The position numbers and the translations under genes are program-made. Below, piece by piece: positions 1-64,000 of a DNA stretch of 64,000 nucleotides (position 1 is the first letter of the stretch; every line of letters begins with the position of its first letter). The notes beneath the pieces were generated by a model, which ran no database searches, was not told where the DNA came from, and saw only the letters and a program-made list of their open reading frames with translations. Source of the stretch: Dokdonella sp. (GTDB lineage Bacteria > Pseudomonadota > Gammaproteobacteria > Xanthomonadales > Rhodanobacteraceae); assembly GCA_024707225.1 (NCBI GenBank), contig JANQAE010000001.1, positions 558,001 through 622,000 of the forward strand, given 5' to 3'.

Positions 1-855
1 GCTGGGCTGCGCGAGGCCGATGCGGCGATCGTCACGATCGCCGAGCGTGTCGACGCAGCCGCGATCGCCGGCGCCGCGCGGCTGCGCATCGTCGCCAACG
101 TCGGCGTCGGCTACGACAATCTCGATCTGGCCGCCCTGCGAGCGGCCGGCATCGCGGCGAGCAACACGCCCGACGTGCTGACCGACACCGTCGCCGACTT
201 CGCGTTCGCCCTGCTGCTCGGCGCCGCCCGCCGCGTGACCGAGGCCGAGCGCTGGCTGCGCGACGGCCAGTGGCAGCGCTGGTCGTTCGACCGTCTGCTC
301 GGCCGCGACGTCCACGGTGCCACGCTCGGCATCCTCGGCATGGGCCGTATCGGCCAGGCGATCGCCGAGCGCGCGCGCGGGTTTCGCATGACCGTGCTCT
401 ACCACAATCGCCGCGCGCTGCCGCCGGCGCTCGAACAGGCCTGCGATGCGCGCCGCGTCGAGCAGGACGAGCTGCTGTCCCGCGCCGATTTCCTGATCGT
501 CGCGGTGCCGTACACGCCGGCGACGCATCATCTGATCGATGCCGCGGCGCTGGCGCGCATGAAGCCCGATGCGTTCCTGATCAACATCGCGCGCGGCGGC
601 GTCGTCGACGACGCGGCGCTGGCCGCGGCGCTGGCGGCCGGCCGACTCGGCGGCGCGGCGCTCGACGTGTTCGAAGGCGAGCCGGCGGTCGATCCGGGTC
701 TGCTCGCGGCCGGCCATGTCGTGCTGACGCCGCACATCGCCAGCGCCAGCCGCGACACGCGCCGTGCGATGGTCGCAATGGCGGTCGCCAACGTGCTGGC
801 CGCGCTCGGCCACGGTCCGCAGGCCGGACGGCCGCCGAACCTCGTCGGCGGCTGA
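1..855 (+). CDS. D-2-hydroxyacid dehydrogenase, 5' end cut by window
   Basis: NAD(P)-dependent reductase of the glyoxylate/hydroxypyruvate reductase type, reducing 2-keto acids to D-2-hydroxy acids in the cytoplasm. The reading frame is open from base 1, so the N-terminus lies outside the window; 284 residues remain. The fragment starts in the N-terminal catalytic domain (VGVGYDNLD near residue 40). The dinucleotide-binding loop LGILGMGRIG is at about fragment residues 109-118. The catalytic Arg (INIARGG), Glu (FEGEP) and His (LTPHIAS) of the family are all present in order. Length and motifs match the usual 310-330 residue enzymes. The exact substrate cannot be told from sequence. The next gene on this strand follows after 137 bases. 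Confidence 0.88.
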   Translation, partial: AGLREADAAIVTIAERVDAAAIAGAARLRIVANVGVGYDNLDLAALRAAGIAASNTPDVLTDTVADFAFALLLGAARRVTEAERWLRDGQWQRWSFDRLLGRDVHGATLGILGMGRIGQAIAERARGFRMTVLYHNRRALPPALEQACDARRVEQDELLSRADFLIVAVPYTPATHHLIDAAALARMKPDAFLINIARGGVVDDAALAAALAAGRLGGAALDVFEGEPAVDPGLLAAGHVVLTPHIASASRDTRRAMVAMAVANVLAALGHGPQAGRPPNLVGG

Positions 856-992
856 AACGCGCATACGCAGGCACGTGCGCGGCGGCGGCCGCACCCTGCC
901 GGAGGTCACCGTGGCCGATTGCACATCCGCGGCTTAAACCGATCGGGCATCGTCGGCATCGTAGGTCCGTACCCGACCCCGAGGAGCCGTCC

Positions 993-1745
993 ATGACCAT
1001 CCGCCGCATCCTGCTCGCCGCACTGATCGCCGTTCCCGTCCTGGCGCCGCATACGGCCTCGGCCGGGATCAGCGTCTGCGACCTGCAGAGCCCGTATTCG
1101 CTGCGCGTGCAGCCGCAGCAGCTGGTCTTCAGCCGGACCGGCGGCACGCCGGCCGAGATCGTCATCGCCGACGGCCGCCTGCGCGTCGACGGCCGCGACG
1201 TCGCCCTGAGTGCGGCCGACAGCCGCCGCCTCGCCGACTACGAGCACGGCGTGCGCGACCTGCTGCCGGAGGTCAAGGCGATCGCGCGCCAGGCGGTCGG
1301 TATCGCGTTCGAAGCGGTCGGTCAGGTCAATGCCGCCTTCGCGAGCAGCCCGGCCGACGCGCGCGCGCAGGCCAAGCGCATGCAGGCGCTGGCGGTCGAT
1401 CTGGAGCGACGCATCGAGAGCGGGCAGGAATGGAGCGACGCCGAGGTCGAGGGCATCGTCCAGAATGCCGTCGGCAGCCTGATCGGCGATCTGGTCGGCA
1501 ACGTGACCGCGCAGGCGCTGAAGGTGGCGTTCACCGGCGACGAGGCCGCAGCGGCAGAACTGGAGGCCCGCGCGTCGGCGATCGAGAAGGGCGTGGAGCG
1601 TGCCGTCGAGCGCAGCACCGCCGATCTGGAACGGCGTGCCGAAGCGCTGTGCCCGCGCGTGCTGGCGCTGAACCAGATGGCCGGCGAGCTCGAGGTCACC
1701 CTGCCCGGCGGCGGCCGTCTCGATCTGTTCGCGCCCAAGCCCTGA
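993..1745 (+). CDS. DUF2884 (YggN-like) family periplasmic protein
   Basis: 250-residue exported protein of unknown function. It begins with a Sec signal peptide (hydrophobic core about residues 6-18, cleavage after the ALA-type site near TASAG, residue 23). The mature part starts with a Cys-containing segment and the pattern 'DGRLRVDGRDVALS' then 'DYEHGVRDLLPEV', which I recognise from the YggN/DUF2884 family. The C-terminal half is predicted helical and rich in Ala/Glu, with a second Cys near the end. The start is supported by GAGGAG seven bases upstream of the ATG. The upstream reading frame is open for 241 more codons only because of GC bias. No function is assigned. Confidence 0.72.
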   Translation: MTIRRILLAALIAVPVLAPHTASAGISVCDLQSPYSLRVQPQQLVFSRTGGTPAEIVIADGRLRVDGRDVALSAADSRRLADYEHGVRDLLPEVKAIARQAVGIAFEAVGQVNAAFASSPADARAQAKRMQALAVDLERRIESGQEWSDAEVEGIVQNAVGSLIGDLVGNVTAQALKVAFTGDEAAAAELEARASAIEKGVERAVERSTADLERRAEALCPRVLALNQMAGELEVTLPGGGRLDLFAPKP

Positions 1746-1784
1746 GCCGATGCGAGCGCGAGCCCGCAGGGCGGGCTTGCGCCG

Positions 1785-2222
1785 CTACCAGCTGCCGACG
1801 TTCGGCAGCGACATCCACGGCTCGGCCGGCATCAGCGGCGAGCCCTTCTGCAGCAGCTCGATCGAGATCGCATCGGGCGAGCGCACGAACGCCATGCGGC
1901 CGTCGCGTGGCGGCCGGTTGATCGTGACGCCGGACGCCTGCAGCCGCGCGCAGGTGGCGTAGATGTCGTCGACCTCGAATGCGAGATGGCCGAAGTTGCG
2001 CGCGCCGCCGTAGTCCTCATCGTCCCAGTTCCAGGTCAATTCGATCTCGCCGCGATCCGCATCGCCGGGCGCGGCGAGGAACACCAGCGTGTAGCGGCCG
2101 GCCGGATTCTCGGTGCGGCGCATCTGGATCAGGCCGAGCGCGTTGCAGTAGAAGTCGAGCGACCGGGCCAGGTCGCGTACGCGAAGCATGCTGTGCAGGA
2201 AGCGCATCGTCGGGCCCGTCAT
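1785..2222 (-). CDS. gloA: lactoylglutathione lyase (glyoxalase I)
   Basis: Converts the hemithioacetal of methylglyoxal and glutathione to S-lactoylglutathione, the first step of methylglyoxal detoxification in the cytoplasm. It is a single VOC-fold protein of 145 residues. The four metal ligands expected of GloA are visible: His in RFLHSMLRV, Glu in IELTWNW, His in NFGHLAF and Glu in ISIELL. Family members usually start at MRFLHS, which is Met6 here (start at 2207), so the true start may be five codons downstream; neither start has a strong ribosome binding site. Transcribed divergently from the downstream mechanosensitive channel gene. Confidence 0.85.
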
Positions 2223-2352
2223 CGGTTGAGAGTGTCCGCTGCGATGCTAGCGCCTCGGCCGGCGGAGCGCGCGCAGCGAGCCTGAAGCCCGGCTGGCCGG
2301 CGGCGGCGCAGAGGCTCGCCGCGGCGCCGCCGCGGATGAGACGATACGGCGC

Positions 2353-3237
2353 ATGGACTACCTCGAACGCTCGGTCAGCTGGCTCCATTCCGATCATCCC
2401 CTGGCGATCGCGACGGACCTCGCACTCAAGGTCGCGTTCGCGCTGTTGCTGCTGCTGATCGGCTGGCAGATCGCGCGCCGCCTCGCCGACGGCCTGCGCC
2501 GCGTGCTGTCGCGCACCGGCGCCGATCCGCTGCTCGGCGATTTCCTGCGCAACGTCGTCTTCGCGCTGCTGCTGTCGGTCGTCGTGGTCGGCGTACTCGA
2601 CCGGCTCGGCGTACCGACCGCCTCGCTGCTCGCGGCGCTCGGCGCGGCCGGCCTGGCGATCGGCCTGGCCCTGCAGGCGTCGCTGTCGAACATCGCCGCC
2701 GGCGTGCTGCTGATGGTGTTCCGCCCGTTCCGCGTCGGCCAGTCGGTCGAGGTCGGCGGCGTCAGCGGCACCGTGCAGAACGTCAGCCTGATGCACACGC
2801 ATCTGCTGACCGCCGACAACCGCGAGGTGATCCTGCCCAACAGCAAGGTCGCCTCCGACGCGATCGTCAATGCCAGCGCGCGCGCGACGCGGCGCATCGA
2901 GCTGGGCATCGAGCTCGGCGCGCAGGAGGACGTGCGTCTGGCGATGAGCGAGATCCGCGCGATCGTCGAGGCCGATCCGCGCATCCTCGAGCAGCCGGCG
3001 ACCGACATCGTCGTGTCGGGCCTGACCGAGAACGGGTTCAAGGTCGCGGTGCGGCCGTGGGTGCAGTCCGGCGACGTCGGCGCCGTGCAGTCCGATCTGC
3101 TGCTGGCGATGCAGCAGCGCTTCGAAGCAGCCGGCGTCCGTCTGGCGCAACGCGAGCTGGTGGTGCGCTCGGGGTTGCCCGGCACCGCTGTGCAGCCGCC
3201 GTCGACGCCGACCGATCCACAGGCGCCGGCGCGATAG
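2353..3237 (+). CDS. mscS: small-conductance mechanosensitive channel, MscS family
   Basis: Inner-membrane tension-gated channel that releases solutes on hypo-osmotic shock. The 294-residue protein has three predicted membrane helices (about 22-42, 66-86 and 90-122). The third contains the Ala/Gly-rich pore pattern GAAGLAIGLALQASLSNIAA that packs the MscS pore. This is followed by the beta domain (FRPFRVGQSVEVGGVSGTV, then LLTADNREVILPNSKV) and a C-terminal alpha/beta cytoplasmic cage domain with a short Pro-rich tail. Size is close to E. coli MscS (286). It converges on mtgA, with 42 bases between the stops. Confidence 0.9.
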   Translation: MDYLERSVSWLHSDHPLAIATDLALKVAFALLLLLIGWQIARRLADGLRRVLSRTGADPLLGDFLRNVVFALLLSVVVVGVLDRLGVPTASLLAALGAAGLAIGLALQASLSNIAAGVLLMVFRPFRVGQSVEVGGVSGTVQNVSLMHTHLLTADNREVILPNSKVASDAIVNASARATRRIELGIELGAQEDVRLAMSEIRAIVEADPRILEQPATDIVVSGLTENGFKVAVRPWVQSGDVGAVQSDLLLAMQQRFEAAGVRLAQRELVVRSGLPGTAVQPPSTPTDPQAPAR

Positions 3238-3279
3238 TCGGTCCGAGCCGATCCGGTAGGCCGAGGAAGCCAGCCGCGC

Positions 3280-4020
3280 TCAGCGTGGCACGTCCAAGCC
3301 CAGATACTCCGGTCCGCCGAGCTGGCGCACCTGGCGCGCGATCCAGGCGGCGCGCTGCGCGACGAACGGGCTCGGCGGATCGGCGCGGTAGCGGCGCGGG
3401 TTCGGCAGCACGGCTGCGAGCAGGGCGGCCTGACGCGCGTCGAGCGCCGATGCGGGCCTGCCGAAGTAGTGTCGCGCGGCCGCCTCGGCGCCGTAGATGC
3501 CGTCGCCGAACTCGGCGATGTTGACGTAGACCTCGACGATCCGGCGCTTCGGCCAGAGCGCCTCGATCAGCACCGTGAAGTACGCCTCCAGCCCCTTGCG
3601 CACGAAGCTGCGGCCCGACCACAGGAACAGGTTCTTGGCGACCTGCTGACTGATCGTGCTCGCGCCGCGCAGCCGGCCGCCCTCGTCGGCGGCGTCGAGC
3701 GCCGAGCGGATCGCGTCGAGGTCGAAGCCGCGATGACTCGGAAACTTCTGGTCCTCGGCAGCGACGACCGCGATCGGCAGCTGTGCCGAGATCTGCTCGA
3801 GCGGGCGCCAGCGGTAGTCGAGCGAGAAGCCGCGCTCGGCGCCGGCCCGCGCATCGACCCAGCGCGCGACCATGAACGCCGAGGTCAGCGGCGGCACGAA
3901 GCGCAGCACCAGCACCGCGAGCACGCTCAGCGCGATCAAGGCCACCACGGTCAGTGCGGTCCAGCGCGCCAGGCGGCGCCAGAGCGGACGTCCGGATCCG
4001 ATACCCAGCACCGACCTCAC
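3280..4020 (-). CDS. mtgA: monofunctional biosynthetic peptidoglycan transglycosylase
   Basis: Polymerises lipid II into glycan strands at the inner membrane; GT51 domain without a transpeptidase. One N-terminal membrane anchor (about residues 21-41) precedes the GT51 domain. The catalytic Glu is in the motif AAEDQKFPSHRGFD (about residue 89), followed by GASTISQQVAKNLFLW and KRRIVEVYVNIAEFG, all typical of MtgA. The GTG start at 4020 is chosen because GGGAG lies five bases upstream; an in-frame GTG at 4026 is also possible but overlaps that site. Length 246 residues, normal for the family. A separate PBP1C with its own GT51 domain is encoded at 18.6-20.9 kb. Confidence 0.9.
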   Translation of the reverse strand: MRSVLGIGSGRPLWRRLARWTALTVVALIALSVLAVLVLRFVPPLTSAFMVARWVDARAGAERGFSLDYRWRPLEQISAQLPIAVVAAEDQKFPSHRGFDLDAIRSALDAADEGGRLRGASTISQQVAKNLFLWSGRSFVRKGLEAYFTVLIEALWPKRRIVEVYVNIAEFGDGIYGAEAAARHYFGRPASALDARQAALLAAVLPNPRRYRADPPSPFVAQRAAWIARQVRQLGGPEYLGLDVPR

Positions 4021-4121
4021 ATGCACTCCCAGACAGGGCCGTCGCGACGGCCGATCGGCCGATTATTCCAGCTCGGGTCGCCGCGTGTGCGGGTGTCGCG
4101 TGCCACCACGACAGCCGCTCT

Positions 4122-5201
4122 TCAGTTCGCCGTCGTCGAAGCGGTACGCGGCGGATGCTTGTAGCGCAGCGCCGGCTGCTCGACCAGCTGCCACGACAGC
4201 GCCGCCAGGATCAGCGTCGGCAGCACGCAGGCGGCGAAGATCAGCACCGGATCGTGCAGGCCGGCGATCGCAATCAGGGTCTGCTGAACCGGGAAGCCCC
4301 ACAGATACGTGCCGTAGGACAGATCGCCCCAGCGTCCCTGCGGCAGGCGCGGCACGTAGGCCAGCCACAGCGTGCCGTAGGCGATGCCGAGCGCCAGCAG
4401 CGGCTGGTACAGCGGCGTGCCGAACGCGAGCCAGGCGGCCGCGATCAGCGCGAGCAGGATCGGTGTCGACAGCGGCAGCCAGGCGCGGTTGACGCAGCAC
4501 CAGGCGCCGAACGCGAAGAACACGATCAGTGCGGTCTCGATCGAGACCTGCTCGCCCGACAGCAGCGGCACGCGCAGCCACAGGCCGGCGGCGAGCACGA
4601 TCGCGACCGAGGCGACCCAGGCGCGCCGCGTCAGCAGGCCGGCGAGGCCGAGCGCGGCGATTGCGAGGTAGAGGCCGCTTTCGACCGGCAGCGTCCACAG
4701 CGAGCCGTTGACGAAGTTCGTGGTCGGGTTGGTCGCGAACACGCCCGGCAGCGTCCACTGCAGGTCGAGCAGGCTGGCGTTGCCGGCGACGTAGTGCCAT
4801 GTCTGCGCCGACCCGACATAGGCCGTCACCGGCAGCGACGTCATCGCCGGGCCGAGCACGAGGGCGCTGACCGCGACGCAGACCCACAGCGCCGGCAGGA
4901 TGCGCAAAGCGCGCGAACGCAGGAAGTACGGCAAACTCGGCCGGCGCTGCCAGGCCAGCGTGATCAGCAGGCCGCTCAGCGTGAAGAACATCATCACGCC
5001 GATGAAGTGGCTGTAGGTCTGGCCGAGCAGCCGCCGGATCGGATCGGTCTCGGCCATGCCGAGGCCGGCCAGTGCGTAGCTGTGCCCGAACAGCACGGCC
5101 AGCGCCGCGACCAGACGGACCACGACCATGTTGTCGCGGCCATCGGCCATCCAGGCCGCGAGCGGACGGCCGCGCAGCCGCGCAAGCAGGGCAGGCGGCA
5201 T
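4122..5201 (-). CDS. membrane acyltransferase, OafA/acyltransferase_3 family
   Basis: 359-residue integral membrane protein with about ten predicted transmembrane helices. It belongs to the acyltransferase_3 family, which moves acetyl or other acyl groups onto surface sugars or glycopeptides. Key family residues are the Arg-to-His pattern in helix 1 (VVRLVAALAVLFGHSYAL) and the FFTLSGLLIT motif in helix 3. The final helix ends at QLVEQPALRYK, a common end of the domain. There is no C-terminal SGNH domain. The start codon lies 5 bases after the ptsI stop, so it may be co-transcribed with the PTS genes. Substrate unknown; an O-antigen or exopolysaccharide acetylation role is inference. Confidence 0.82.
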   Translation of the reverse strand: MPPALLARLRGRPLAAWMADGRDNMVVVRLVAALAVLFGHSYALAGLGMAETDPIRRLLGQTYSHFIGVMMFFTLSGLLITLAWQRRPSLPYFLRSRALRILPALWVCVAVSALVLGPAMTSLPVTAYVGSAQTWHYVAGNASLLDLQWTLPGVFATNPTTNFVNGSLWTLPVESGLYLAIAALGLAGLLTRRAWVASVAIVLAAGLWLRVPLLSGEQVSIETALIVFFAFGAWCCVNRAWLPLSTPILLALIAAAWLAFGTPLYQPLLALGIAYGTLWLAYVPRLPQGRWGDLSYGTYLWGFPVQQTLIAIAGLHDPVLIFAACVLPTLILAALSWQLVEQPALRYKHPPRTASTTAN

Positions 5202-5206
5202 CGCGG

Positions 5207-6936
5207 TCAGGCCTGCATGCGCTGCAGGACGCCTGCGACGCGCGCACCGCTCGACGCGCGCAGCAGGGCCGGCGCATGACGCAGCAGCTCGGCGTGATCG
5301 AGCTGGGCGATCGTGTCGCGCACTTCGAGCAGGGCGCCCGGATGCATGCTGAAGTCCTCCAGGCCCAGCGCCAGCAGCAGCGCCGTGTAGCGCGTGTCGG
5401 CGGCCATCTCGCCGCACAGCGACACCGGACGCCGCGCCCGCCGCGCGATCGCGAGAATCTGCGAGAGCAGCTTGATCACCGCCGGATGCAGCGGATCGTA
5501 CAGCGTGCCCAGATGGTCGTTGGCGCGATCGGCCGCGAGCACGTACTGGACCAGGTCGTTGGTGCCGATCGAGATGAAGTCGACGTGGCGGATCAGGCCG
5601 CCGAGCGCGATCGCCGCCGCGGGCACCTCGATCATCGCGCCGAGTTCGATCTGGCCGGCGATTTCCTGGCCGGTCGAGCGCAGGTCGTGCACGCACTGGT
5701 CGAGCATGCGCCGCACGCTGTGGATCTCCTCGACCAGCGTGATCATCGGCACCAGGATGCGCACCGGTCCGTAGCTCGACGCGCGCAGGATCGCGCGCAG
5801 CTGGGTGATCATCAGCTGCGGATGACGCAGCGCCAGCCGCACGCCGCGCACGCCGAGCGCGGGATTGGGTTCCTCCTCCAGCGCGACGCCCGAGGCATCG
5901 GCCTTGTCCGCGCCGAGGTCGAGCGTGCGGATCGTGACCGGCAGACCGCCCATGCCGAGTACGAGGTCGCGGTAGGCCAGAAACTGCTCTTCCTCGCCGG
6001 GGATCTCCCGGCGTTGCAGGAACAGGAATTCGGTCCGGTACAGGCCGATGCCGGCCGCGCCGGACAGGCGCGCGCGGGCGACGTCGGCCGGCATCTCCGC
6101 ATTGGCGTAGAGGCGGATCGGCACGCCGTCGCGCGTCAGCGTCTGCGCTTCGCGCAGCCGTGCCAGCCGCTTGCCGATCTGGACCTGCTCGCGCTGCCAG
6201 GTGCGGTAGCGCGCGATGTCCTGCGCATTGGGATGGACCACGACTTCGCCGTGCTCGCCGTCGACGAGGATCAGGTCGCCCTCGGCGATCGATCCGAGCG
6301 CGTCGTCGACGCCGACGACCATCGGCAGCCGTAGCGAGCGCGCCAGGATCGCGCTGTGCGACAGCGTGCTGCCGTTGGTCAGCACCGCGCCGAGTACGCC
6401 GTTCTCGGCCAGCGGCACCAGCTCGCGGGCGCGACGATGTCGCTGACGAGGATCTCGCCGACGCGCGAGGCCAGTTTGCGCTCCTCGACGCTCGATTCGC
6501 GGACCAGGGCGGCCTGGACGCGGCCGAGCACGTGGTCGATGTCCTCCTTGCGGCTGCGCAGGTAGGCGTCTTCCATCGCTTCGAACACCGCGACCAGCTT
6601 GTCGCGCTGCAGCTTGAGCGCGGCGCTGGCACGGTAGCGTCCGCGCCGGATCAGGTCGACCAGGCCGGCGACGAGGTCGCGGTCGGCGAGGATCAGGCCG
6701 TGCGCTTCGAGGAAATCGCCGACGTCGCTGGCCAGCGTGCCGTGCAGCTTGTCGCGCAGCGTGCGCAGCTCGTCGCGCGCCAGGCCGATCGCCGCCAGCA
6801 GGCGCTCGACTTCCGGCTCGATCTCCTCGGCCGCGAGCGGACGATCGTCGACGAGGATGCGGCCGGGCTGCTCCAGGCGTGCGCGTCCGAGCGCCATGCC
6901 GCGCGCCGCGCTGCCGCCTTTAAGTACCGACCGCAC
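5207..6936 (-). CDS. ptsI: PTS phosphoenolpyruvate-protein phosphotransferase (enzyme I), frame-broken
   Basis: Enzyme I takes phosphate from phosphoenolpyruvate and passes it to HPr. The N-terminal HPr-binding part (6379-6936) and the part with the active His (TLSHSAILARS) plus the PEP-binding barrel (5207-6418) are in different frames. Around 6425-6435 the coding strand reads ...GTC GCG CCC GCG AGC TGG..., whereas adding one C gives VAPRELVPLAENG, the family sequence. With that repair the protein is 576 residues, the normal length. Downstream motifs are intact, including LYRTEFLFLQR and the C-terminal SLCGEMAAD containing the catalytic Cys. The GTG start has GGGGAG eleven bases upstream. 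Last gene of the PTS cluster, 24 bases after ptsH. The break is probably a consensus error, but a real pseudogene is not excluded. Confidence 0.85.
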
Positions 6937-6960
6937 GCTCGATGATGCTCCCCGGAATCG

Positions 6961-7230
6961 TCACTGCCCTTCGTCGAACTTGCGTTCGAACAAGTCGACC
7001 ATCGCCGCCATCGCCGCCTCCTCGTCGGGGCCGTCGGCGCGCAGGCGCAGCTGCGCGCCGAGCCCCGCGGCCAGCATCATGACGCCCATGATGCTCTTGG
7101 CGTTCACTTCCTTGCCGCGATAGGTGATGAAGATGTTCGCCTGGAATCCCTGCAGCGCCTGGACGAGCTTGGCCGAGGCCCGTGCGTGCAGGCCGAGCCG
7201 GTTGCTGACGGTGATGTCGCGTTCAAGCAT
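6961..7230 (-). CDS. ptsH: phosphocarrier protein HPr
   Basis: Small cytoplasmic phosphocarrier of 89 residues between enzyme I and the EIIA proteins. The phosphorylated His15 is in RLGLHARAS. Ser46, the target of HPr kinase, is in NAKSIMGVMMLAA, so both regulatory phosphorylation sites are intact. The start overlaps the end of the EIIA gene by 8 bases, indicating translational coupling. No EIIB or EIIC permease genes are in the window, which suggests a regulatory rather than sugar-transporting PTS. Confidence 0.95.
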   Translation of the reverse strand: MLERDITVSNRLGLHARASAKLVQALQGFQANIFITYRGKEVNAKSIMGVMMLAAGLGAQLRLRADGPDEEAAMAAMVDLFERKFDEGQ

Positions 7231-7621
7231 GGTCGACGAAGATTCCTCCGCGACCGCCGCTGGCGGCGGTCTGCGCCAATTGATCGAGCTTCTGCTCGGG
7301 ATAGTTGAGCACGCGCAGCAGCATCGGCAGGTTGAGTCCCGACACGCAGTGCATGTGGACGCCCAGGCCCGGCAGCCGCTGAGCGACGTTGCACGGCGTC
7401 GCGCCGTACAGATCGGTCAGCACCAGCACGCCGTCGCCGCCGTCGAGCGAGCGAGCGCGCTGCGTCGCGTCGCGCAGCGTGGTGTCCGGATCGGAGCCCG
7501 GCTCCACCTCGATCACGTCCAGCGGCAGCGGCAGCTTGCCGAGCACGTGACGCGCCGCCGTGATGAGCGCGCCGCCCATCGCTTCGTGAGTCAGGAGCAG
7601 TACGCCGACGCTCATCGTCAT
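7223..7621 (-). CDS. PTS EIIA component, mannose/sorbose type
   Basis: 132-residue EIIA domain protein of the mannose (EIIA-Man) fold. The phosphorylatable His12 is in VLLLTHEAMGG. The pattern GVLVLTDLYGATPCNVA matches the family. It stands alone, without EIIB, EIIC or EIID, as is common in proteobacteria with HPr kinase, where the protein likely acts as a phosphate sink or signalling output. The gene overlaps the rapZ stop by 4 bases and the ptsH start by 8 bases, so these are tightly coupled. Confidence 0.9.
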   Translation of the reverse strand: MTMSVGVLLLTHEAMGGALITAARHVLGKLPLPLDVIEVEPGSDPDTTLRDATQRARSLDGGDGVLVLTDLYGATPCNVAQRLPGLGVHMHCVSGLNLPMLLRVLNYPEQKLDQLAQTAASGGRGGIFVDHA

Positions 7622-8508
7622 TCCATCTCGCGGTGGTAGCTCAGCACCTGCCGGAAACGCTCGCGGCAGTGTTCGGCCAGCCGCTCGGCCAGGTACACCG
7701 ACCGGTGGCGGCCGCCGGTGCAGCCGATGCAGATGGTGACATAACTGCGTCCTTCCGACTCGAATCGCGGCAGCCAGCGGTCCAGGAAGCCGGCGACGTC
7801 GGCCCGGAATGCCGCCACGTCGGGCTGCTGTTCGAGCCAGTCGCGCACCGCCGCGTCGCGGCCCGACAGCGGCCGCAGCGTCGCGTTCCAGTGCGGATTG
7901 GGCAGGGCGCGTGCGTCGAAGACGAAATCGGCGTCCGACGGCACGCCGCGCCGGTACGCGAACGATTCGAACAGCAGCGTCATCGAGCCGCTCTTCTGGC
8001 CCATCTCGGTGATGACCAGGCGGCGCAGCTGATGGACGTTGATGTCGCTGGTGTCGATCACCGTGTCGGCGATCGCGCGCATCGGACGCAGCAGCTTGCG
8101 CTCCTGCACGATCGCGTCGGCCAGCGCGATGCCGTCGGCCGACAGCGGATGCCGGCGACGGGACTCCGAATAGCGCTTGAGCAGGACCTCGTCGCGCGTG
8201 TCGAGGAACAGCAGGCGGTAATCGATGCCGGTGCGTGCCAGATCCGACAGGATGCCGGGCAGGCGGTCCAGATCCTGGCGGCGGTTGCGCACGTCGACGC
8301 CGACGGCCAGGCGCGGATGCATCGCGATCGAGTCCTGCGACACCGCCGACACGAAGGCCGGCATCAGCGCGCTGGGCAGGTTGTCGACGCAGTAGTAGTC
8401 CAGATCCTCGAGCGTGCGCAGCGCGACCGTCTTGCCGGAGCCGGACAGTCCGCTGACGACGATCAGCTGGGTGCGCTGGGCGGGCGCGGCGTCGGCGGGC
8501 GCTACCAT
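7618..8508 (-). CDS. rapZ: RNase adapter protein / nucleotide-binding protein RapZ
   Basis: P-loop protein of 296 residues. In E. coli RapZ guides RNase E to the GlmZ small RNA and so controls glucosamine-6-phosphate synthase; outside the enterics its role is less certain. Walker [11 protein letters not shown] is at about residues 18-27. The C-terminal domain ends with [13 protein letters not shown], the conserved Cys/Gly/His signature. The ATG overlaps the hprK stop by 7 bases (ATGGTAG) and the gene overlaps the EIIA gene downstream. Its place among PTS genes is the classical yhbJ position. Confidence 0.94.
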
Positions 8509-9452
8509 GGCGGCAGGCGGCGCATCTGGTGCGCCTGGCGGTCGATGAAGGTCTGCGCCGGATCCAGTCCCTTGGTCTTGAGCATGTGACTGCGCACGGC
8601 CGCCTCGGCCAGCACCGCGATGTTGCGGCCCGGGGCGACCGGGATCACGATCTGCGGCACCTGCAGGTCCAGCACCTCGCGGTACCCGACGTCGCCGGTC
8701 AGCCGGATCATGCTGTCGCCGGGCACGTCGAAGCGCTGCGGCTGCAGATGGACGATCAGGCGCAGGTACTTGGACTGCTTGACGGCCGTGTGGCCGAACA
8801 TCTCGCGCACGTTGAGGATGCCCAGGCCGCGCACTTCGAGCAGGTCGCGCAGCATCTCCGGACAGGTGCCGTCGATGACGTCCGGCGCGATCTGCGTGAA
8901 TTCCGGCGCGTCGTCGGCGACCAGACGGTGACCGCGCGTGATCAGTTCGAGCGCCAGCTCGCTCTTGCCGGTGCCCGATTCGCCGGTGATCAGCACGCCG
9001 ATCGAGTTGACCTCCATGAACACGCCGTGCAGCGTGATCTGGCGCGCCAGCGCACGCGCCAGGTGGTACTGCAGGTAGGTCAGCAGCTCGTGGCCGCGCT
9101 TGGGGCTGGCCCACAGCGGCGTCTGCGATTCATCGGCGGCCTCGCGCAGATCGGCCGGCACGGCCTGATCCTTGGTGACGACCAGCGCGATCGGCTTGTA
9201 GTTCATCACGCGCTCGATCGTCTCCCAGCGCTGGCGCGAGTCCAGGCCGTCCAGATAGTTCAGCTCTTCCGTGCCGATGATCTGGACCTTGTTCGGATAG
9301 ATGATGTTGAGATAGCCGACCAGCGACGGCCGGCGCGTCTGCGCGCCGACCGGCTCGATCACGCGGTTCTCGCCGCGCATGCCGCTGACCCAGCGCAGGG
9401 CCAGGCGCTCGCTGACGGCGTCGAAGATCTCGCGGGCGGTGACTCGATCCAC
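8502..9452 (-). CDS. hprK: HPr kinase/phosphorylase
   Basis: Phosphorylates HPr on Ser46 using ATP, and can reverse this, thereby tuning how much HPr is available for the phosphorelay. 316 residues. Walker A GESGTGKS is at 157-164, preceded by the conserved His142 (TLHGVFMEV). The HprK signature region ([12 protein letters not shown]) and the C-terminal [15 protein letters not shown] follow. The start is GTG. The paired target Ser46 is intact in ptsH. Gene order ptsN-hprK-rapZ-EIIA-ptsH-ptsI is the one known from Xanthomonas and relatives. Confidence 0.95.
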
Positions 9453-9501
9453 GCAGATGTCCCGGGGGCTGCGGCGGCGCTGCGGGCCGCGTCGGCGCGC
9501 C

Positions 9502-9969
9502 TCAGCGGGATTCGCGGGCGGCGCGCGTCCATTCTGCCAGTTTCAGGCGCAGAGTGGCGGCGTCGGGGGCGTCGCGGAGCTGGTCGGTGAGGCGGGTGTC
9601 GGAGAAGATCTCGGCCAGCTCGGCGAGCAGCTGCAGGTGCTGGTTCGTGAAGTGCGCCGGTACCGCGAGTGCGGCCACCAGATCGACCGGCCGGCCGTCG
9701 GCGGCGCCGAAATCGACCGGCTCGGCCAGACGCACGAAGGCGGCACGCGCCCCGTCGATGTCGGGCGAGCGGCCGTGCGGAATCGCCACGCCGCTGCCCA
9801 GACCGGTGCTGCCGAGCTGTTCACGCGCGAGCAGCGACTCGAGGATGGCCGGCAGATCGCCGTCGTCGACGGCGAGCATGCCGGCCAGGTGTCGGATCAG
9901 GTGCGGCTTGTCGCCGGCCCGGACGCCGACATGGACCCGCTCCGCGGGCAGAAGATCGAGCAAAGGCAT
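9502..9969 (-). CDS. ptsN: nitrogen-regulatory PTS EIIA component
   Basis: 155-residue EIIA-Ntr protein. His65 in SGVAIPHGR is the phosphorylation site. The fold ends with the family pattern [16 protein letters not shown]. In other bacteria EIIA-Ntr controls potassium transport, stress responses and RpoN-linked functions through its phosphorylation state. It lies between hpf and hprK in the rpoN cluster, with 24 bases to hpf and 49 to hprK. Confidence 0.94.
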
Positions 9970-9993
9970 CGGGCGGAGCGGGTGTCCTTGGCG

Positions 9994-10314
9994 TCAGGCG
10001 TAACGCGCGGAGCGTACCTCATCGGCATGGTGATCCGCACGCTTGCTCTTGAGCTTGCGGCCCTGGGCGCTGAGCTTGTCCACCAGCGTGTCCAGCGCGG
10101 CATACATGTCGGTCGAGGTGGTCTCCGCATGCAACGTGCGGCCCGCGCACAGCACGGTCACTTCGGCCTTGTGCAGCAGTTTCTCCACGCTGATCACGAT
10201 CGTCAGCTCGTTCACATGATCGAGGGTTCGTCCGAGTCGCTCGAATTTCGCTATCGCGTAGTCGCGGATGGCGGGCGTGACTTCGACTTGATGGCCCTTG
10301 ACGTGGATCTGCAT
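9994..10314 (-). CDS. hpf: ribosome hibernation promoting factor, short form
   Basis: 106-residue protein that binds the 30S decoding region and stabilises inactive ribosome dimers in slow growth. The sequence MQIHVKGHQVEVTPAIRDY, then FERLGRTLDHVNELTIVISVE, is typical. The short length without a C-terminal dimerisation domain makes it the gammaproteobacterial short HPF. The start is well supported by GGAGG six bases upstream. The frame is open further upstream, but those residues do not match the family. Located directly downstream of rpoN, as usual. Confidence 0.94.
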   Translation of the reverse strand: MQIHVKGHQVEVTPAIRDYAIAKFERLGRTLDHVNELTIVISVEKLLHKAEVTVLCAGRTLHAETTSTDMYAALDTLVDKLSAQGRKLKSKRADHHADEVRSARYA

Positions 10315-10468
10315 GACGACCTCCGTTGCTGCGGGTGAACCGGGGCAATCCCCGGCAGTTGCCCGAATCACGCCTCGCGTGATGCAGGCCTCAAGCTGTT
10401 CGGACATGAATCGGTTGGCGAGGTTCCTCAGGGTTCTAGGGTTTTCGATGGGGTCTTTGCGGACGGGT
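10315..10468 (-). promoter_or_regulatory. rpoN-hpf leader with two hairpins
   Basis: The 154 bases between rpoN and hpf hold two perfect inverted repeats close to the hpf start. One is ATCACGC-CTC-GCGTGAT at 10367-10383. The other is CCGGGG-CAAT-CCCCGG at 10340-10355, ending 25 bases before the hpf start codon. Neither has a following T run in the transcribed direction. They could be mRNA processing or stability elements, or a translational control of hpf; this is inference. Confidence 0.35.
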
Positions 10469-11896
10469 TCAACTCAGACGTGCGCGATCGTTCGAGGAGG
10501 GTATGTTCATCGCTTCGCGGTACTTGGCGACGGTGCGCCGCGCGACGTTGATGCCGCGATTGTTCAGTTCGACCGTCAGCGCCTGGTCGGACATCGGCCG
10601 TTCCGGGCGTTCGTCGGCGACCAGCTTGCGGATCATCGCCTGGATCGCGGTCGCCGAGGCCGCGCCGCCGTCGATCGTCGTCACGCCGCTCGAGAAGAAA
10701 TACTTGAACTCGAACGTGCCGCGCGGCGTGTGCAGGTACTTGCGCGTGGTCACGCGGCTGACGGTCGATTCGTGCATGCCGATCTCGTCGGCGACGTCCT
10801 TGAGCACGAGCGGGCGCATCGCCTCGGGACCGAATTCGAGGTAGGCCTCCTGCGCGCGCACGATCGCGGTCGCCACCTTCAGCAGCGTGTCGGCGCGCGT
10901 CTGCAGGCTCTTGATCAGCCAGCGCGCTTCCTGCAGCTGGCTGCGCAGGTAGTTGGCGTCGTCGCGCTTGGCGCGTGCGATCAGCGCGGCGTAGTGCTGA
11001 TTGATCGACAGGCGCGGCTGGCAGCCCGGCGACAGCGAGACCTGCCAGCGGCCGTTGTGCTTGACCGCGTACGCGTCGGGCGCGACGTACTCGGCCGGCG
11101 CCACCGAATGGCCGGCACCGGGCTTGGGATTGAGCGAGCGGATCAGGGTGATCGCGTTGTCGAGCTCGTCGGCGCTGGCGCGCAGCTTCTGGCACAGCTT
11201 GCCGCGGTCGTTGCGCGCCAGCTGGTCGAGATGGTGGTCGACCAGGGTGCGCGCGAGATCGAGCGACGGTGTGTCGGCGCTGCAGGGGTCGAGCTGCACC
11301 AGCAGGCACTCGCGCAGGTTGCGGCTGGCGACGCCGAGCGGGTCGAAGCGCTGCACGCGGTGGCGCACGGCTTCCACTTCCTCGGCGGTCACGGTGAACA
11401 GCGACTGCACGCTCTGCGCGAGCAGCTCGGCCGGCTCGCCGAGATAGCCGTCGTCGTCGACCGCCTCGATGACTGCCGTGGCGATCGCGCGGTCGCGCGG
11501 CGACATCGGCGTCAGGTTGAGCTGCCAGAGCAGATGGTCGCGCAGGTCCTCGGCTTCGGCGTCCTGCGGCTCCAGACCCTCGTCGTCACCGGAAGCGCCG
11601 CGATAGTCGCCGTGCTCGAGCGCGAGGTCGAGCGGGCCTTCATCGTCGTGGCTGTCGTCGCCGGCCGCTTCGGCGGGCGCCTCGGCTTCGGCGGTGTCGG
11701 GCGTCTCGCTCTGCTCGCCGTTCTCGTCGAACTCGGCGTCGCCGTCGGTCATGTCGAGCAGCGGATTGGACTCGAGCGCGACCGCGAGCTCGAGCTCCAG
11801 CTCCATGCGCGAGAGCTGCAGCAGACGGATCGCCTGCTGCAACTGAGGAGTGAGCGCGAGCTGCTGACTGACGCGAAGCTGGAGAGCAGGTTTCAT
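10469..11896 (-). CDS. rpoN: RNA polymerase sigma-54 factor
   Basis: 475-residue sigma factor for -24/-12 promoters, which need enhancer-binding ATPases. The N-terminal activator-interaction region starts MKPALQLRVSQQLALTPQLQQ. An acidic region II (about residues 50-110) follows, then the core-binding domain. The DNA-binding part carries the helix-turn-helix ESTVSRVTTRKYLHTPRG and, close to the C-terminus, the RpoN box ARRTVAKYRE. The frame is intact. Flanked by lptB upstream and hpf downstream, the conserved proteobacterial arrangement. Confidence 0.96.
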   Translation of the reverse strand: MKPALQLRVSQQLALTPQLQQAIRLLQLSRMELELELAVALESNPLLDMTDGDAEFDENGEQSETPDTAEAEAPAEAAGDDSHDDEGPLDLALEHGDYRGASGDDEGLEPQDAEAEDLRDHLLWQLNLTPMSPRDRAIATAVIEAVDDDGYLGEPAELLAQSVQSLFTVTAEEVEAVRHRVQRFDPLGVASRNLRECLLVQLDPCSADTPSLDLARTLVDHHLDQLARNDRGKLCQKLRASADELDNAITLIRSLNPKPGAGHSVAPAEYVAPDAYAVKHNGRWQVSLSPGCQPRLSINQHYAALIARAKRDDANYLRSQLQEARWLIKSLQTRADTLLKVATAIVRAQEAYLEFGPEAMRPLVLKDVADEIGMHESTVSRVTTRKYLHTPRGTFEFKYFFSSGVTTIDGGAASATAIQAMIRKLVADERPERPMSDQALTVELNNRGINVARRTVAKYREAMNIPSSNDRARLS

Positions 11897-12078
11897 GCCG
11901 GAATCATGCCAATCCCCTGGCTCGAAATCCTAGCGCTAATTCGCGGACCCGGGCAGGGCTTGACGGCGCAGCGGGAACGGAACAGGCTTGGCGGGCTGCC
12001 GCGCGCAACGCGGCGTGCCCGGCATATCCGTTCCGGCTCTTTCCTTGCCGATCCCGCCTCGCGCGATCCGGCCGCCCG

Positions 12079-12797
12079 TCACATCCGGAATTCGCGGCCC
12101 AGATAGACCTCGCGCACCTGCTCGTTGGTCAGAATGTCCGCCGGGACACCCTGCGCGAGCACGACGCCGTCGCTCATGATGTAGGCGCGGTCGCAGATGC
12201 CGAGCGTCTCGCGGACGTTGTGGTCGGTGATCAGGATGCCGATGCCGCGTCCTTGAGGTGCCGCACGATGCGCTGGATGTCGACGACCGAGATCGGGTCG
12301 ACGCCGGCGAACGGCTCGTCAAGCAGCATGAACCGCGGCTTGGCGGCCAGGGCACGGGCGATCTCGACGCGGCGCCGCTCGCCGCCGGACAGGCTCTGGC
12401 CCTTCTGGCCGGCGATGTGGCCGATCTGCAGCTCCTGCATCAGTCCTTCCAGCTCGGCCGCGCGGCCGTCGGCGTCGAGGTCCTCGCGCAGTTCGAGGAT
12501 CGCCAGGATGTTCTCGGTCACGGTGAGGCGCCGGAACACCGACGGCTCCTGCGGCAGATAGCCCACGCCCATGCGCGCGCGCACGTGCATCGGCTGCTGG
12601 GTGATGTCGGTCTCGTCCAGGCGGATCACGCCGGCGTCCGACGCGATCAGCCCGACCACCATGTAAAAGCAGGTCGTCTTGCCGGCCCCGTTGGGGCCGA
12701 GCAGGCCGACGACCTCGCCGGCCCCGACCGCGAATCCGAAATCGCGTACGACGTTGCGGCCGCGGAAACTCTTGCGCAGCCCCTCGGCACTCAGCAT
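12079..12797 (-). CDS. lptB: LPS export ABC transporter ATP-binding protein, frame-broken near C-terminus
   Basis: ATPase of the LptB2FGC machine that pulls lipopolysaccharide out of the inner membrane; essential in most Gram-negatives. Walker A GPNGAGKT is at 34-41, the ABC signature LSGGE at 136-140 and Walker B MLLDEP at 157-162. After HLKD (residue 183) the frame is lost and stops at 12231. One extra C near 12245-12251 (GAC CGC GGC) restores [20 protein letters not shown] and continues to YLGREFRM, stop at 12079, giving about 239 residues, the normal size. The ATG overlaps the lptA stop by one base (TGATG). Because the gene is essential, a one-base consensus error is the likeliest cause. 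Confidence 0.9.
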
Positions 12798-13399
12798 CAG
12801 GGCGAGCCGCCGGCCGACGGCGCGGTCTTGGGAAGGAAGCGCAGATGGATCTCGCTGCCGGGCGCATTGCTGCCGCCTTCCATCGCGCCGGTATTGGTGT
12901 CGTAGGTCATGTGCGCGCCGCGGAATTCCGAGCGCCCTTCCTGCACGACGACGACGTCGCCGTCGAGTTCGGCGATGCCGGTCTCGGTGTTGTAGTGGAT
13001 CGTCGCGGCGCTGGCCTTCATCAGGCCGCCGCTGCCGTCCATGCGCTGCTCGAGCCGTGCCGGCTTGCCGGTCAGCACCATGCGGCGGATCTGGTTGTCG
13101 CCGCCGCCGGTGCCGGCCTGCGTGGTGTCGTAGAGCTTGGCCTCGTCGCCCTGCGCCTTGAGGCTGCCCTGTTCCATGCGCACGTTGCCGGTCAGCGTGA
13201 CGAAATGGGTGTCGCTGCCGCCGGCGCGGCTCTGCGTCATGCGCTGGTACTGCGCGTGGACGTCGAGCGGCTGGTTGCGGTCGGTGCTGAGCGCGAACGC
13301 CGGCGCGGCCGGCAGCAGCATCGCCAGGATCAGTCCGATCGCGGCGCGGGCGGACCGCTCAGCGCCGTCGCTGCCGGGGTTCGAAAGTGGAATGGACAT
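12797..13399 (-). CDS. lptA: lipopolysaccharide transport periplasmic protein LptA
   Basis: Periplasmic beta-jellyroll (OstA-like) protein that forms the LPS bridge between LptC and LptD. 200 residues, with a signal peptide ending at about PAFA (residue 36). The mature domain shows the repeated pattern [12 protein letters not shown]...[13 protein letters not shown] typical of the Lpt fold. The first 40 bases overlap the end of lptC in another frame, so the first Met may be too far upstream; a later start would still need to keep the signal peptide. Coupled to lptB by a one-base overlap. Confidence 0.9.
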
Positions 13400-13937
13400 C
13401 GGACAGCAACTCCAGGACGTTCGTGTTCATGTCGCCGCGCAGGCCGGTGCCGCGCAGTATAGAGCCGGGCTGCTCGATGCGGGCGGGCGCCGCGGTCTCG
13501 AGCTTGCCGGTCTTGGGCCAGGTCGTCAGGTCGGCGGTGTGGATCGTCGCCGGCTGTACGCCGGCCTCGGCGCGGCGCTCCATCAGCACCTCGCCCTGCA
13601 GCTTCATGACGGTGCCGGCCTTGTCGACCCAGGCCGCGTCGGAGCGGCCGAGCCAGGGCAGGCCGTCGCGGTCGACCAGGGTATAGCGCGGATTGGTGAC
13701 GTAGATCGAGCCGTCGTCGCCGCGACGCGCCAGGCGCGGGCCGCTGATCGCGAACGACAGCTTGCCCTGCTCGTCGAGCGCGTTCATCGTGAAGTCGGCC
13801 AGCGTGTAATCCGAACGCGGCGGTCCGCTGTAGACCTGCTCGTCGAGCGGCGCGCGGTTGATCCAGACCAGGATCTGGGTGGTCGCGGCGAGCAGTGCCA
13901 GTACGGCCACCGCCAGCCAGTAGCGGCGGTCGATCAT
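13359..13937 (-). CDS. lptC: LPS export system protein LptC
   Basis: 192-residue bitopic inner-membrane protein that accepts LPS from LptBFG and hands it to LptA. It has one N-terminal membrane helix (about residues 7-25), then a periplasmic jellyroll domain including YTLADFTMNALDEQGK and the late pattern [14 protein letters not shown]. The ATG overlaps the kdsC stop by four bases. It is slightly short but within the family range. Confidence 0.9.
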   Translation of the reverse strand: MIDRRYWLAVAVLALLAATTQILVWINRAPLDEQVYSGPPRSDYTLADFTMNALDEQGKLSFAISGPRLARRGDDGSIYVTNPRYTLVDRDGLPWLGRSDAAWVDKAGTVMKLQGEVLMERRAEAGVQPATIHTADLTTWPKTGKLETAAPARIEQPGSILRGTGLRGDMNTNVLELLSDVHSTFEPRQRRR

Positions 13938-14476
13938 CGCAGGTGAAACGCCAGTTCGGCCTCGGCGCGGCCCTGGGCGCCCAGCAGCAGGTCGCAGACC
14001 TCGCGTACCGCGCCTTCGCCGCCGGCGCGCCGCGTGCGCCAGCGCGCGCGTTCGCGAACCCACGGATGGGCGTTGGCGACCGCGACGCCGAGACCGGCCG
14101 CGCAGATGACCGCCAGATCCGGCAGGTCGTCGCCGGTGTAGGCGCTTTCCTCGGGCGCGAGGCCGAGTGCGCCGAGCAGCGTGCGGAAGCAGGCCAGCTT
14201 GTCGGTCTGGCCCTGATAGACGTGGGCGACGCCCAGGTCGGCCATGCGCTCGGTCACGGTGCGGCTGATCCGCGCGGTGATCACCGCGACCTCGATGCCG
14301 TTGGCGAGCAGGCGCTTGAGGCCGAGTCCGTCGTGGACGTGGAAGGCCTTGATCTCGTGACCGTCCTCGCCGTACCAGAGGCGGCCGTCGGTCATGACGC
14401 CGTCGACGTCGAACACGGCGAGGCGTACGCGGGACGCGCGGGCGCGGATGTCGGCGGGCAGATCGTCGGGCAGCAT
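13934..14476 (-). CDS. kdsC: 3-deoxy-D-manno-octulosonate-8-phosphate phosphatase
   Basis: Cytoplasmic HAD-superfamily phosphatase (180 residues) that releases Kdo from Kdo-8-phosphate for the LPS inner core. The HAD motif I is RLAVFDVDGVMTDG, followed by the KdsC-specific FHVHDGLGLK, motif II VITAR and the C-terminal YTGDDLPDLAV. It is the capless C0-type HAD of normal length. It lies between lptC (4-base overlap) and kdsD (215 bases upstream). Confidence 0.94.
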   Translation of the reverse strand: MLPDDLPADIRARASRVRLAVFDVDGVMTDGRLWYGEDGHEIKAFHVHDGLGLKRLLANGIEVAVITARISRTVTERMADLGVAHVYQGQTDKLACFRTLLGALGLAPEESAYTGDDLPDLAVICAAGLGVAVANAHPWVRERARWRTRRAGGEGAVREVCDLLLGAQGRAEAELAFHLR

Positions 14477-14691
14477 GGCGGGGACGGCTGGGGGCGAGGT
14501 GACGATGGTACCGCCGCTCGCCGGTCCGCGGCGACCGCTGGAACGACCGGCGCTGCGCGTCGGTCCGATCCCGAGGCGGGCAGGGCCCGTGCGGCGCGGG
14601 CACCGCCTGTACGGCCCGTCGATACGGCCGGGAGCGGCGCTGCGGCCGCCGGCGTTCGGAAGAGGCGGGTCGCGGCGCGGGCGGCCGGGTT

Positions 14692-15789
14692 TCAGACCAC
14701 GCGCGCGCGCAGCAGGTCGTGGATGTTGAGCGCGCCGACCACGCGCTGATCGTCGTCGACGACCAGCAGCGCGTGGATCTTGTGCGCTTCCATCACGCGC
14801 GCGGCCTCGACCGCGAGCTTGTCCGGGCCGATCGTCTTGGGGTTGATCGTCATCAGCCGCACCACCGGGGTGGTGCGCAGGTCGATGTCGCCGTCGTCGA
14901 CGGCGCGGCGCAGGTCGCCGTCGGTGAAGACGCCGAGCAGGCGGCCTTCGGGATCGGTGATCGCGGTCATGCCCAGGCCCTTGCGCGTCATCTCGAGCAC
15001 GGCCTCGAACAGCGTGGCCTGGGTGCCGACCGACGGGATCGCCGCACCGCTGTGCATGACGTCGCCGATGTGCAGCAGCAGGCGGCGGCCGAGCGAGCCG
15101 GCCGGATGCGAGCGCGCGAAGTCCTCGTCGGTGAAGCCGCGCGCCTCGAGCAGCGCGATCGCCAGTGCATCGCCCATGACCAGGGCCGCCGTCGTGCTCG
15201 AGGTCGGCGCGAGGCCGAGCGGGCAGGCCTCCTCGGGCACCGACACGTCGAGGTGGACGTCGGAGATGCGCGCCAGCGAAGACCCGGCGTTGCCGGTCAT
15301 CGCGATCAGCGGCACGCCCTGGCGCTTGATCAGCGGCAGGATCGTCAGCAGCTCGTCGGTCTCGCCGGAATTGCTGAGCGCGAGCACGACGTCCTTGCGG
15401 GTGATCATGCCCAGATCGCCGTGGCTGGCCTCGGCCGGATGCACGAAGAAGGCCGGCGTGCCGGTGGAGGCCAGCGTCGCGGCGATCTTGCGCGCGATGT
15501 GGCCGGACTTGCCCATGCCCGACACGACGATGCGGCCGGCGCAGTCGAACATCGTCTGGCAGGCGCGCATGAAGCTCTCGTCGATGCGCCCCTTGAGCGC
15601 ATCGATGGCCTGAGCCTCGATCGTGACCACGTTCAACGCGCTGCGGCGCAGGGCGTCGCCGTCGATCGGCGCATGGGCGAGCTTCGTCGAAACCGGTTGC
15701 ACTTGGGCGTTCATCAGGGGCAGCACAGCGATGGAGACGTCGGCGTCGGATAGCGCCGCGTTTCGGAAATGGGAGTTTTTCAGTAACAT
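14692..15789 (-). CDS. kdsD: arabinose-5-phosphate isomerase KdsD
   Basis: Converts ribulose-5-phosphate to arabinose-5-phosphate, the first step of Kdo synthesis. A SIS sugar-isomerase domain (GRIVVSGMGKSGHIARK, LALSNSGETDELL, CPLGLAPTSSTTA) is followed by a pair of CBS domains ending at HDLLRARVV. The start at 15789 has GGAGG six bases upstream and gives 365 residues, with about 25 more at the N-terminus than usual. A second in-frame ATG at 15714 gives 340 residues, closer to the family, but has no clear ribosome binding site. See the finding on the overlapping -10 element. First gene of the minus-strand LPS run. Confidence 0.92.
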   Translation of the reverse strand: MLLKNSHFRNAALSDADVSIAVLPLMNAQVQPVSTKLAHAPIDGDALRRSALNVVTIEAQAIDALKGRIDESFMRACQTMFDCAGRIVVSGMGKSGHIARKIAATLASTGTPAFFVHPAEASHGDLGMITRKDVVLALSNSGETDELLTILPLIKRQGVPLIAMTGNAGSSLARISDVHLDVSVPEEACPLGLAPTSSTTAALVMGDALAIALLEARGFTDEDFARSHPAGSLGRRLLLHIGDVMHSGAAIPSVGTQATLFEAVLEMTRKGLGMTAITDPEGRLLGVFTDGDLRRAVDDGDIDLRTTPVVRLMTINPKTIGPDKLAVEAARVMEAHKIHALLVVDDDQRVVGALNIHDLLRARVV

Positions 15790-15800
15790 CCGCGTCCTCC

Positions 15801-15806
15801 ATTGTA
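15801..15806 (-). promoter_or_regulatory. -10-like element overlapping kdsD translation start region
   Basis: On the minus strand TACAAT (5 of 6 to consensus) ends immediately before the GGAGG that would serve kdsD. A weak TTGGGC lies 19 bases upstream. If used, transcription would start about 5 bases before the ATG at 15789 and the ribosome binding site would not be in the RNA. Confidence 0.35.
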
Positions 15807-15888
15807 GCTGCAAGCCCGTGTAAGCGCCCAAGACGGGCGCCGGGCGCCGATCGTCGCAGCCCTCATCCCGCCCTCAAGCCGCCTGCCG

Positions 15889-16119
15889 ATGGACACATCC
15901 ACGATCGAGAATCTGATCCGACAGGGCCTGCCCGACGCCCAGGTACAGGTCCACGGACCCGACGGCGTGCACTTCGAGGCACTGGTGGTCAGCCCGGCAT
16001 TCGCCGGCAAGCTGCCGCTGGCGCGGCACCGGATGGTCTATGCGACGCTCGGCGACCTGATGGGGGGCGCGATCCACGCCTTGTCGCTGCGCACGCTGAC
16101 GCCGGACGAAGTGCGCTGA
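15889..16119 (+). CDS. ibaG: BolA/IbaG family iron-sulfur metabolism protein
   Basis: 76-residue BolA-fold protein. IbaG (YrbA) partners monothiol glutaredoxins in iron-sulfur cluster handling and is often encoded just before murA. The sequence shows VHGPDGVHFEALVVSPAFAGK, with the conserved His and the FAGK loop, then RHRMVYATLGDLM and IHALSLRTLTPDE. Divergent from kdsD, with about 100 bases between the starts. Confidence 0.9.
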   Translation: MDTSTIENLIRQGLPDAQVQVHGPDGVHFEALVVSPAFAGKLPLARHRMVYATLGDLMGGAIHALSLRTLTPDEVR

Positions 16120-16138
16120 AGGCGCCTTCGGTCGAAGC

Positions 16139-16170
16139 CGGCGCGCCGTCCGGATGGCGGCGCGCCGTTT
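16139..16170 (+). terminator. hairpin with short T run after ibaG
   Basis: Perfect 10-base stem CGGCGCGCCG (16139-16148 and 16158-16167) around a 9-base loop, followed by TTTGCTCGTT. It sits 20 bases after the ibaG stop and ahead of murA, so it may be a weak intrinsic terminator or attenuator. Confidence 0.5.
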
Positions 16171-16194
16171 GCTCGTTCCCTTCTTGAGGTGTGA

Positions 16195-17463
<1,269 letters not shown>

Positions 17464-17482
17464 CCCGTTGCGGCCCGGCGGC

Positions 17483-17758
17483 TCAGCCGCCGCGGTCCGG
17501 CGCGCGCAGGCGCTCGACCAGCTCGACGTAGCGCTGCATCGCGTCCTCGCGGCTCATGCCTTTGAGCTTGCCCCAGGACTCGTGCTTGGCGGTGCCGACG
17601 AAATCGAAGAAGCCCGGCTTCGGTCCGCAGGCATCGCCCTCGGCGGCCTGCTTGTAGAGCGCATAGAGCTTCAGCAGGGTGTCGTTGTCCGGACGCTCGG
17701 CCAACTCCCTGACGCGCGCGACGGCGGTCTGAAAGGCGGCCTGTAAATCGTCTGGCAT
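17483..17758 (-). CDS. acyl-CoA-binding protein
   Basis: 91-residue four-helix ACBP that binds long-chain acyl-CoA esters in the cytoplasm. The ACBP signature is clear: [19 protein letters not shown] (YxxYKQA..G), then [20 protein letters not shown] (KxxAWxxLKGMSxxxAxxxY, with Ser in place of Ala before Trp). The start at 17758 gives a domain-sized protein; an in-frame start at 17779 adds seven basic residues. ACBPs are common in eukaryotes and sporadic in bacteria. Next to a phasin gene, so a link to lipid or PHA metabolism is plausible. Confidence 0.88.
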
Positions 17759-17841
17759 AGCGTGCCTGCGCGCGGGCATGGTCGTCGTTTGACCGTCGAA
17801 CGATTAGACCAGCGCGCGAAATATCGGTCAACGCGCCGCCG

Positions 17842-18452
17842 TCAGCCCTTGCGTGGACCGCCGCGCGGCGTCGCGCGTCGCGCGGCGATCTGGGCATTCT
17901 CCAGTTCCTTGGCGACGTCGGCCAGTTCGTCGCGCACGCGCCGCACCGCCGGCGCGACCGGCCGCGCCGCGCCGCGGACTTGCGCGTGCTCGCGGCCGGC
18001 CGCGCCGGGCCGCCGCGCTGCAGCTGCTCGATGCGGTGCGCGAGCGTCTCCACGCGTGCCGCCAGTGCGTCGAACTCGGTGCGGCTCACGACCGGCAGCG
18101 CCGAGCGCACGCGCGCGCCGAACGCATCGCCGACCGCCTCGAGCAGATCACCGGCCGCCTCGCCGCGGGTGCGTGCGGTCTTGCGCAGCTGGCCGTCGAA
18201 ATCGATACCGGCCTTGACCAGCGCCTGGAAATGCCGTGCGCCCTCGGCCTGCGCGCGTGCCAGCGCGCCGAGTCCGGCCAGCCAGATCGAGCGGCCGCTG
18301 CCGGGATCGGGTGCCGTGGGGACCGCCTCGGCGGCCTTCGTGACCTTGGTGGCCTTGGCCGCCTTGGCCGCTTTGGCCGGCTGGCGCGGCGATGCCGGCT
18401 TGGGCGCGGTGCCGCGCAAACGGGTGGGGCGCTTCGATCCGGATGCTGCCAT
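17842..18452 (-). CDS. phasin (PHA granule-associated protein), frame-broken
   Basis: Phasin-type protein that coats polyhydroxyalkanoate granules. The N-terminal Lys/Ala/Thr-rich region (PAKAAKAAKATKVTKAAE) is followed by the phasin helix SIWLAGLGALARAQAEG and a helical body. Around 17960-17978, in a GCGGCGCGGCGCGG repeat, the frame breaks. The other frame gives VRRVRDELADVAKELENAQ and stops at 17842, a much better acidic coiled-coil end than the Arg-rich alternative. The total of 611 bases fits a one-base deletion (203 residues). ATG at 18452 has AGGA seven bases upstream; ATG at 18458 is the alternative. Confidence 0.75.
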
Positions 18453-18569
18453 CTGCATGTCCTGTTCGGGTGGGCCGATCCGCCGACGCCGGCGTCCGGT
18501 GGCGAGGGTCATTGTCGGTTCGCGCGTCGCGCCGGCACAAGCGGCGCTGCAGCGTCCGGCGCCTGGCGT

Positions 18570-20917
18570 TCAGCGCAGCACGCGCACCTGCACCTGCGCA
18601 TAGGTCCCGTCGGAGGCGAGCGCGGTGATCGTGCGCGGGCCGGGCGTGTCGAACGGCTGCTCGATCGGCCGGCTGCCCTGCGAGCGCGCGACCAGCAGGC
18701 CGTCGACCAGCCACAGCACCTCGCCCTCGGCGCCGAGCGCGCGCAGGCGTACGCGCGCCGGCTGGTCGCTGTTGGGCGCTCGCGCGAGCGTCGCGCCGTC
18801 GCCGATGCCCTCGATGCGAAGCCCCTGCAACTGGCTCAGGCCATCCTCCGCACAACCCGGCGCCAGCGGCGGCAGACTGGCGCGACGCCGCGTCTCGCGC
18901 GACAGCCACGGATACGCCGCGACCGGCCAGCGCGCGACGTCGATCCTGCGCGAGGGCTCGCGCAGGCAGCCGGCGCCGAGCCGCTGTCCGCTGGCGGCGT
19001 CGACGCTCAGATGGACCAGGCCGGCGCTCCAGCGCGTCGCATCGCGCTCGGCCAGCGTCGGCGGAATCACGCCGTCGAGCACCCAGGCGTCGCGTTTCTG
19101 GTGGCAGCGGTCCGGATGGTCCGGATCGAACGCCAGGCCGAGCGGCCAGCAGATCGCCACCGAGGTGACGGCGGCCGGCGGCGGCTGCGGCGTCGGCGCG
19201 ATCGCGCTGCGCGGCAGCGTGTCGACCGCCTGGAACATCAGCGGCAGCGCCGTGACGGCACCGTACTGGCCCGGCAGCGGCGTGCCGTCGGGCCGCCCGA
19301 TCCAGACGCCGACCGTATGGCGCCGCGTGGTACCGATCGCCCAGGCGTCGCGGAAGCCGTAGCTGGTGCCGGTCTTCCATGCCACGCGCGGCCGCGAGCC
19401 GGTGTCGAAGCTGCCGCTGGCGTAGCCGGGCCGCGGATTGGCCTCGAGCATCTCGCGCACGATCCAGGCCGCGCCTTCGGACAGCAGGCGGCGCTCGACG
19501 ACCGGCGCATCTGGCAGGTGGCGCACGCGGCCGGCGATGCCGCCGCGATTGAGCGCGCTGTAGGCGCCGACCAGATCCTCCAGCCGTGCGCCGGCGCCGC
19601 CGAGGATCACCGACAGGTTCGGCAGCGCTCCGCGCGGCAGGCGCAGGCTCAGGCCGGCGTGCTCGAGGCGCGCCGCGAAGCGCGTCGGCGTGATCCGGTC
19701 GAGCAGGTCGACGGCCGGGATGTTCAATGACAGCCGCAGTGCGTCGGCCGCGGCGACCGGACCGTTGAAGGCCATGTCGAAATTGCCGGGCCGGTAACCG
19801 CCGAACGCCTGCGGCGCGTCGACCAGCAGGCTCTCCGAATGGATCAGGCCGTCGTCGAGCGCGAGGCCGTACAGGAACGGCTTGAGCGTCGAGCCGGGTG
19901 ACCGCCAGGCGCGCACCATGTCGACGTGGCCGAGCCGCGCCTCGCTGCCGAACGCGCCGGAGCCGACGTAGGCCAGCGTCTCGAGTGTCTCGTTGTCGAC
20001 GACGAGCAGGGCCGCCGAGGTGCGCTCGGGCAGCCGCGCCAGGTAGTCGCCGACGCGCGCCTCGAGCGCGCGCTGCAGCTCGACGTCGATCGTCGAGGTG
20101 ATCCGGCGCCGGTTCGGGTACGCCGCGCGCAGCCGTTCGGAGAACAGGGCGCGGTCATCGGCGGCTGCAGCGAGCGCGACGCGACCGTCTCGATCCGTGC
20201 ATCGGCGACCGCGGCCGGCGTCCAGACGCCGAGCCGCGCCATGCGTTCGAGCACCTTGTCGCGATAGGCGCGCGCAACCTCGGCATTGCGGTCGGGCCGC
20301 AGCCGCGTCGGCGCCTGCGGTAGCACCGCGAGCAGGGCGGCCTCGGCATGCGAGAGCCGCTGCGCAGACTTGCCCAGATACGCCCAGGACGCGGCCTCGA
20401 CACCCTCGACGGTGCCGCCGAACGGGGCATGGTTCAGATACAGGGTGAGGATCTCGCGCTTGGACAGGTGCGCCTCGAGCTGCAACGCGCGCATCATCTG
20501 GCGCAGCTTGCCGGCCAGCGTATGCGGCGTGCCGTCGAGGATGCGCGCGACCTGCATCGTCAGCGTCGAGCCGCCGGAGACCAGGCGGCCGTGCCGCAGT
20601 CCCTGGCCGAGCGCACGCGCCAACGCCAGCGGATTGATGCCGGGATGATGCGCGAACCAGCGGTCCTCGTAGTTCAGCAGCGCCTCGACATAGAGCGGCG
20701 AGACCTGGTCGGGCGTCACCGGATAGCGCCAGACGCCGTCGCGGTCCGGAAACGCGCGCAGCGGCTGGCCGTCGCGCGCGAGCACGACCGTACCGGCGCC
20801 CGATCGATCGGGCAGCGGCAGCGGAAAGCAGCGGTCGAGCACCCACAGCAGCGCGGCCGCCACGAGCACGGCCGCGAGCAGACCCTTGAGCCAGCGCGAG
20901 CGCAGCATCGCCTTCAT
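18570..20917 (-). CDS. pbpC: penicillin-binding protein 1C, frame-broken
   Basis: Bifunctional inner-membrane protein with a GT51 glycosyltransferase and a transpeptidase domain plus the C-terminal BiPBP_C domain. An N-terminal anchor (about residues 11-27) is followed by LLNYEDRWFAHHPG (catalytic Glu) and GGSTLTMQVAR. The transpeptidase has SxxK in SPGSTLKPF, SLN, and KTG in WKTGTSYGFRD. The two halves are in different frames: the first runs past 20150 and the second resumes at DDRALFSERLRAAYPN. One missing base near 20150-20170 (CAG CCG CCG) reconciles them, giving 782 residues, the normal size. In many bacteria pbpC is paired with an alpha-2-macroglobulin gene, as here. Confidence 0.88.
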
Positions 20918-21178
20918 CTGCGGCCAACGTCCGCGCCGCACCGCGCCGGCGGCATCGCGCCGATCCACGCGGCCGGACGGCCGGGCGCCGCCAAGCCGCG
21001 AGGCGACCGCGTCGCCGCTGTCGGGGCGTTCGCGCGCGCACCGGCCGAGCATCCGGGCGCGTCGGGCGACGGCCGGCATCGCCGCTGAGCGCGCGCTCGG
21101 CGGCCGGTCGCCGCGCGCGGTCCGCCGCGCGCCGGCCTGCCAGGCTGATGCGGCCACGGCGGCGAACGGGGTCGGATC

Positions 21179-21595
21179 ATGAGAACACGCGGATCGGCGG
21201 CCGGCATCGGGCTGGCGGCGTTGTGGATCGGTGGTGCCTGTGCGGCCGCGCAGACGGTCGAACTCCGTGCCGGCGAGGCCGGCGCGGCGCAGCAGGTACA
21301 GGTCGGCGACGAACGGGTGCTGCGGCCGTACTCGAACCCGAGCACCGGCACGCACTGGCGGATCGACGCCTCGACCGCCGGTGCGGGACTCGAGACGGTC
21401 GCAGCGGGACGGCTGCTCGATCCGCCGCCGCGGCCGGTGGTCGGCTCCGGCGGCCGGTACGAATGGCGCTTCCGTGCGATCGCGCCCGGCGAAGCGACGC
21501 TGCGGCTGCAGCGGATCGAGGCGCGTGCGGTGCCGGCACCCTCGGCGCCGGTGCGCGTGTTCACCGTCGTCGTGACGGCGCCGGCTGTGCGCTGA
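21179..21595 (+). CDS. chagasin-like protease inhibitor, I42 family
   Basis: 138-residue exported protein with a signal peptide (core about 9-23, AAAQ). It resembles the chagasin/I42 cysteine-protease inhibitors. The first loop NPSTGTHW (53-60) fits the NPTTGxxW motif. The second loop is GSGGRYEWRF (89-98), matching the GxGG type. The third, usually RPW, is not recognisable. The C-terminal beta strands VRVFTVVV fit the Ig-like fold. It lies between the divergent pbpC and the convergent alpha-2-macroglobulin gene. Function as a periplasmic protease inhibitor is inferred from the fold; the target is unknown. Confidence 0.7.
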   Translation: MRTRGSAAGIGLAALWIGGACAAAQTVELRAGEAGAAQQVQVGDERVLRPYSNPSTGTHWRIDASTAGAGLETVAAGRLLDPPPRPVVGSGGRYEWRFRAIAPGEATLRLQRIEARAVPAPSAPVRVFTVVVTAPAVR

Positions 21596-21599
21596 GCCG

Positions 21600-21625
21600 C
21601 GTGCCGCGCGCGAGCGCGCGGCACG
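21600..21625. terminator. hairpin between convergent genes
   Basis: Perfect 11-base stem beginning CGTGCCGCGCG, with a CGAG loop, placed four bases after the I42 inhibitor stop and 51 bases before the alpha-2-macroglobulin stop. There is no T run on either side. It could work as a Rho-assisted or bidirectional end of transcription. Confidence 0.4.
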
Positions 21626-21676
21626 ACGGCAAAGGCTGACCGATCACGCACGCCTGCGCTCCGCCGGCCGCGCCAC

Positions 21677-24600
21677 TCACGGCGACTTCGCCGGCGCGCC
21701 GACCTCGATGCGCGGCGGCTCGCTGCGGCCGACGCCGCGGATCTGCGGACGGTACATGTCCTCGACCAGCGGCGGCGGCACCAGGAACGTGCCCGGCGAG
21801 ACTGCTCGCACCAGATAGAAGATCTGCGCGGTCTGGCCCTCGTCGAGGCTGAGCGCGGCGACGTAGCGGTCGTCGCGGAACTCCTCGTGGCGCACCTCGG
21901 CGGCCGAGCCGCGATCGCTGAGCGTGATGCCGTCGACGACGATGTCGGCCCACTGCTTGGCGTCGGTCAGGTTGAAGTTCTCGATCTCCAGACCGCCGGG
22001 CAGCAGGTCGACCAGCAGGGCGTCGCGCATCGACTCGCGCGCTTCCAGGCGCAGTCCGACGATCAGCGCGTCACCCTCCTTGAGCGGCGCCGGCTCCCAT
22101 GGCTTGCCGTCGAGCGTGTAGTAGCGTCGGCGGATCCAGACGTGGCTGTCGTCGTTGGCCGGCGCCACGGTCGGTACGCCGGCGACGTCGGTGCTCAGGT
22201 AGATCGGCAGATCGCCTTGCGGCACCAGCCGCACGCCGGCACGCAGATCGGCCGCGCCGAAGTTGCGCGTCCACAGCTGGGTCGGTTCGACCGGCGTGGT
22301 CTGCGCGCCGATCGTGAGCGTGCCGGAGACCGCATTGCCGTTGTCGTCGATCAGCGTGCGACCGAGCCGCGCGATCGCGATCTGTTCCTGCGTGCTCAGG
22401 TAGGTCCAGCGCGAGCGGCGGTCGCCGGCATTCGCATCGAGGCTGCGCGCCAGATCGAACACGCGCGCCAGGTACTCCGGCTTGGCGAGGTCGAACCGCC
22501 GCACCAACGAGATCATCAGCGCGGTATCGCGCAGGTCCGAACCGTAGTCGCCGAGCCAGGACGGCCGGTCGACCGTCTTGGCGAACGCCTCGGTGATCGC
22601 CTGCTCGGCGCGCGGCGCGTCGCCCATCAGCTTCAGCGCGATGCCGAGGTGGACCAGCGGCAATGCCGTCAGCGACTTGCCGCGGTCGTTGTCGAACAGC
22701 GCACGCAGCGTGCCGAGCGGCGCGCGGTTGACGCGGGCGAGCACGTAGGCCGACCAGGCCTGATCGGCGAAGCGCAGATGGTCGCTGTGGTCGTACTGGT
22801 AGTACGGATGGCCGCCGGAGAGCAGATCGTCGTTGATCCGCTGCAAGGCCTTCTGCAGCGTCGCCTCCGGCACCAGGAAGCCCTCGTCGCGCGCATCGAG
22901 CATGAACTCAGTGATGTACGGCGTCAGGAACTCGTTGACGTAACCGTCGCCGCCCCACATGCCGAAATGGCCGGAGCCGACCTGCATCGAGGCCAGGCGG
23001 CCGAGCGCGCCTTCGACGCGGGCCTTGCGCGCGTCCGCGTCGAGGCCGGTCACGCCGAGCTTGTCGGCGCTCGCGCCGTCGAGCAGCAGCGCGCCGTAGC
23101 CCTTGCTGGTGGTCTGCTCGGCGCAGCCGTACGGGTACTGGAGCAGGCCCTGCAGCGCGGCCGCGAACGGCAGCGGCGGCAGGCTGGTCACGGTCAGTCG
23201 CGCGGTGACCGAGTCGGGCAGCAGGCCGTCGAGCTCGCCGGCGCCGAGCGTGATCGGCGCCAGCTGCTCGAGCACGGCCGGCCGCGAGCGCAACACCGAC
23301 GGCCAGGCCGGCCGTACCGCGAGCTCGAACGTGCGGCGGATCTCGATGTCCGGACCGGCGTCGGCGGCCACCGTCAGCGTGCCGACGCCGTAGCCGTCCT
23401 GCGCGGTCAGCGGGAAGTTCAGCGTGGTCTTGGCGCCGTCGGCCAGCGTCAGCGTGCGCTTGCCGTCGGCCAGCGCGAGCGGCTTGCCGGCCTGCACGTC
23501 GACCGTGATCGCGCGCTCGCTGCCCGAGAAGTTCTGCAGGTCCAGCGTCATGACCGAGCGGTCGCCCGGCGCCAGCACGCGCGGCGTCGAGATCTCCGCG
23601 ACCAGCGGCGCGCGCACGATCGTCTCGGCGTCGGCGCTGCCGTAGCGGTCCTCGGCGAATGCGACCGCGACCACGCGCAGCGTGCCGTTGAAGTCCGGCA
23701 CGTCGAGCTTGACCTCGGCGCGGCCCTGCGCATCGAGCGCGACGGTGCCGGAGAACAGGTCCACGGTCTGCACCTTCGCGGTCGGCCGGCGCGCCTGCGG
23801 CAGCGCGTCGAGCGCGAGGTCGCCGCCGTAGCGCAGCCGCGCGGTGCCGCCCTCGAAGCTCTCGATGACGCGGCCGTACAGATCGTAGGCGTCCACGCCG
23901 AGCCGGCGCTGCGCGAAGAACCAGCCGGTCGGGTCCGGACGCGGGAAGCGCGTGATGTTGAGGATGCCGACGTCGACCGCCGACACCGTCACCGCGGCCT
24001 TGCGGCCGGCCAGCGCCGGCGCGCTGACCGTCACCGGCAGCGCGGTCTGCGGCTTCATCGTCGCCGGCACCGCGAGCTCGAGCTCGATCTTGCGCTCGCT
24101 GCGGTCGATCGGCACGAAGGCTTCGCCGACCGCGCGCGCCGGCGTGACCTTCTCCGACGCCGAGCCGCCGCGGAAGACCAGCGCCGTGATGTAGACGTCG
24201 TGGCGTTCCCAGGCCTCGGTGACCGGAATCTCGATCGTCGCGTTCTTGCGCACGTCGATCGCCTGCGTGTACAGCAGCGTGTCGGACTCGACCAGCAGCA
24301 GGCCCTCGCCCGGATGCGGCGGCGTCACGGTCACCTTGACGGTGTCGCCGGCGCGGTAGCGCTCCTTGTCGAGCGACAGCTTGATCTTGTCGGGGCGCGC
24401 TTCCTGGCCGCGGTTGTCGTCGTTCCAGCTCCAGCCGGCGTAGAACGGGTAGCGCGTGGTCAGGCCGGTGTCGGGGTCGAACAGCTCGACGCGATAGTTG
24501 CCCCATTCGACCGGCACGTCGAAGCGCGCGGCCTGGCCGGCCTGGATCGGCAGGTCGCGGCTCTCGGCATTCTCCTGGCGCTCGGTGTAGTTGAAGCGCC

Positions 24601-26632
24601 AGCCGCTCTCGCTGTCGTAGACCCAGTGGTAGTCGCGGCGCTCGCGGACCAGGGTCAGCTTCAGCGGCGAGCCGCCGACCGATTCCCCGGCGGCGTTGGC
24701 GCGCACCACCTCGAAGCCGGCCCGCGCGTTGGAACTGGCGCCGTCCTTCGGATCGAACAGCGGCCGCACGCCGACCAGCGCGTCGGCCGGCCACAGCGTG
24801 CGCTTGAGCGTGCGCGTCACGGTGCGTCCGCCGGTTTCGTAGACGCTGCCCGAGACGATCGCGGCGATCGGCGTGGCCGGCTTGGCGTCACCGGCGACCT
24901 CGATGCTCGCGCTGTGATGGCCGTGCTCGTCGAGCTCGACGTCGAGCACGTCCTTGGCTTCCTTCGGCAGCTCCACGGTCGGGTCGCCGAAGAAATAGTC
25001 CTTGTAGGCCTCGACCGGATGCTGATCGACGGCGACGGTCAGCCGCGCGGTGAAGCGGTTGCCGGCGGCCGGCGCGCCGTACAGATAATCGGCCTGCACC
25101 TCGAGCGCGAGCGCCTCGCCGGGCGCCAGGCGCTCCTGCGCCGTCCCGAGATCGAGCTTGAGGCGCTCGGGCAGGAACTCCTCGATGCGGAATGTGATGC
25201 CCTGGCTGGCCTCCTTGGCGGCCGGATCGAGCCGGAACTCGACCTGCCAGCGGCCGGTCGGCGCATCGGCCGGAATTGCGCGCGTCCACTCGAAGTAGTT
25301 CAGGTCGCCGGGCTCGAGCTTGGCCTGCGCGAACACGCGGCCGTCGGGCTGCTTGAGGCTGACGAACAGCGGCTGCGCAGCGATCGGCTTGCCGTCGAAG
25401 TTGCGCAGCAGCGCCGACAGGCGCACGGTCTCGCCGGGCCGGTACAGATCGCGTCCGGACCAGGCGAACACGTCGAAGCGCTCCTGGCGGCGGCCGCCGA
25501 CCGCGAAGTCGGACAGGTCCAGTGCCGGCTGGTTGAACGGCAGCAGCGACACGTCGCGGCCGGCACGGGCGGTCAGCACGTGCGCGGCATTGAGCGGATA
25601 GCCGAGCAACGCATTGCCGCTGGCGTCGGTGGTGCCGCTGACGACGGTCTCGCCCTTGGCGTCGACGACCGCGATCTCGACGCCGCCGGTGGCCGCGCCG
25701 GTCTTCAGCGAGGCGGTGTGCACGAACAGCTTGTCGGCGTAGACGCGCGTGTGCAGGCCGATGTCGCTGACGAAGAAGAAGCTGGTCTCGAACTGGTCGC
25801 CGAAGCTGCCGGCGCGCTTCATCACCGCGAAGTACAGGCCCGGCTGGTTCAGCTCGGCGATGTTCTGGATCGGCAGGTACGACAGCGTGCGCTCGTTCTG
25901 CTTGCCGGCCAGCGCGAAGCGGTTCGCGTAGACCGAGCTGGCGATCTGCGCGACCGGCTTGCCCTCGCGCCCGTACCAGCCGTAGCGCGGATCGAGTTCC
26001 CAGGACGAGCGCTTGGCGTTGCGCTGATAGGCGGCGAAGAAGTTCGGGATCTCCTGGTCCTGCACGCGCAGGAATTCGACGTCGACCTCCGCGACGTTGA
26101 CCGAGACCACCGGCAGGCCGCGCGTCTCGCGCGCCGGCAGCACGCTGCCCTGCGACGCGAAGCCGACCGCCGGTTCGAGCGGGCCGGTATAGACCGACTT
26201 CTCGACCGCCTCGGTCAGCGTGCTGCCGTCGACCGCACCGATGCCGGGCTTGATGCGCACGGTGTAGCTGGCGTCGGCCTGCACGAACGGGAAGCGCAGC
26301 GTCTTGCCGTCCTCGTCGAGCGCCCAGCTGCCGCTGACGGTCTCGCCCTTCGGTCCGGCCACCTCGATCAGCGTGTCGAACGTCTGCGACCCGGTCAGCG
26401 CACGCGAGAATTCCAGCGTGAGCGCGAGCTGGCCCTGGTACGGCTCGGCACGCGCCGAAGTCAGCGCGAAGCCTTCCGCCGGCGTCGCCGGCTCGGCGGC
26501 GACCGGCTTGCGCTCCTGCAATTCGGGCACGCCTTGCGGGGAACGGTTGCAGGCGCCGAGCAGCGCCAGCGCCGACGACAGTAAGACGGTCCATCCAAGA
26601 CGCAGCGGCGAAACAGGCAGCGAGGCCTTCAT
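21677..26632 (-). CDS. yfhM: bacterial alpha-2-macroglobulin lipoprotein
   Basis: 1651-residue broad-range protease trap. A lipoprotein signal (lipobox ALLGAC, acylated Cys near residue 28, followed by Asn, so outer-membrane sorting is possible) precedes an array of MG domains. The thioester motif CAEQ is intact at Cys1170-Gln1173 in YPYGCAEQTTSKG, followed by the alpha-helical thioester domain and a C-terminal receptor-like domain. This is the colonisation-factor type usually paired with PBP1C, and pbpC is next but one. GGAGGGG lies eight bases upstream of the ATG. The frame is intact over 5 kb, in contrast to many neighbours. Confidence 0.93.
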   Translation of the reverse strand: MKASLPVSPLRLGWTVLLSSALALLGACNRSPQGVPELQERKPVAAEPATPAEGFALTSARAEPYQGQLALTLEFSRALTGSQTFDTLIEVAGPKGETVSGSWALDEDGKTLRFPFVQADASYTVRIKPGIGAVDGSTLTEAVEKSVYTGPLEPAVGFASQGSVLPARETRGLPVVSVNVAEVDVEFLRVQDQEIPNFFAAYQRNAKRSSWELDPRYGWYGREGKPVAQIASSVYANRFALAGKQNERTLSYLPIQNIAELNQPGLYFAVMKRAGSFGDQFETSFFFVSDIGLHTRVYADKLFVHTASLKTGAATGGVEIAVVDAKGETVVSGTTDASGNALLGYPLNAAHVLTARAGRDVSLLPFNQPALDLSDFAVGGRRQERFDVFAWSGRDLYRPGETVRLSALLRNFDGKPIAAQPLFVSLKQPDGRVFAQAKLEPGDLNYFEWTRAIPADAPTGRWQVEFRLDPAAKEASQGITFRIEEFLPERLKLDLGTAQERLAPGEALALEVQADYLYGAPAAGNRFTARLTVAVDQHPVEAYKDYFFGDPTVELPKEAKDVLDVELDEHGHHSASIEVAGDAKPATPIAAIVSGSVYETGGRTVTRTLKRTLWPADALVGVRPLFDPKDGASSNARAGFEVVRANAAGESVGGSPLKLTLVRERRDYHWVYDSESGWRFNYTERQENAESRDLPIQAGQAARFDVPVEWGNYRVELFDPDTGLTTRYPFYAGWSWNDDNRGQEARPDKIKLSLDKERYRAGDTVKVTVTPPHPGEGLLLVESDTLLYTQAIDVRKNATIEIPVTEAWERHDVYITALVFRGGSASEKVTPARAVGEAFVPIDRSERKIELELAVPATMKPQTALPVTVSAPALAGRKAAVTVSAVDVGILNITRFPRPDPTGWFFAQRRLGVDAYDLYGRVIESFEGGTARLRYGGDLALDALPQARRPTAKVQTVDLFSGTVALDAQGRAEVKLDVPDFNGTLRVVAVAFAEDRYGSADAETIVRAPLVAEISTPRVLAPGDRSVMTLDLQNFSGSERAITVDVQAGKPLALADGKRTLTLADGAKTTLNFPLTAQDGYGVGTLTVAADAGPDIEIRRTFELAVRPAWPSVLRSRPAVLEQLAPITLGAGELDGLLPDSVTARLTVTSLPPLPFAAALQGLLQYPYGCAEQTTSKGYGALLLDGASADKLGVTGLDADARKARVEGALGRLASMQVGSGHFGMWGGDGYVNEFLTPYITEFMLDARDEGFLVPEATLQKALQRINDDLLSGGHPYYQYDHSDHLRFADQAWSAYVLARVNRAPLGTLRALFDNDRGKSLTALPLVHLGIALKLMGDAPRAEQAITEAFAKTVDRPSWLGDYGSDLRDTALMISLVRRFDLAKPEYLARVFDLARSLDANAGDRRSRWTYLSTQEQIAIARLGRTLIDDNGNAVSGTLTIGAQTTPVEPTQLWTRNFGAADLRAGVRLVPQGDLPIYLSTDVAGVPTVAPANDDSHVWIRRRYYTLDGKPWEPAPLKEGDALIVGLRLEARESMRDALLVDLLPGGLEIENFNLTDAKQWADIVVDGITLSDRGSAAEVRHEEFRDDRYVAALSLDEGQTAQIFYLVRAVSPGTFLVPPPLVEDMYRPQIRGVGRSEPPRIEVGAPAKSP

Positions 26633-26662
26633 CCCAAGTTCCCCTCCAGAACGGATGCGGCC

Positions 26663-26668
26663 AGTATA
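26663..26668 (-). promoter_or_regulatory. -10 element for the alpha-2-macroglobulin gene
   Basis: TATACT on the minus strand, 31 bases upstream of the start codon, in an otherwise very GC-rich stretch. No good -35 hexamer is visible at 16-18 bases. The predicted 5' untranslated region is about 24 bases and contains the GGAGGGG site. Confidence 0.4.
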
Positions 26669-26753
26669 GCGAGCCGTTGTGGCGAACTGCGGGCGCGCGG
26701 TGGCCGCGCAGGGCCGCCGTCGGGCGATACGGGCGGTACGGGCGGTCCGGCGA

Positions 26754-27029
26754 TCAGGCCAGATGCTGGTCGAGGTAGCGCTCGATCTCGCGTTCGATCA
26801 GCGGCTTCATCGCGCCCATCAGCAGGCCGAGCTCGGCGCTGACGTGCACGTCGTGATCGCTGACGGCGATCCGGCCGCGCACGCCGCTGCGCTCGAACGC
26901 GAGCGTGTCGCCGTCCCAGCGGTGGCAGACGCCGAACTGGCCGCCGAGCGAACAGGCCAGCCGGTCGACGGCTGCGCGCACGTCCTGGCGGCTGCGCTGG
27001 TGGGGACGGCGGATGTCGATGCGGCTCAT
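26754..27029 (-). CDS. polyhydroxyalkanoic acid system family protein
   Basis: 91-residue protein of the PHA granule-associated family (the PHA_gran_rgn type). The start MSRIDIRRPH and the pattern WDGDTLAFERSGVRGRI, ending in LMGAMKPLIEREIERYLDQH, match that family closely. These proteins occur with phasins and PHA synthase and are thought to bind or regulate granules. No PHA synthase is in the window. The upstream alpha-2-macroglobulin gene starts 121 bases further along on the same strand. Confidence 0.82.
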   Translation of the reverse strand: MSRIDIRRPHQRSRQDVRAAVDRLACSLGGQFGVCHRWDGDTLAFERSGVRGRIAVSDHDVHVSAELGLLMGAMKPLIEREIERYLDQHLA

Positions 27030-27104
27030 GCCGGGCTCCGGATGCGGGCGTGCGGGACGGCATGCTGTGCTAAATTTCGCGGCAATAACAAGCCTGGATG
27101 GCCG

Positions 27105-27907
27105 ATGCGCCTCAGTTTTCCGAACGGCGAGCACCGCGATGTCGTCATCGCCGCCGGCGCCGTCACGCTCGGCAGCGCGGAAGGCAACACGATCGTGATC
27201 GCGGCCGACGGCGTGCACGCCTGGCATGCGCGGGTCACCGCCGACGCACGCGGTCTGGTGCTCGACGTGCTCGACGCGGCCGCGCGTACCCACGTCAACG
27301 CGCGTCCGGTCCGCGAGAAGGCGCTGCTGCGGCTCGGCGACACGGTCTGTCTCGATCGCGTCGCGGTCCTGGTCAAGCCCGACCGCGATACCGACGTCGC
27401 CTCCGATGCCGACACGATCGACGCCGACGGCTGCGCGCCGGTCGCGCGCGCCGCGTTGCGCGGCATCTCCGGCAGCTGGTTCGGCAAGTCGATCGCGCTC
27501 AATCCGCGGCTGACAATCGGATCGTCAGCCGGCAACGACCTCGTCGTCGACGAGGCCGGCGTCGAGCCGCTGCATGCCACGATCGTGCTCGGCGGTCAGC
27601 GCATCGTGCTGCGCAGCCACGGCAGCGGCGGCGTGCACGTCAACGGCGTCGTCGTCGCGGCCGCGGTGCTGCGCTCGGGCGACCAGGTCGTGGTCGGCCG
27701 CAACCGGTTCCTGATCGAGGCGCCGGGCCTGCCGTCGGCCGACGAGGCGCGGCGCACGCCGCTGATCCCGCAGCCCGCCATCGACGCGTCCCTGCTCGAG
27801 GCCGCCGGCGAGGAATCGAATCGGCGCGCAGCGGCCTGTGGTGGCTGATCGGCGGCGGCGCGCTGATCGGCCTGGCGCTGGCGCTGCTACTGCTGCTGGG
27901 CACCTGA
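27105..27907 (+). CDS. FHA-domain protein with C-terminal membrane helix, frame-broken
   Basis: Two tandem FHA-like domains: residues about 1-85 (VTLGSAEGNTIVIAADGVHAWHARV) and 110-205 (LTIGSSAGNDLVVDEAGVEP, then LHATIVL). FHA domains bind phosphothreonine peptides. The frame in which the FHA domains lie stops at 27848, but shifting by one base near 27810-27830 gives SARSGLWWLIGGGALIG and a Leu-rich membrane helix ending at 27907. The total of 803 bases fits a one-base deletion (267 residues). Converges on msrQ with a 21-base overlap. No Ser/Thr kinase gene is nearby, so the partner is unknown. Confidence 0.75.
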
Positions 27908-28516
27908 GCGGCGCGCGCGGCGCAGCCAGTCCGGCACGCGCAAGGCCAGCAGCACGGCCAGGATGCCGGCGTAGATCAGCGGCTCGCGCACGGCGATCGT
28001 CTCGCCGTACTTGACCTGCCACACGAAGTGCAGGACCGCCAGGATCGCCAGCGGGTAGATCAGACGGTGCAGCTTCTGCCAGCGTCCGCCGAGCCGGCGC
28101 ATCATCGCGCGCGTCGAGGTGGCGGCCAGCGGAATCATCAGCAGCCAGGCCACGAAGCCGGCCGTGACGAACGGCTTGCGTGCGATCTCCTGCAGGATCT
28201 GCGACCAGAAGCCGCCCAGATCGACGATCAGATAGACCGCCAGATGGACGCTGGCGTAGAAGAACGCGAACAGGCCCAGCATGCGCCGGTAGCGGATCAC
28301 GCCGGCGCCGGCGCCGAGCCGGCGCAGCGGCGTCAGCGCGAGCGTCGCCAGCAGCAGGCGCAGCGCCCAGGCGCCGGTTTCGTGTTCGAGGCGCGCGACC
28401 GGATCGGGACCCAGATCGCCGTGGATGGTCAGCCAGACCAGCCAGGCCAGCGGCAGCAGGCAGGCGACGAAGACGAACGGCTTGCTGAGCGCGATCGGAT
28501 CGAGGCGGCGCGCCAT
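27887..28516 (-). CDS. msrQ: protein-methionine-sulfoxide reductase heme-binding subunit MsrQ
   Basis: 209-residue inner-membrane b-type heme protein that passes quinol electrons to periplasmic MsrP. Six membrane helices are predicted. The conserved His pattern is present (ASVHLAVYL, LHRLIYPLAILAVLHFVWQ), along with RRMLGLFAFFYA. The ATG overlaps the msrP stop by one base, so the pair is one operon. Confidence 0.93.
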   Translation of the reverse strand: MARRLDPIALSKPFVFVACLLPLAWLVWLTIHGDLGPDPVARLEHETGAWALRLLLATLALTPLRRLGAGAGVIRYRRMLGLFAFFYASVHLAVYLIVDLGGFWSQILQEIARKPFVTAGFVAWLLMIPLAATSTRAMMRRLGGRWQKLHRLIYPLAILAVLHFVWQVKYGETIAVREPLIYAGILAVLLALRVPDWLRRARRSGAQQQ

Positions 28517-29499
28517 CAATAATGGATCCGCAGATCCATGCCGGCATACAGGCTTGCGACCTGGTCGGCGTAGCCGTTGAACGGCAGCGTCGCGATGCGG
28601 TTGCCGAGCAGGTTCAGGCCGTCGCCGGCGATGCGGCGCTCGCTGGCCTGGCTCCAGCGCGGATGGCTGACCGCCGGGTTGACGTTGGCGAAGAAACCGT
28701 ACTCGTCGCCGGCCGAGAGGTTCCACGAAGTGGCCGGCTGGCTCTCGGTGAAGTCGATGCGCACGATCGACTTGATGCCCTTGAAGCCGTACTTCCACGG
28801 CACGACCAGGCGCAGCGGCGCGCCGTTCTGGGCCGGCAGCGTGCGCCCGTACAGACCGACCGCGAGCAGCGCCAGCGGGTGCATCGCCTCGTCGATGCGC
28901 AGGCCCTCCCGGTACGGCCAGCGCAGCACCGGATAGGACAGGCCCGGCATCTCGGCTGGCCGTTCAACGGTCGTGAACGCGACGTACTTGGCCTGCGAGG
29001 TCGGACGGAAGCGCTTGAGCACGTCGGCCAGCGGAATGCCGACCCACGGAATGACCATCGACCAGGCCTCGACGCAGCGCATGCGGTAGACGCGCTCCTC
29101 GAGCGTATGCGGCTTGACCAGATCCTCCAGCGCGAAGCGGCCGGTCAGTTCGGCATGACCGGCCACTTCCACGCTCCACGGCGCCGGCTTGAACCGGCCC
29201 GATCGTCGCCACGGATCGTCCTTGCCGGTCCCGAACTCGTAGTAATTGTTGTAGTGCGTCGCGTCGCGCAGGCTGGTCCGGGTCTCGTCGGTCGAGTAGG
29301 CGCTGCGGCCGGTGACCGTCAGCGGCTCGCCGGGCAGTTCGGCCGCTTGGGCACCGGCACCGTCCTCGGCGCGGCCGCAGCCGGCCGCGAGGGCCGGGCC
29401 GGCCAATGCGAGTGCCTTGAGGATCTGGCGGCGGCGCAGCCAGGTCGATTCGGGCGTGATCTGCGAGCCTGGCGGGGCAGGTACGGCGTAGCGGCGCAT
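28516..29499 (-). CDS. msrP: protein-methionine-sulfoxide reductase catalytic subunit MsrP
   Basis: Periplasmic molybdopterin enzyme that repairs oxidised methionines in envelope proteins. 327 residues from ATG 29499. A Tat signal ([10 protein letters not shown], then a hydrophobic stretch to AAGCG) is expected for a Mo-cofactor protein folded in the cytoplasm. The Mo-ligand Cys is in [16 protein letters not shown]. The late motif [15 protein letters not shown] is typical of the family. The frame extends 44 codons further upstream, but those residues are not signal-like. Confidence 0.94.
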
Positions 29500-29606
29500 C
29501 GGTCGATCCCGGCAGGCGAGGGCGGCGTCGCGACGATACTCCGTCCGGTGTTCAGCGGCGATGAACGCCGTCGACGTGCGCGCCGCCGGACGCGCCGCGA
29601 CCGGGC

Positions 29607-29634
29607 TTGCCGCCATGCCGCACTGCGGCATACT
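29607..29634 (+). promoter_or_regulatory. candidate sigma-70 promoter for serC operon
   Basis: TTGCCG at 29607-29612 and CATACT at 29629-29634 with a 16-base spacer. Transcription would start about 45 bases before the serC GTG. Both hexamers match the consensus at four of six positions. Confidence 0.38.
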
Positions 29635-29687
29635 GTGAATCGTTCCACCACCGCCTGCGCCGCGCGCGGCCCATCTGCGAGGTTCGT

Positions 29688-30770
29688 GTGAGTCGATGCT
29701 TCAACTTCAGTGCCGGACCGGCCGCCCTGCCCGAAGCGGTGCTGCGGCAGGCACAGGCCGAGCTGCTCGAATGGAACGGCACCGGCGCATCGGTCATGGA
29801 GGTCAGCCATCGCGGCAAGGCCTTCATGGACCTGGCCGCCGAGTCCGAGCGCGACCTGCGCGACCTGCTCGCGATTCCCGATCACTACCGCGTGCTGTTC
29901 CTGCAGGGCGGTGCGACCCAGCATTTCGCGCAGATCCCGATGAACATCGCGCGGCGCGACCAGGTCGCCGACTACGTGCTGACCGGCGCCTGGAGCGAGA
30001 AGGCCGCGCGCGAGGCCTCGCCGTACACGACGGTCCGGGTTGCGGCCAGCGCGCAGGCCGGCGGCTACGTCGGCCTGCCGCCGGCCGGGCAGTGGCGGCT
30101 CGACGCGTCGGCCGCCTACGTCCATGTCGTCAGCAACGAGACGATCCACGGCGTGCAGTTCTCCGAACCGCCCGATACCGGCGAGGTGCCGCTGGTCGCC
30201 GACATGTCATCGGACATCCTGTCGCGTCCGATCGACGTCGCGCGCTACGGTCTGATCTATGCCGGCGCGCAGAAGAACATCGGCGCCTCGGGCCTGGTCG
30301 TGATGATCGTGCGCGAGGACCTGCTCGCACGCTGTCCGGCCGACATCGCGCGGATCTTCAGCTACGCCGAGCACGCCGCGCAGGGCTCACTGCTCAATAC
30401 GCCCAATACGTTCGGCTGGTATCTGGCCAGTCTGGTCTTCAAGTGGCTCAAGGCGCAGGGCGGCGTGACCGCGATGGCCGCGCGCAATGCCGAGAAGGCC
30501 GCCGTGCTGTACGCGGCGATCGACGGCTCGGGCTTCTACCGCAATCCGGTCGATCCGGCCGCGCGCTCGGCGATGAACGTGCCGTTCACGCTGCCGCGCG
30601 CCGAGCTCGACGAGGTGTTCCTGCGCGAGTCGCGCGAGGCCGGCCTGCTCGCGCTGAAAGGGCACAAGCTGGTCGGCGGCATGCGCGCCTCGCTGTACAA
30701 CGCGGTGCCGCTGGAAGCCGTGCAGGCCTTGGTGGCCTTCATGCAGGATTTCGCGCGCCGGCACGGCTGA
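29688..30770 (+). CDS. serC: phosphoserine aminotransferase
   Basis: PLP enzyme that makes 3-phosphoserine from 3-phosphohydroxypyruvate (serine synthesis) and also works in pyridoxal phosphate synthesis. 360 residues, the standard size. N-terminus [16 protein letters not shown] and the PLP-binding Lys in [13 protein letters not shown] are diagnostic. The start is GTG with GAGG five bases upstream; an overlapping ATG is out of frame. First gene of a serC-pheA-hisC-aroA-cmk-rpsA-ihfB run. Confidence 0.96.
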
Positions 30771-30807
30771 GTCCGCGCACGCCCCCTCCCACTGCCGACC
30801 CGACACG

Positions 30808-31914
30808 ATGAGCGCAGACACCCCGCCCGACGCAGCCCCCGACCTGGCCGAGGTGCGCGCACGCATCGACGGCATCGACCGCACGATCCAGGAGCTGATC
30901 GCCGAACGCGCCCGCTTCGCGCGGCAGGTCGGCCTGGCCAAGGGGCCGCTCGCGGCGGCGGTGGACTACTACCGGCCCGAGCGCGAGGCGCAGGTGCTGC
31001 GCATGGTCGTGGACCGCAACCAGGGGCCGCTCGGCGACGAGGTCCTGGTCCATCTGTTCCGCGAGATCATGTCGGCCTGTCTGGCCCAGCAGGAGCCGCT
31101 CAAGATCGGCTTCCTCGGGCCGGAAGGCACGTTCAGCCAGCAGGCCGTGCTCAAGCACTTCGGACGCTCGGCGCACGGCATGCCGATGGCGAGCATCGAG
31201 GAGGTGTTCCAGGAGGTCGAGAACGGCAACGCCGACTTCGGCGTGGTGCCGGTCGAGAACTCGGGGCAGGGCACGATCCAGGTCACGCTGGACCTGTTCC
31301 TGACCTCGGGCCTCAAGATCTGCGGCGAGGTCGAGCTGCGCGTGCACCAGTTCCTGCTCTCGCGCAGCGGCCGCATCGAGGACATCGAGCGGATCTACTC
31401 GCATCCGCAGTCGTTCGCGCAGACCCAGGGCTGGCTGCGCGGCAACCTGCCTCAGGTCGAGAAGATTCCGGTGTCGAGCAATGCCGAGGGTGCACGCCGC
31501 GCACGCAATGCCGACGACGCCGCGGCGATCGCCGGCGAGGCGGCCGGCCACGTCTACGGCCTGCGCAAGGTCATCACCGGGCCGATCGAGGACGACAAGG
31601 ACAATACGACGCGCTTCCTCGTGATCGGCCGCCAGCTGTTTCCGCCGTCCGGGCACGACCGCACCTCGGTGCTGGTCTTCATCAAGGACCAGCCCGGCGC
31701 GCTGTTCAACGTGCTGAGCCCGTTCGCCAGGCACGGCATCAGCATGAACCGCATCGAGTCGCGGCCTTCGCACCAGGCCAAGTGGGAATACGCGTTCTTC
31801 ATCGATCTGGCCGGCCACGTCGACGATGCGCCGATGCAGCACGCGCTGGCCGAACTCGAGGCGCATGCCGCGCAGATCAAGGTGCTGGGCTCCTATCCGG
31901 TCGCGGTGCCGTGA
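30808..31914 (+). CDS. pheA: bifunctional chorismate mutase / prephenate dehydratase (P-protein)
   Basis: Two steps of phenylalanine synthesis in one protein of 368 residues. Chorismate mutase is at about 12-95 (ARIDGIDRTIQELIAERARF). Prephenate dehydratase is at about 98-275, with KIGFLGPEGTFSQQA and the catalytic TRF in DNTTRFLVIG. A C-terminal ACT domain (about 285-365, with GALFNVLSPFARHGISMNRI) carries the ESRP motif for phenylalanine feedback control. Its stop overlaps the hisC GTG (GTGA). Confidence 0.96.
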   Translation: MSADTPPDAAPDLAEVRARIDGIDRTIQELIAERARFARQVGLAKGPLAAAVDYYRPEREAQVLRMVVDRNQGPLGDEVLVHLFREIMSACLAQQEPLKIGFLGPEGTFSQQAVLKHFGRSAHGMPMASIEEVFQEVENGNADFGVVPVENSGQGTIQVTLDLFLTSGLKICGEVELRVHQFLLSRSGRIEDIERIYSHPQSFAQTQGWLRGNLPQVEKIPVSSNAEGARRARNADDAAAIAGEAAGHVYGLRKVITGPIEDDKDNTTRFLVIGRQLFPPSGHDRTSVLVFIKDQPGALFNVLSPFARHGISMNRIESRPSHQAKWEYAFFIDLAGHVDDAPMQHALAELEAHAAQIKVLGSYPVAVP

Positions 31915-33020
31915 GCTTCGACGCTGCGCGGCTGGCCAATGCGGCCACCGCGGCGCTGCGCGCCTACGATCCCGGCCACGACCTGCCGGCACTGCGCCGG
32001 CTGCACGGCGCCGCGCTCGCCGAGCTCGGCTCGAACGAGAACCCGCTCGGTCCCAGTCCGCTCGCGCTCGCCGCGGCGCGCGACAGCCTGGCCGAGGCGT
32101 TCCGCTATCCGGACCCGAAGGGCGCGGCGCTCAAGCGCGCGATCGCCGGCCATCTCGGCGTCGCCGCGTCGCGGATCGCGCTCGGCAACGGCTCGCACGA
32201 ACTGCTGATGCTGATCGGCCAGTGCTTCGCCGAGGCGGGCGGCTCGATCGTCCATTCGCAGTACGGTTTCGCGGTGTTCCCGATCGCGGCCGCCGTGGCC
32301 GGCGCGCGCGCAATCGGGGTGCCGGCGCTGCCGGCCGACCATCCGCACATGCCGTACGGCCACGACCTGCCGGCGATCGCCGCCGCGGTCGAGGCCGGCA
32401 CGCGCATCGTGTTCCTGGCCAATCCGAACAATCCGACCGGCGGCTGGTTCGACGACGACACGCTCGACGCGCTGCTCGAGCGCGTGCCGGCGTCGACCCT
32501 GGTCGTCGTCGACGAGGCGTACCAGGAGTTCGTCGATGGCGCCGGGCCGCGCAGCGCGCTGCGCCTGATCGATCGCCATCCCAACCTGATCGTCACGCGC
32601 ACGTTCTCCAAGGCCTATGCACTGGCCGGCCTGCGCGTGGGCTATCTGATCGCCGATCCGGGCGTGGTCGAGGTGATCGAGCGCCTGCGCGAGTCGTTCA
32701 ACGTCAACGGGCCGGCGCTCGCAGCGGCCGAGGCCGCGCTCGGCGATGCCGGGCATCTGCGCCGCGTGCGCGACTGGACGCTGGCCGAGCGCGCCTGGCT
32801 GGCCGGCGAGCTGAGCGTTCGCGGCTATCGCGTGCTGCCCTCGCAGACCAATTTCCTGCTGATCGATCTCGGCGAGGACGCCGCCGCGCTCGAGGCGGCG
32901 CTGTTCGCACGCGCGGTGATCGTGCGGCCGATGGGCGGCTACGGCTTGCCGCATACGCTGCGCATCAGCGTCGGCAGCCGCGAGGAAAACCTGCGCCTGC
33001 TCGCGGCGCTGCCGTCGTGA
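31911..33020 (+). CDS. hisC: histidinol-phosphate / aromatic aminotransferase
   Basis: Class I/II PLP aminotransferase of 369 residues. It starts with GTG overlapping the pheA stop. Family motifs: LGSNENPLGPSP, the NPNNPTGGWFDDD loop, VVVDEAYQEF and the PLP Lys in TRTFSKAYALAGLRVGYL. In pseudomonads and relatives the hisC copy between pheA and aroA serves as phenylalanine/tyrosine aminotransferase. Here its position suggests the same, although activity on histidinol phosphate is equally possible. Unlike the pseudomonad cluster, no tyrA gene follows. Confidence 0.92.
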   Translation: MSFDAARLANAATAALRAYDPGHDLPALRRLHGAALAELGSNENPLGPSPLALAAARDSLAEAFRYPDPKGAALKRAIAGHLGVAASRIALGNGSHELLMLIGQCFAEAGGSIVHSQYGFAVFPIAAAVAGARAIGVPALPADHPHMPYGHDLPAIAAAVEAGTRIVFLANPNNPTGGWFDDDTLDALLERVPASTLVVVDEAYQEFVDGAGPRSALRLIDRHPNLIVTRTFSKAYALAGLRVGYLIADPGVVEVIERLRESFNVNGPALAAAEAALGDAGHLRRVRDWTLAERAWLAGELSVRGYRVLPSQTNFLLIDLGEDAAALEAALFARAVIVRPMGGYGLPHTLRISVGSREENLRLLAALPS

Positions 33021-33153
33021 TGGTCGCGGCGGGGCGCCGGGCCGCACGCATCGCCGCATCGCCGATGCCGGCCACGGGTGGCTCGCCTGCTGCCTGCCGG
33101 CCCCGGCGCTGCGCCAGCGGTCATGCCGCTGAGGTCCTGATCCGAATCCGGGG

Positions 33154-34485
33154 ATGTATACGCCGATGAGCCAGCTGGAGTGGACGAGCGTCGAAACCGG
33201 GCCGCTGACCGGCACGATCGTCGTGCCGGGCGACAAGTCGGTCTCGCATCGCGCGATCATGCTGGCCGCGCTGGCCGACGGCGTGTCGCGGATCGACGGC
33301 TTCCTCGAGGGCGAGGACACGCGGGCGACCGCGGCGGCGTTCGCCGGCATGGGCGTGCGAATCCAGACGCCATCGCCGTCGACGCGGATCGTGCACGGTG
33401 TCGGCCTGCACGGCCTGCAGGCGCCGGCCGCGTCGATCGACTGCGGCAATGCCGGCACCGGCATGCGCCTGCTCGCCGGCCTGCTCGCCGGCCAGCACTT
33501 CGACTCGGTCCTGGTCGGCGACGCATCGCTGTCGCGGCGGCCGATGGGACGCGTGATCGATCCGCTCGCGCGCATGGGCGCGCGGATCGATGCCGAGCCC
33601 GGCGGTCTGCCGCCACTGCGGATCCGCGGCGGCGCGCTGCGCGGCATGCGCCATGCGCTGCCGGTCGCCAGCGCGCAGGTCAAGTCGGCGCTGCTGCTGG
33701 CCGGCCTTTACGCCGACGGCGAGACCGAGGTCCGCGAAATCCATCCCACGCGCGACTACAGCGAGCGCATGCTGGCGGCGTTCGGCTGGCCGATCGCATT
33801 CGGCGAGGGCTGGGCGCGCCTGTCCGGCGGCCACCGGCTGCGCGCGACCGACGTGCGCGTACCGGCCGACTTCTCGTCGGCCGCGTTCTTCCTGGTCGCG
33901 GCCAGCCTGGTGCCGGGTTCGGATCTGGTACTGAGCGCGGTCGGCCTCAACCCGCGCCGCACCGGCCTGCTGACCGCGCTGCGCCTGATGGGTGCCGACA
34001 TCGTCGAGCAGGACCGCCGCGAGCAGGGCGGCGAGCTCGTGGCCGATCTGCGCGTGCGCCACGCGCCGCTGCACGGCGTCGATCTGCCGCCGGCGCTGGT
34101 GCCGGACATGATCGATGAATTTCCGGCGCTGTTCGTCGCCGCCGCCGCCGCGCAGGGCACCACGCGCATCAGCGGCGCGGCGGAACTGCGCGTCAAGGAG
34201 TCCGATCGCCTCGCGGCGATGGCGCGCGGCCTGGAGGCGCTCGGCATCGCGGTGACCGAGCGCCCGGACGGCGCCGACATCGAGGGCGGCGCGATCGGTG
34301 CCGGTCGCGTCGACAGTCGCGGCGATCACCGCATCGCGATGAGCTTCGCCGTGGCCGGCCTGGTCGCCGGCGGGCCGGTGCGCATCGCCGACTGCGCGAA
34401 CGTGGCGACCTCGTTCCCGGGCTTTCTCGAGCTGGCCAACGGCTGCGGCTTCGCGCTGAGCGCGCAGGCGGCCGATCAGCGGTAG
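33154..34485 (+). CDS. aroA: 3-phosphoshikimate 1-carboxyvinyltransferase (EPSP synthase)
   Basis: Adds enolpyruvate to shikimate-3-phosphate in the common aromatic pathway. 443 residues. Substrate-binding motifs VVPGDKSVSHRAIML, GNAGTGMRLLAGLLAG and RVKESDRLAAMARG are intact. The first loop has NAGTG, as in both sensitive and tolerant classes, so glyphosate class is not judged here. Two in-frame starts exist: 33154, directly behind GGGG, and 33166 (MSQLEW); the spacing slightly favours the second. The C-terminus overlaps the convergent stress gene by 10 bases. Confidence 0.96.
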   Translation: MYTPMSQLEWTSVETGPLTGTIVVPGDKSVSHRAIMLAALADGVSRIDGFLEGEDTRATAAAFAGMGVRIQTPSPSTRIVHGVGLHGLQAPAASIDCGNAGTGMRLLAGLLAGQHFDSVLVGDASLSRRPMGRVIDPLARMGARIDAEPGGLPPLRIRGGALRGMRHALPVASAQVKSALLLAGLYADGETEVREIHPTRDYSERMLAAFGWPIAFGEGWARLSGGHRLRATDVRVPADFSSAAFFLVAASLVPGSDLVLSAVGLNPRRTGLLTALRLMGADIVEQDRREQGGELVADLRVRHAPLHGVDLPPALVPDMIDEFPALFVAAAAAQGTTRISGAAELRVKESDRLAAMARGLEALGIAVTERPDGADIEGGAIGAGRVDSRGDHRIAMSFAVAGLVAGGPVRIADCANVATSFPGFLELANGCGFALSAQAADQR

Positions 34486-34907
34486 ACCAGCACCGGAATC
34501 TTCGAGTGCGTCAGCACCTTCTGCGTCTCGCTGCCGAGCAGGGCGGCGGACAGGCCGCGGCGGCCGTGCGAGGCCATGAAGATCAGATCGCAGCCCTGGC
34601 TGGTCGCGGTGTCGATGATGCCGCTCCAGACCGTGTCGCATTCGGCCGCGACGGTGCGGCACGACACGCCGGCCGCCGCGGCCGCGTCGGCGATGTGGCG
34701 CAGATGGCGCTCGGCACCGGCCAGGGCCTGGCGCCGGAACTGCTCCGGATCGACCAGCGTGTATTCGGCGAACGACAGCGGATAGTCTTCGGCGCCGCAG
34801 TAGCCGACGATGCCCGCGCCGAGGGTCGAGGCCAGTTCGATCGCGCCGGCGATCGCCTTGTGCGACAGCGCGCTGCCGTCGGTCGGGACGAGGATCTTCT
34901 TGAACAT
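34476..34907 (-). CDS. universal stress protein, UspA family
   Basis: 143-residue single-domain UspA protein. N-terminus KKILVPTDGSALSHKAI and the ATP-binding G-x2-G-x9-G pattern near SHGRRGLSAALLGS indicate a nucleotide-binding Usp. It is the only minus-strand gene inside a long plus-strand biosynthetic run. A perfect Anr/FNR box lies upstream, arguing for induction under low oxygen, as for several pseudomonad Usp genes. Confidence 0.92.
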   Translation of the reverse strand: MFKKILVPTDGSALSHKAIAGAIELASTLGAGIVGYCGAEDYPLSFAEYTLVDPEQFRRQALAGAERHLRHIADAAAAAGVSCRTVAAECDTVWSGIIDTATSQGCDLIFMASHGRRGLSAALLGSETQKVLTHSKIPVLVYR

Positions 34908-34936
34908 GACGGGGTGCTTCCAGGGGGCGGGCCGTC

Positions 34937-34978
34937 ATGATCGCCGCGGCCGGGCGCGGCCCAGTTGATCCGGATCAA
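34937..34978 (-). promoter_or_regulatory. Anr/FNR-type operator and promoter of the stress gene
   Basis: TTGAT-CCGG-ATCAA at 34965-34978 matches the FNR/Anr consensus at all ten positions. Placing its centre at -41.5 puts the start of transcription near 34930 and the -10 hexamer at 34937-34942. On the minus strand that hexamer reads GATCAT, four of six to consensus. This is exactly the class II arrangement. The predicted leader is about 23 bases. Confidence 0.65.
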
Positions 34979-35226
34979 GCACAGCGGCGGCGCGTGTTCG
35001 CGTGCGGACCGGACCGCCTTACACCGGCGAAACCGTCCGGCGATCGCCACGGCGCCGCGCCGGTGTTCCCGGCCGGCCCCGGGCGTCGGCGTCGTCGCCG
35101 CATCCGGCTGCCCGCGGCTGGGCCGGCGTTCGGCGCCACCCGGCCGCTGCCTGCCGCGTCGAGTGATCCGGGCCTGCCCGATGCCCCGAGCACCCTCGCG
35201 CCGCGCGGCCCGGCGCGGCGACCTGA

Positions 35227-35232
35227 TAAAAT
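35227..35232 (+). promoter_or_regulatory. candidate -10 element for cmk
   Basis: TAAAAT (5 of 6) inside a GC-rich stretch, 26 bases before the cmk start. The position 17 bases upstream is GC only, so no -35 hexamer is visible. Confidence 0.3.
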
Positions 35233-35257
35233 GGCCGATTGCGCCCGAGGAGCTTCC

Positions 35258-35947
35258 ATGACGCCGGCATCGCCTTCCGCCCCGGTCCTGACGATCGACG
35301 GCCCCTCCGGATCGGGCAAGGGGACGGTCAGCCGTCTGGTCGCCGAGGCGCTGGGCTGGCATCTGCTCGACTCCGGAGCGCTATACCGGGCGGTCGGCTA
35401 CGCCGCCGGCTCGGCCGATCTGGACCTGTCCGATGTCGACGCGGTCACGCGCTGCGCGCAGGCCACCAAGATCCGCTTCCGCGATCCCGGCGACGGCGGC
35501 GAGACGCGCGTGATCGTCAACGGCCACGACGCGACCGACGAGCTGCGCACCGAAACGGCCGGCGCCGCGGCCTCGGCGATCGCGGCGATCCCCGGCGTGC
35601 GGGCGGCCCTGTTCGAGCGCCAGCGCGGCTTTCGCCGTGCGCCGGGCCTGGTCGCCGACGGCCGCGACATGGGCACGGTGATCTTCCCGGACGCCCCGTA
35701 CAAGGTGTTTCTGACGGCCAGCGCCGCCGAGCGCGCACAGCGCCGGTATAAACAGTTGAAAGCAAAGGGGTTGAGCGTTACACTCGCCGCCCTTTTGCAT
35801 GAGATCGAGGCGCGCGACGCGCGCGACGCCGCCCGTGTGGTGGCGCCGCTCAAGCCTGCCGCCGATGCCGTCACCATCGATACGACCGGTATGCCGGTCC
35901 AGACGGTGGTGTCGCGCGTGCTGGCGCTGGTGCGTCCGGCCTCCTGA
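35258..35947 (+). CDS. cmk: cytidylate kinase
   Basis: Phosphorylates CMP and dCMP with ATP. 229 residues. Walker [16 protein letters not shown] is at about 13-27, followed by [12 protein letters not shown] and the CMP-site motif [18 protein letters not shown]. The start has GAGGAG five bases upstream. It is directly upstream of rpsA, a conserved proteobacterial pairing. Confidence 0.96.
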
Positions 35948-36099
35948 TCGTACGGAAGGAAACGGTCCGGTGCACGTGCGCCGGTAACTCACACGGTGCC
36001 GGCGACACGGCACCCTCGACAGGTGGATCGAGCCTCGTCCCGCGGGTTGGACCTGCGCCGGCGGCGACTGCGATCTGTTGTCTTCAACTGGATACCAAC

Positions 36100-37776
36100 A
36101 TGACCGAAAGTTTTGCTGAGCTGTTCGAACAGAGCCAGTCCTCGCTGGCCAAGCTGCGCTCCGGCGCCATCGTGTCCGGCATCGTCGTCGATATTCGCAA
36201 CGACGTCGTCGTCGTCAACGCGGGCCTGAAGTCCGAGGGCATCATTCCGATCGAGCAGTTCAAGAACGATCTGGGCGAGCTGGAGATCGAGGTCGGCGAC
36301 GAGGTCAAGGTCGCGCTCGACTCGATCGAGAACGGCTTCGGCGAGACGATGCTCTCGCGCGAGAAGGCCAAGCGTTCGCTGGTCTGGGACGAGCTCGAAG
36401 AGGCGCAGACCGCCAATGCCGCGATCACCGGCCGGATCTCCGGCAAGGTCAAGGGCGGCTTCACCGTCGACATCAAGGACGTCCGCGCGTTCCTGCCGGG
36501 CTCGCTGGTCGACGTGCGGCCGGTGCGCGATCCGTCCTACCTCGAAGGCAAGGAACTCGAGTTCAAGATCATCAAGCTCGACCGCAAGCGCAACAACGTG
36601 GTGGTCTCGCGTCGTGCGGTGGTCGAGAGCGAGTTCAGCGTCGAGCGCGAACAGCTGCTGGACCGCCTGCAGGAAGGCGCGGTCGTCAAGGGCGTCGTCA
36701 AGAACCTCACCGACTACGGTGCGTTCGTCGACCTCGGCGGCATCGACGGCCTGCTGCACATCACCGACATGGCGTGGAAGCGCGTGCGTCATCCGTCCGA
36801 AGTGGTCAACGTCGGCGACGAGCTCGACGTGCGCGTGCTCAAGTTCGACCGCGAGCGCAACCGCGTCAGCCTCGGCCTCAAGCAGCTCGGCGAGGATCCG
36901 TGGGTCGCGATCTCGCGTCGCTACCCGACCGGTACCCGCCTGTTCGGCAAGGTCAGCAACGTCACCGACTACGGCTGCTTCGTGGAGCTCGAGCCGGGCG
37001 TCGAAGGCCTCGTGCACGTTTCGGAAATGGACTGGACCAACAAGAACGTCAACCCGGGCAAGATGGTCCAGGTCGGCGACGAGGTCGAGGTCATGGTCCT
37101 GGACGTCGACGAGGAGCGTCGCCGCATCTCGCTCGGCATGAAGCAGACCCGCGCCAACCCGTGGGAAGCCTTCGCCGCGATCCACAAGAAGAACGACAAG
37201 GTCATCGGCACGATCAAGTCGATCACCGACTTCGGCATCTTCGTGGGTCTGGACGGCGGCATCGACGGTCTGGTCCATCTGTCGGACATCTCCTGGCAGA
37301 CCACCGGCGAAGACCTGGTCCGCAACTTCAAGAAGGGCGAGGAGATCGAGGCGGTCGTGCTGGCGGTCGATCCGGAGCGCGAGCGCATCTCGCTCGGCGT
37401 CAAGCAGCTCGAGCAGGATCCGTTCGGCCAGTTCATGGCGGCCCATCCGCGCGGCAGCATCGTCAGCGGCACGGTCCGTGAAGTGGACGCGCGCGGTGCG
37501 ACGATCGACCTCGGCGACGGCGTCGAAGGCTACCTGCGCGCCAACGACATCGCCAAGGAGCGGGTCGAGGACGCGACGCAGTACCTCAAGGTCGGCGACA
37601 CGGTCGAAGCCAAGTACACCGGCATGGACCGCAAGGGCCGCAGCCTGCAGCTGTCGATCCGCGCCAAGGACGAGGAAGAGCTGCAGCAGACGCTCGAGGA
37701 GTACCAGAGCGCGTCGGGCGGTACCACCAAGCTCGGTGCGCTGCTCAAGGAACAGCTCGGCCGCTCGGCCGACTGA
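36100..37776 (+). CDS. rpsA: 30S ribosomal protein S1
   Basis: RNA-binding ribosomal protein required for translation of most mRNAs. 558 residues with six S1 (OB-fold) repeats. Repeats 3-6 show the clear pattern GxVxxxTDYGxFVxLxxGxxGLxH (for example [19 protein letters not shown] and [20 protein letters not shown]). N-terminus [12 protein letters not shown] is typical. There is no strong ribosome binding site before the ATG, as often for rpsA. Codon use is visibly more optimised than in its neighbours. Confidence 0.98.
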
Positions 37777-37832
37777 TCTCCCGCGCGTCACAGGGGCGCC
37801 TCCGTCCGCGGACGGTGAGCGATGAAACGACC

Positions 37833-37860
37833 CCGCTGTCCGCCTTCGGGCGGACAGCGG
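37833..37860 (+). terminator. 12-bp hairpin with UUCG tetraloop between rpsA and ihfB
   Basis: Perfect stem CCGCTGTCCGCC / GGCGGACAGCGG closed by C(UUCG)G, one of the most stable RNA tetraloops. It starts 57 bases after the rpsA stop and ends 27 bases before ihfB. There is no T run after it, so it may be a partial terminator, an RNase barrier or a Rho-assisted site. Confidence 0.5.
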
Positions 37861-37887
37861 TGGTCCACAACGGAACATTCCGCGTCG

Positions 37888-38196
37888 ATGACCAAGTCGG
37901 AGTTGATTGAAGCGTTGGCCGCGCGTCAGGTGCACCTTGCGGCCAACGATGTGGAGCTGGCGGTCAAGAGCCTGCTCGAACAGATGAGCCAGGCGCTGGC
38001 CGACGGTGATCGTATCGAGATCCGCGGTTTCGGCAGCTTCTCGCTGCACTACCGTCCGCCGCGCATGGGGCGCAACCCCAAGACCGGCGATGCGGTGGCC
38101 TTGCCGGGCAAGCACGTGCCGCACTTCAAGCCGGGCAAGGAACTGCGTGAGCGCGTCAATGAGTCGGCCAAGCAGCTGCTCCAGTCCAACGACTGA
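37888..38196 (+). CDS. ihfB: integration host factor beta subunit
   Basis: 102-residue DNA-bending protein that pairs with IhfA. N-terminus [14 protein letters not shown]. The DNABII signature is [20 protein letters not shown] and the intercalating Pro lies in the beta arm (RNPKTGDAV). IHF assists RpoN-dependent promoters, and rpoN is in this window. The frame is open upstream for 22 more codons through the hairpin, which is not real protein. Confidence 0.96.
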
Positions 38197-38249
38197 CCGG
38201 TCGTGCCGCCGTGCGGCCGGCCCTGCCGTTCGTTCGCGTTGAGATCGCG

Positions 38250-38540
38250 ATGCGTACCGGCCTGACCCTACTGCTGGTGGTCCTGTTCGCCGTGTTCGGC
38301 GCCGTGTTCGGCGCGCTCAACGCCGAGACGATCACCGTGGACCTGTATGTCCGCAGCGTATCCGCGCCGAAGGGCGCCGCCCTGCTGGCCGCCCTGATGC
38401 TCGGCTGGCTCTGCGGCGGCTGCCTGGTCTGGTTCGCGCGCGGCCGCCGCGAGCGCCGCCGTGTGAAGGCGGCGACTGCGGCCGCCGTGCCGGCGACGCC
38501 GGCCGCCGCCGACGAACCCGTGGTACCCGGTGGTGCATGA
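38250..38540 (+). CDS. lapA: LapA family protein (DUF1049)
   Basis: 96-residue inner-membrane protein with two helices (about 4-22 and 42-62), then a basic and Ala/Pro-rich cytoplasmic tail. The pattern LNAETITVDLYV between the helices is typical of LapA (YciS). It partners LapB in LPS assembly and control of LpxC turnover. The stop overlaps the lapB ATG (ATGA). Confidence 0.88.
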   Translation: MRTGLTLLLVVLFAVFGAVFGALNAETITVDLYVRSVSAPKGAALLAALMLGWLCGGCLVWFARGRRERRRVKAATAAAVPATPAAADEPVVPGGA

Positions 38541-39709
38541 ACGCACTCGCCTGGTTGTTCGCGCTGCTCCCGGTCGCCGCGCTATCGGGCTGGCTGCTCG
38601 GCCGGCGCGGTAGCGAGCGCAGCTCCGGGGCCCGCGTCAACGAGCTGTCGACCAGCTACTTCCGGGGCCTCAACTACCTGCTCAACGAGCAGCAGGACAA
38701 GGCGATCGAGGTCTTCCTCAAGCTCGCCGAGATCAACCGCGACACCGTCGAGACGCATCTGGCACTCGGCAACCTGTTCCGCCGCCGCGGCGAGGTCGAG
38801 CGCGCGATCCGCGTGCATCAGCATCTGATCGCGCGGCCCAATCTGAGCGAGTCCGAGAAGACCGTCGCCCTGCTCGAGCTCGGCGAGGACTACATGCGTG
38901 CCGGCCTGCTCGACCGCGCCGAGACGCTGTTCAGCGATCTCGTCGCGATGGACGCGCTGGCGCCGTCGGCGCTGCGCCATCTGATCGCGATCTACCAGCA
39001 CGAGCGCGACTGGAACAAGGCGATCGAGCACGCGCGCCGGCTCGAGAAGGCCGGCGGCGATCCGCAGGCGGCGATCATCGCGCAGTTCTACTGCGAGCTG
39101 GCCGAGCAGGCGCGCGCGCAGGCCGACTGGCCGACCGCGCTGGCGTATCTGGACCAGGCCGAGGGCGTGGAAGGCCGCTGCGTGCGCGCCAGCATCGTGC
39201 GCGGCCATATCGAGGCCGCGCGCGGCAACCTGGCCGAGGCCGCCGCCGCGTTCGAGCGCGTCGCCGAGCAGGACGTGGACTACGTGCCGGAGGTCCTGGC
39301 GCCGCTGCTCGACTGCTACGCGCGCCTGCAGCGCATGCAGCGCGCCGAGGCGTTCCTGCTCGGCATCGCCGAGCGCTACAAGGGCGTCTCGCCGGTGCTC
39401 GCGCTGGCCAAGCTGTATGCGAGCACGCGCGGCGAGGCGGCCGCGATCGCCTATCTGAACCAGACGCTGCGCCAGCGGCCGTCGGTGCGGGCGCTGATCG
39501 CGCTGATCGACGTCAGCCTGGACCGCTCGCGCGGCGAGGCCCGCGAGAACCTGCTGCTGCTGCGCGAACTGGCGCGCAAGCTGCTCGAGGGCCAGGCGAT
39601 GTACCGCTGCAACCGCTGCGGCTTCGGCGCCAAGGCGCATCACTGGCAGTGTCCGAGCTGCAAGAGCTGGGAATCGGTGCGCCCGATCCACGGCGTGGTC
39701 GGCGAGTAG
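38537..39709 (+). CDS. lapB: lipopolysaccharide assembly protein LapB
   Basis: 390-residue TPR protein anchored by one N-terminal helix (about 3-20). In E. coli it delivers LpxC to FtsH and so limits LPS synthesis. About nine TPR units fill residues 35-345 (YFRGLNYLLNEQQDKAIEVF opens the first). The C-terminal rubredoxin-like metal site has Cys358, Cys361, Cys372 and Cys375 (YRCNRCGF and CPSCKSW). The frame is intact. Confidence 0.95.
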   Translation: MNALAWLFALLPVAALSGWLLGRRGSERSSGARVNELSTSYFRGLNYLLNEQQDKAIEVFLKLAEINRDTVETHLALGNLFRRRGEVERAIRVHQHLIARPNLSESEKTVALLELGEDYMRAGLLDRAETLFSDLVAMDALAPSALRHLIAIYQHERDWNKAIEHARRLEKAGGDPQAAIIAQFYCELAEQARAQADWPTALAYLDQAEGVEGRCVRASIVRGHIEAARGNLAEAAAAFERVAEQDVDYVPEVLAPLLDCYARLQRMQRAEAFLLGIAERYKGVSPVLALAKLYASTRGEAAAIAYLNQTLRQRPSVRALIALIDVSLDRSRGEARENLLLLRELARKLLEGQAMYRCNRCGFGAKAHHWQCPSCKSWESVRPIHGVVGE

Positions 39710-39718
39710 GCCATCGGC

Positions 39719-40833
39719 ATGGCCGTATCGGCGACGACCGCGCGCTGCTCGCCGTGCTGGCGTTCGCGCTGTCGGCGCTGCTGACCCGCGCCAGCATCGC
39801 CTATGCGCTGCGCCGCCGCCTGATCGACCAGCCCGGCCAGCGCCGCTCGCATACGGTGCCGACACCGCGCGGCGGGGGCATCGCGATCGTCGCGGCGATT
39901 CTGGTCTGCATCGGCCTGCCGATCGCGCTGTGGGCGCCGCAGCGCTGGCCGGTCGTCGCGGCGATCGCGCTGGTCGCGGCGATCGGCTGGATCGACGATC
40001 ACCGGCCGCTCGGTGCCGCGACGCGGCTGGCCGTACATGCGCTGGCCGCGGCGCTGGTCTGCGTATCGGTTGCGCCGACATTCGTGACCGATGCCGGCGC
40101 GGCGGCGCTGCCGGGCGCGTTCGACGCGGGGCCGGCGCTGCGTTGGCTGCTCGTGCTCGCCGCCGTCGTGACGATCGTCTGGAGCATCAACCTGCACAAT
40201 TTCATGGACGGCATCGACGGCCTGCTCGCGCTGCAGGCGCTGTTCGTGTTCGTCGTGATGGCGATCCTGCTCGGCCGCTACGGCGCGCCGGCACCGGCCG
40301 CCGCGGCGGCCGTCATGGCCGCTGCGGTCGGCGGCTTCGTGCCGTTCAACTTTCCGCGCGCGCACATCTTCATGGGCGACGTCGGCAGCGGCGTGCTCGG
40401 CCTGCTGGTCGCGCTGCTCGGGCTGGCGCATCTGGGACAGACCGCGTTGGCGCCGGTCAACGTCGCTATCGCCTGTTCGGCCTTCGTTGTCGACGCCTCG
40501 GCTACCTTGCTCTCGCGCATGCTGCGCGGCCGGCGTTGGTATAGTGCGCACCGCGAGCACCTCTATCAGTGGCTGGTGCGCAGCGGGCGCGGCCATCCGC
40601 GGGTCGTCGCGCTCTATGCGCTCTGGAATCTCGGCGTCGTCGTGCCGGTGCTGTGCTGGGTCAATCGTTCACCTCGGGTGTCTGGCGCCATGTCGAACAT
40701 CGCCATCGGTCCGTTTGAGGCGTCGCCCGCCGTCTGGGGCGCCTGCGCCGCGGTCTACGCCGGCGGGCTCGCGCTGTGGTTCGCCGGCAAGCGGCACTGC
40801 CTGCGCCGTGCGCGGGCGCGGAGCGCGCGATGA
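39719..40833 (+). CDS. WecA/MraY-family undecaprenyl-phosphate glycosyl-1-phosphate transferase, start region frame-broken
   Basis: Polytopic membrane enzyme that loads a sugar-1-phosphate onto undecaprenyl phosphate, the first step of O-antigen or exopolysaccharide assembly. About ten helices. Family motifs: PTPRGGGIAIV, the Asp-Asp pair in GWIDDHRPLG, NFMDGIDG, FPRAHIFMGDVGSG and the C-terminal AHREHLYQWL. The frame has no ATG until inside helix 1. GTG at 39754 would remove part of that helix. ATG at 39719, behind GTAGG, is one frame off; a single missing base near 39735-39745 (CGCGCGC) would join them, and the total of 1115 bases fits that. Stop overlaps the next ATG (ATGA). Confidence 0.82.
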
Positions 40834-42722
40834 CGATGCTGCGTTCGGCGATGGCGGCGATCCATCCGCGCCTCGCGGTCGTGCTGCACGACCTGACGAT
40901 GGTCGCGCTGGCCTGGGTCCTCGCCAACGTCGTGCGCTACTCGCTGCTGGCCGAGCCGCCGCAGATCGGCTGGCTGACGCCCGAGCTCGCCCTGGTGCTG
41001 GCCGCGCAGGGCGCGGTGTTCTGGCTGACCGGTCTGTACAAGGGCCTGTGGCGCTTCGCGAGCCTGCCGGACCTGTGGAACATCGCGCGCGCCAGCGTGC
41101 TCGGCGCGCTCGCCGCGGCGCTGGTGCTGTTCCTGTACAACCGCCTCGACAGCGTGCCGCGCGCGGTGCTGGTGATCTATCCGCTGGTGCTCTCGGTCCT
41201 GCTCGGCGGTCCGCGCCTGCTCTATCGCTACTGGAAGGACAGCCACCTCGATTTCGGCGGCGGCCGCTCGGCGCAGCGCGTGCTGGTGCTCGGCGCCGGC
41301 CGCGCCGGCGCGGCCCTGGTCCGCGATCTGCTGCACGAGAACCGCTACCGCCCGGTCGGCGTGCTCGACGACGACGCCAAGCTGCGCGGCGGCCGCGTCC
41401 ACGGCGTGCCGGTGCTCGGCCATCTGGTCGACCTGCCGCTGCTCGCGCGCGAAACCGCCGCGCAGATGCTGCTGATCGCGATGCCGTCGGCGACCAATGT
41501 GCAGATGCGGCGCGTGGTCGCGCTGTGCGAGGAGACCGGCCTGCCGTTCCGCACGGTGCCGCGCCTGGAGGACATCGTCGCCGGCCGCTCCAGCTTCAAC
41601 GAGCTCAAGGAAGTCGCGATCGAGGACCTGCTCGGCCGCGATCCGGTCCAGCTCGACTGGACCGCGATCCGCACCGGCATCTCCGGCAAGCGCGTCCTGG
41701 TCACCGGCGGCGGCGGCTCGATCGGATCGGAGCTGTGCCGGCAGGTCGCGCGGCTCGGCGCGGCGACGCTGACGATCCTCGAGCAGTCCGAGTACAACCT
41801 CTACCGCATCGAGCAGGAGCTGCGCCGCGAGTATCCGGACCTGCTGCTCGATGCGCGCATCGGCGACTGCGGCGACGCGATCGCCTGCGAGCGCGCGTTC
41901 GTGGCGGCGCGGCCCGAGGTGGTCTTCCATGCCGCGGCCTACAAGCACGTGCCGCTGCTGCAGGGACAGATCCGCGAGGCGTTCCGCAACAACGTGCTGG
42001 CGACCCAGGTCGTCGCCGAGGCCGCCGACCGCCACGGCGCCGGCAGCTTCGTGCTGATCTCGACCGACAAGGCGGTCAATCCGTCCAGCATCATGGGCGC
42101 GTGCAAGCGCGTGGCCGAGCTGTTCTGCCAGAACTTCGCGGCGCATTCGCGCACGCGCTTCATCACGGTGCGCTTCGGCAACGTGCTCGACTCGGCAGGC
42201 TCGGTCGTGCCGCTGTTCCGCGAGCAGATTCGCGCCGGCGGTCCGGTCACGGTCACGCATCCGCAGATCACGCGCTATTTCATGACGATCCCCGAAGCCG
42301 CGCAGCTGATCCTGCAGGCCTGCGTGCTCGGCCGCGGCGGCGAGATCTTCGCGCTCGACATGGGCGAGCCGGTGCAGGTGCGCTATCTGGCCGAGCAGAT
42401 GATCCGCCTGGCCGGCAAGCAGCCCGGTCGCGACGTCGGCATCGTCTTCACCGGCCTGCGGCCCGGCGAGAAACTGTTCGAGGAGCTGTTCCACCCGCTC
42501 GAGAACTACCAGCAGACCACGCACGCCAAGATCTTCCTCGCGCAGTCCCGGCTGATGTCCTGGGAGCTGCTGGCGAGCCAGCTGCGCCAGGGCGCGCTGG
42601 CCACGCGCGACTACGACGAGGACGCGCTGCGGCGTCTGCTCGACGGCCTGCTGCCGGAGTTCGCGACGCGGCCGGGCGGCGGCGACGCGCAGGTGCTGGC
42701 GCTCGGCGAGCGCGCGCCTTGA
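40830..42722 (+). CDS. membrane-bound UDP-sugar 4,6-dehydratase (WbpM/PglF/CapD family)
   Basis: 630 residues. The N-terminal half has about four membrane helices and a CoA-binding-like Rossmann domain (VLVLGAGRAGAALVRDL). The C-terminal half is an SDR dehydratase with VLVTGGGGSIGSELCRQ as NAD site. The active site has Met in place of the usual Tyr (SIMGACKR, Met then Lys four residues on), as in WbpM and FlaA1, which make 4-keto-6-deoxy UDP-sugars such as UDP-QuiNAc precursors. Coupled to the WecA-like gene by a four-base overlap, so the two probably make and transfer the first sugar of a surface polymer. Confidence 0.92.
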   Translation: MTMLRSAMAAIHPRLAVVLHDLTMVALAWVLANVVRYSLLAEPPQIGWLTPELALVLAAQGAVFWLTGLYKGLWRFASLPDLWNIARASVLGALAAALVLFLYNRLDSVPRAVLVIYPLVLSVLLGGPRLLYRYWKDSHLDFGGGRSAQRVLVLGAGRAGAALVRDLLHENRYRPVGVLDDDAKLRGGRVHGVPVLGHLVDLPLLARETAAQMLLIAMPSATNVQMRRVVALCEETGLPFRTVPRLEDIVAGRSSFNELKEVAIEDLLGRDPVQLDWTAIRTGISGKRVLVTGGGGSIGSELCRQVARLGAATLTILEQSEYNLYRIEQELRREYPDLLLDARIGDCGDAIACERAFVAARPEVVFHAAAYKHVPLLQGQIREAFRNNVLATQVVAEAADRHGAGSFVLISTDKAVNPSSIMGACKRVAELFCQNFAAHSRTRFITVRFGNVLDSAGSVVPLFREQIRAGGPVTVTHPQITRYFMTIPEAAQLILQACVLGRGGEIFALDMGEPVQVRYLAEQMIRLAGKQPGRDVGIVFTGLRPGEKLFEELFHPLENYQQTTHAKIFLAQSRLMSWELLASQLRQGALATRDYDEDALRRLLDGLLPEFATRPGGGDAQVLALGERAP

Positions 42723-42834
42723 GGCCAGCGCTGTTCCGCTCGCGATCGCGCGCCGCCGCCGCTTGCGGCACAGCATGCGCCGCGCCGAATGCCGATTCCG
42801 TGCCCATCCCCTTCATCCGTTTCGAGGACATGCC

Positions 42835-43710
42835 GTGAGCTCCCCCCGTCTGCGCAAGGTCGTCTTCCCGGTCGCCGGTCTCGGCACCCGCTTCCTGCCG
42901 GCGACCAAGGTCGTCGCCAAGGAAATGCTGCCGGTGCTGGACCGGCCGCTGATCCAGTACGCGGTCGACGAGGCCGTCGATGCCGGCGCCGATACGCTGG
43001 TCTTCGTCACCAACCGCTACAAGCATGCGATCGCCGACTACTTCGACAAGGCCTACGAGCTCGAGAGCAAGCTCGCCGAGGCCGGCAAGACCGAACTGCT
43101 GGCGATGGTGCAGGGCACGCTGCCGCCGCACGTGCGCTGCGTGTTCGTGACCCAGCCCGAGGCGCGCGGTCTCGGCCACGCGGTGCTGTGCGCGCGGCCG
43201 GTCGTCGGCGACGAGCCGTTCGGCGTGATCCTGCCGGACGACCTGATCTGGAACGAGGGCCCCGGCGCACTGCGCCAGATGTCCGAGCTCTCGCAGCGCG
43301 AGAACGGCGCCGGCATCATCGCGGTGGAGGAAGTGCCGCACGACCAGACCGACAAGTACGGCATCGTCGATGCGACCGCATTGTCCGAGCGCGCGGCCAA
43401 GATCAATCTGGTCGTCGAGAAGCCCAAGCCCGACGTCGCACCGTCGAATCTGGCGATCGTCGGCCGCTACGTGCTGCCGGCGCGGATCTTCGGGCTGCTC
43501 GAGAGCACGCAGCCCGGCGCCGGCGGCGAGATCCAGCTGACCGATGCGATCGAGGCGCTGCTCGCCGAGCGCTCGGTGCTCGCGTATCGCTTCGCCGGTA
43601 CGCGTTTCGATTGCGGCAACAAGCTCGGCCTGGTCAAGGCGACGCTGCACATGGCGCTGCAGGATCCGCAGATCGCGGCCGCCACGCGCGAGTTCGTCGG
43701 CGGCCTCTGA
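42835..43710 (+). CDS. galU: UTP-glucose-1-phosphate uridylyltransferase
   Basis: Makes UDP-glucose for polysaccharides and LPS core. 291 residues. The nucleotide-binding motif GLGTRFLPATKVVAKEMLP and the family pattern VEKPKPDVAPSNLAIVGRYV are intact. The start is GTG with GAGGA six bases upstream. It lies 112 bases after the dehydratase gene, on the same strand, with matching surface-sugar function. Confidence 0.96.
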   Translation: MSSPRLRKVVFPVAGLGTRFLPATKVVAKEMLPVLDRPLIQYAVDEAVDAGADTLVFVTNRYKHAIADYFDKAYELESKLAEAGKTELLAMVQGTLPPHVRCVFVTQPEARGLGHAVLCARPVVGDEPFGVILPDDLIWNEGPGALRQMSELSQRENGAGIIAVEEVPHDQTDKYGIVDATALSERAAKINLVVEKPKPDVAPSNLAIVGRYVLPARIFGLLESTQPGAGGEIQLTDAIEALLAERSVLAYRFAGTRFDCGNKLGLVKATLHMALQDPQIAAATREFVGGL

Positions 43711-43774
43711 GCCGCGCCGCCGCCCGCCGCCGTGCCGCCACGCACGGCGCGACGGCCTTCCCGGATCCGCGTGC

Positions 43775-44941
43775 ATGGACCTGAGCTACATCCTCAACCA
43801 TCTCGGCGAGGATCGCGATCGCTATCACGGCGCGGTCGCGCCGCCGCTGGTGCAGTCGTCGATCTTCGCGTTCCCGACGGTCGCGCAGATGCGCGCCGGC
43901 TTCCGCGACGAATACGCCGGTCACGTCTACACGCGCGGCAACAATCCGACCGTCGCGATGCTGCGCGCGAAGCTCGCGGCGCTCGAAGGCGCCGAGGACT
44001 GCCTCGTGTTCGGCAGCGGCGCGGCCGCGATCGCGGCCGGCGTGATCGCCTGCGTCGGCCAGGGCGACCATGTCGTCTGCGTCGCGCGGCCGTACAGCTG
44101 GACGCGCAGCCTGCTGCAGGATTTCCTGCCGCGCTTCGGCGTGGCGGCCAGCTTCGTCGACGGCGGCGAAGCCGCCGCGTTCGAGTCGGCGCTGACCGAG
44201 CGCACGCGGCTGATCGTGCTCGAGAGCCCCAATTCGATGACGTTCGAGCAGCAGGATCTGGCCGGCATCGCCGCGCTGGCGCGCCGGCGCGGCATCCGCA
44301 CGCTCTGCGACAACAGCCATGCGACGCCGCTGAACCAGTCGCCGATCGCGCTCGGCATCGACCTGGTCGCGCATTCGGCGACCAAGTATCTGAACGGCCA
44401 CAGCGACGTCGTCGCCGGTGCGCTGTGCGGTCCGGCCGCGCTGCTGCGCGGCGTGTTCAAGGGGCCGTACATGACGCTGGGCGCGATCCTGTCGCCGCAC
44501 GACGCCTGGTTGATGCTGCGCGGCCTGCGCACGCTCCAGATCCGCATGGAACGCGTCGCGGCCAGCACGCGCACGGTGCTGGCGTGGCTGGAAGGCCAGG
44601 CACGGATCCGCCGCGTCTGGTCGCCGCAGGCCGCGGCCAATCCGCAGCTGGGCCTGAGCGAGCGCCAGTTGCGCGGTGCCAGCGGCCTGATCACGATCGA
44701 TCTGGACGCCGACGACGTCGCCGCGGTCGAGCGCTTCTGCGACGGCCTGACGCGTTTCCTGATGACGGTGTCCTGGGGCGGCTACGAGTCGCTGGCGTTT
44801 CCGGTCTGTGCGGTGTTCCCGCCGGGCGTACCGCTGCGGCCGGCCAAGGGCTTGCCGCTGAGCCTGGTGCGCCTGTCGATCGGACTGGAGGATCCGTCGG
44901 TGCTGATCGACGACCTCGCCCGGGCGCTGGAGCGGCTATAG
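43775..44941 (+). CDS. Cys/Met metabolism PLP-dependent enzyme (cystathionine beta-lyase-like)
   Basis: 388-residue trans-sulfuration family enzyme. The PLP Lys is in HSATKYLNGHSDVVAGAL, preceded by the CDNSHATPLNQ strand. The substrate-pocket YTRGNNPT and the Gly-rich loop FGSGAAAIAAG are typical. Close relatives include MetC-like and cystathionine gamma-synthase-like enzymes; sequence alone does not decide between them. Gene order after galU looks incidental to polysaccharide genes. Confidence 0.82.
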   Translation: MDLSYILNHLGEDRDRYHGAVAPPLVQSSIFAFPTVAQMRAGFRDEYAGHVYTRGNNPTVAMLRAKLAALEGAEDCLVFGSGAAAIAAGVIACVGQGDHVVCVARPYSWTRSLLQDFLPRFGVAASFVDGGEAAAFESALTERTRLIVLESPNSMTFEQQDLAGIAALARRRGIRTLCDNSHATPLNQSPIALGIDLVAHSATKYLNGHSDVVAGALCGPAALLRGVFKGPYMTLGAILSPHDAWLMLRGLRTLQIRMERVAASTRTVLAWLEGQARIRRVWSPQAAANPQLGLSERQLRGASGLITIDLDADDVAAVERFCDGLTRFLMTVSWGGYESLAFPVCAVFPPGVPLRPAKGLPLSLVRLSIGLEDPSVLIDDLARALERL

Positions 44942-45079
44942 CGGCGTTCAGCGATCGGGAAGGCCGTCGGCGAGGCGCTGCGGCGATCGCCTCCCTCAAT
45001 CAGATCAATCGGTTGAACGATCGCTGCGCGGGCCGGCGGGCCGGGGATCGCCGCGTCGCGGCCGTGCCGCCGTGCCGAT

Positions 45080-45109
45080 TCGACAAGCACGCCGCGCCCG
45101 GGCTATAAA
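45080..45109 (+). promoter_or_regulatory. sigma-70 promoter upstream of rng
   Basis: TCGACA (45080-45085, five of six) and TATAAA (45104-45109, five of six) with an 18-base spacer, in the 198-base gap after the PLP enzyme gene. The predicted start lies about 24 bases before the rng GTG. This is the best sigma-70 match I saw in the window. Confidence 0.6.
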
Positions 45110-45139
45110 CCTGATCAACATTCTTTTCTAACTCCTTTT

Positions 45140-46618
45140 GTGTCCGAAGAAATCCTCATCAACGTGACGCCGCGCGAAACACGCGTGGCCCTGGTCGAGA
45201 ACGGCATGTTGCAGGAGGTGCTGGTCGAGCGCTCGAGCCGCCGCGGCTACGTGGGCAACATCTACAAGGGCCGCATCAGCCGCGTCATGCCGGGCATGCA
45301 GGCGGCCTTCGTCGACGTCGGCCTGCAGCGCACCGCGTTCCTGCACGCCTCGGACATCGTGCGGCCGTCGCTGCCGATCGTCGCCGACAACGGCGACCTG
45401 CTGCCGCCGCTGCCGCCGCCGATCGGCGAACTCGTGCGCGAGGGGCAGGAAGTCGTCGTGCAGATCGTCAAGGATCCGATCGGCACCAAGGGCGCGCGGC
45501 TGACGACGCATCTGTCGATCCCGTCGCGCTATCTGGTACTGCTGCCCTACAGCAAGGTGCTCGGCGTCTCGGCGCGGATCGAAGTCGAGGAGGAGCGCGC
45601 CCGGCTCAAGGACATGCTGGCCGAGCTGGTCGGCGACAGTCCGCTCGGCTACATCGTGCGCACCAATGCCGAAGGCCAGCCGCGTGAATCGCTGGCCGAG
45701 GACGTGGCCTATCTGGGCCGGCTCTGGAAGGCCGTGCAGGAGAATTCCGCGCGCGCGCGGGTCGGCGAGTGCATCTACGAAGATCTTGCGCTCGCGCAGC
45801 GCGCGCTGCGCGACCTGATGCGGCCGTCGATCGAGAAGGTGCGCATCGACTCGCGCGAGACGCTCGAGCGCGCGCAGCGCTTCGTCGCGCAGTTCATGCC
45901 CGAGCTGGCCGAGCGCGTCGAGCACTATCCCGGTGAGCGCCCGATCTTCGATCTGTACGGCGTCGAGGACGAGATTCAAAAGGCGCTGCGCAAGGAGGTG
46001 CCGCTGAAGTCCGGCGGCTATCTGATCGTCGACCAGACCGAGGCGATGACGACGATCGACGTCAACACCGGCGCGTTCCTCGGCAGCCGCAATCTCGAGG
46101 AGACGGTGTTCCGCACCAATCTCGAAGCGGCCCAGGCCGCCGCACGCCAGCTGCGCCTGCGCAATCTCGGCGGCATCATCATCATCGACTTCATCGACAT
46201 GACCGACGAGGAGCACAAGCGCCAGGTGATCCGCCTGCTCGAGAAGGCGCTGGCGCGCGATCACGCCAAGACGACGGTCTACGAGATGTCCGAGCTCGGC
46301 CTGGTCGAGATGACGCGCAAGCGCACCACCGAGAGCCTCGAGCGCCAGCTCTGCGAGCCGTGTCCGGCCTGCGCCGGCCGCGGCAGCCTGAAGACCGCCG
46401 AGACCGTCACCTACGAGATCTTCCGCGAGATCACCCGCGCGGTGCGCCAGTTCGACGCGGCCAAGCTGCTGGTGCTGGCCGCGCCGAAGGTGGTCGGCCG
46501 CATCCTCGACGAGGAGGGCGCGGCGGTGGCCGAACTGGAGGAGTTCATCGGCAAGACGATCCGCTTCCAGGCCGAGGAGCACTATTCGCAGGAGCAGTAC
46601 GATGTCGTGCTGCTCTGA
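45140..46618 (+). CDS. rng: ribonuclease G
   Basis: Endoribonuclease of the RNase E/G family; matures 16S rRNA and decays some mRNAs. 492 residues. The S1 domain sits near residues 35-120 (YVGNIYKGRISRVMPGMQAA). The DNase I-like catalytic part has Asp in TIDVNTGAFLG and IIIDFIDM. The Zn-link is CEPCPACAGRG. The start is GTG, without a ribosome binding site, but the N-terminus SEEILINVTPRETRVAL aligns with E. coli RNase G. Ten bases precede yhdP, so they are likely co-transcribed. Confidence 0.96.
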   Translation: MSEEILINVTPRETRVALVENGMLQEVLVERSSRRGYVGNIYKGRISRVMPGMQAAFVDVGLQRTAFLHASDIVRPSLPIVADNGDLLPPLPPPIGELVREGQEVVVQIVKDPIGTKGARLTTHLSIPSRYLVLLPYSKVLGVSARIEVEEERARLKDMLAELVGDSPLGYIVRTNAEGQPRESLAEDVAYLGRLWKAVQENSARARVGECIYEDLALAQRALRDLMRPSIEKVRIDSRETLERAQRFVAQFMPELAERVEHYPGERPIFDLYGVEDEIQKALRKEVPLKSGGYLIVDQTEAMTTIDVNTGAFLGSRNLEETVFRTNLEAAQAAARQLRLRNLGGIIIIDFIDMTDEEHKRQVIRLLEKALARDHAKTTVYEMSELGLVEMTRKRTTESLERQLCEPCPACAGRGSLKTAETVTYEIFREITRAVRQFDAAKLLVLAAPKVVGRILDEEGAAVAELEEFIGKTIRFQAEEHYSQEQYDVVLL

Positions 46619-46627
46619 CCGGACCGC

Positions 46628-49600
46628 ATGGGCGCCATCGCACCACCCGCGGTAGATCCGGTACGCAGGCGCTGGCGCCGCGTCCGCCGCATCGTCGCCG
46701 GCACGCTGGCGGCGATCGTGATCGCGCTCGGCGTGCTGGTCGGCATCGGTCAGCTCGTCGTGCCGTGGCTGGTGCGCAATCCGGACCGCGTCGAGGCCTG
46801 GCTCGCCGAGCGCATCGACCGGCCGGTCACGATCGGCCACATCGCGGCGCGCTGGGTGCGCGGCGGTCCGCAGCTGGTGCTCGAGAACGTACTGATCGGC
46901 GCGCGCGCGCCGGAGCAGACGCCGCTGCGGCTCGAGCGCGCCGAGCTCGCGCTGAACGTGTTCGCGCCGTTCCAGCGCAACCGCGCCTGGAACGAGTTCC
47001 GCCTGGTCGGGCTGGATCTCTCGCTCGAGCGCGGCGCCGACGGCCGCTGGCAGCTGCACGGCTTCGACCTCGACCCCGCCGCCAGCGGCGATCCGCTCGG
47101 CGCGCTCGGCGTGCTGGTCCTGGTCGACCTCCGGTTGCGGCTCGACGACGAGCGGCACGGCGTCCATTTGCAGGTCGGCGCCAGCGAGCTGCGTGTGGTC
47201 AATCGCGACGCCGAGCTCTACGTGCTCGGCAAGGTGCGCAGCCTCGACGAGGAGGCCAGCGCGCTCGACCTGATCACCTCGATCCGCCGCGGCGAAGGCC
47301 GCGCGCCGGTTGTATCTGTCCGGCCGCGACGTCGACCTCGGCCGGCTGCTGCGCGGGCAGGCCTACGGCGGCACGCGTCTGGACGCCGGCCGCGGTCTGG
47401 TCCAGGCCTGGGCCGAATGGGATCACGGCCGCGTGCTCGACGTGCGCACGCGCCTGGATCTGCGCGGTCTGAGGCTTGCCGCCGAGCCGCCGAATTCGCG
47501 GGGCGCCGGGACACCGGGCGCAAGCGCGCAGGATTCCAGGGTGCAGGAGGCAAAGGCGACGCTGGACCGGCTCGCGCTGGCGCTGCGCTGGCGCCGCGGC
47601 GACGGCGATGCCTGGTCGCTCGATCTGGCCGACGTCGTGCTCGGTGCCGGCGGCACCGAGCATCCGCCGATGCGTGCCGGCGTCCAGCTGCTCGGCACCG
47701 CGCCGCCGCGCTGGCGCGCCGCCGCCGACACGATCGCGCTGGCGCCGCTGGCCGGCCTGGCCGCGCAGATCGGCCAGCTGCCGGCCGGCCTGCGCGGCTG
47801 GCTGCGCGATGCCACGCCGCGCGGCCGCCTCGACCAGGCCTATCTGCGCTACGACGGCGCCGACGACTACGAGTTGAGCGCGCGGTTCTCGGAGCTGGTG
47901 ATCGCGCCGGCCGCCAAGGCACCCGGCCTCGGGCCGCTGCACGGCGAACTGCGCGGCGACGCGCAGGCCGTGCTGATCGCCGTGCCGGCACAGGGCTTCA
48001 CGGCCGAGTACCCGGGCGTGTTCCGCGAGCCGTTCGAGTTCTCGGCGTTCGGCGGCGACGTCGTGCTGCGGCCGATCGACGACGGCTGGCGCGTGGAGAC
48101 CGAGCGCATCGTCTTCGAGGGTGACGGCTACGGTGGCGAGCTGCGCGGCGGCGTCGAGCTGCCGCGCGGCGGGGCGCGGCCGCGGCTGGATCTGTATGCG
48201 GCGGTCGCGCACGGCGACGTGCCGGCCGCCAAGCGGTTCTGGCCGGTCAACGTGATGCCGCGGCCCGCGGTCGAGTGGCTCGACCGCGCGCTGCAGGCCG
48301 GCCGCGTCGTCGATGGCCATGCGGTGTTTCGCGGCGATCTGGCCGAATGGCCGTTCGACGGCTACGGCGGACGCTTCGAGGCGATCGCGACGATCGAGGA
48401 CACCCAGCTGCAGTACCTGGCCGACTGGCCGCGCGTCGAGGGCGTCAGCGCGGTCGCGCGCTTCGTCAACGACGGCATGGAGGCCTCGGCGACCGCCGGC
48501 AGCTCGCTCGGGGCCGCGCTCGGCAGTGCCGAGGCGCGGATCGCCGATTTCGGCGAGGCGATGCTCGAGCTCTCGGCGGTCGGGCGCGGCAGCGGCCGCA
48601 ACCTGCTCGGCTTCCTGCGCGCGACGCCGATCGGCGCGCAGCACCGCGACGCGCTGGCCGGCCTGGCGGTCGGCGGCAACGCCGATTTCGATTTCAAGCT
48701 GCAGGTGCCGCTCAAGAAGGACGCGCCCGGCTTCTCGCTCGACGGCACGGCCACGCTGGCCGGCGCGACGGTCACGCAGCCGGACTGGCGCGTCGATTTC
48801 AGCGACGTCGCCGGCGCGATCCGGTTCGACCGCGGCGGCTTCGTCGCCGACAAGCTGCGCGTGACGACACGCGGCCACGCCGGCACGCTCAGCGTCGCCG
48901 TCGGTGATTCGGTGACCGAGGCCGGGCAGGTCGTGCAGGCGCGGCTCGACGCGCGGTTGCCGGCGCAGGTCGTGTTCGCCGACGTGCCGGGACTCGAATC
49001 GATCCTCGCGCACATGGACGGCAGCTCGCAGTGGACGATCGCCGCCGGCGTGGCCGGCGCCGACGGCGCCGCGCCGGGCCGCACGCGGCTGAGCGCGCAC
49101 AGCGATCTGCTCGGCACCGCGATCGATCTGCCGGCGCCGCTGGCCAAGGCGGCCGACGTCGCGCTGCCGCTCGACGTCGCGCTGCCGATGCCGTATGCCG
49201 GCGGCGAACTGCGCGTGACGCTCGGCGACGTGCTGACCGTCAGCGGCCGCCTGCCGGCACCGGACGCGCCGCTGGCGATGCGGCTGGACTTCGGCGCGAA
49301 GGCCGTCGGCGCACTGCCCGATCGCGGATGGGTGATCGGCGGCCGCGCGCCGCTGCTCGACCTCGGCGGCTGGGCCAGCTTCGTCGGCGCCAGCTCCGGT
49401 AGCGGCGAGGGCGATTTCGAGCTGCGCGGTGCCGATCTGACGGTCGATGCGCTGATGCTCGGCACGCGCGCGATCGGTGCGGCCGGCGTGCGCATCACGC
49501 GCGGCGCCGCCGCCACCGAGTTCGCCTTCACCGGCGATGCCTTGCAGGGCGGCATCACGCTGCCGGCCGCGGATCTGATGCGCGCCGGCGTGACCGTGCA

Positions 49601-50534
49601 TCTGGACCGTCTGCACTGGCCCGAATCGCCCGAGGACGACGACGTGGACGCGCCCGTGGCCGGCGCCGATCTGACGCCCGGTCTGCTGCCGCCGCTGCAC
49701 ATCTGGATCGGCGACCTGCGCATCGGCCGCACCGTGCTCGGCCAGACCCGCTGGGAGAGCCGTCCGGTAGCCGGCGGCATGCGCATCGACCAGCTCGACG
49801 CGAAGTCGCCGAACCTCGAGATGCGCGCGCAGGGGGACTGGAGCGGCACGCCCGGCGCGAACCGCTCGCAGCTGGCGATCGACCTGAGCTCGCACAATCT
49901 GGGCCGCATGCTCGACGCGTTCGGCTATGCCGGCATCATCGACGGCGGCCGCACCACGGCGCGCATCGAGGCCGGCTGGGCCGGGCCGCCGACCGGCTTC
50001 GCGCTGGCCAGGCTCGACGGCACGCTCTCGATCAGCGTCGGCGACGGTCGCATCCTCGACGTCGAGCCGGGCGCCGGGCGGATCTTCGGCCTGCTGTCGC
50101 TGACCGAGATTCCGCGCCGGCTCAGCCTGGACTTCTCGGACTTCTTCCGGTCCGGCTTCAGCTTCAACGCGATCAACGGCACGTTCCGGCTCGCCACCGG
50201 CCAGGCGACCACCGAGGACCTGTCGATCAAGGGGCCGGCCGCCGACATCCGGATCAGCGGCCGCACCGACCTGCGCAACAAGGTCTACGACCAGCGCCTG
50301 ATCGTGACGCCGCATGCCGGTGCGACGCTGCCGGTCGTCGGCGCGCTCGCCGGCGGACCGGTCGGGGCGGCCGCCGGACTCGTGGTTCAGGGGCTATTCA
50401 ACAAGCAAATCAATGCAGTAGCTCGCGCGACCTATGAGGTCACCGGGCCCTGGGACAAGCCGCAGATCCGTCTGGTCTCGCGCGAGGGCCGGGCCGGTCG
50501 CGCCGGCCGCGGCGAGTCCGAGCCCGCGCGCTGA
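46628..50534 (+). CDS. yhdP: YhdP family envelope lipid-transport protein, frame-broken
   Basis: AsmA-like bridge-type protein, one of the TamB/YdbH/YhdP set that moves phospholipids to the outer membrane. N-terminal anchor at about residues 20-42. The long beta-rich groove follows, and the C-terminal domain ends with the AsmA-like pattern [18 protein letters not shown]. The first 226 codons and the rest are in different frames. Near 47301-47309 the reading GGC CGC GCG C CGG TTG TAT shows one extra C; removing it gives [15 protein letters not shown]. The total of 3907 bases fits an insertion (1301 residues, normal length). This is the only insertion among the frame breaks here. Confidence 0.88.
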
Positions 50535-50607
50535 ACGGCCGGGGCGGCTTGCGGGCGCGGCGGGGCGCCCCCATGATCGTTGGCCTGGTTCCACTCGCAA
50601 GGCCCCC

Positions 50608-52050
50608 ATGACGTCTCTGATCGCCCAGGCCGAGCAGCGCCTGCTGCGGCCCGGCGGCTTGTCCGCTACCGACCTCGAGCCGGTGTTCGCACGCCTGATG
50701 GCGCCGTCGATCGACGCCGCCGACCTGTATTTCCAGCATTCGCGCGCCGAGTCCTGGCTGCTCGAGGACGGCATCGTCAAGGAAGGCAGCCACAGCATCG
50801 AGCAGGGCGTCGGCGTGCGCGCGATTTCCGGCGAGAAGACCGGCTTCTCGTACTCCGACCAGATCGTGCTGCCGTCGCTGTTCGAGGCGGCCGGTGCGGC
50901 GCGTGCGATCGCCAAGGCCGGCGCCGCCGGCACCGGCCGGCCGCTCGCGATCGCCTCGGCACCGGCGCTGTATCCGGCGATCGACCCGATCGAGACGCTG
51001 TCGAGCGAGGCCAAGGTGCGCGTGCTGCGCGAGATCGACGCCTACGCACGCGCGCTCGATCCGCGCGTGCAGCAGGTCATCGTCAGCCTGTCGGCCGGCG
51101 TCGACACCGTGCTGATCGCCGCCTCCGACGGCACGCTGGCCGCCGACGTGCGCCCGCTGGTGCGCATGAACGTGCAGGTCATCGCCGAGCACGGCGGCCG
51201 CCGCGAATCGGGCAGCGGCGGCGGCGGCGGCCGCTACGGCTTCGACGAGCTGCTCGCCGACGGCCGCGCGCATGCGTTCGCGCGCGAGGCGGTGCGCACG
51301 GCGCTGATCAATCTGGAAGCGGTCGATGCGCCGGCCGGCACGATGACCGTCGTGCTCGGACCGGGCTGGCCCGGCGTGCTGCTGCACGAGGCGATCGGCC
51401 ACGGCCTGGAGGGCGACTTCAACCGCAAGGAGACCTCGGCCTTCGCCGGCCGCATCGGCGAGCGCGTCGCCGCGCCGGGCGTCACCGTCGTCGACGACGG
51501 CACGCTGGCCGGCCGCCGCGGCTCGCTCAGCATCGACGACGAGGGCACGCCGACGCGCTGCACGACGCTGATCGAGGACGGCATCCTGACCGGCTACATG
51601 CAGGACAAGACCAATGCGCGGCTGATGGGCGCGGCCTCGACCGGCAACGGCCGCCGCGAGTCGTTCGCGCATCTGCCGATGCCGCGCATGACCAATACCT
51701 ACATGCGGCCCGGCACACGGGCGCCGGAAGAGATCATCGGCTCGGTCAAGCGCGGCCTGTACGCGGTCAACTTCGGCGGCGGCCAGGTCGACATCACCAA
51801 CGGCAAGTTCGTGTTCTCGGCGAGCGAGGCCTATCTGATCGAGGACGGCCGGCTGACGCGGCCGGTCAAGGGCGCGACGCTGATCGGCGCCGGCCCCGAG
51901 GTGCTCAGACGCGTGTCGATGATCGGCAACGATCTCGCACTCGACGAGGGCGTCGGCGTCTGCGGCAAGGACGGCCAGAGCGTCCCGGTCGGCGTCGGCC
52001 AGCCGACGCTGCGGATCGACGCGATGACCGTCGGCGGCACCGCGGCATGA
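50608..52050 (+). CDS. tldD: metalloprotease TldD
   Basis: Subunit of the TldD/TldE (PmbA) heterodimeric zinc protease, which processes unfolded peptides, microcin B17 and the CcdA antitoxin in E. coli. 480 residues. The zinc motif is [17 protein letters not shown] (HExxxH). The Gly-rich insert [11 protein letters not shown] is a normal TldD element. The partner gene pmbA is 580 bases downstream, across the oppositely oriented yjgA. The frame is open for 58 codons upstream of the chosen ATG, which does not match the family. Confidence 0.96.
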
Positions 52051-52091
52051 CCGGCACCGCCGCGTCGGCGTCCGGCGCCGCGCACCGGGGC

Positions 52092-52616
52092 TCAGTCGGC
52101 CGGCGCGTCGATCAGCGCACGCAGCAGCCGGAACAGCTCGCGCGACGCGCGCGGCGGCTTGGCGCGCTCGGCTTCGAGCCGCGCCTGGCGGATCAGCGCG
52201 CGCAGCTGCTGGCGGTCGCCGCCCGGATGCCGCTCGAGCAGCGGATCGAGCGCGGCGTCGCCCTCGGCGAGCAGGCGGTCGCGCCAGGCCTCGATCTGGT
52301 GCAGGACCGCGGTCTGGCGGTGCGCGCTCTGCCGGTCGTGGTCGAGCAGCTTGCGGATCGCATCCAGAGCGTCCTCGTCGAGCCGGCGCAGCTGCTTGGC
52401 CAGAAACTGGGTCTGCCGCTTGCGCGCGCCGTGCGACGGCGTCGCGCGCGTACGCTCGGCCTCGGCGCGCACGTCCTCGGGCAGCGGCAATCGGTCGAGC
52501 TGGGCGTCGGACAGCGTGGCCAGCGTGGTGGCGAGCTTGAGCACGTCCAGCGCCTCGCGGCGCAGCTGGCTGCGGCTCGGGCCGTCGAATTCGTCGGTCG
52601 TATCGTGATCGATCAT
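52092..52616 (-). CDS. yjgA: ribosome biogenesis factor YjgA/DarP
   Basis: 174-residue helical cytoplasmic protein that binds late pre-50S particles. Family pattern: SRSQLRREALDVLKLATTL near the N-terminus, then the basic RKRQTQFLAKQLRRLDED, and the C-terminal ELFRLLRALID. It lies between tldD and pmbA on the opposite strand, with 14 bases between divergent starts, an arrangement conserved in many gammaproteobacteria. Confidence 0.92.
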   Translation of the reverse strand: MIDHDTTDEFDGPSRSQLRREALDVLKLATTLATLSDAQLDRLPLPEDVRAEAERTRATPSHGARKRQTQFLAKQLRRLDEDALDAIRKLLDHDRQSAHRQTAVLHQIEAWRDRLLAEGDAALDPLLERHPGGDRQQLRALIRQARLEAERAKPPRASRELFRLLRALIDAPAD

Positions 52617-52630
52617 CGGAAAAGCATAAC

Positions 52631-53992
52631 GTGAACGCAGCGGTCATCCATAACACCCAAGATTCCAGCCTCGACGAACTGGCCCGCCTGGCCGAGGTCT
52701 GCGACGACGTGCTGCGCCGCTGCCGCGCGGCCGGCGCGAGCGAGGCCGAGGTCGCCGCCAGCATCGACACCGGCCTGGACGTCGGCGTGCGTCTGGGCGA
52801 GGTCGAGACGATCACGCGCACGCGCGATCGCGGCGTGTCGCTGACGGTGCTGTTCGGCAAGCGCAAGGGATCGGCCAGCACGGCCGACCTCGAACCCGAG
52901 TCGATCGCGCGCACGGTCGAGCATGCCTGCGCGATCGCGCGCTACACCGAGGAAGACCCGTGCAACGGCCTGGCCGATCCGGCGCTGTACGCGCGCGACT
53001 TCCCGGACCTGGACCTGTGGCATCCGTGGCGGATCGGCGTCGAGGAGGCGATCGAGCTCGGCCTGCGCATCGAGGACGCCGGCCGCAGCTTCGATCCGCG
53101 CATCAGCAACTCCGAGGGCGCCGCCGTGCAGGTCGGTGAGTCGGTGCTGGCCAATGCCAACTCGGCCGGCTTCCGCGGCGTCGAGCGCAGCACGCGGCAT
53201 CTGCTGTCGTGCGCGCTGATCGCCGAGGACGACGCCGGCATGCAGCAGAACTACTGGTACGACGCGGTGCGCTCGGCGAGCGACTTCGCCGATGCCGAAT
53301 CGATCGGCCGGCGCGCCGCCGAGCGCACGGTCGCACGGCTCGACGCGCGCCGCCTGTCCACGCGCGAATGTCCGGTCGTGTTCGTGCCCGAGGTCGCGCG
53401 CGGCCTGATCGGGCATTTCCTGTCCGCGGTCAGCGGCGGCGCGCTGTACCGGCGCGCGAGCTTCCTGGTCGATCATCTGGGCAAGCCGGTGTTTCCGTCG
53501 TTCGTGCAGATGACCGAGCGGCCGCGCCTGCCGCGCGGCCACGGCTCGAGCGTGTTCGACGCCGAGGGCGTCGCGACGCGCGATGCCGACCTGGTCCGCG
53601 ACGGCGTGCTCGCGCGCTACATCCTCGGCAGCTATTCGGCGCGCAAGCTCGGCATGACCACCACCGGCAACGCCGGCGGCATCCACAATCTCGTCGTCAC
53701 GCCCGGCTCGGACGACCTGCCGGCCCTGCTCGGGCGCATGGGGACCGGCCTGCTCGTCACCGAGGTGATGGGGCAGGGCGTCTCGCTGATCACCGGCGAC
53801 TATTCGCGCGGCGCATCGGGCTTCTGGGTCGAGAACGGCCAGATCGTCCATCCGGTCGAGGAGATCACGATCGCGTCGAACCTGCGCGCGATGTTCGGCG
53901 GCATCGTCGCGATCGGCAGCGACGTCGATCCGCGCTCGCACCTGCTGACCGGATCGATCCTGATCGACCGCATGACGATCGCCGGCGAGTGA
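52631..53992 (+). CDS. pmbA: metalloprotease PmbA/TldE
   Basis: Non-zinc partner of TldD. 453 residues, slightly above the E. coli 450. Typical stretches: SDFADAESIGRRAAERTVAR, the RGHGSSVFDAEGV region and, near the C-terminus, RGASGFWVENGQIVHPVEE. No HExxxH motif is expected or seen. Divergent from yjgA. Confidence 0.95.
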   Translation: MNAAVIHNTQDSSLDELARLAEVCDDVLRRCRAAGASEAEVAASIDTGLDVGVRLGEVETITRTRDRGVSLTVLFGKRKGSASTADLEPESIARTVEHACAIARYTEEDPCNGLADPALYARDFPDLDLWHPWRIGVEEAIELGLRIEDAGRSFDPRISNSEGAAVQVGESVLANANSAGFRGVERSTRHLLSCALIAEDDAGMQQNYWYDAVRSASDFADAESIGRRAAERTVARLDARRLSTRECPVVFVPEVARGLIGHFLSAVSGGALYRRASFLVDHLGKPVFPSFVQMTERPRLPRGHGSSVFDAEGVATRDADLVRDGVLARYILGSYSARKLGMTTTGNAGGIHNLVVTPGSDDLPALLGRMGTGLLVTEVMGQGVSLITGDYSRGASGFWVENGQIVHPVEEITIASNLRAMFGGIVAIGSDVDPRSHLLTGSILIDRMTIAGE

Positions 53993-54115
53993 GCCGGCGC
54001 AGGGCGCGCGGCGAGGTGTCCGCGCGCTGAACGGGTGCGCGGGGCATGACCCCTCGCCCTTGACGCTCCGGCCGCCGATATCCAACGTGGAGCCTCCCGC
54101 GAACCGGAGACCGAC

Positions 54116-54511
54116 ATGATCGAAGACACCACCGCCACCCCGCCGAGCACGCTCAGCAACGACGAGCGGACCTGGGCGCTGCTCGGCCACCTGTCCGCGT
54201 TCAGCGCGTTCTTCACGGCCGGCTTCGGTTGCGTGCTCGGACCGCTGGTGGTCTGGCTGGTCAAGCGCGACAGCCTGCCGTTCGCGGCCGATCAGGCGCG
54301 CGAGGCGCTGAACTTCAACCTGACCGCACTGATTGTCTGGATCGCGCTGTGGATCATCACGATCGGGACGTTCGGCATCGGCATCTTCCTGACGCTGCCG
54401 CTCGGACTGGCGCTGCTCGGCGTGTGGATCGTGCTGACGATCGTCGCGGCGATCAACGCCAACAACGGCCAGGCCTACCGCTACCCGCTGACGCTGCGTC
54501 TGATCAAGTAG
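54116..54511 (+). CDS. DUF4870 domain-containing membrane protein
   Basis: 131-residue protein of unknown function, with three hydrophobic segments (about 26-46, 67-85 and 87-110). It has the DUF4870 pattern ERTWALLGHLSAF, DSLPFAADQAREALNFN and GQAYRYPLTLRLI. GGAGA lies five bases before the ATG. Converges on recN. Confidence 0.85.
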   Translation: MIEDTTATPPSTLSNDERTWALLGHLSAFSAFFTAGFGCVLGPLVVWLVKRDSLPFAADQAREALNFNLTALIVWIALWIITIGTFGIGIFLTLPLGLALLGVWIVLTIVAAINANNGQAYRYPLTLRLIK

Positions 54512-54529
54512 GCGTCGCTTCCCGAGCGT

Positions 54530-54557
54530 GACCGGACCGGCCGAGCCGGCTCCGGTC
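54530..54557. terminator. inverted repeat between convergent DUF4870 and recN genes
   Basis: GACCGGA-CCGGC / GCCGG-C-TCCGGTC around a CGA loop; 12 paired bases with a single-base bulge. No T run, but the position 19 bases after one stop and 8 before the other suits a shared terminator. Confidence 0.38.
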
Positions 54558-54565
54558 GCGCGCAT

Positions 54566-56238
54566 TCAGCCGCCCTGACGTGCGCTGTCGAGCATCTGCC
54601 GCGCGTGCGCCAGCGTCTGCCGCGTGATCTCCACGCCGCCGAGCATGCGCGCGACCTCGTCGCGCCGGGCGCCCTCGTCGAGCGTCTCGATCTGCACCCG
54701 CGTGGAATCGGCGTCGCTGGATTTGGCGACGCGCAGATGATGATGCGCCTGCGCCGCGACCTGCGGCAGATGCGTCACGCACAACACCTGGCAGCCGGCC
54801 GCCAGCCGGCGCAGTTTCTGGCCGACGATCTCGGCGACCGCGCCGCCGACGCCCGAATCGACCTCGTCGAAGACCATCGTGCCGGTCGCGTCGGCACCGA
54901 GCGCGGCGACCTCGATCGCCAGGCCGATCCGCGACAGCTCGCCGCCGGAGGCGACCTTGCGCACGCGCGCGGCGGCTGGCCGGGATTGGTGCTGACCAGC
55001 AGCTCGCAGCGCTCGCGGCCGGCCGCCGAAGGCACGCCGTCGCCGTCGGGCTCGAGCTGGACCTCGAAGCGCCCGGCCATGCCGAGCTCGCCCATCAGCG
55101 CGGTGACTGCCGTCGCGAGCCGGTCACCGGCCTGCGCGCGGGCCTGCGACAGCGCAGCGGCGGCGCGCTCGTAGTCGGCCGCGATCCGCTCCGACTCGCC
55201 GCGCAGCCGTTCGAGTTCGTCGCCGGCGCCGCGTAACGCGTCCAGCTCGTTGCGCAGTTCGTCGGAGAGCGGCTTGAGCTCGGCCATCGGCCGGCGGTGC
55301 TTGCGCGAGAGCTCGTGCAGCTTGGTCAGCTGCGCCTCGATCTCGGCGAGCCGCTCCGGGTCGAGGTCGAGCGCGTCCTGGTAGCGCGTCAGCGTGTCGC
55401 CGGCCTCCTCGACCTGGATGCGCGCCGCGTCGAGCAGGTCGGCGACGCCGCCGAGGCGCGGGTCGAGCTCGGCCAGGCGCTGTGCGTCGGCCTGCGCGCG
55501 ATGCAGCAGGCGCGTCAGCGCGAACTCGCCGTCACCGTCGATGCGCTCGGCCAGGCCCGCGCAGCCCTGCACGAGCTGGCCGGCGTTGGCGAGGCGCCGA
55601 TGGTCGTCCTCGAGCGCGGCGAAGGCCTCGCCGTCGAGCGCGTGTCGGTCGAGCTCGGCCAGCTGGTGGCTCAGCCAGTCGATCCGCTCGGCGTGGTCGG
55701 CACCACCGGTCAGCGCGGCGATGCGCGCCTGCCTCTGGCGCCAGTCCTGGGCCAGGCCGGTCACCGTCCGGCGCGCGTCGTCGTGGCCGCCGAACGCGTC
55801 GAGCAGGTCCATCTGTGCGGCGCGGTCGAGCAGGGTCTGATGCTCGTGCTGGCCGTGGATCTCGATCAGACGCTCCCCGAGCGCCTTGAGCTGGGCCAGC
55901 GCGACCGGCCGGCCGTTGATCCAGGCGCGCGAGCTGCCCTCGCTGCGGATCACGCGGCGCAGCTCGCAGGCGCTGTCGTCGTCGAGTTCCTCGGCGCGCA
56001 GCCAGGCCAGCAGGTCCTCGCGGCCGTCGATCGCGAAGCGCGCCGAGAGCTCGGCGCGGTCGCAGCCGTGGCGGACCAGGCCGCTGTCGCCGCGGCTACC
56101 GGCCAGCAGCAGCAGCGCATCGACCAGCAGCGACTTGCCGGCGCCGGTCTCGCCGGTGACCACGGTCAGGCCCTCGCCGAAGTGGATCTCGGCGTGCTCG
56201 ACGATCGCGAAGTCCTTGACGTAGAGGGTTTCCAGCAT
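54566..56238 (-). CDS. recN: DNA repair protein RecN, frame-broken
   Basis: SMC-like ATPase for double-strand-break repair. Walker A GETGAGKSLLVDAL is near residues 30-43, a long coiled-coil middle follows, and the ABC signature SGGELSR plus Walker B TMVFDEVDSGVGG are at the end. The last 130 residues are in another frame: near 54961-54975 the coding strand reads CCG CGC GCG TGC GCA AGG, where one extra base gives PRALRKVASGGELSR. The repaired length is 557 residues (E. coli 553). Divergent from hrcA. Confidence 0.92.
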
Positions 56239-56595
56239 GGCGTAGGCGTGCGGTCCGAGGACAGTCGGGGCGCCGATTATCGTTGCCGGCGCCGGTCGTG
56301 AACAGGATGCTGCAGGCTCGGCGTCGCACCGCGTGATACGCGGTCCGTGCCGCACGGCGACACACGCGCTCGACGGCGGTGCGGTTCGCCCGCGGCCGCG
56401 GCCGCATCGGCGTCGCCTGGACGGGCGCACGCATGGGGCGCGGCAAGCCGGCGCGGCGGGCCGCCCGGCCGAATCGGTCGCTCCTGCGCCGGCCGCAGCC
56501 GGCCGCCCGGCCCGGCCGGGGTCTGGCCCGCTTGAACCCGGCGCGGCCGCTTGCTAGCGTGCTCGGCGCCGGCTGACCGGCCATGCGCACGTCCG
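56239..56595. other. 357-base divergent region between recN and hrcA
   Basis: Very GC-rich, with short inverted repeats. The right end carries the candidate hrcA promoter at 56532-56560. I see no CIRCE element (TTAGCACTC...GAGTGCTAA), no LexA box (CTGT-N8-ACAG) near recN that I could trust, and no coding frame with protein-like composition. Confidence 0.45.
56532..56560 (+). promoter_or_regulatory. candidate promoter of the hrcA operon
   Basis: TTGAAC at 56532-56537 and TAGCGT at 56555-56560, 17 bases apart. The -35 region reads CTTGAA, which also fits the start of a heat-shock sigma-32 element, but the CCCCAT-type -10 is absent, so housekeeping sigma is as likely. Confidence 0.4.
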
Positions 56596-57651
56596 ATGAA
56601 CCGTTCTTCCGCCCACTCGCTCGATGCCCGGGCCCGCCAGCTGTTGCGCACGCTGATCTCGCACTACATCAGTGACGGGCAGCCGGTCGGCTCGCGCACG
56701 CTCGCCAAATCCTCCGGACTCGACGTCAGCCCGGCGACGATCCGCAACGTGCTGGCCGACCTGGAGGAGGTCGGCCTGGTCGCCGCGCCGCATACCTCGG
56801 CCGGACGCGTGCCGACCGCACAGGGCTACCGCGTCTTCGTCGACAGCCTGCTCGAGATGCAGCCGCCCGACGAGGACCAGCTGGCGCAGCTGCGCCGCGA
56901 GCTGCCGACCGACGCGGCGACGCCGGACCTGCTCAACAGCGCGACCTCGCTGCTGTCGGAGATGACGCATTTCGTCGGCGTGGTCAGCGTGCCCAAGCGC
57001 GAGGAGTTCCCGTTCCGGCACATCGATTTCGTGATGCTCGACGCCAGCCGCCTGCTGGTGATCCTGGTCTTCACCGACGGCCAGGTGCAGAACCGCGTCG
57101 TCACGACGCAGCGCGCCTACGGCGCCGGCGAGCTCGAGCAGATCGCCAATTTCCTCAACGGCCAGTTCGCCGGCATGCGCATCGACGAGATCCGCGCGCG
57201 TCTGCTGCGCGAGATGCGCGAGGAGGGCGTGCGGCTGAACCGCCTGCTGAGCGCCGCGGTCGAGGTCGCGAGCCAGGCGTTCCAGTCCAGCACCGACAGC
57301 GACATGCTGGTCGCCGGCCAGACGCGGCTGATGGGCCGCCAGGATCAGTCCGACATCGACCGCCTGCGCGAGCTGTTCGAGGCGTTCCAGCGCAAGCGCG
57401 ACCTGCTGCAGCTGCTCGAGCGCTGCGCGCGCGCCGACGGCGTGCGCCTGTTCATCGGCGAGGAGTCGGGCTTCGCGGCGCTGGACGGCTTCTCGCTGGT
57501 CACCGCCCCGTATGGCGTGCACGGCCGCATCCTCGGCGTGCTCGGCGTGATCGGTCCGACCCGGATGGCCTACGAGCGCGTGATTCCGATGGTCCAGGCC
57601 ACCGCGCAGATCATCTCCGGCACCTTGAACCGCGCGCAGCCGGCACAATAA
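56596..57651 (+). CDS. hrcA: heat-inducible transcription repressor HrcA
   Basis: 351-residue repressor that binds CIRCE operators and needs GroEL for activity. N-terminal winged helix (LISHYISDGQPVGSRTLAK, then SPATIRNVLADLEEVGLV). Effector domain with GTxNRAQ-type end (SGTLNRAQPAQ). It opens the heat-shock cluster. No CIRCE is seen upstream of it or of dnaK, so its targets, probably groESL, would lie elsewhere. Confidence 0.95.
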   Translation: MNRSSAHSLDARARQLLRTLISHYISDGQPVGSRTLAKSSGLDVSPATIRNVLADLEEVGLVAAPHTSAGRVPTAQGYRVFVDSLLEMQPPDEDQLAQLRRELPTDAATPDLLNSATSLLSEMTHFVGVVSVPKREEFPFRHIDFVMLDASRLLVILVFTDGQVQNRVVTTQRAYGAGELEQIANFLNGQFAGMRIDEIRARLLREMREEGVRLNRLLSAAVEVASQAFQSSTDSDMLVAGQTRLMGRQDQSDIDRLRELFEAFQRKRDLLQLLERCARADGVRLFIGEESGFAALDGFSLVTAPYGVHGRILGVLGVIGPTRMAYERVIPMVQATAQIISGTLNRAQPAQ

Positions 57652-57672
57652 GTGCCTCACAATCGCATGCCT

Positions 57673-57705
57673 GCCTCCGGCGTCCGACGCCGGCGGCGTT
57701 TTTTT
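57673..57705 (+). terminator. intrinsic terminator between hrcA and grpE
   Basis: GCC-t-CCGGCG / CGCCGG-c-GGC stem with a TCCGA loop, followed by G and seven T's (57699-57705). This is the best Rho-independent terminator in the window. It ends about 8 bases before the grpE ribosome binding site, so grpE would need its own promoter or read-through. Confidence 0.75.
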
Positions 57706-57720
57706 GACAGGTGGAGAGCC

Positions 57721-58257
57721 ATGATGCAAAGCACCGATCCAGCCGGAAACCTCAACCCCGAAGGCGTCGCGCCGCCGGACGAGGTGATGGCCGATCTCGA
57801 TCGGCTCAACACGCAGCTGGCCGAGGCCGAGCGCAACCTCGCCGAGATGCGCGAGACGGTCCTGCGCGAGCGCGCCGAGATCGAGAACCAGCGCCGGCGG
57901 CTGCAGCGCGATCTGGAGCAGGCGCGCCGCTTCGCCAACGAGAAGCTGCTGGCCGATCTGCTGCCGGTCCTGGACAATCTCGAGCGCGGTCTGGCCGCGA
58001 CCGGCGAGGACTTCGCGGCGCTGCGCGGCGGCGTCGAGCTGACGCTGCGCGAGCTGACGCGCGTGGCCGAGGCGAACGGACTCAAGGCGATCGATCCGGC
58101 CGGCGAGGCCTTCGATCCGGAGCGTCACCAGGCGATGCAGATGGTGCCGACGCAGGCGCACCCGGCCGGCTCGGTGGTCGCCGTGTTCCAGAAGGGCTAC
58201 GTCCTCAACGAACGCCTGCTGCGGCCGGCGCTGGTCACGGTGGCGCAGGCCGAGTGA
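57721..58257 (+). CDS. grpE: nucleotide exchange factor GrpE
   Basis: 178-residue co-chaperone that releases ADP from DnaK. Long N-terminal helix (ADLDRLNTQLAEAERNLAEM, then RERAEIENQRRRLQRDLEQA). C-terminal beta wing with VAVFQKGYVLNERLLRPALV. Two tandem ATGs; GGAG lies four bases before the first and seven before the second. Confidence 0.95.
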   Translation: MMQSTDPAGNLNPEGVAPPDEVMADLDRLNTQLAEAERNLAEMRETVLRERAEIENQRRRLQRDLEQARRFANEKLLADLLPVLDNLERGLAATGEDFAALRGGVELTLRELTRVAEANGLKAIDPAGEAFDPERHQAMQMVPTQAHPAGSVVAVFQKGYVLNERLLRPALVTVAQAE

Positions 58258-58270
58258 TCGCGTGATCCGC

Positions 58271-58301
58271 GACGGCGGCCGGTGAGGGCCCGGCCGCCGT
58301 C
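58271..58301 (+). terminator. 12-bp hairpin after grpE
   Basis: Perfect stem GACGGCGGCCGG / CCGGCCGCCGTC with a 7-base loop, beginning 14 bases after the grpE stop. No T run follows, so termination would be partial or Rho-assisted. Confidence 0.42.
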
Positions 58302-58423
58302 GATCCAGGCGCCGGTTTCCGATGCGCCGTTGCACCGGGGAGTTCAGGAATTCGTCAACGGCGGCGCGTCGAGCGGACGTGAGCGCGCGATGCGCGCCGG
58401 CGATCGATTCGATGCGAAAACCG

Positions 58424-58449
58424 CTTGAAAGCGGGGTCCAGACCCCCAG
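58424..58449 (+). promoter_or_regulatory. sigma-32 heat-shock promoter upstream of dnaK
   Basis: CTTGAA at 58424-58429 and CCCCAG at 58444-58449, 14 bases apart. This fits the sigma-32 consensus (CTTGAA, 13-17 bases, CCCCAT) with one mismatch. Predicted start about 50 bases before the dnaK ATG. Confidence 0.6.
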
Positions 58450-58509
58450 ATTCTGCGCCAGTCACGGTCATTGCGACCGAATCCATTTCGCGGGAGAGAG
58501 TAGACCATC

Positions 58510-60428
<1,919 letters not shown>

Positions 60429-60444
60429 GACGCAAGACGAGAGG

Positions 60445-60477
60445 AAACGGAGCCGGTCCGCCGGCTCCGTTTTCGTT
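60445..60477 (+). terminator. terminator between dnaK and dnaJ
   Basis: Perfect 12-base stem AAACGGAGCCGG / CCGGCTCCGTTT with a TCCG loop, followed by TCGTTT. The T run is interrupted. It may lower dnaJ expression relative to dnaK. Confidence 0.6.
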
Positions 60478-60510
60478 TCCGCCGCCCCGACCTGACGTCT
60501 CGCGCCGATC

Positions 60511-61628
60511 ATGAGCAAACGCGACTACTACGAAATCCTCGGTGCCGAGCGATCGGCCACGGAAGAGGAGATCAAGAAAGCCTTCCGCCGGCTGGCGATG
60601 AAATGCCATCCGGACCGCTGTCCCGACGACCCCGCTGCGCAGGAGCGCTTCAAGGAGGCCAAGGAGGCCTACGAGGTGCTGTCCGATCCGCACAAGCGCG
60701 CGGCGTACGACCAGCACGGCCACGCCGCATTCGAAGGCGGCATGGGCGGCGGCGGGTTCGCGGCGACGTCGACGACATCTTCGGCGACATCTTCTCGAAC
60801 ATCTTCGGCATGGGCGGCGGCCGCGGCGGTCCGCGGCGCGGCTCGGATCTGCGCTACATGCTCGAGCTCGACCTCGAGGAGGCCGTGTTCGGCGTCGAGA
60901 AGTCGATCGAGGTGCCGACCCTGATCGAGTGCGAGACCTGCACCGGCACCGGCTCGGCCGACGGCAAGACCGCCACCTGCAACACCTGCCGCGGCCACGG
61001 CCGCGTGCGCATGCAGAACGGCATCTTCTCGGTGCAGCAGACCTGCCCGCACTGCGGCGGCAGCGGCAAGACGATCGCCAATCCGTGCCGCGACTGCCGC
61101 GGCGAGGGCCGCGTGCACGACGAGCGCACGCTGTCGGTGCGCATTCCGGCCGGCGTCGACAACGGCGACCGCATCCGCCTGACCGGGCAGGGCGAGGCCG
61201 GCCCGCCTGGCACCGTGCCGGGCGATCTCTACGTCGAGGTGCGCGTGCGCGAGCACGAGGTGTTCCAGCGCGAAGGCGACGACCTGCACTGCGAGGTGCC
61301 GATCCGCTACGGCCAGGCCGCGCTCGGCGCGGAGTTGAAGATCCCGACGCTCGGCGGCGAGGCCAGCATCACGGTGCCGGCCGAGACGCAGAGCGGCAAG
61401 CTGTTCCGGCTGCGCGGCAAGGGCGTCAAGTCCGTGCGCAGCGGCCGCACCGGCGACCTGATCTGCCGCGTCGTCGTCGAGACCCCGGTGCGCCTGACGC
61501 GCACGCAGCGCGAGCTGCTCGAGCAGTTCGAGGCCACGTTCGAAGGCGCCGACGCGGCCGCACATTCGCCGCGCAACAGCTCCTGGCTCGACAACGTCAA
61601 GCAGTTCTGGGATCGCGTGACGTCCTGA
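60511..61628 (+). CDS. dnaJ: chaperone protein DnaJ (Hsp40), frame-broken
   Basis: Co-chaperone that stimulates DnaK ATPase. J domain with HPD in [11 protein letters not shown]. Gly/Phe region (about 78-115). Zinc domain with four CxxCxGxG repeats ([32 protein letters not shown]). C-terminal substrate domains follow. The frame breaks in the Gly-rich linker near 60758-60764: TTC GCG GCG ACG needs one G to read TTC GGC GGC GAC GTC, giving [18 protein letters not shown]. Repaired length 372 residues, normal. Confidence 0.95.
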
Positions 61629-61634
61629 TCGGCG

Positions 61635-61661
61635 CGGGCAGCGGCGATTCGCCGCTGCCCG
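61635..61661 (+). terminator. 12-bp hairpin after dnaJ
   Basis: Perfect stem CGGGCAGCGGCG / CGCCGCTGCCCG with an ATT loop, starting 6 bases after the dnaJ stop. No T run. The rest of the 274-base gap before dapB shows nothing else I can name. Confidence 0.42.
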
Positions 61662-61902
61662 GAGCAGGGCACATGAGGGCCATCGCTGATCTCGCCGGCC
61701 ATTGGCCGGAGCGTAGCCGGCTGCGCCGTATTTCGTACGCGATACGTCGCGGGCAGGCGATCGCAGTCCTCGGTGCCGACGACGATGCACACGGGTGCGA
61801 TCCGGTCGCCGCGTCGGGCTACATGGACGATTGCCGCGGTCGTAGGCGCTCCGTCATCCGCCGCGCATATCCAACGCGCGCGCCAGGCTCTACCATCCGC
61901 GC

Positions 61903-62709
61903 ATGACCGATACCTCTGACCCGACCGCCATCGCCGTGTTCGGCGCCACCGGGCGCATGGGCCAGGCCCTCGTGCGCGTGATCCGTGCCGAGCCGCGGGC
62001 GCGGCTCGCGGCCGCGCTGGTGCGCGGCGGCTCGCCGTCGGCCGGCCGCGCCGTGCCGGACGTCGAGGCGTCCGCGCGCGAAGGCGATGCCGGGCGCTAC
62101 GCCGATCGTCTCGATGCCGCTCCGGCCGCGCTGATCGAGTTCGCCGGCCCGGACGGCTTCGATGCCGCGCTCGAACTGGCCGTGCGTCACGGCAGTGCCT
62201 TCGTCAGCGGCTCGACCGGCCTCTCGCGGTCGCAACTGGACGCGCTCGACGCGGCCGCCGCGCGGATACCGGTGCTGTGGAGCGCCAACTTCAGTCTCGG
62301 CATCGCCGTGCTGACGGAGCTCGTGCGCGACGCCGCCGCGGCGCTCGCCGACTGGGACTGCGAGATCGTCGAGGCGCATCACCGCCACAAGCGCGACGCG
62401 CCGTCCGGCACCGCGCTCGCGCTCGGCCGTGCCGCCGCCGAGGGACGCGGCGTCGCGTTCGAGTCGGTCGCCGCCGCGGCGTCGCGCAGCGGCGAGCGGC
62501 GCGACGGCGAGATCGGCTTCGCGGTCGTGCGCGGCGGCGACGTCGTCGGCGAGCACAGCGTCTGCCTGCTCGGTGCCGGCGAGCGCATCGAACTGGCCCA
62601 CCGCGCCACCGACCGCGACATCTTCGCGCGCGGCGCGGTGCGCGCCGCCCTGTGGCTGGCCGGGCGCGCGCCCGGCCGCTACGCGCTGCAGGATCTGTTC
62701 GCGCGCTGA
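61903..62709 (+). CDS. dapB: 4-hydroxy-tetrahydrodipicolinate reductase
   Basis: NAD(P)H-dependent step of lysine and diaminopimelate synthesis. 268 residues. Dinucleotide motif VFGATGRMGQ is near residues 12-21. The catalytic EAHHRHKRDAPSGTAL is intact. It lies downstream of dnaJ as in other Xanthomonadales. An Asp-free region in the cofactor loop does not let me decide NADH or NADPH preference. Confidence 0.95.
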   Translation: MTDTSDPTAIAVFGATGRMGQALVRVIRAEPRARLAAALVRGGSPSAGRAVPDVEASAREGDAGRYADRLDAAPAALIEFAGPDGFDAALELAVRHGSAFVSGSTGLSRSQLDALDAAAARIPVLWSANFSLGIAVLTELVRDAAAALADWDCEIVEAHHRHKRDAPSGTALALGRAAAEGRGVAFESVAAAASRSGERRDGEIGFAVVRGGDVVGEHSVCLLGAGERIELAHRATDRDIFARGAVRAALWLAGRAPGRYALQDLFAR

Positions 62710-62722
62710 GCGCGGCGCGGCG

Positions 62723-64000
62723 TCAGCCACCGGGCGGCGTACTCGGCTGCCGCGCCTGCGTCGCCTCGAGGCGCCGCTGCTGCAGCGCCAGCAGGCCGCC
62801 GGTCAGACCCCAGACCAGCGAGATCGCCGCGCCGATCAGCGCGGCCAGCGCCGGATGGCTCGCGATCATGTCGATCAGCGTCTTGACCCAGGCGCTCAGC
62901 GCGTCGGCGCCGCGGTAGACCACGGTGTCGATGAAGTTCTTGGCCTTGTACTTGGCCTCCGGCGAGACCGCGGTGAACAGCATCTCGCGACCCGGTCGCA
63001 CCAGTGCGTACTCGCCGGCGCGGCGGATCACCATGACGACCGCGAACACCGCGAATACCGGTGCCACGGCCATCCACAGGAAGCCGGCCGCGACGACCAG
63101 CGGCACCGCGACCAGCAGAATGCCCACGCCCAGGCGCTGCGCGATGCGGCCGGTGAAGAACACCTGGGTCAGGATCGCCAGCGACTGCACGACGATGTCG
63201 AGCGTGCCGAACACGCGCGTCTGATCGGCGCGGTCGGGGAAGGCCGCCTTGACCAGATGCGCCTGTTCGAAATAGAGAAACGTGTTGACGCTGGCCAGCA
63301 GCAGCACGAATACCGCGATGCCGATCAGGAACGGCGACTTCAGCACCGCGGTCGCGCCGGCGAACGGGCTGCCGCCGAGCGGCCGGCGCCGCGCGACGGT
63401 TTCGTCGTCCTTCAGCGGATGCGCATCGCGCCAGCGCTGCAGCTGATACGCCGCGCCGATCGCGCCGGCCAGCAGCGCCGAGGACAGGATCAGCAGTCCG
63501 GCGTGGCCGATCGTACCGACCAGCAGCGTGCTCAGGACCGGGCCGGTCAGGCCGCCGAGGCTCGCGCCGCCGGCCATCATCGCGAACAGCCGGCGCGCCT
63601 GCGCGCTCGCGAACAGGTCGGCCAGCACGCTCCAGGCCAGCGAGATCGACAGCAGGTTGAACACCGACAGCCAGACGTAGAACACGCGTGCGGCCCAGAC
63701 GTTGTCCGGATCGAGCAGGAAGCCGATCGCGAAGGCGACCAGGTTCAGCGTGAAGAAGCCGTACGTCCACGGCAGGATCTGCCGGCGCGGCACGCGCGCG
63801 GCGAGCCAGCCGAACAGCGGCAGCACGAGCAGCGAGCTGACGAAGGTCGCCGTGAACAGCCATTGCAGGTTCTCGACGCCGCCGGCGATGCCCATCGTCT
63901 CGCGGACCGGACGCAGCATGAAATAGCTCGCGAACAGCAGGAAGAACAGCAGCAGGCCGGCGAGCACGCCGCGCGTCTCCTCGGGCCGGACGTCGAACAG
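62723..64000 (-). CDS. NTP/NDP exchange or MFS-like transporter, 5' end cut by window
   Basis: Polytopic membrane protein, at least 426 residues and open to the window edge. Its N-terminus lies beyond base 64000: the residues LFDVRPEETRGVLAG precede the first helix and fit the family, so the internal GTG at 63967 is not the start. About 11-12 helices. The sequence YFMLRPVRETMGIAGG and WSVLADLFASAQARRLFAMM match the bacterial relatives of ATP/ADP translocases (Npt1/Npt2-like). Substrate is unknown; in free-living bacteria nucleotide exchange is not proven for this family. Converges on dapB. Confidence 0.78.
   Translation of the reverse strand: MFDVRPEETRGVLAGLLLFFLLFASYFMLRPVRETMGIAGGVENLQWLFTATFVSSLLVLPLFGWLAARVPRRQILPWTYGFFTLNLVAFAIGFLLDPDNVWAARVFYVWLSVFNLLSISLAWSVLADLFASAQARRLFAMMAGGASLGGLTGPVLSTLLVGTIGHAGLLILSSALLAGAIGAAYQLQRWRDAHPLKDDETVARRRPLGGSPFAGATAVLKSPFLIGIAVFVLLLASVNTFLYFEQAHLVKAAFPDRADQTRVFGTLDIVVQSLAILTQVFFTGRIAQRLGVGILLVAVPLVVAAGFLWMAVAPVFAVFAVVMVIRRAGEYALVRPGREMLFTAVSPEAKYKAKNFIDTVVYRGADALSAWVKTLIDMIASHPALAALIGAAISLVWGLTGGLLALQQRRLEATQARQPSTPPGG

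Follow-up and report, generated by a model that had tools for sequence, protein, structure and literature searches.

The window, by which we mean the whole 64,000-nucleotide stretch of Dokdonella sp. DNA analysed here (G000:C1:558001-622000), carries ten genes whose reading frame switches relative to that of a complete congeneric genome (Table 1). The studied assembly (G000) comprises 4,366,231 bases in 4 contigs at a completeness of 99.23%, and the reference genome (G005) is a single contig of 4,446,619 bases that aligns co-linearly with the window in blocks sharing 78-90% DNA identity. Among the best matches listed for DnaK that carry a genus name were Frateuria, Tahibacter, Rhodanobacter, and Dyella, the top listed match being a gammaproteobacterial MAG, and the organism accordingly falls near the Rhodanobacteraceae and Lysobacteraceae. 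A scan of the window for Rfam families and tRNAs gave no matches.

Table 1. Genes with frame breaks in the window (window positions), and two methyltransferase loci elsewhere in the assembly
Feature	Position	Strand	Frame break and remarks
ptsI (PTS enzyme I)	5207..6936	-	two frames, net -1 at about 6425-6426
lptB (LPS export ATPase)	12079..12797	-	two frames, net -1 at about 12249-12250; low coordinate inferred from G005 protein
phasin	17842..18452	-	N- and C-terminal parts in different frames, switch at about 17955-17985 (net -1)
pbpC-type penicillin-binding protein	18570..20917	-	two frames, net -1 at about 20150-20151; start inferred
FHA-domain gene	27110..27907	+	switch at about 27808-27828 (net -1); start approximate
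WecA-like glycosyltransferase	39719..40833	+	switch at about 39719-39745 (net -1); Glycos_transf_4 domain
yhdP	46628..50534	+	two frames, net +1 at about 47303-47305
recN	54566..56349	-	two frames, net -1 at about 54963-54964; start inferred
dnaK	58510..60428	+	net -1 at about 60317-60318; end inferred from G005
dnaJ	60511..61628	+	two frames, net -1 at about 60758-60759
C5-cytosine methyltransferase and adjoining ORF	L187:5047-7932 = G000:C1 about 1650047-1652932		
second C5-methyltransferase-like stretch	L188:4143-5723 = G000:C1 about 1527143-1528723	-	

A sequence-only reading of this DNA had proposed ten single-base frame breaks, nine of them deletions and one an insertion, and comparison with G005 bears this out: all ten are present, nine with a net change of -1 and the one in yhdP with +1, and the same genes are unbroken at the corresponding places in the related genome. 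Seven of the breaks (ptsI, lptB, pbpC, yhdP, recN, dnaK, and dnaJ) were called automatically. With G005 proteins as queries against the window, each of these seven genes is split into two frames, and a DNA-level walk that scores lasting phase changes recovered the same seven breaks. The phasin, FHA, and WecA-like breaks were identified by eye in three-frame translations or alignments.

Pfam places the N-terminal and C-terminal domains of ptsI, the transglycosylase and transpeptidase domains of pbpC, and the J domain and C-terminal domain of dnaJ on separate ORFs, and the RecF/RecN/SMC domain of recN is spread over two ORFs. The 576-residue G005 ptsI product is split after residue 171, the YhdP profile match starts only at position 209, on the downstream ORF, and in dnaK the HSP70 domain is complete and the C-terminal tail alone is shifted. 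A second copy of lptB was not found, other ABC ATPase matches having at most 38% identity. The Phasin and FHA domains are present in their respective genes; three-frame translation shows that the phasin ending matches G005 once it is read in the G005 frame, and that the final 30 or so residues of the FHA protein are out of frame. On its sequence, the WecA-like break is the weakest case of the ten: a single open frame (39649-40833) makes up nearly the whole gene and aligns with relatives without a shift, and the shift concerns only the opening few codons, including the ATG that matches the G005 start. A protein search of 58 relatives found the body of this gene in one frame, a result that bears on the body and not on the start. 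In another genome of the comparison, a DNA search found dnaK at two sites on one contig (G017:C40), in two fragments each time; the gene is perhaps duplicated there and perhaps broken, or there is perhaps local assembly trouble.

Frame breaks of this kind recur well beyond the window. We compared 464 kb and 400 kb of the studied assembly with co-linear G005 sequence, 864 kb or about one-fifth of the genome, and kept a break when the sequence to either side of it looks coding in the G005 frame. The first stretch gave 30 breaks over 305,825 aligned bases in 251 genes (46 raw events, 16 filtered out), and the second gave 23 over 208,497 aligned bases in 163 genes (36 raw, 13 filtered out). When frames of the studied assembly were placed on G005, 2 breaks were kept over 291,454 bases in the first stretch (33 raw, 31 filtered out) and 1 over 202,783 bases in the second (19 raw, 18 filtered out). 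Most of the raw reverse events look like the same breaks encountered from the other side, with a broken frame continuing into non-coding sequence, and the filter was meant to remove such events. Over 514 kb of aligned genes there are thus 53 breaks, compared with 3 over 494 kb in the reciprocal count, which is about 17-fold lower per aligned base, placing the excess above chance. Because the automatic count caught only seven of the window's ten breaks, it is conservative. Aligned genes in the sampled 864 kb carry about 0.10 breaks per kb, a rate that, if it holds throughout a genome that is about 90% coding, would extrapolate to roughly 400 breaks. Net changes of -1 make up 33 of the 53 breaks, +1 makes up 13, and +2 five, with one each of -2 and -4.

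We compared the sequence context of 50 of the 53 breaks, omitting three with wide intervals, with that of random GC-matched places in 2000 simulations; the position of a break in GC-rich sequence is the aligner's choice. The sequence-only reading had placed the breaks in G/C runs or GC repeats, and its two halves fared differently. CG/GC repeats are indeed present at the ten window breaks, whereas the longest nearby G/C run is 1 to 3 bases, and over the larger sample runs of 3 or more are not enriched, lying near 12 of 50 breaks against a GC-matched expectation of 11.4. The orthologous G005 stretches likewise have such runs in 17 of 50 cases against 19.3 expected. These results bear on the homopolymer cause implied by that reading, in which an ordinary misjudgment of homopolymer length would have produced the breaks. 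Single-base net losses are the commonest class, and passages of a study of another high-GC bacterium describe homopolymer deletions as the usual long-read error (PMC11649196), but the short runs and their lack of enrichment leave this explanation highly improbable.

A CCGCG-type motif is enriched at the breaks instead. CCGCG or CGCGG lies near 30 of the 50 breaks, against 9.3 expected, a value reached in none of the 2000 simulations. The association is again beyond all 2000 simulations among the 31 single-base losses with narrow intervals (21 observed, 5.6 expected), and it is weak for the +1 class (5 of 13 against 2.5, P about 0.07). In the window, CCGCG or CGCGG occurs within 5 bases of the break interval in eight of the ten genes, the exceptions being the FHA gene and recN; the intervals used for phasin, FHA, and WecA-like span 24 to 36 bases, so that matching by chance is easier there. 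GGCGC/GCGCC (22 of 50 against 10.4) and CGCG/GCGC (38 of 50 against 23.0) are also enriched, so that the motif is better described as CCGCG-type than as one exact word, and GCCGG/CCGGC (8 of 50 against 10.1) shows no enrichment. The errors are motif-linked, not run-linked. As a hint from sequence that CCGCGG could be the true site, it is found within the orthologous 22 bases of G005 at 9 of the 31 single-base losses, against an expectation of 0.8 that is not GC-matched, and its ratio of observed to expected occurrences is 0.87 in the studied assembly and 1.01 in G005. CCGCG and CGCGG together occur 11,324 times and breaks fall at a few dozen of these, so wider context or read support must also matter. 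Separately, the window has fewer G/C runs of three (138 per 10 kb) than any of eleven stretches from relatives used for comparison (184-239), a shortage that far exceeds what ten breaks could cause.

The identity of the broken genes speaks to whether the breaks are real mutations, in a decaying organism or in a mutator slipping at G/C runs, with the genes as pseudogenes. We named 20 proteins, one per break for 20 of the 53 breaks, by searching G005 proteins against NCBIfam; 17 of them hit a family with an E-value of 1e-20 or lower, some of these hits (FtsK, ScpA, and a partial LeuS piece used as query) falling below the curated cut-off. The named genes include those for leucyl- and alanyl-tRNA synthetase, SMC, ScpA, FtsK, and NAD synthase, as well as GlnD, CysK, MetX, Lon, a PBP1A-family protein, and MutS. 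Cells cannot do without leuS and alaS. In a search of the whole genome, leuS has profile positions 1-508 in one frame and 508-842 in another, alaS is split between positions 243 and 260, and an intact second copy of either was not found, other matches being weak and partial.

Selection on the reading frame also appears to continue past the breaks. Divergence from G005 at codon positions 1, 2, and 3 is 0.090, 0.068, and 0.246 in unbroken genes, 0.089, 0.072, and 0.244 before breaks, and 0.085, 0.066, and 0.252 after them. Because the sequence downstream of breaks diverges as unbroken genes do, the frame must have been under selection throughout, and the relaxed selection expected of true pseudogenes was not found, in a comparison that is blind to very recent breaks. 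Very recent true mutations fail as a general account because essential genes are among those broken. The breaks are present in the deposited sequence, genes may be lost even from a genome that is 99% complete, and mutS is itself shifted in frame close to the 3' end, yet the broken synthetase genes, the unaltered divergence, and the ordinary frequency of G/C runs at breaks make real mutation very improbable, even more so than homopolymer-length error. A mutator lineage in particular was rejected on the essential genes and on the context of the breaks. The change in mutS is a net -4 at G000:C1 about 1276346, equivalent to position 2689 of the 2832-base G005 ORF, and is probably a further error of the set. 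The MutS_V domain lies in a 976-residue open frame of the studied assembly and was found in all ten genus genomes searched. Programmed ribosomal frameshifting, which would keep the broken genes functional, has precedent in single genes of other bacteria, but with 53 breaks scattered over unrelated genes, net changes of -1, +1, +2, -2, and -4, and G005 orthologues that are open frames at the same places, its probability is negligible.

Because the breaks recur over 864 kb, strike genes that cannot be lost, leave divergence unchanged, and share a motif, we consider it almost certain that the ten window breaks arose as errors in the assembled consensus, belonging to a set that recurs along the assembly, and are not biology. 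On this central point the sequence-only reading, which had proposed a systematic consensus error, is upheld. We infer that, at the CCGCG-type motif, a base is repeatedly lost or gained during basecalling or consensus building, by analogy with the way long-read methods misread bases at sites they handle badly. An assembly of four contigs would fit long reads.

Systematic substitution errors were considered and rejected, since C-to-T differences at codon positions 1 and 2 (455 and 519) are not above T-to-C differences (558 and 561). One substitution pattern was nonetheless seen in the 864 kb, window included: NAC preceding a CTG codon in G005 often corresponds to NAT in the studied assembly, in 495 of 1108 cases when the C is the wobble base and in 2 of 112 when it occupies codon position 2. 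ATCTGA is fivefold commoner in the studied assembly than in G005 (293 vs 55). The preference for NAT before CTG looks like a real codon-context bias rather than error; the enrichment of ATCTG words falls at wobble positions and is thus not an error signal.

Why the motif would be hard to read is a matter on which we are far less confident. It may be that the DNA is modified there, and the studied assembly contains an apparently intact gene for a C5-cytosine methyltransferase of 398 residues, followed by a 527-residue ORF that by eye resembles a GHKL-type ATPase and has no family match in the one library searched. In a search of 59 relatives, a near-full-length homologue of the methyltransferase was present only in G020 (59%), and matches in the nine other genus members were partial or absent, none being full-length. 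C5 methyltransferase domains in general, however, are common in the genus: PF00145 was matched in 8 of 10 genus genomes, the studied assembly and G005 included, and the studied assembly has a second, partial match. In a second C5-methyltransferase-like stretch the conserved regions seem to be divided between two overlapping frames, and it is possibly another broken gene. We sought the target of the enzyme from solved structures, of which the nearest were the HaeIII and HhaI methylases, matched over the N-terminal part, and no specificity was inferred. The sequence would allow the breaks to be the imprint of this methyltransferase, modifying a CCGCG-containing site, perhaps CCGCGG, and thereby tripping the basecaller. 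We offer the link as a tentative hypothesis, considerably less likely to be right than wrong. If it were true, methyltransferase targets could be predicted without raw signal from the false pseudogenes of public long-read assemblies.

Our findings have practical consequences for the use of this assembly. By extrapolation from the 864 kb sampled, annotators would be faced with perhaps several hundred spurious pseudogenes in the genome, and could infer the loss of chaperone, LPS-export, recombination, and even aminoacyl-tRNA synthetase genes. Studies of gene loss and pangenomes that draw on the assembly would inherit these false pseudogenes. Because the errors cluster at a motif, polishing focused on runs may not cure them, and CCGCG sites are where reads should be inspected.

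Artefacts of several related kinds have been described. Kastor (PMC12007338) likewise finds gene-fragmenting long-read errors by comparison with reference genes, and the start of its abstract makes no statement on motif context. Passages of a study of Propionibacterium freudenreichii, which name high GC and methylation as error sources and report that differences of 798 bp added 292 genes to the count for one assembly (PMC11649196), resemble our case in describing long-read indels in a high-GC bacterium; the species differs, and those passages draw no link between indels and a CCGCG motif. The available portion of PMC10687267 describes nanopore consensus that fails at modified bases, with repeatable errors that survive polishing at sites tied there to DNA modification. 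Those errors, in Listeria, are mainly mismatches and are cured by amplification, whereas ours are indels, with modification only hypothesised. Closest in outcome are the spurious pseudogenes of public bacterial assemblies, a known artefact in which sequencing and assembly errors yield false frameshifts and stops, in numbers that track assembly quality (PMC11017572). As far as the accessible part of that work goes, it blames low coverage, read quality, platform, and assembler, whereas the breaks that we describe cluster at a motif.
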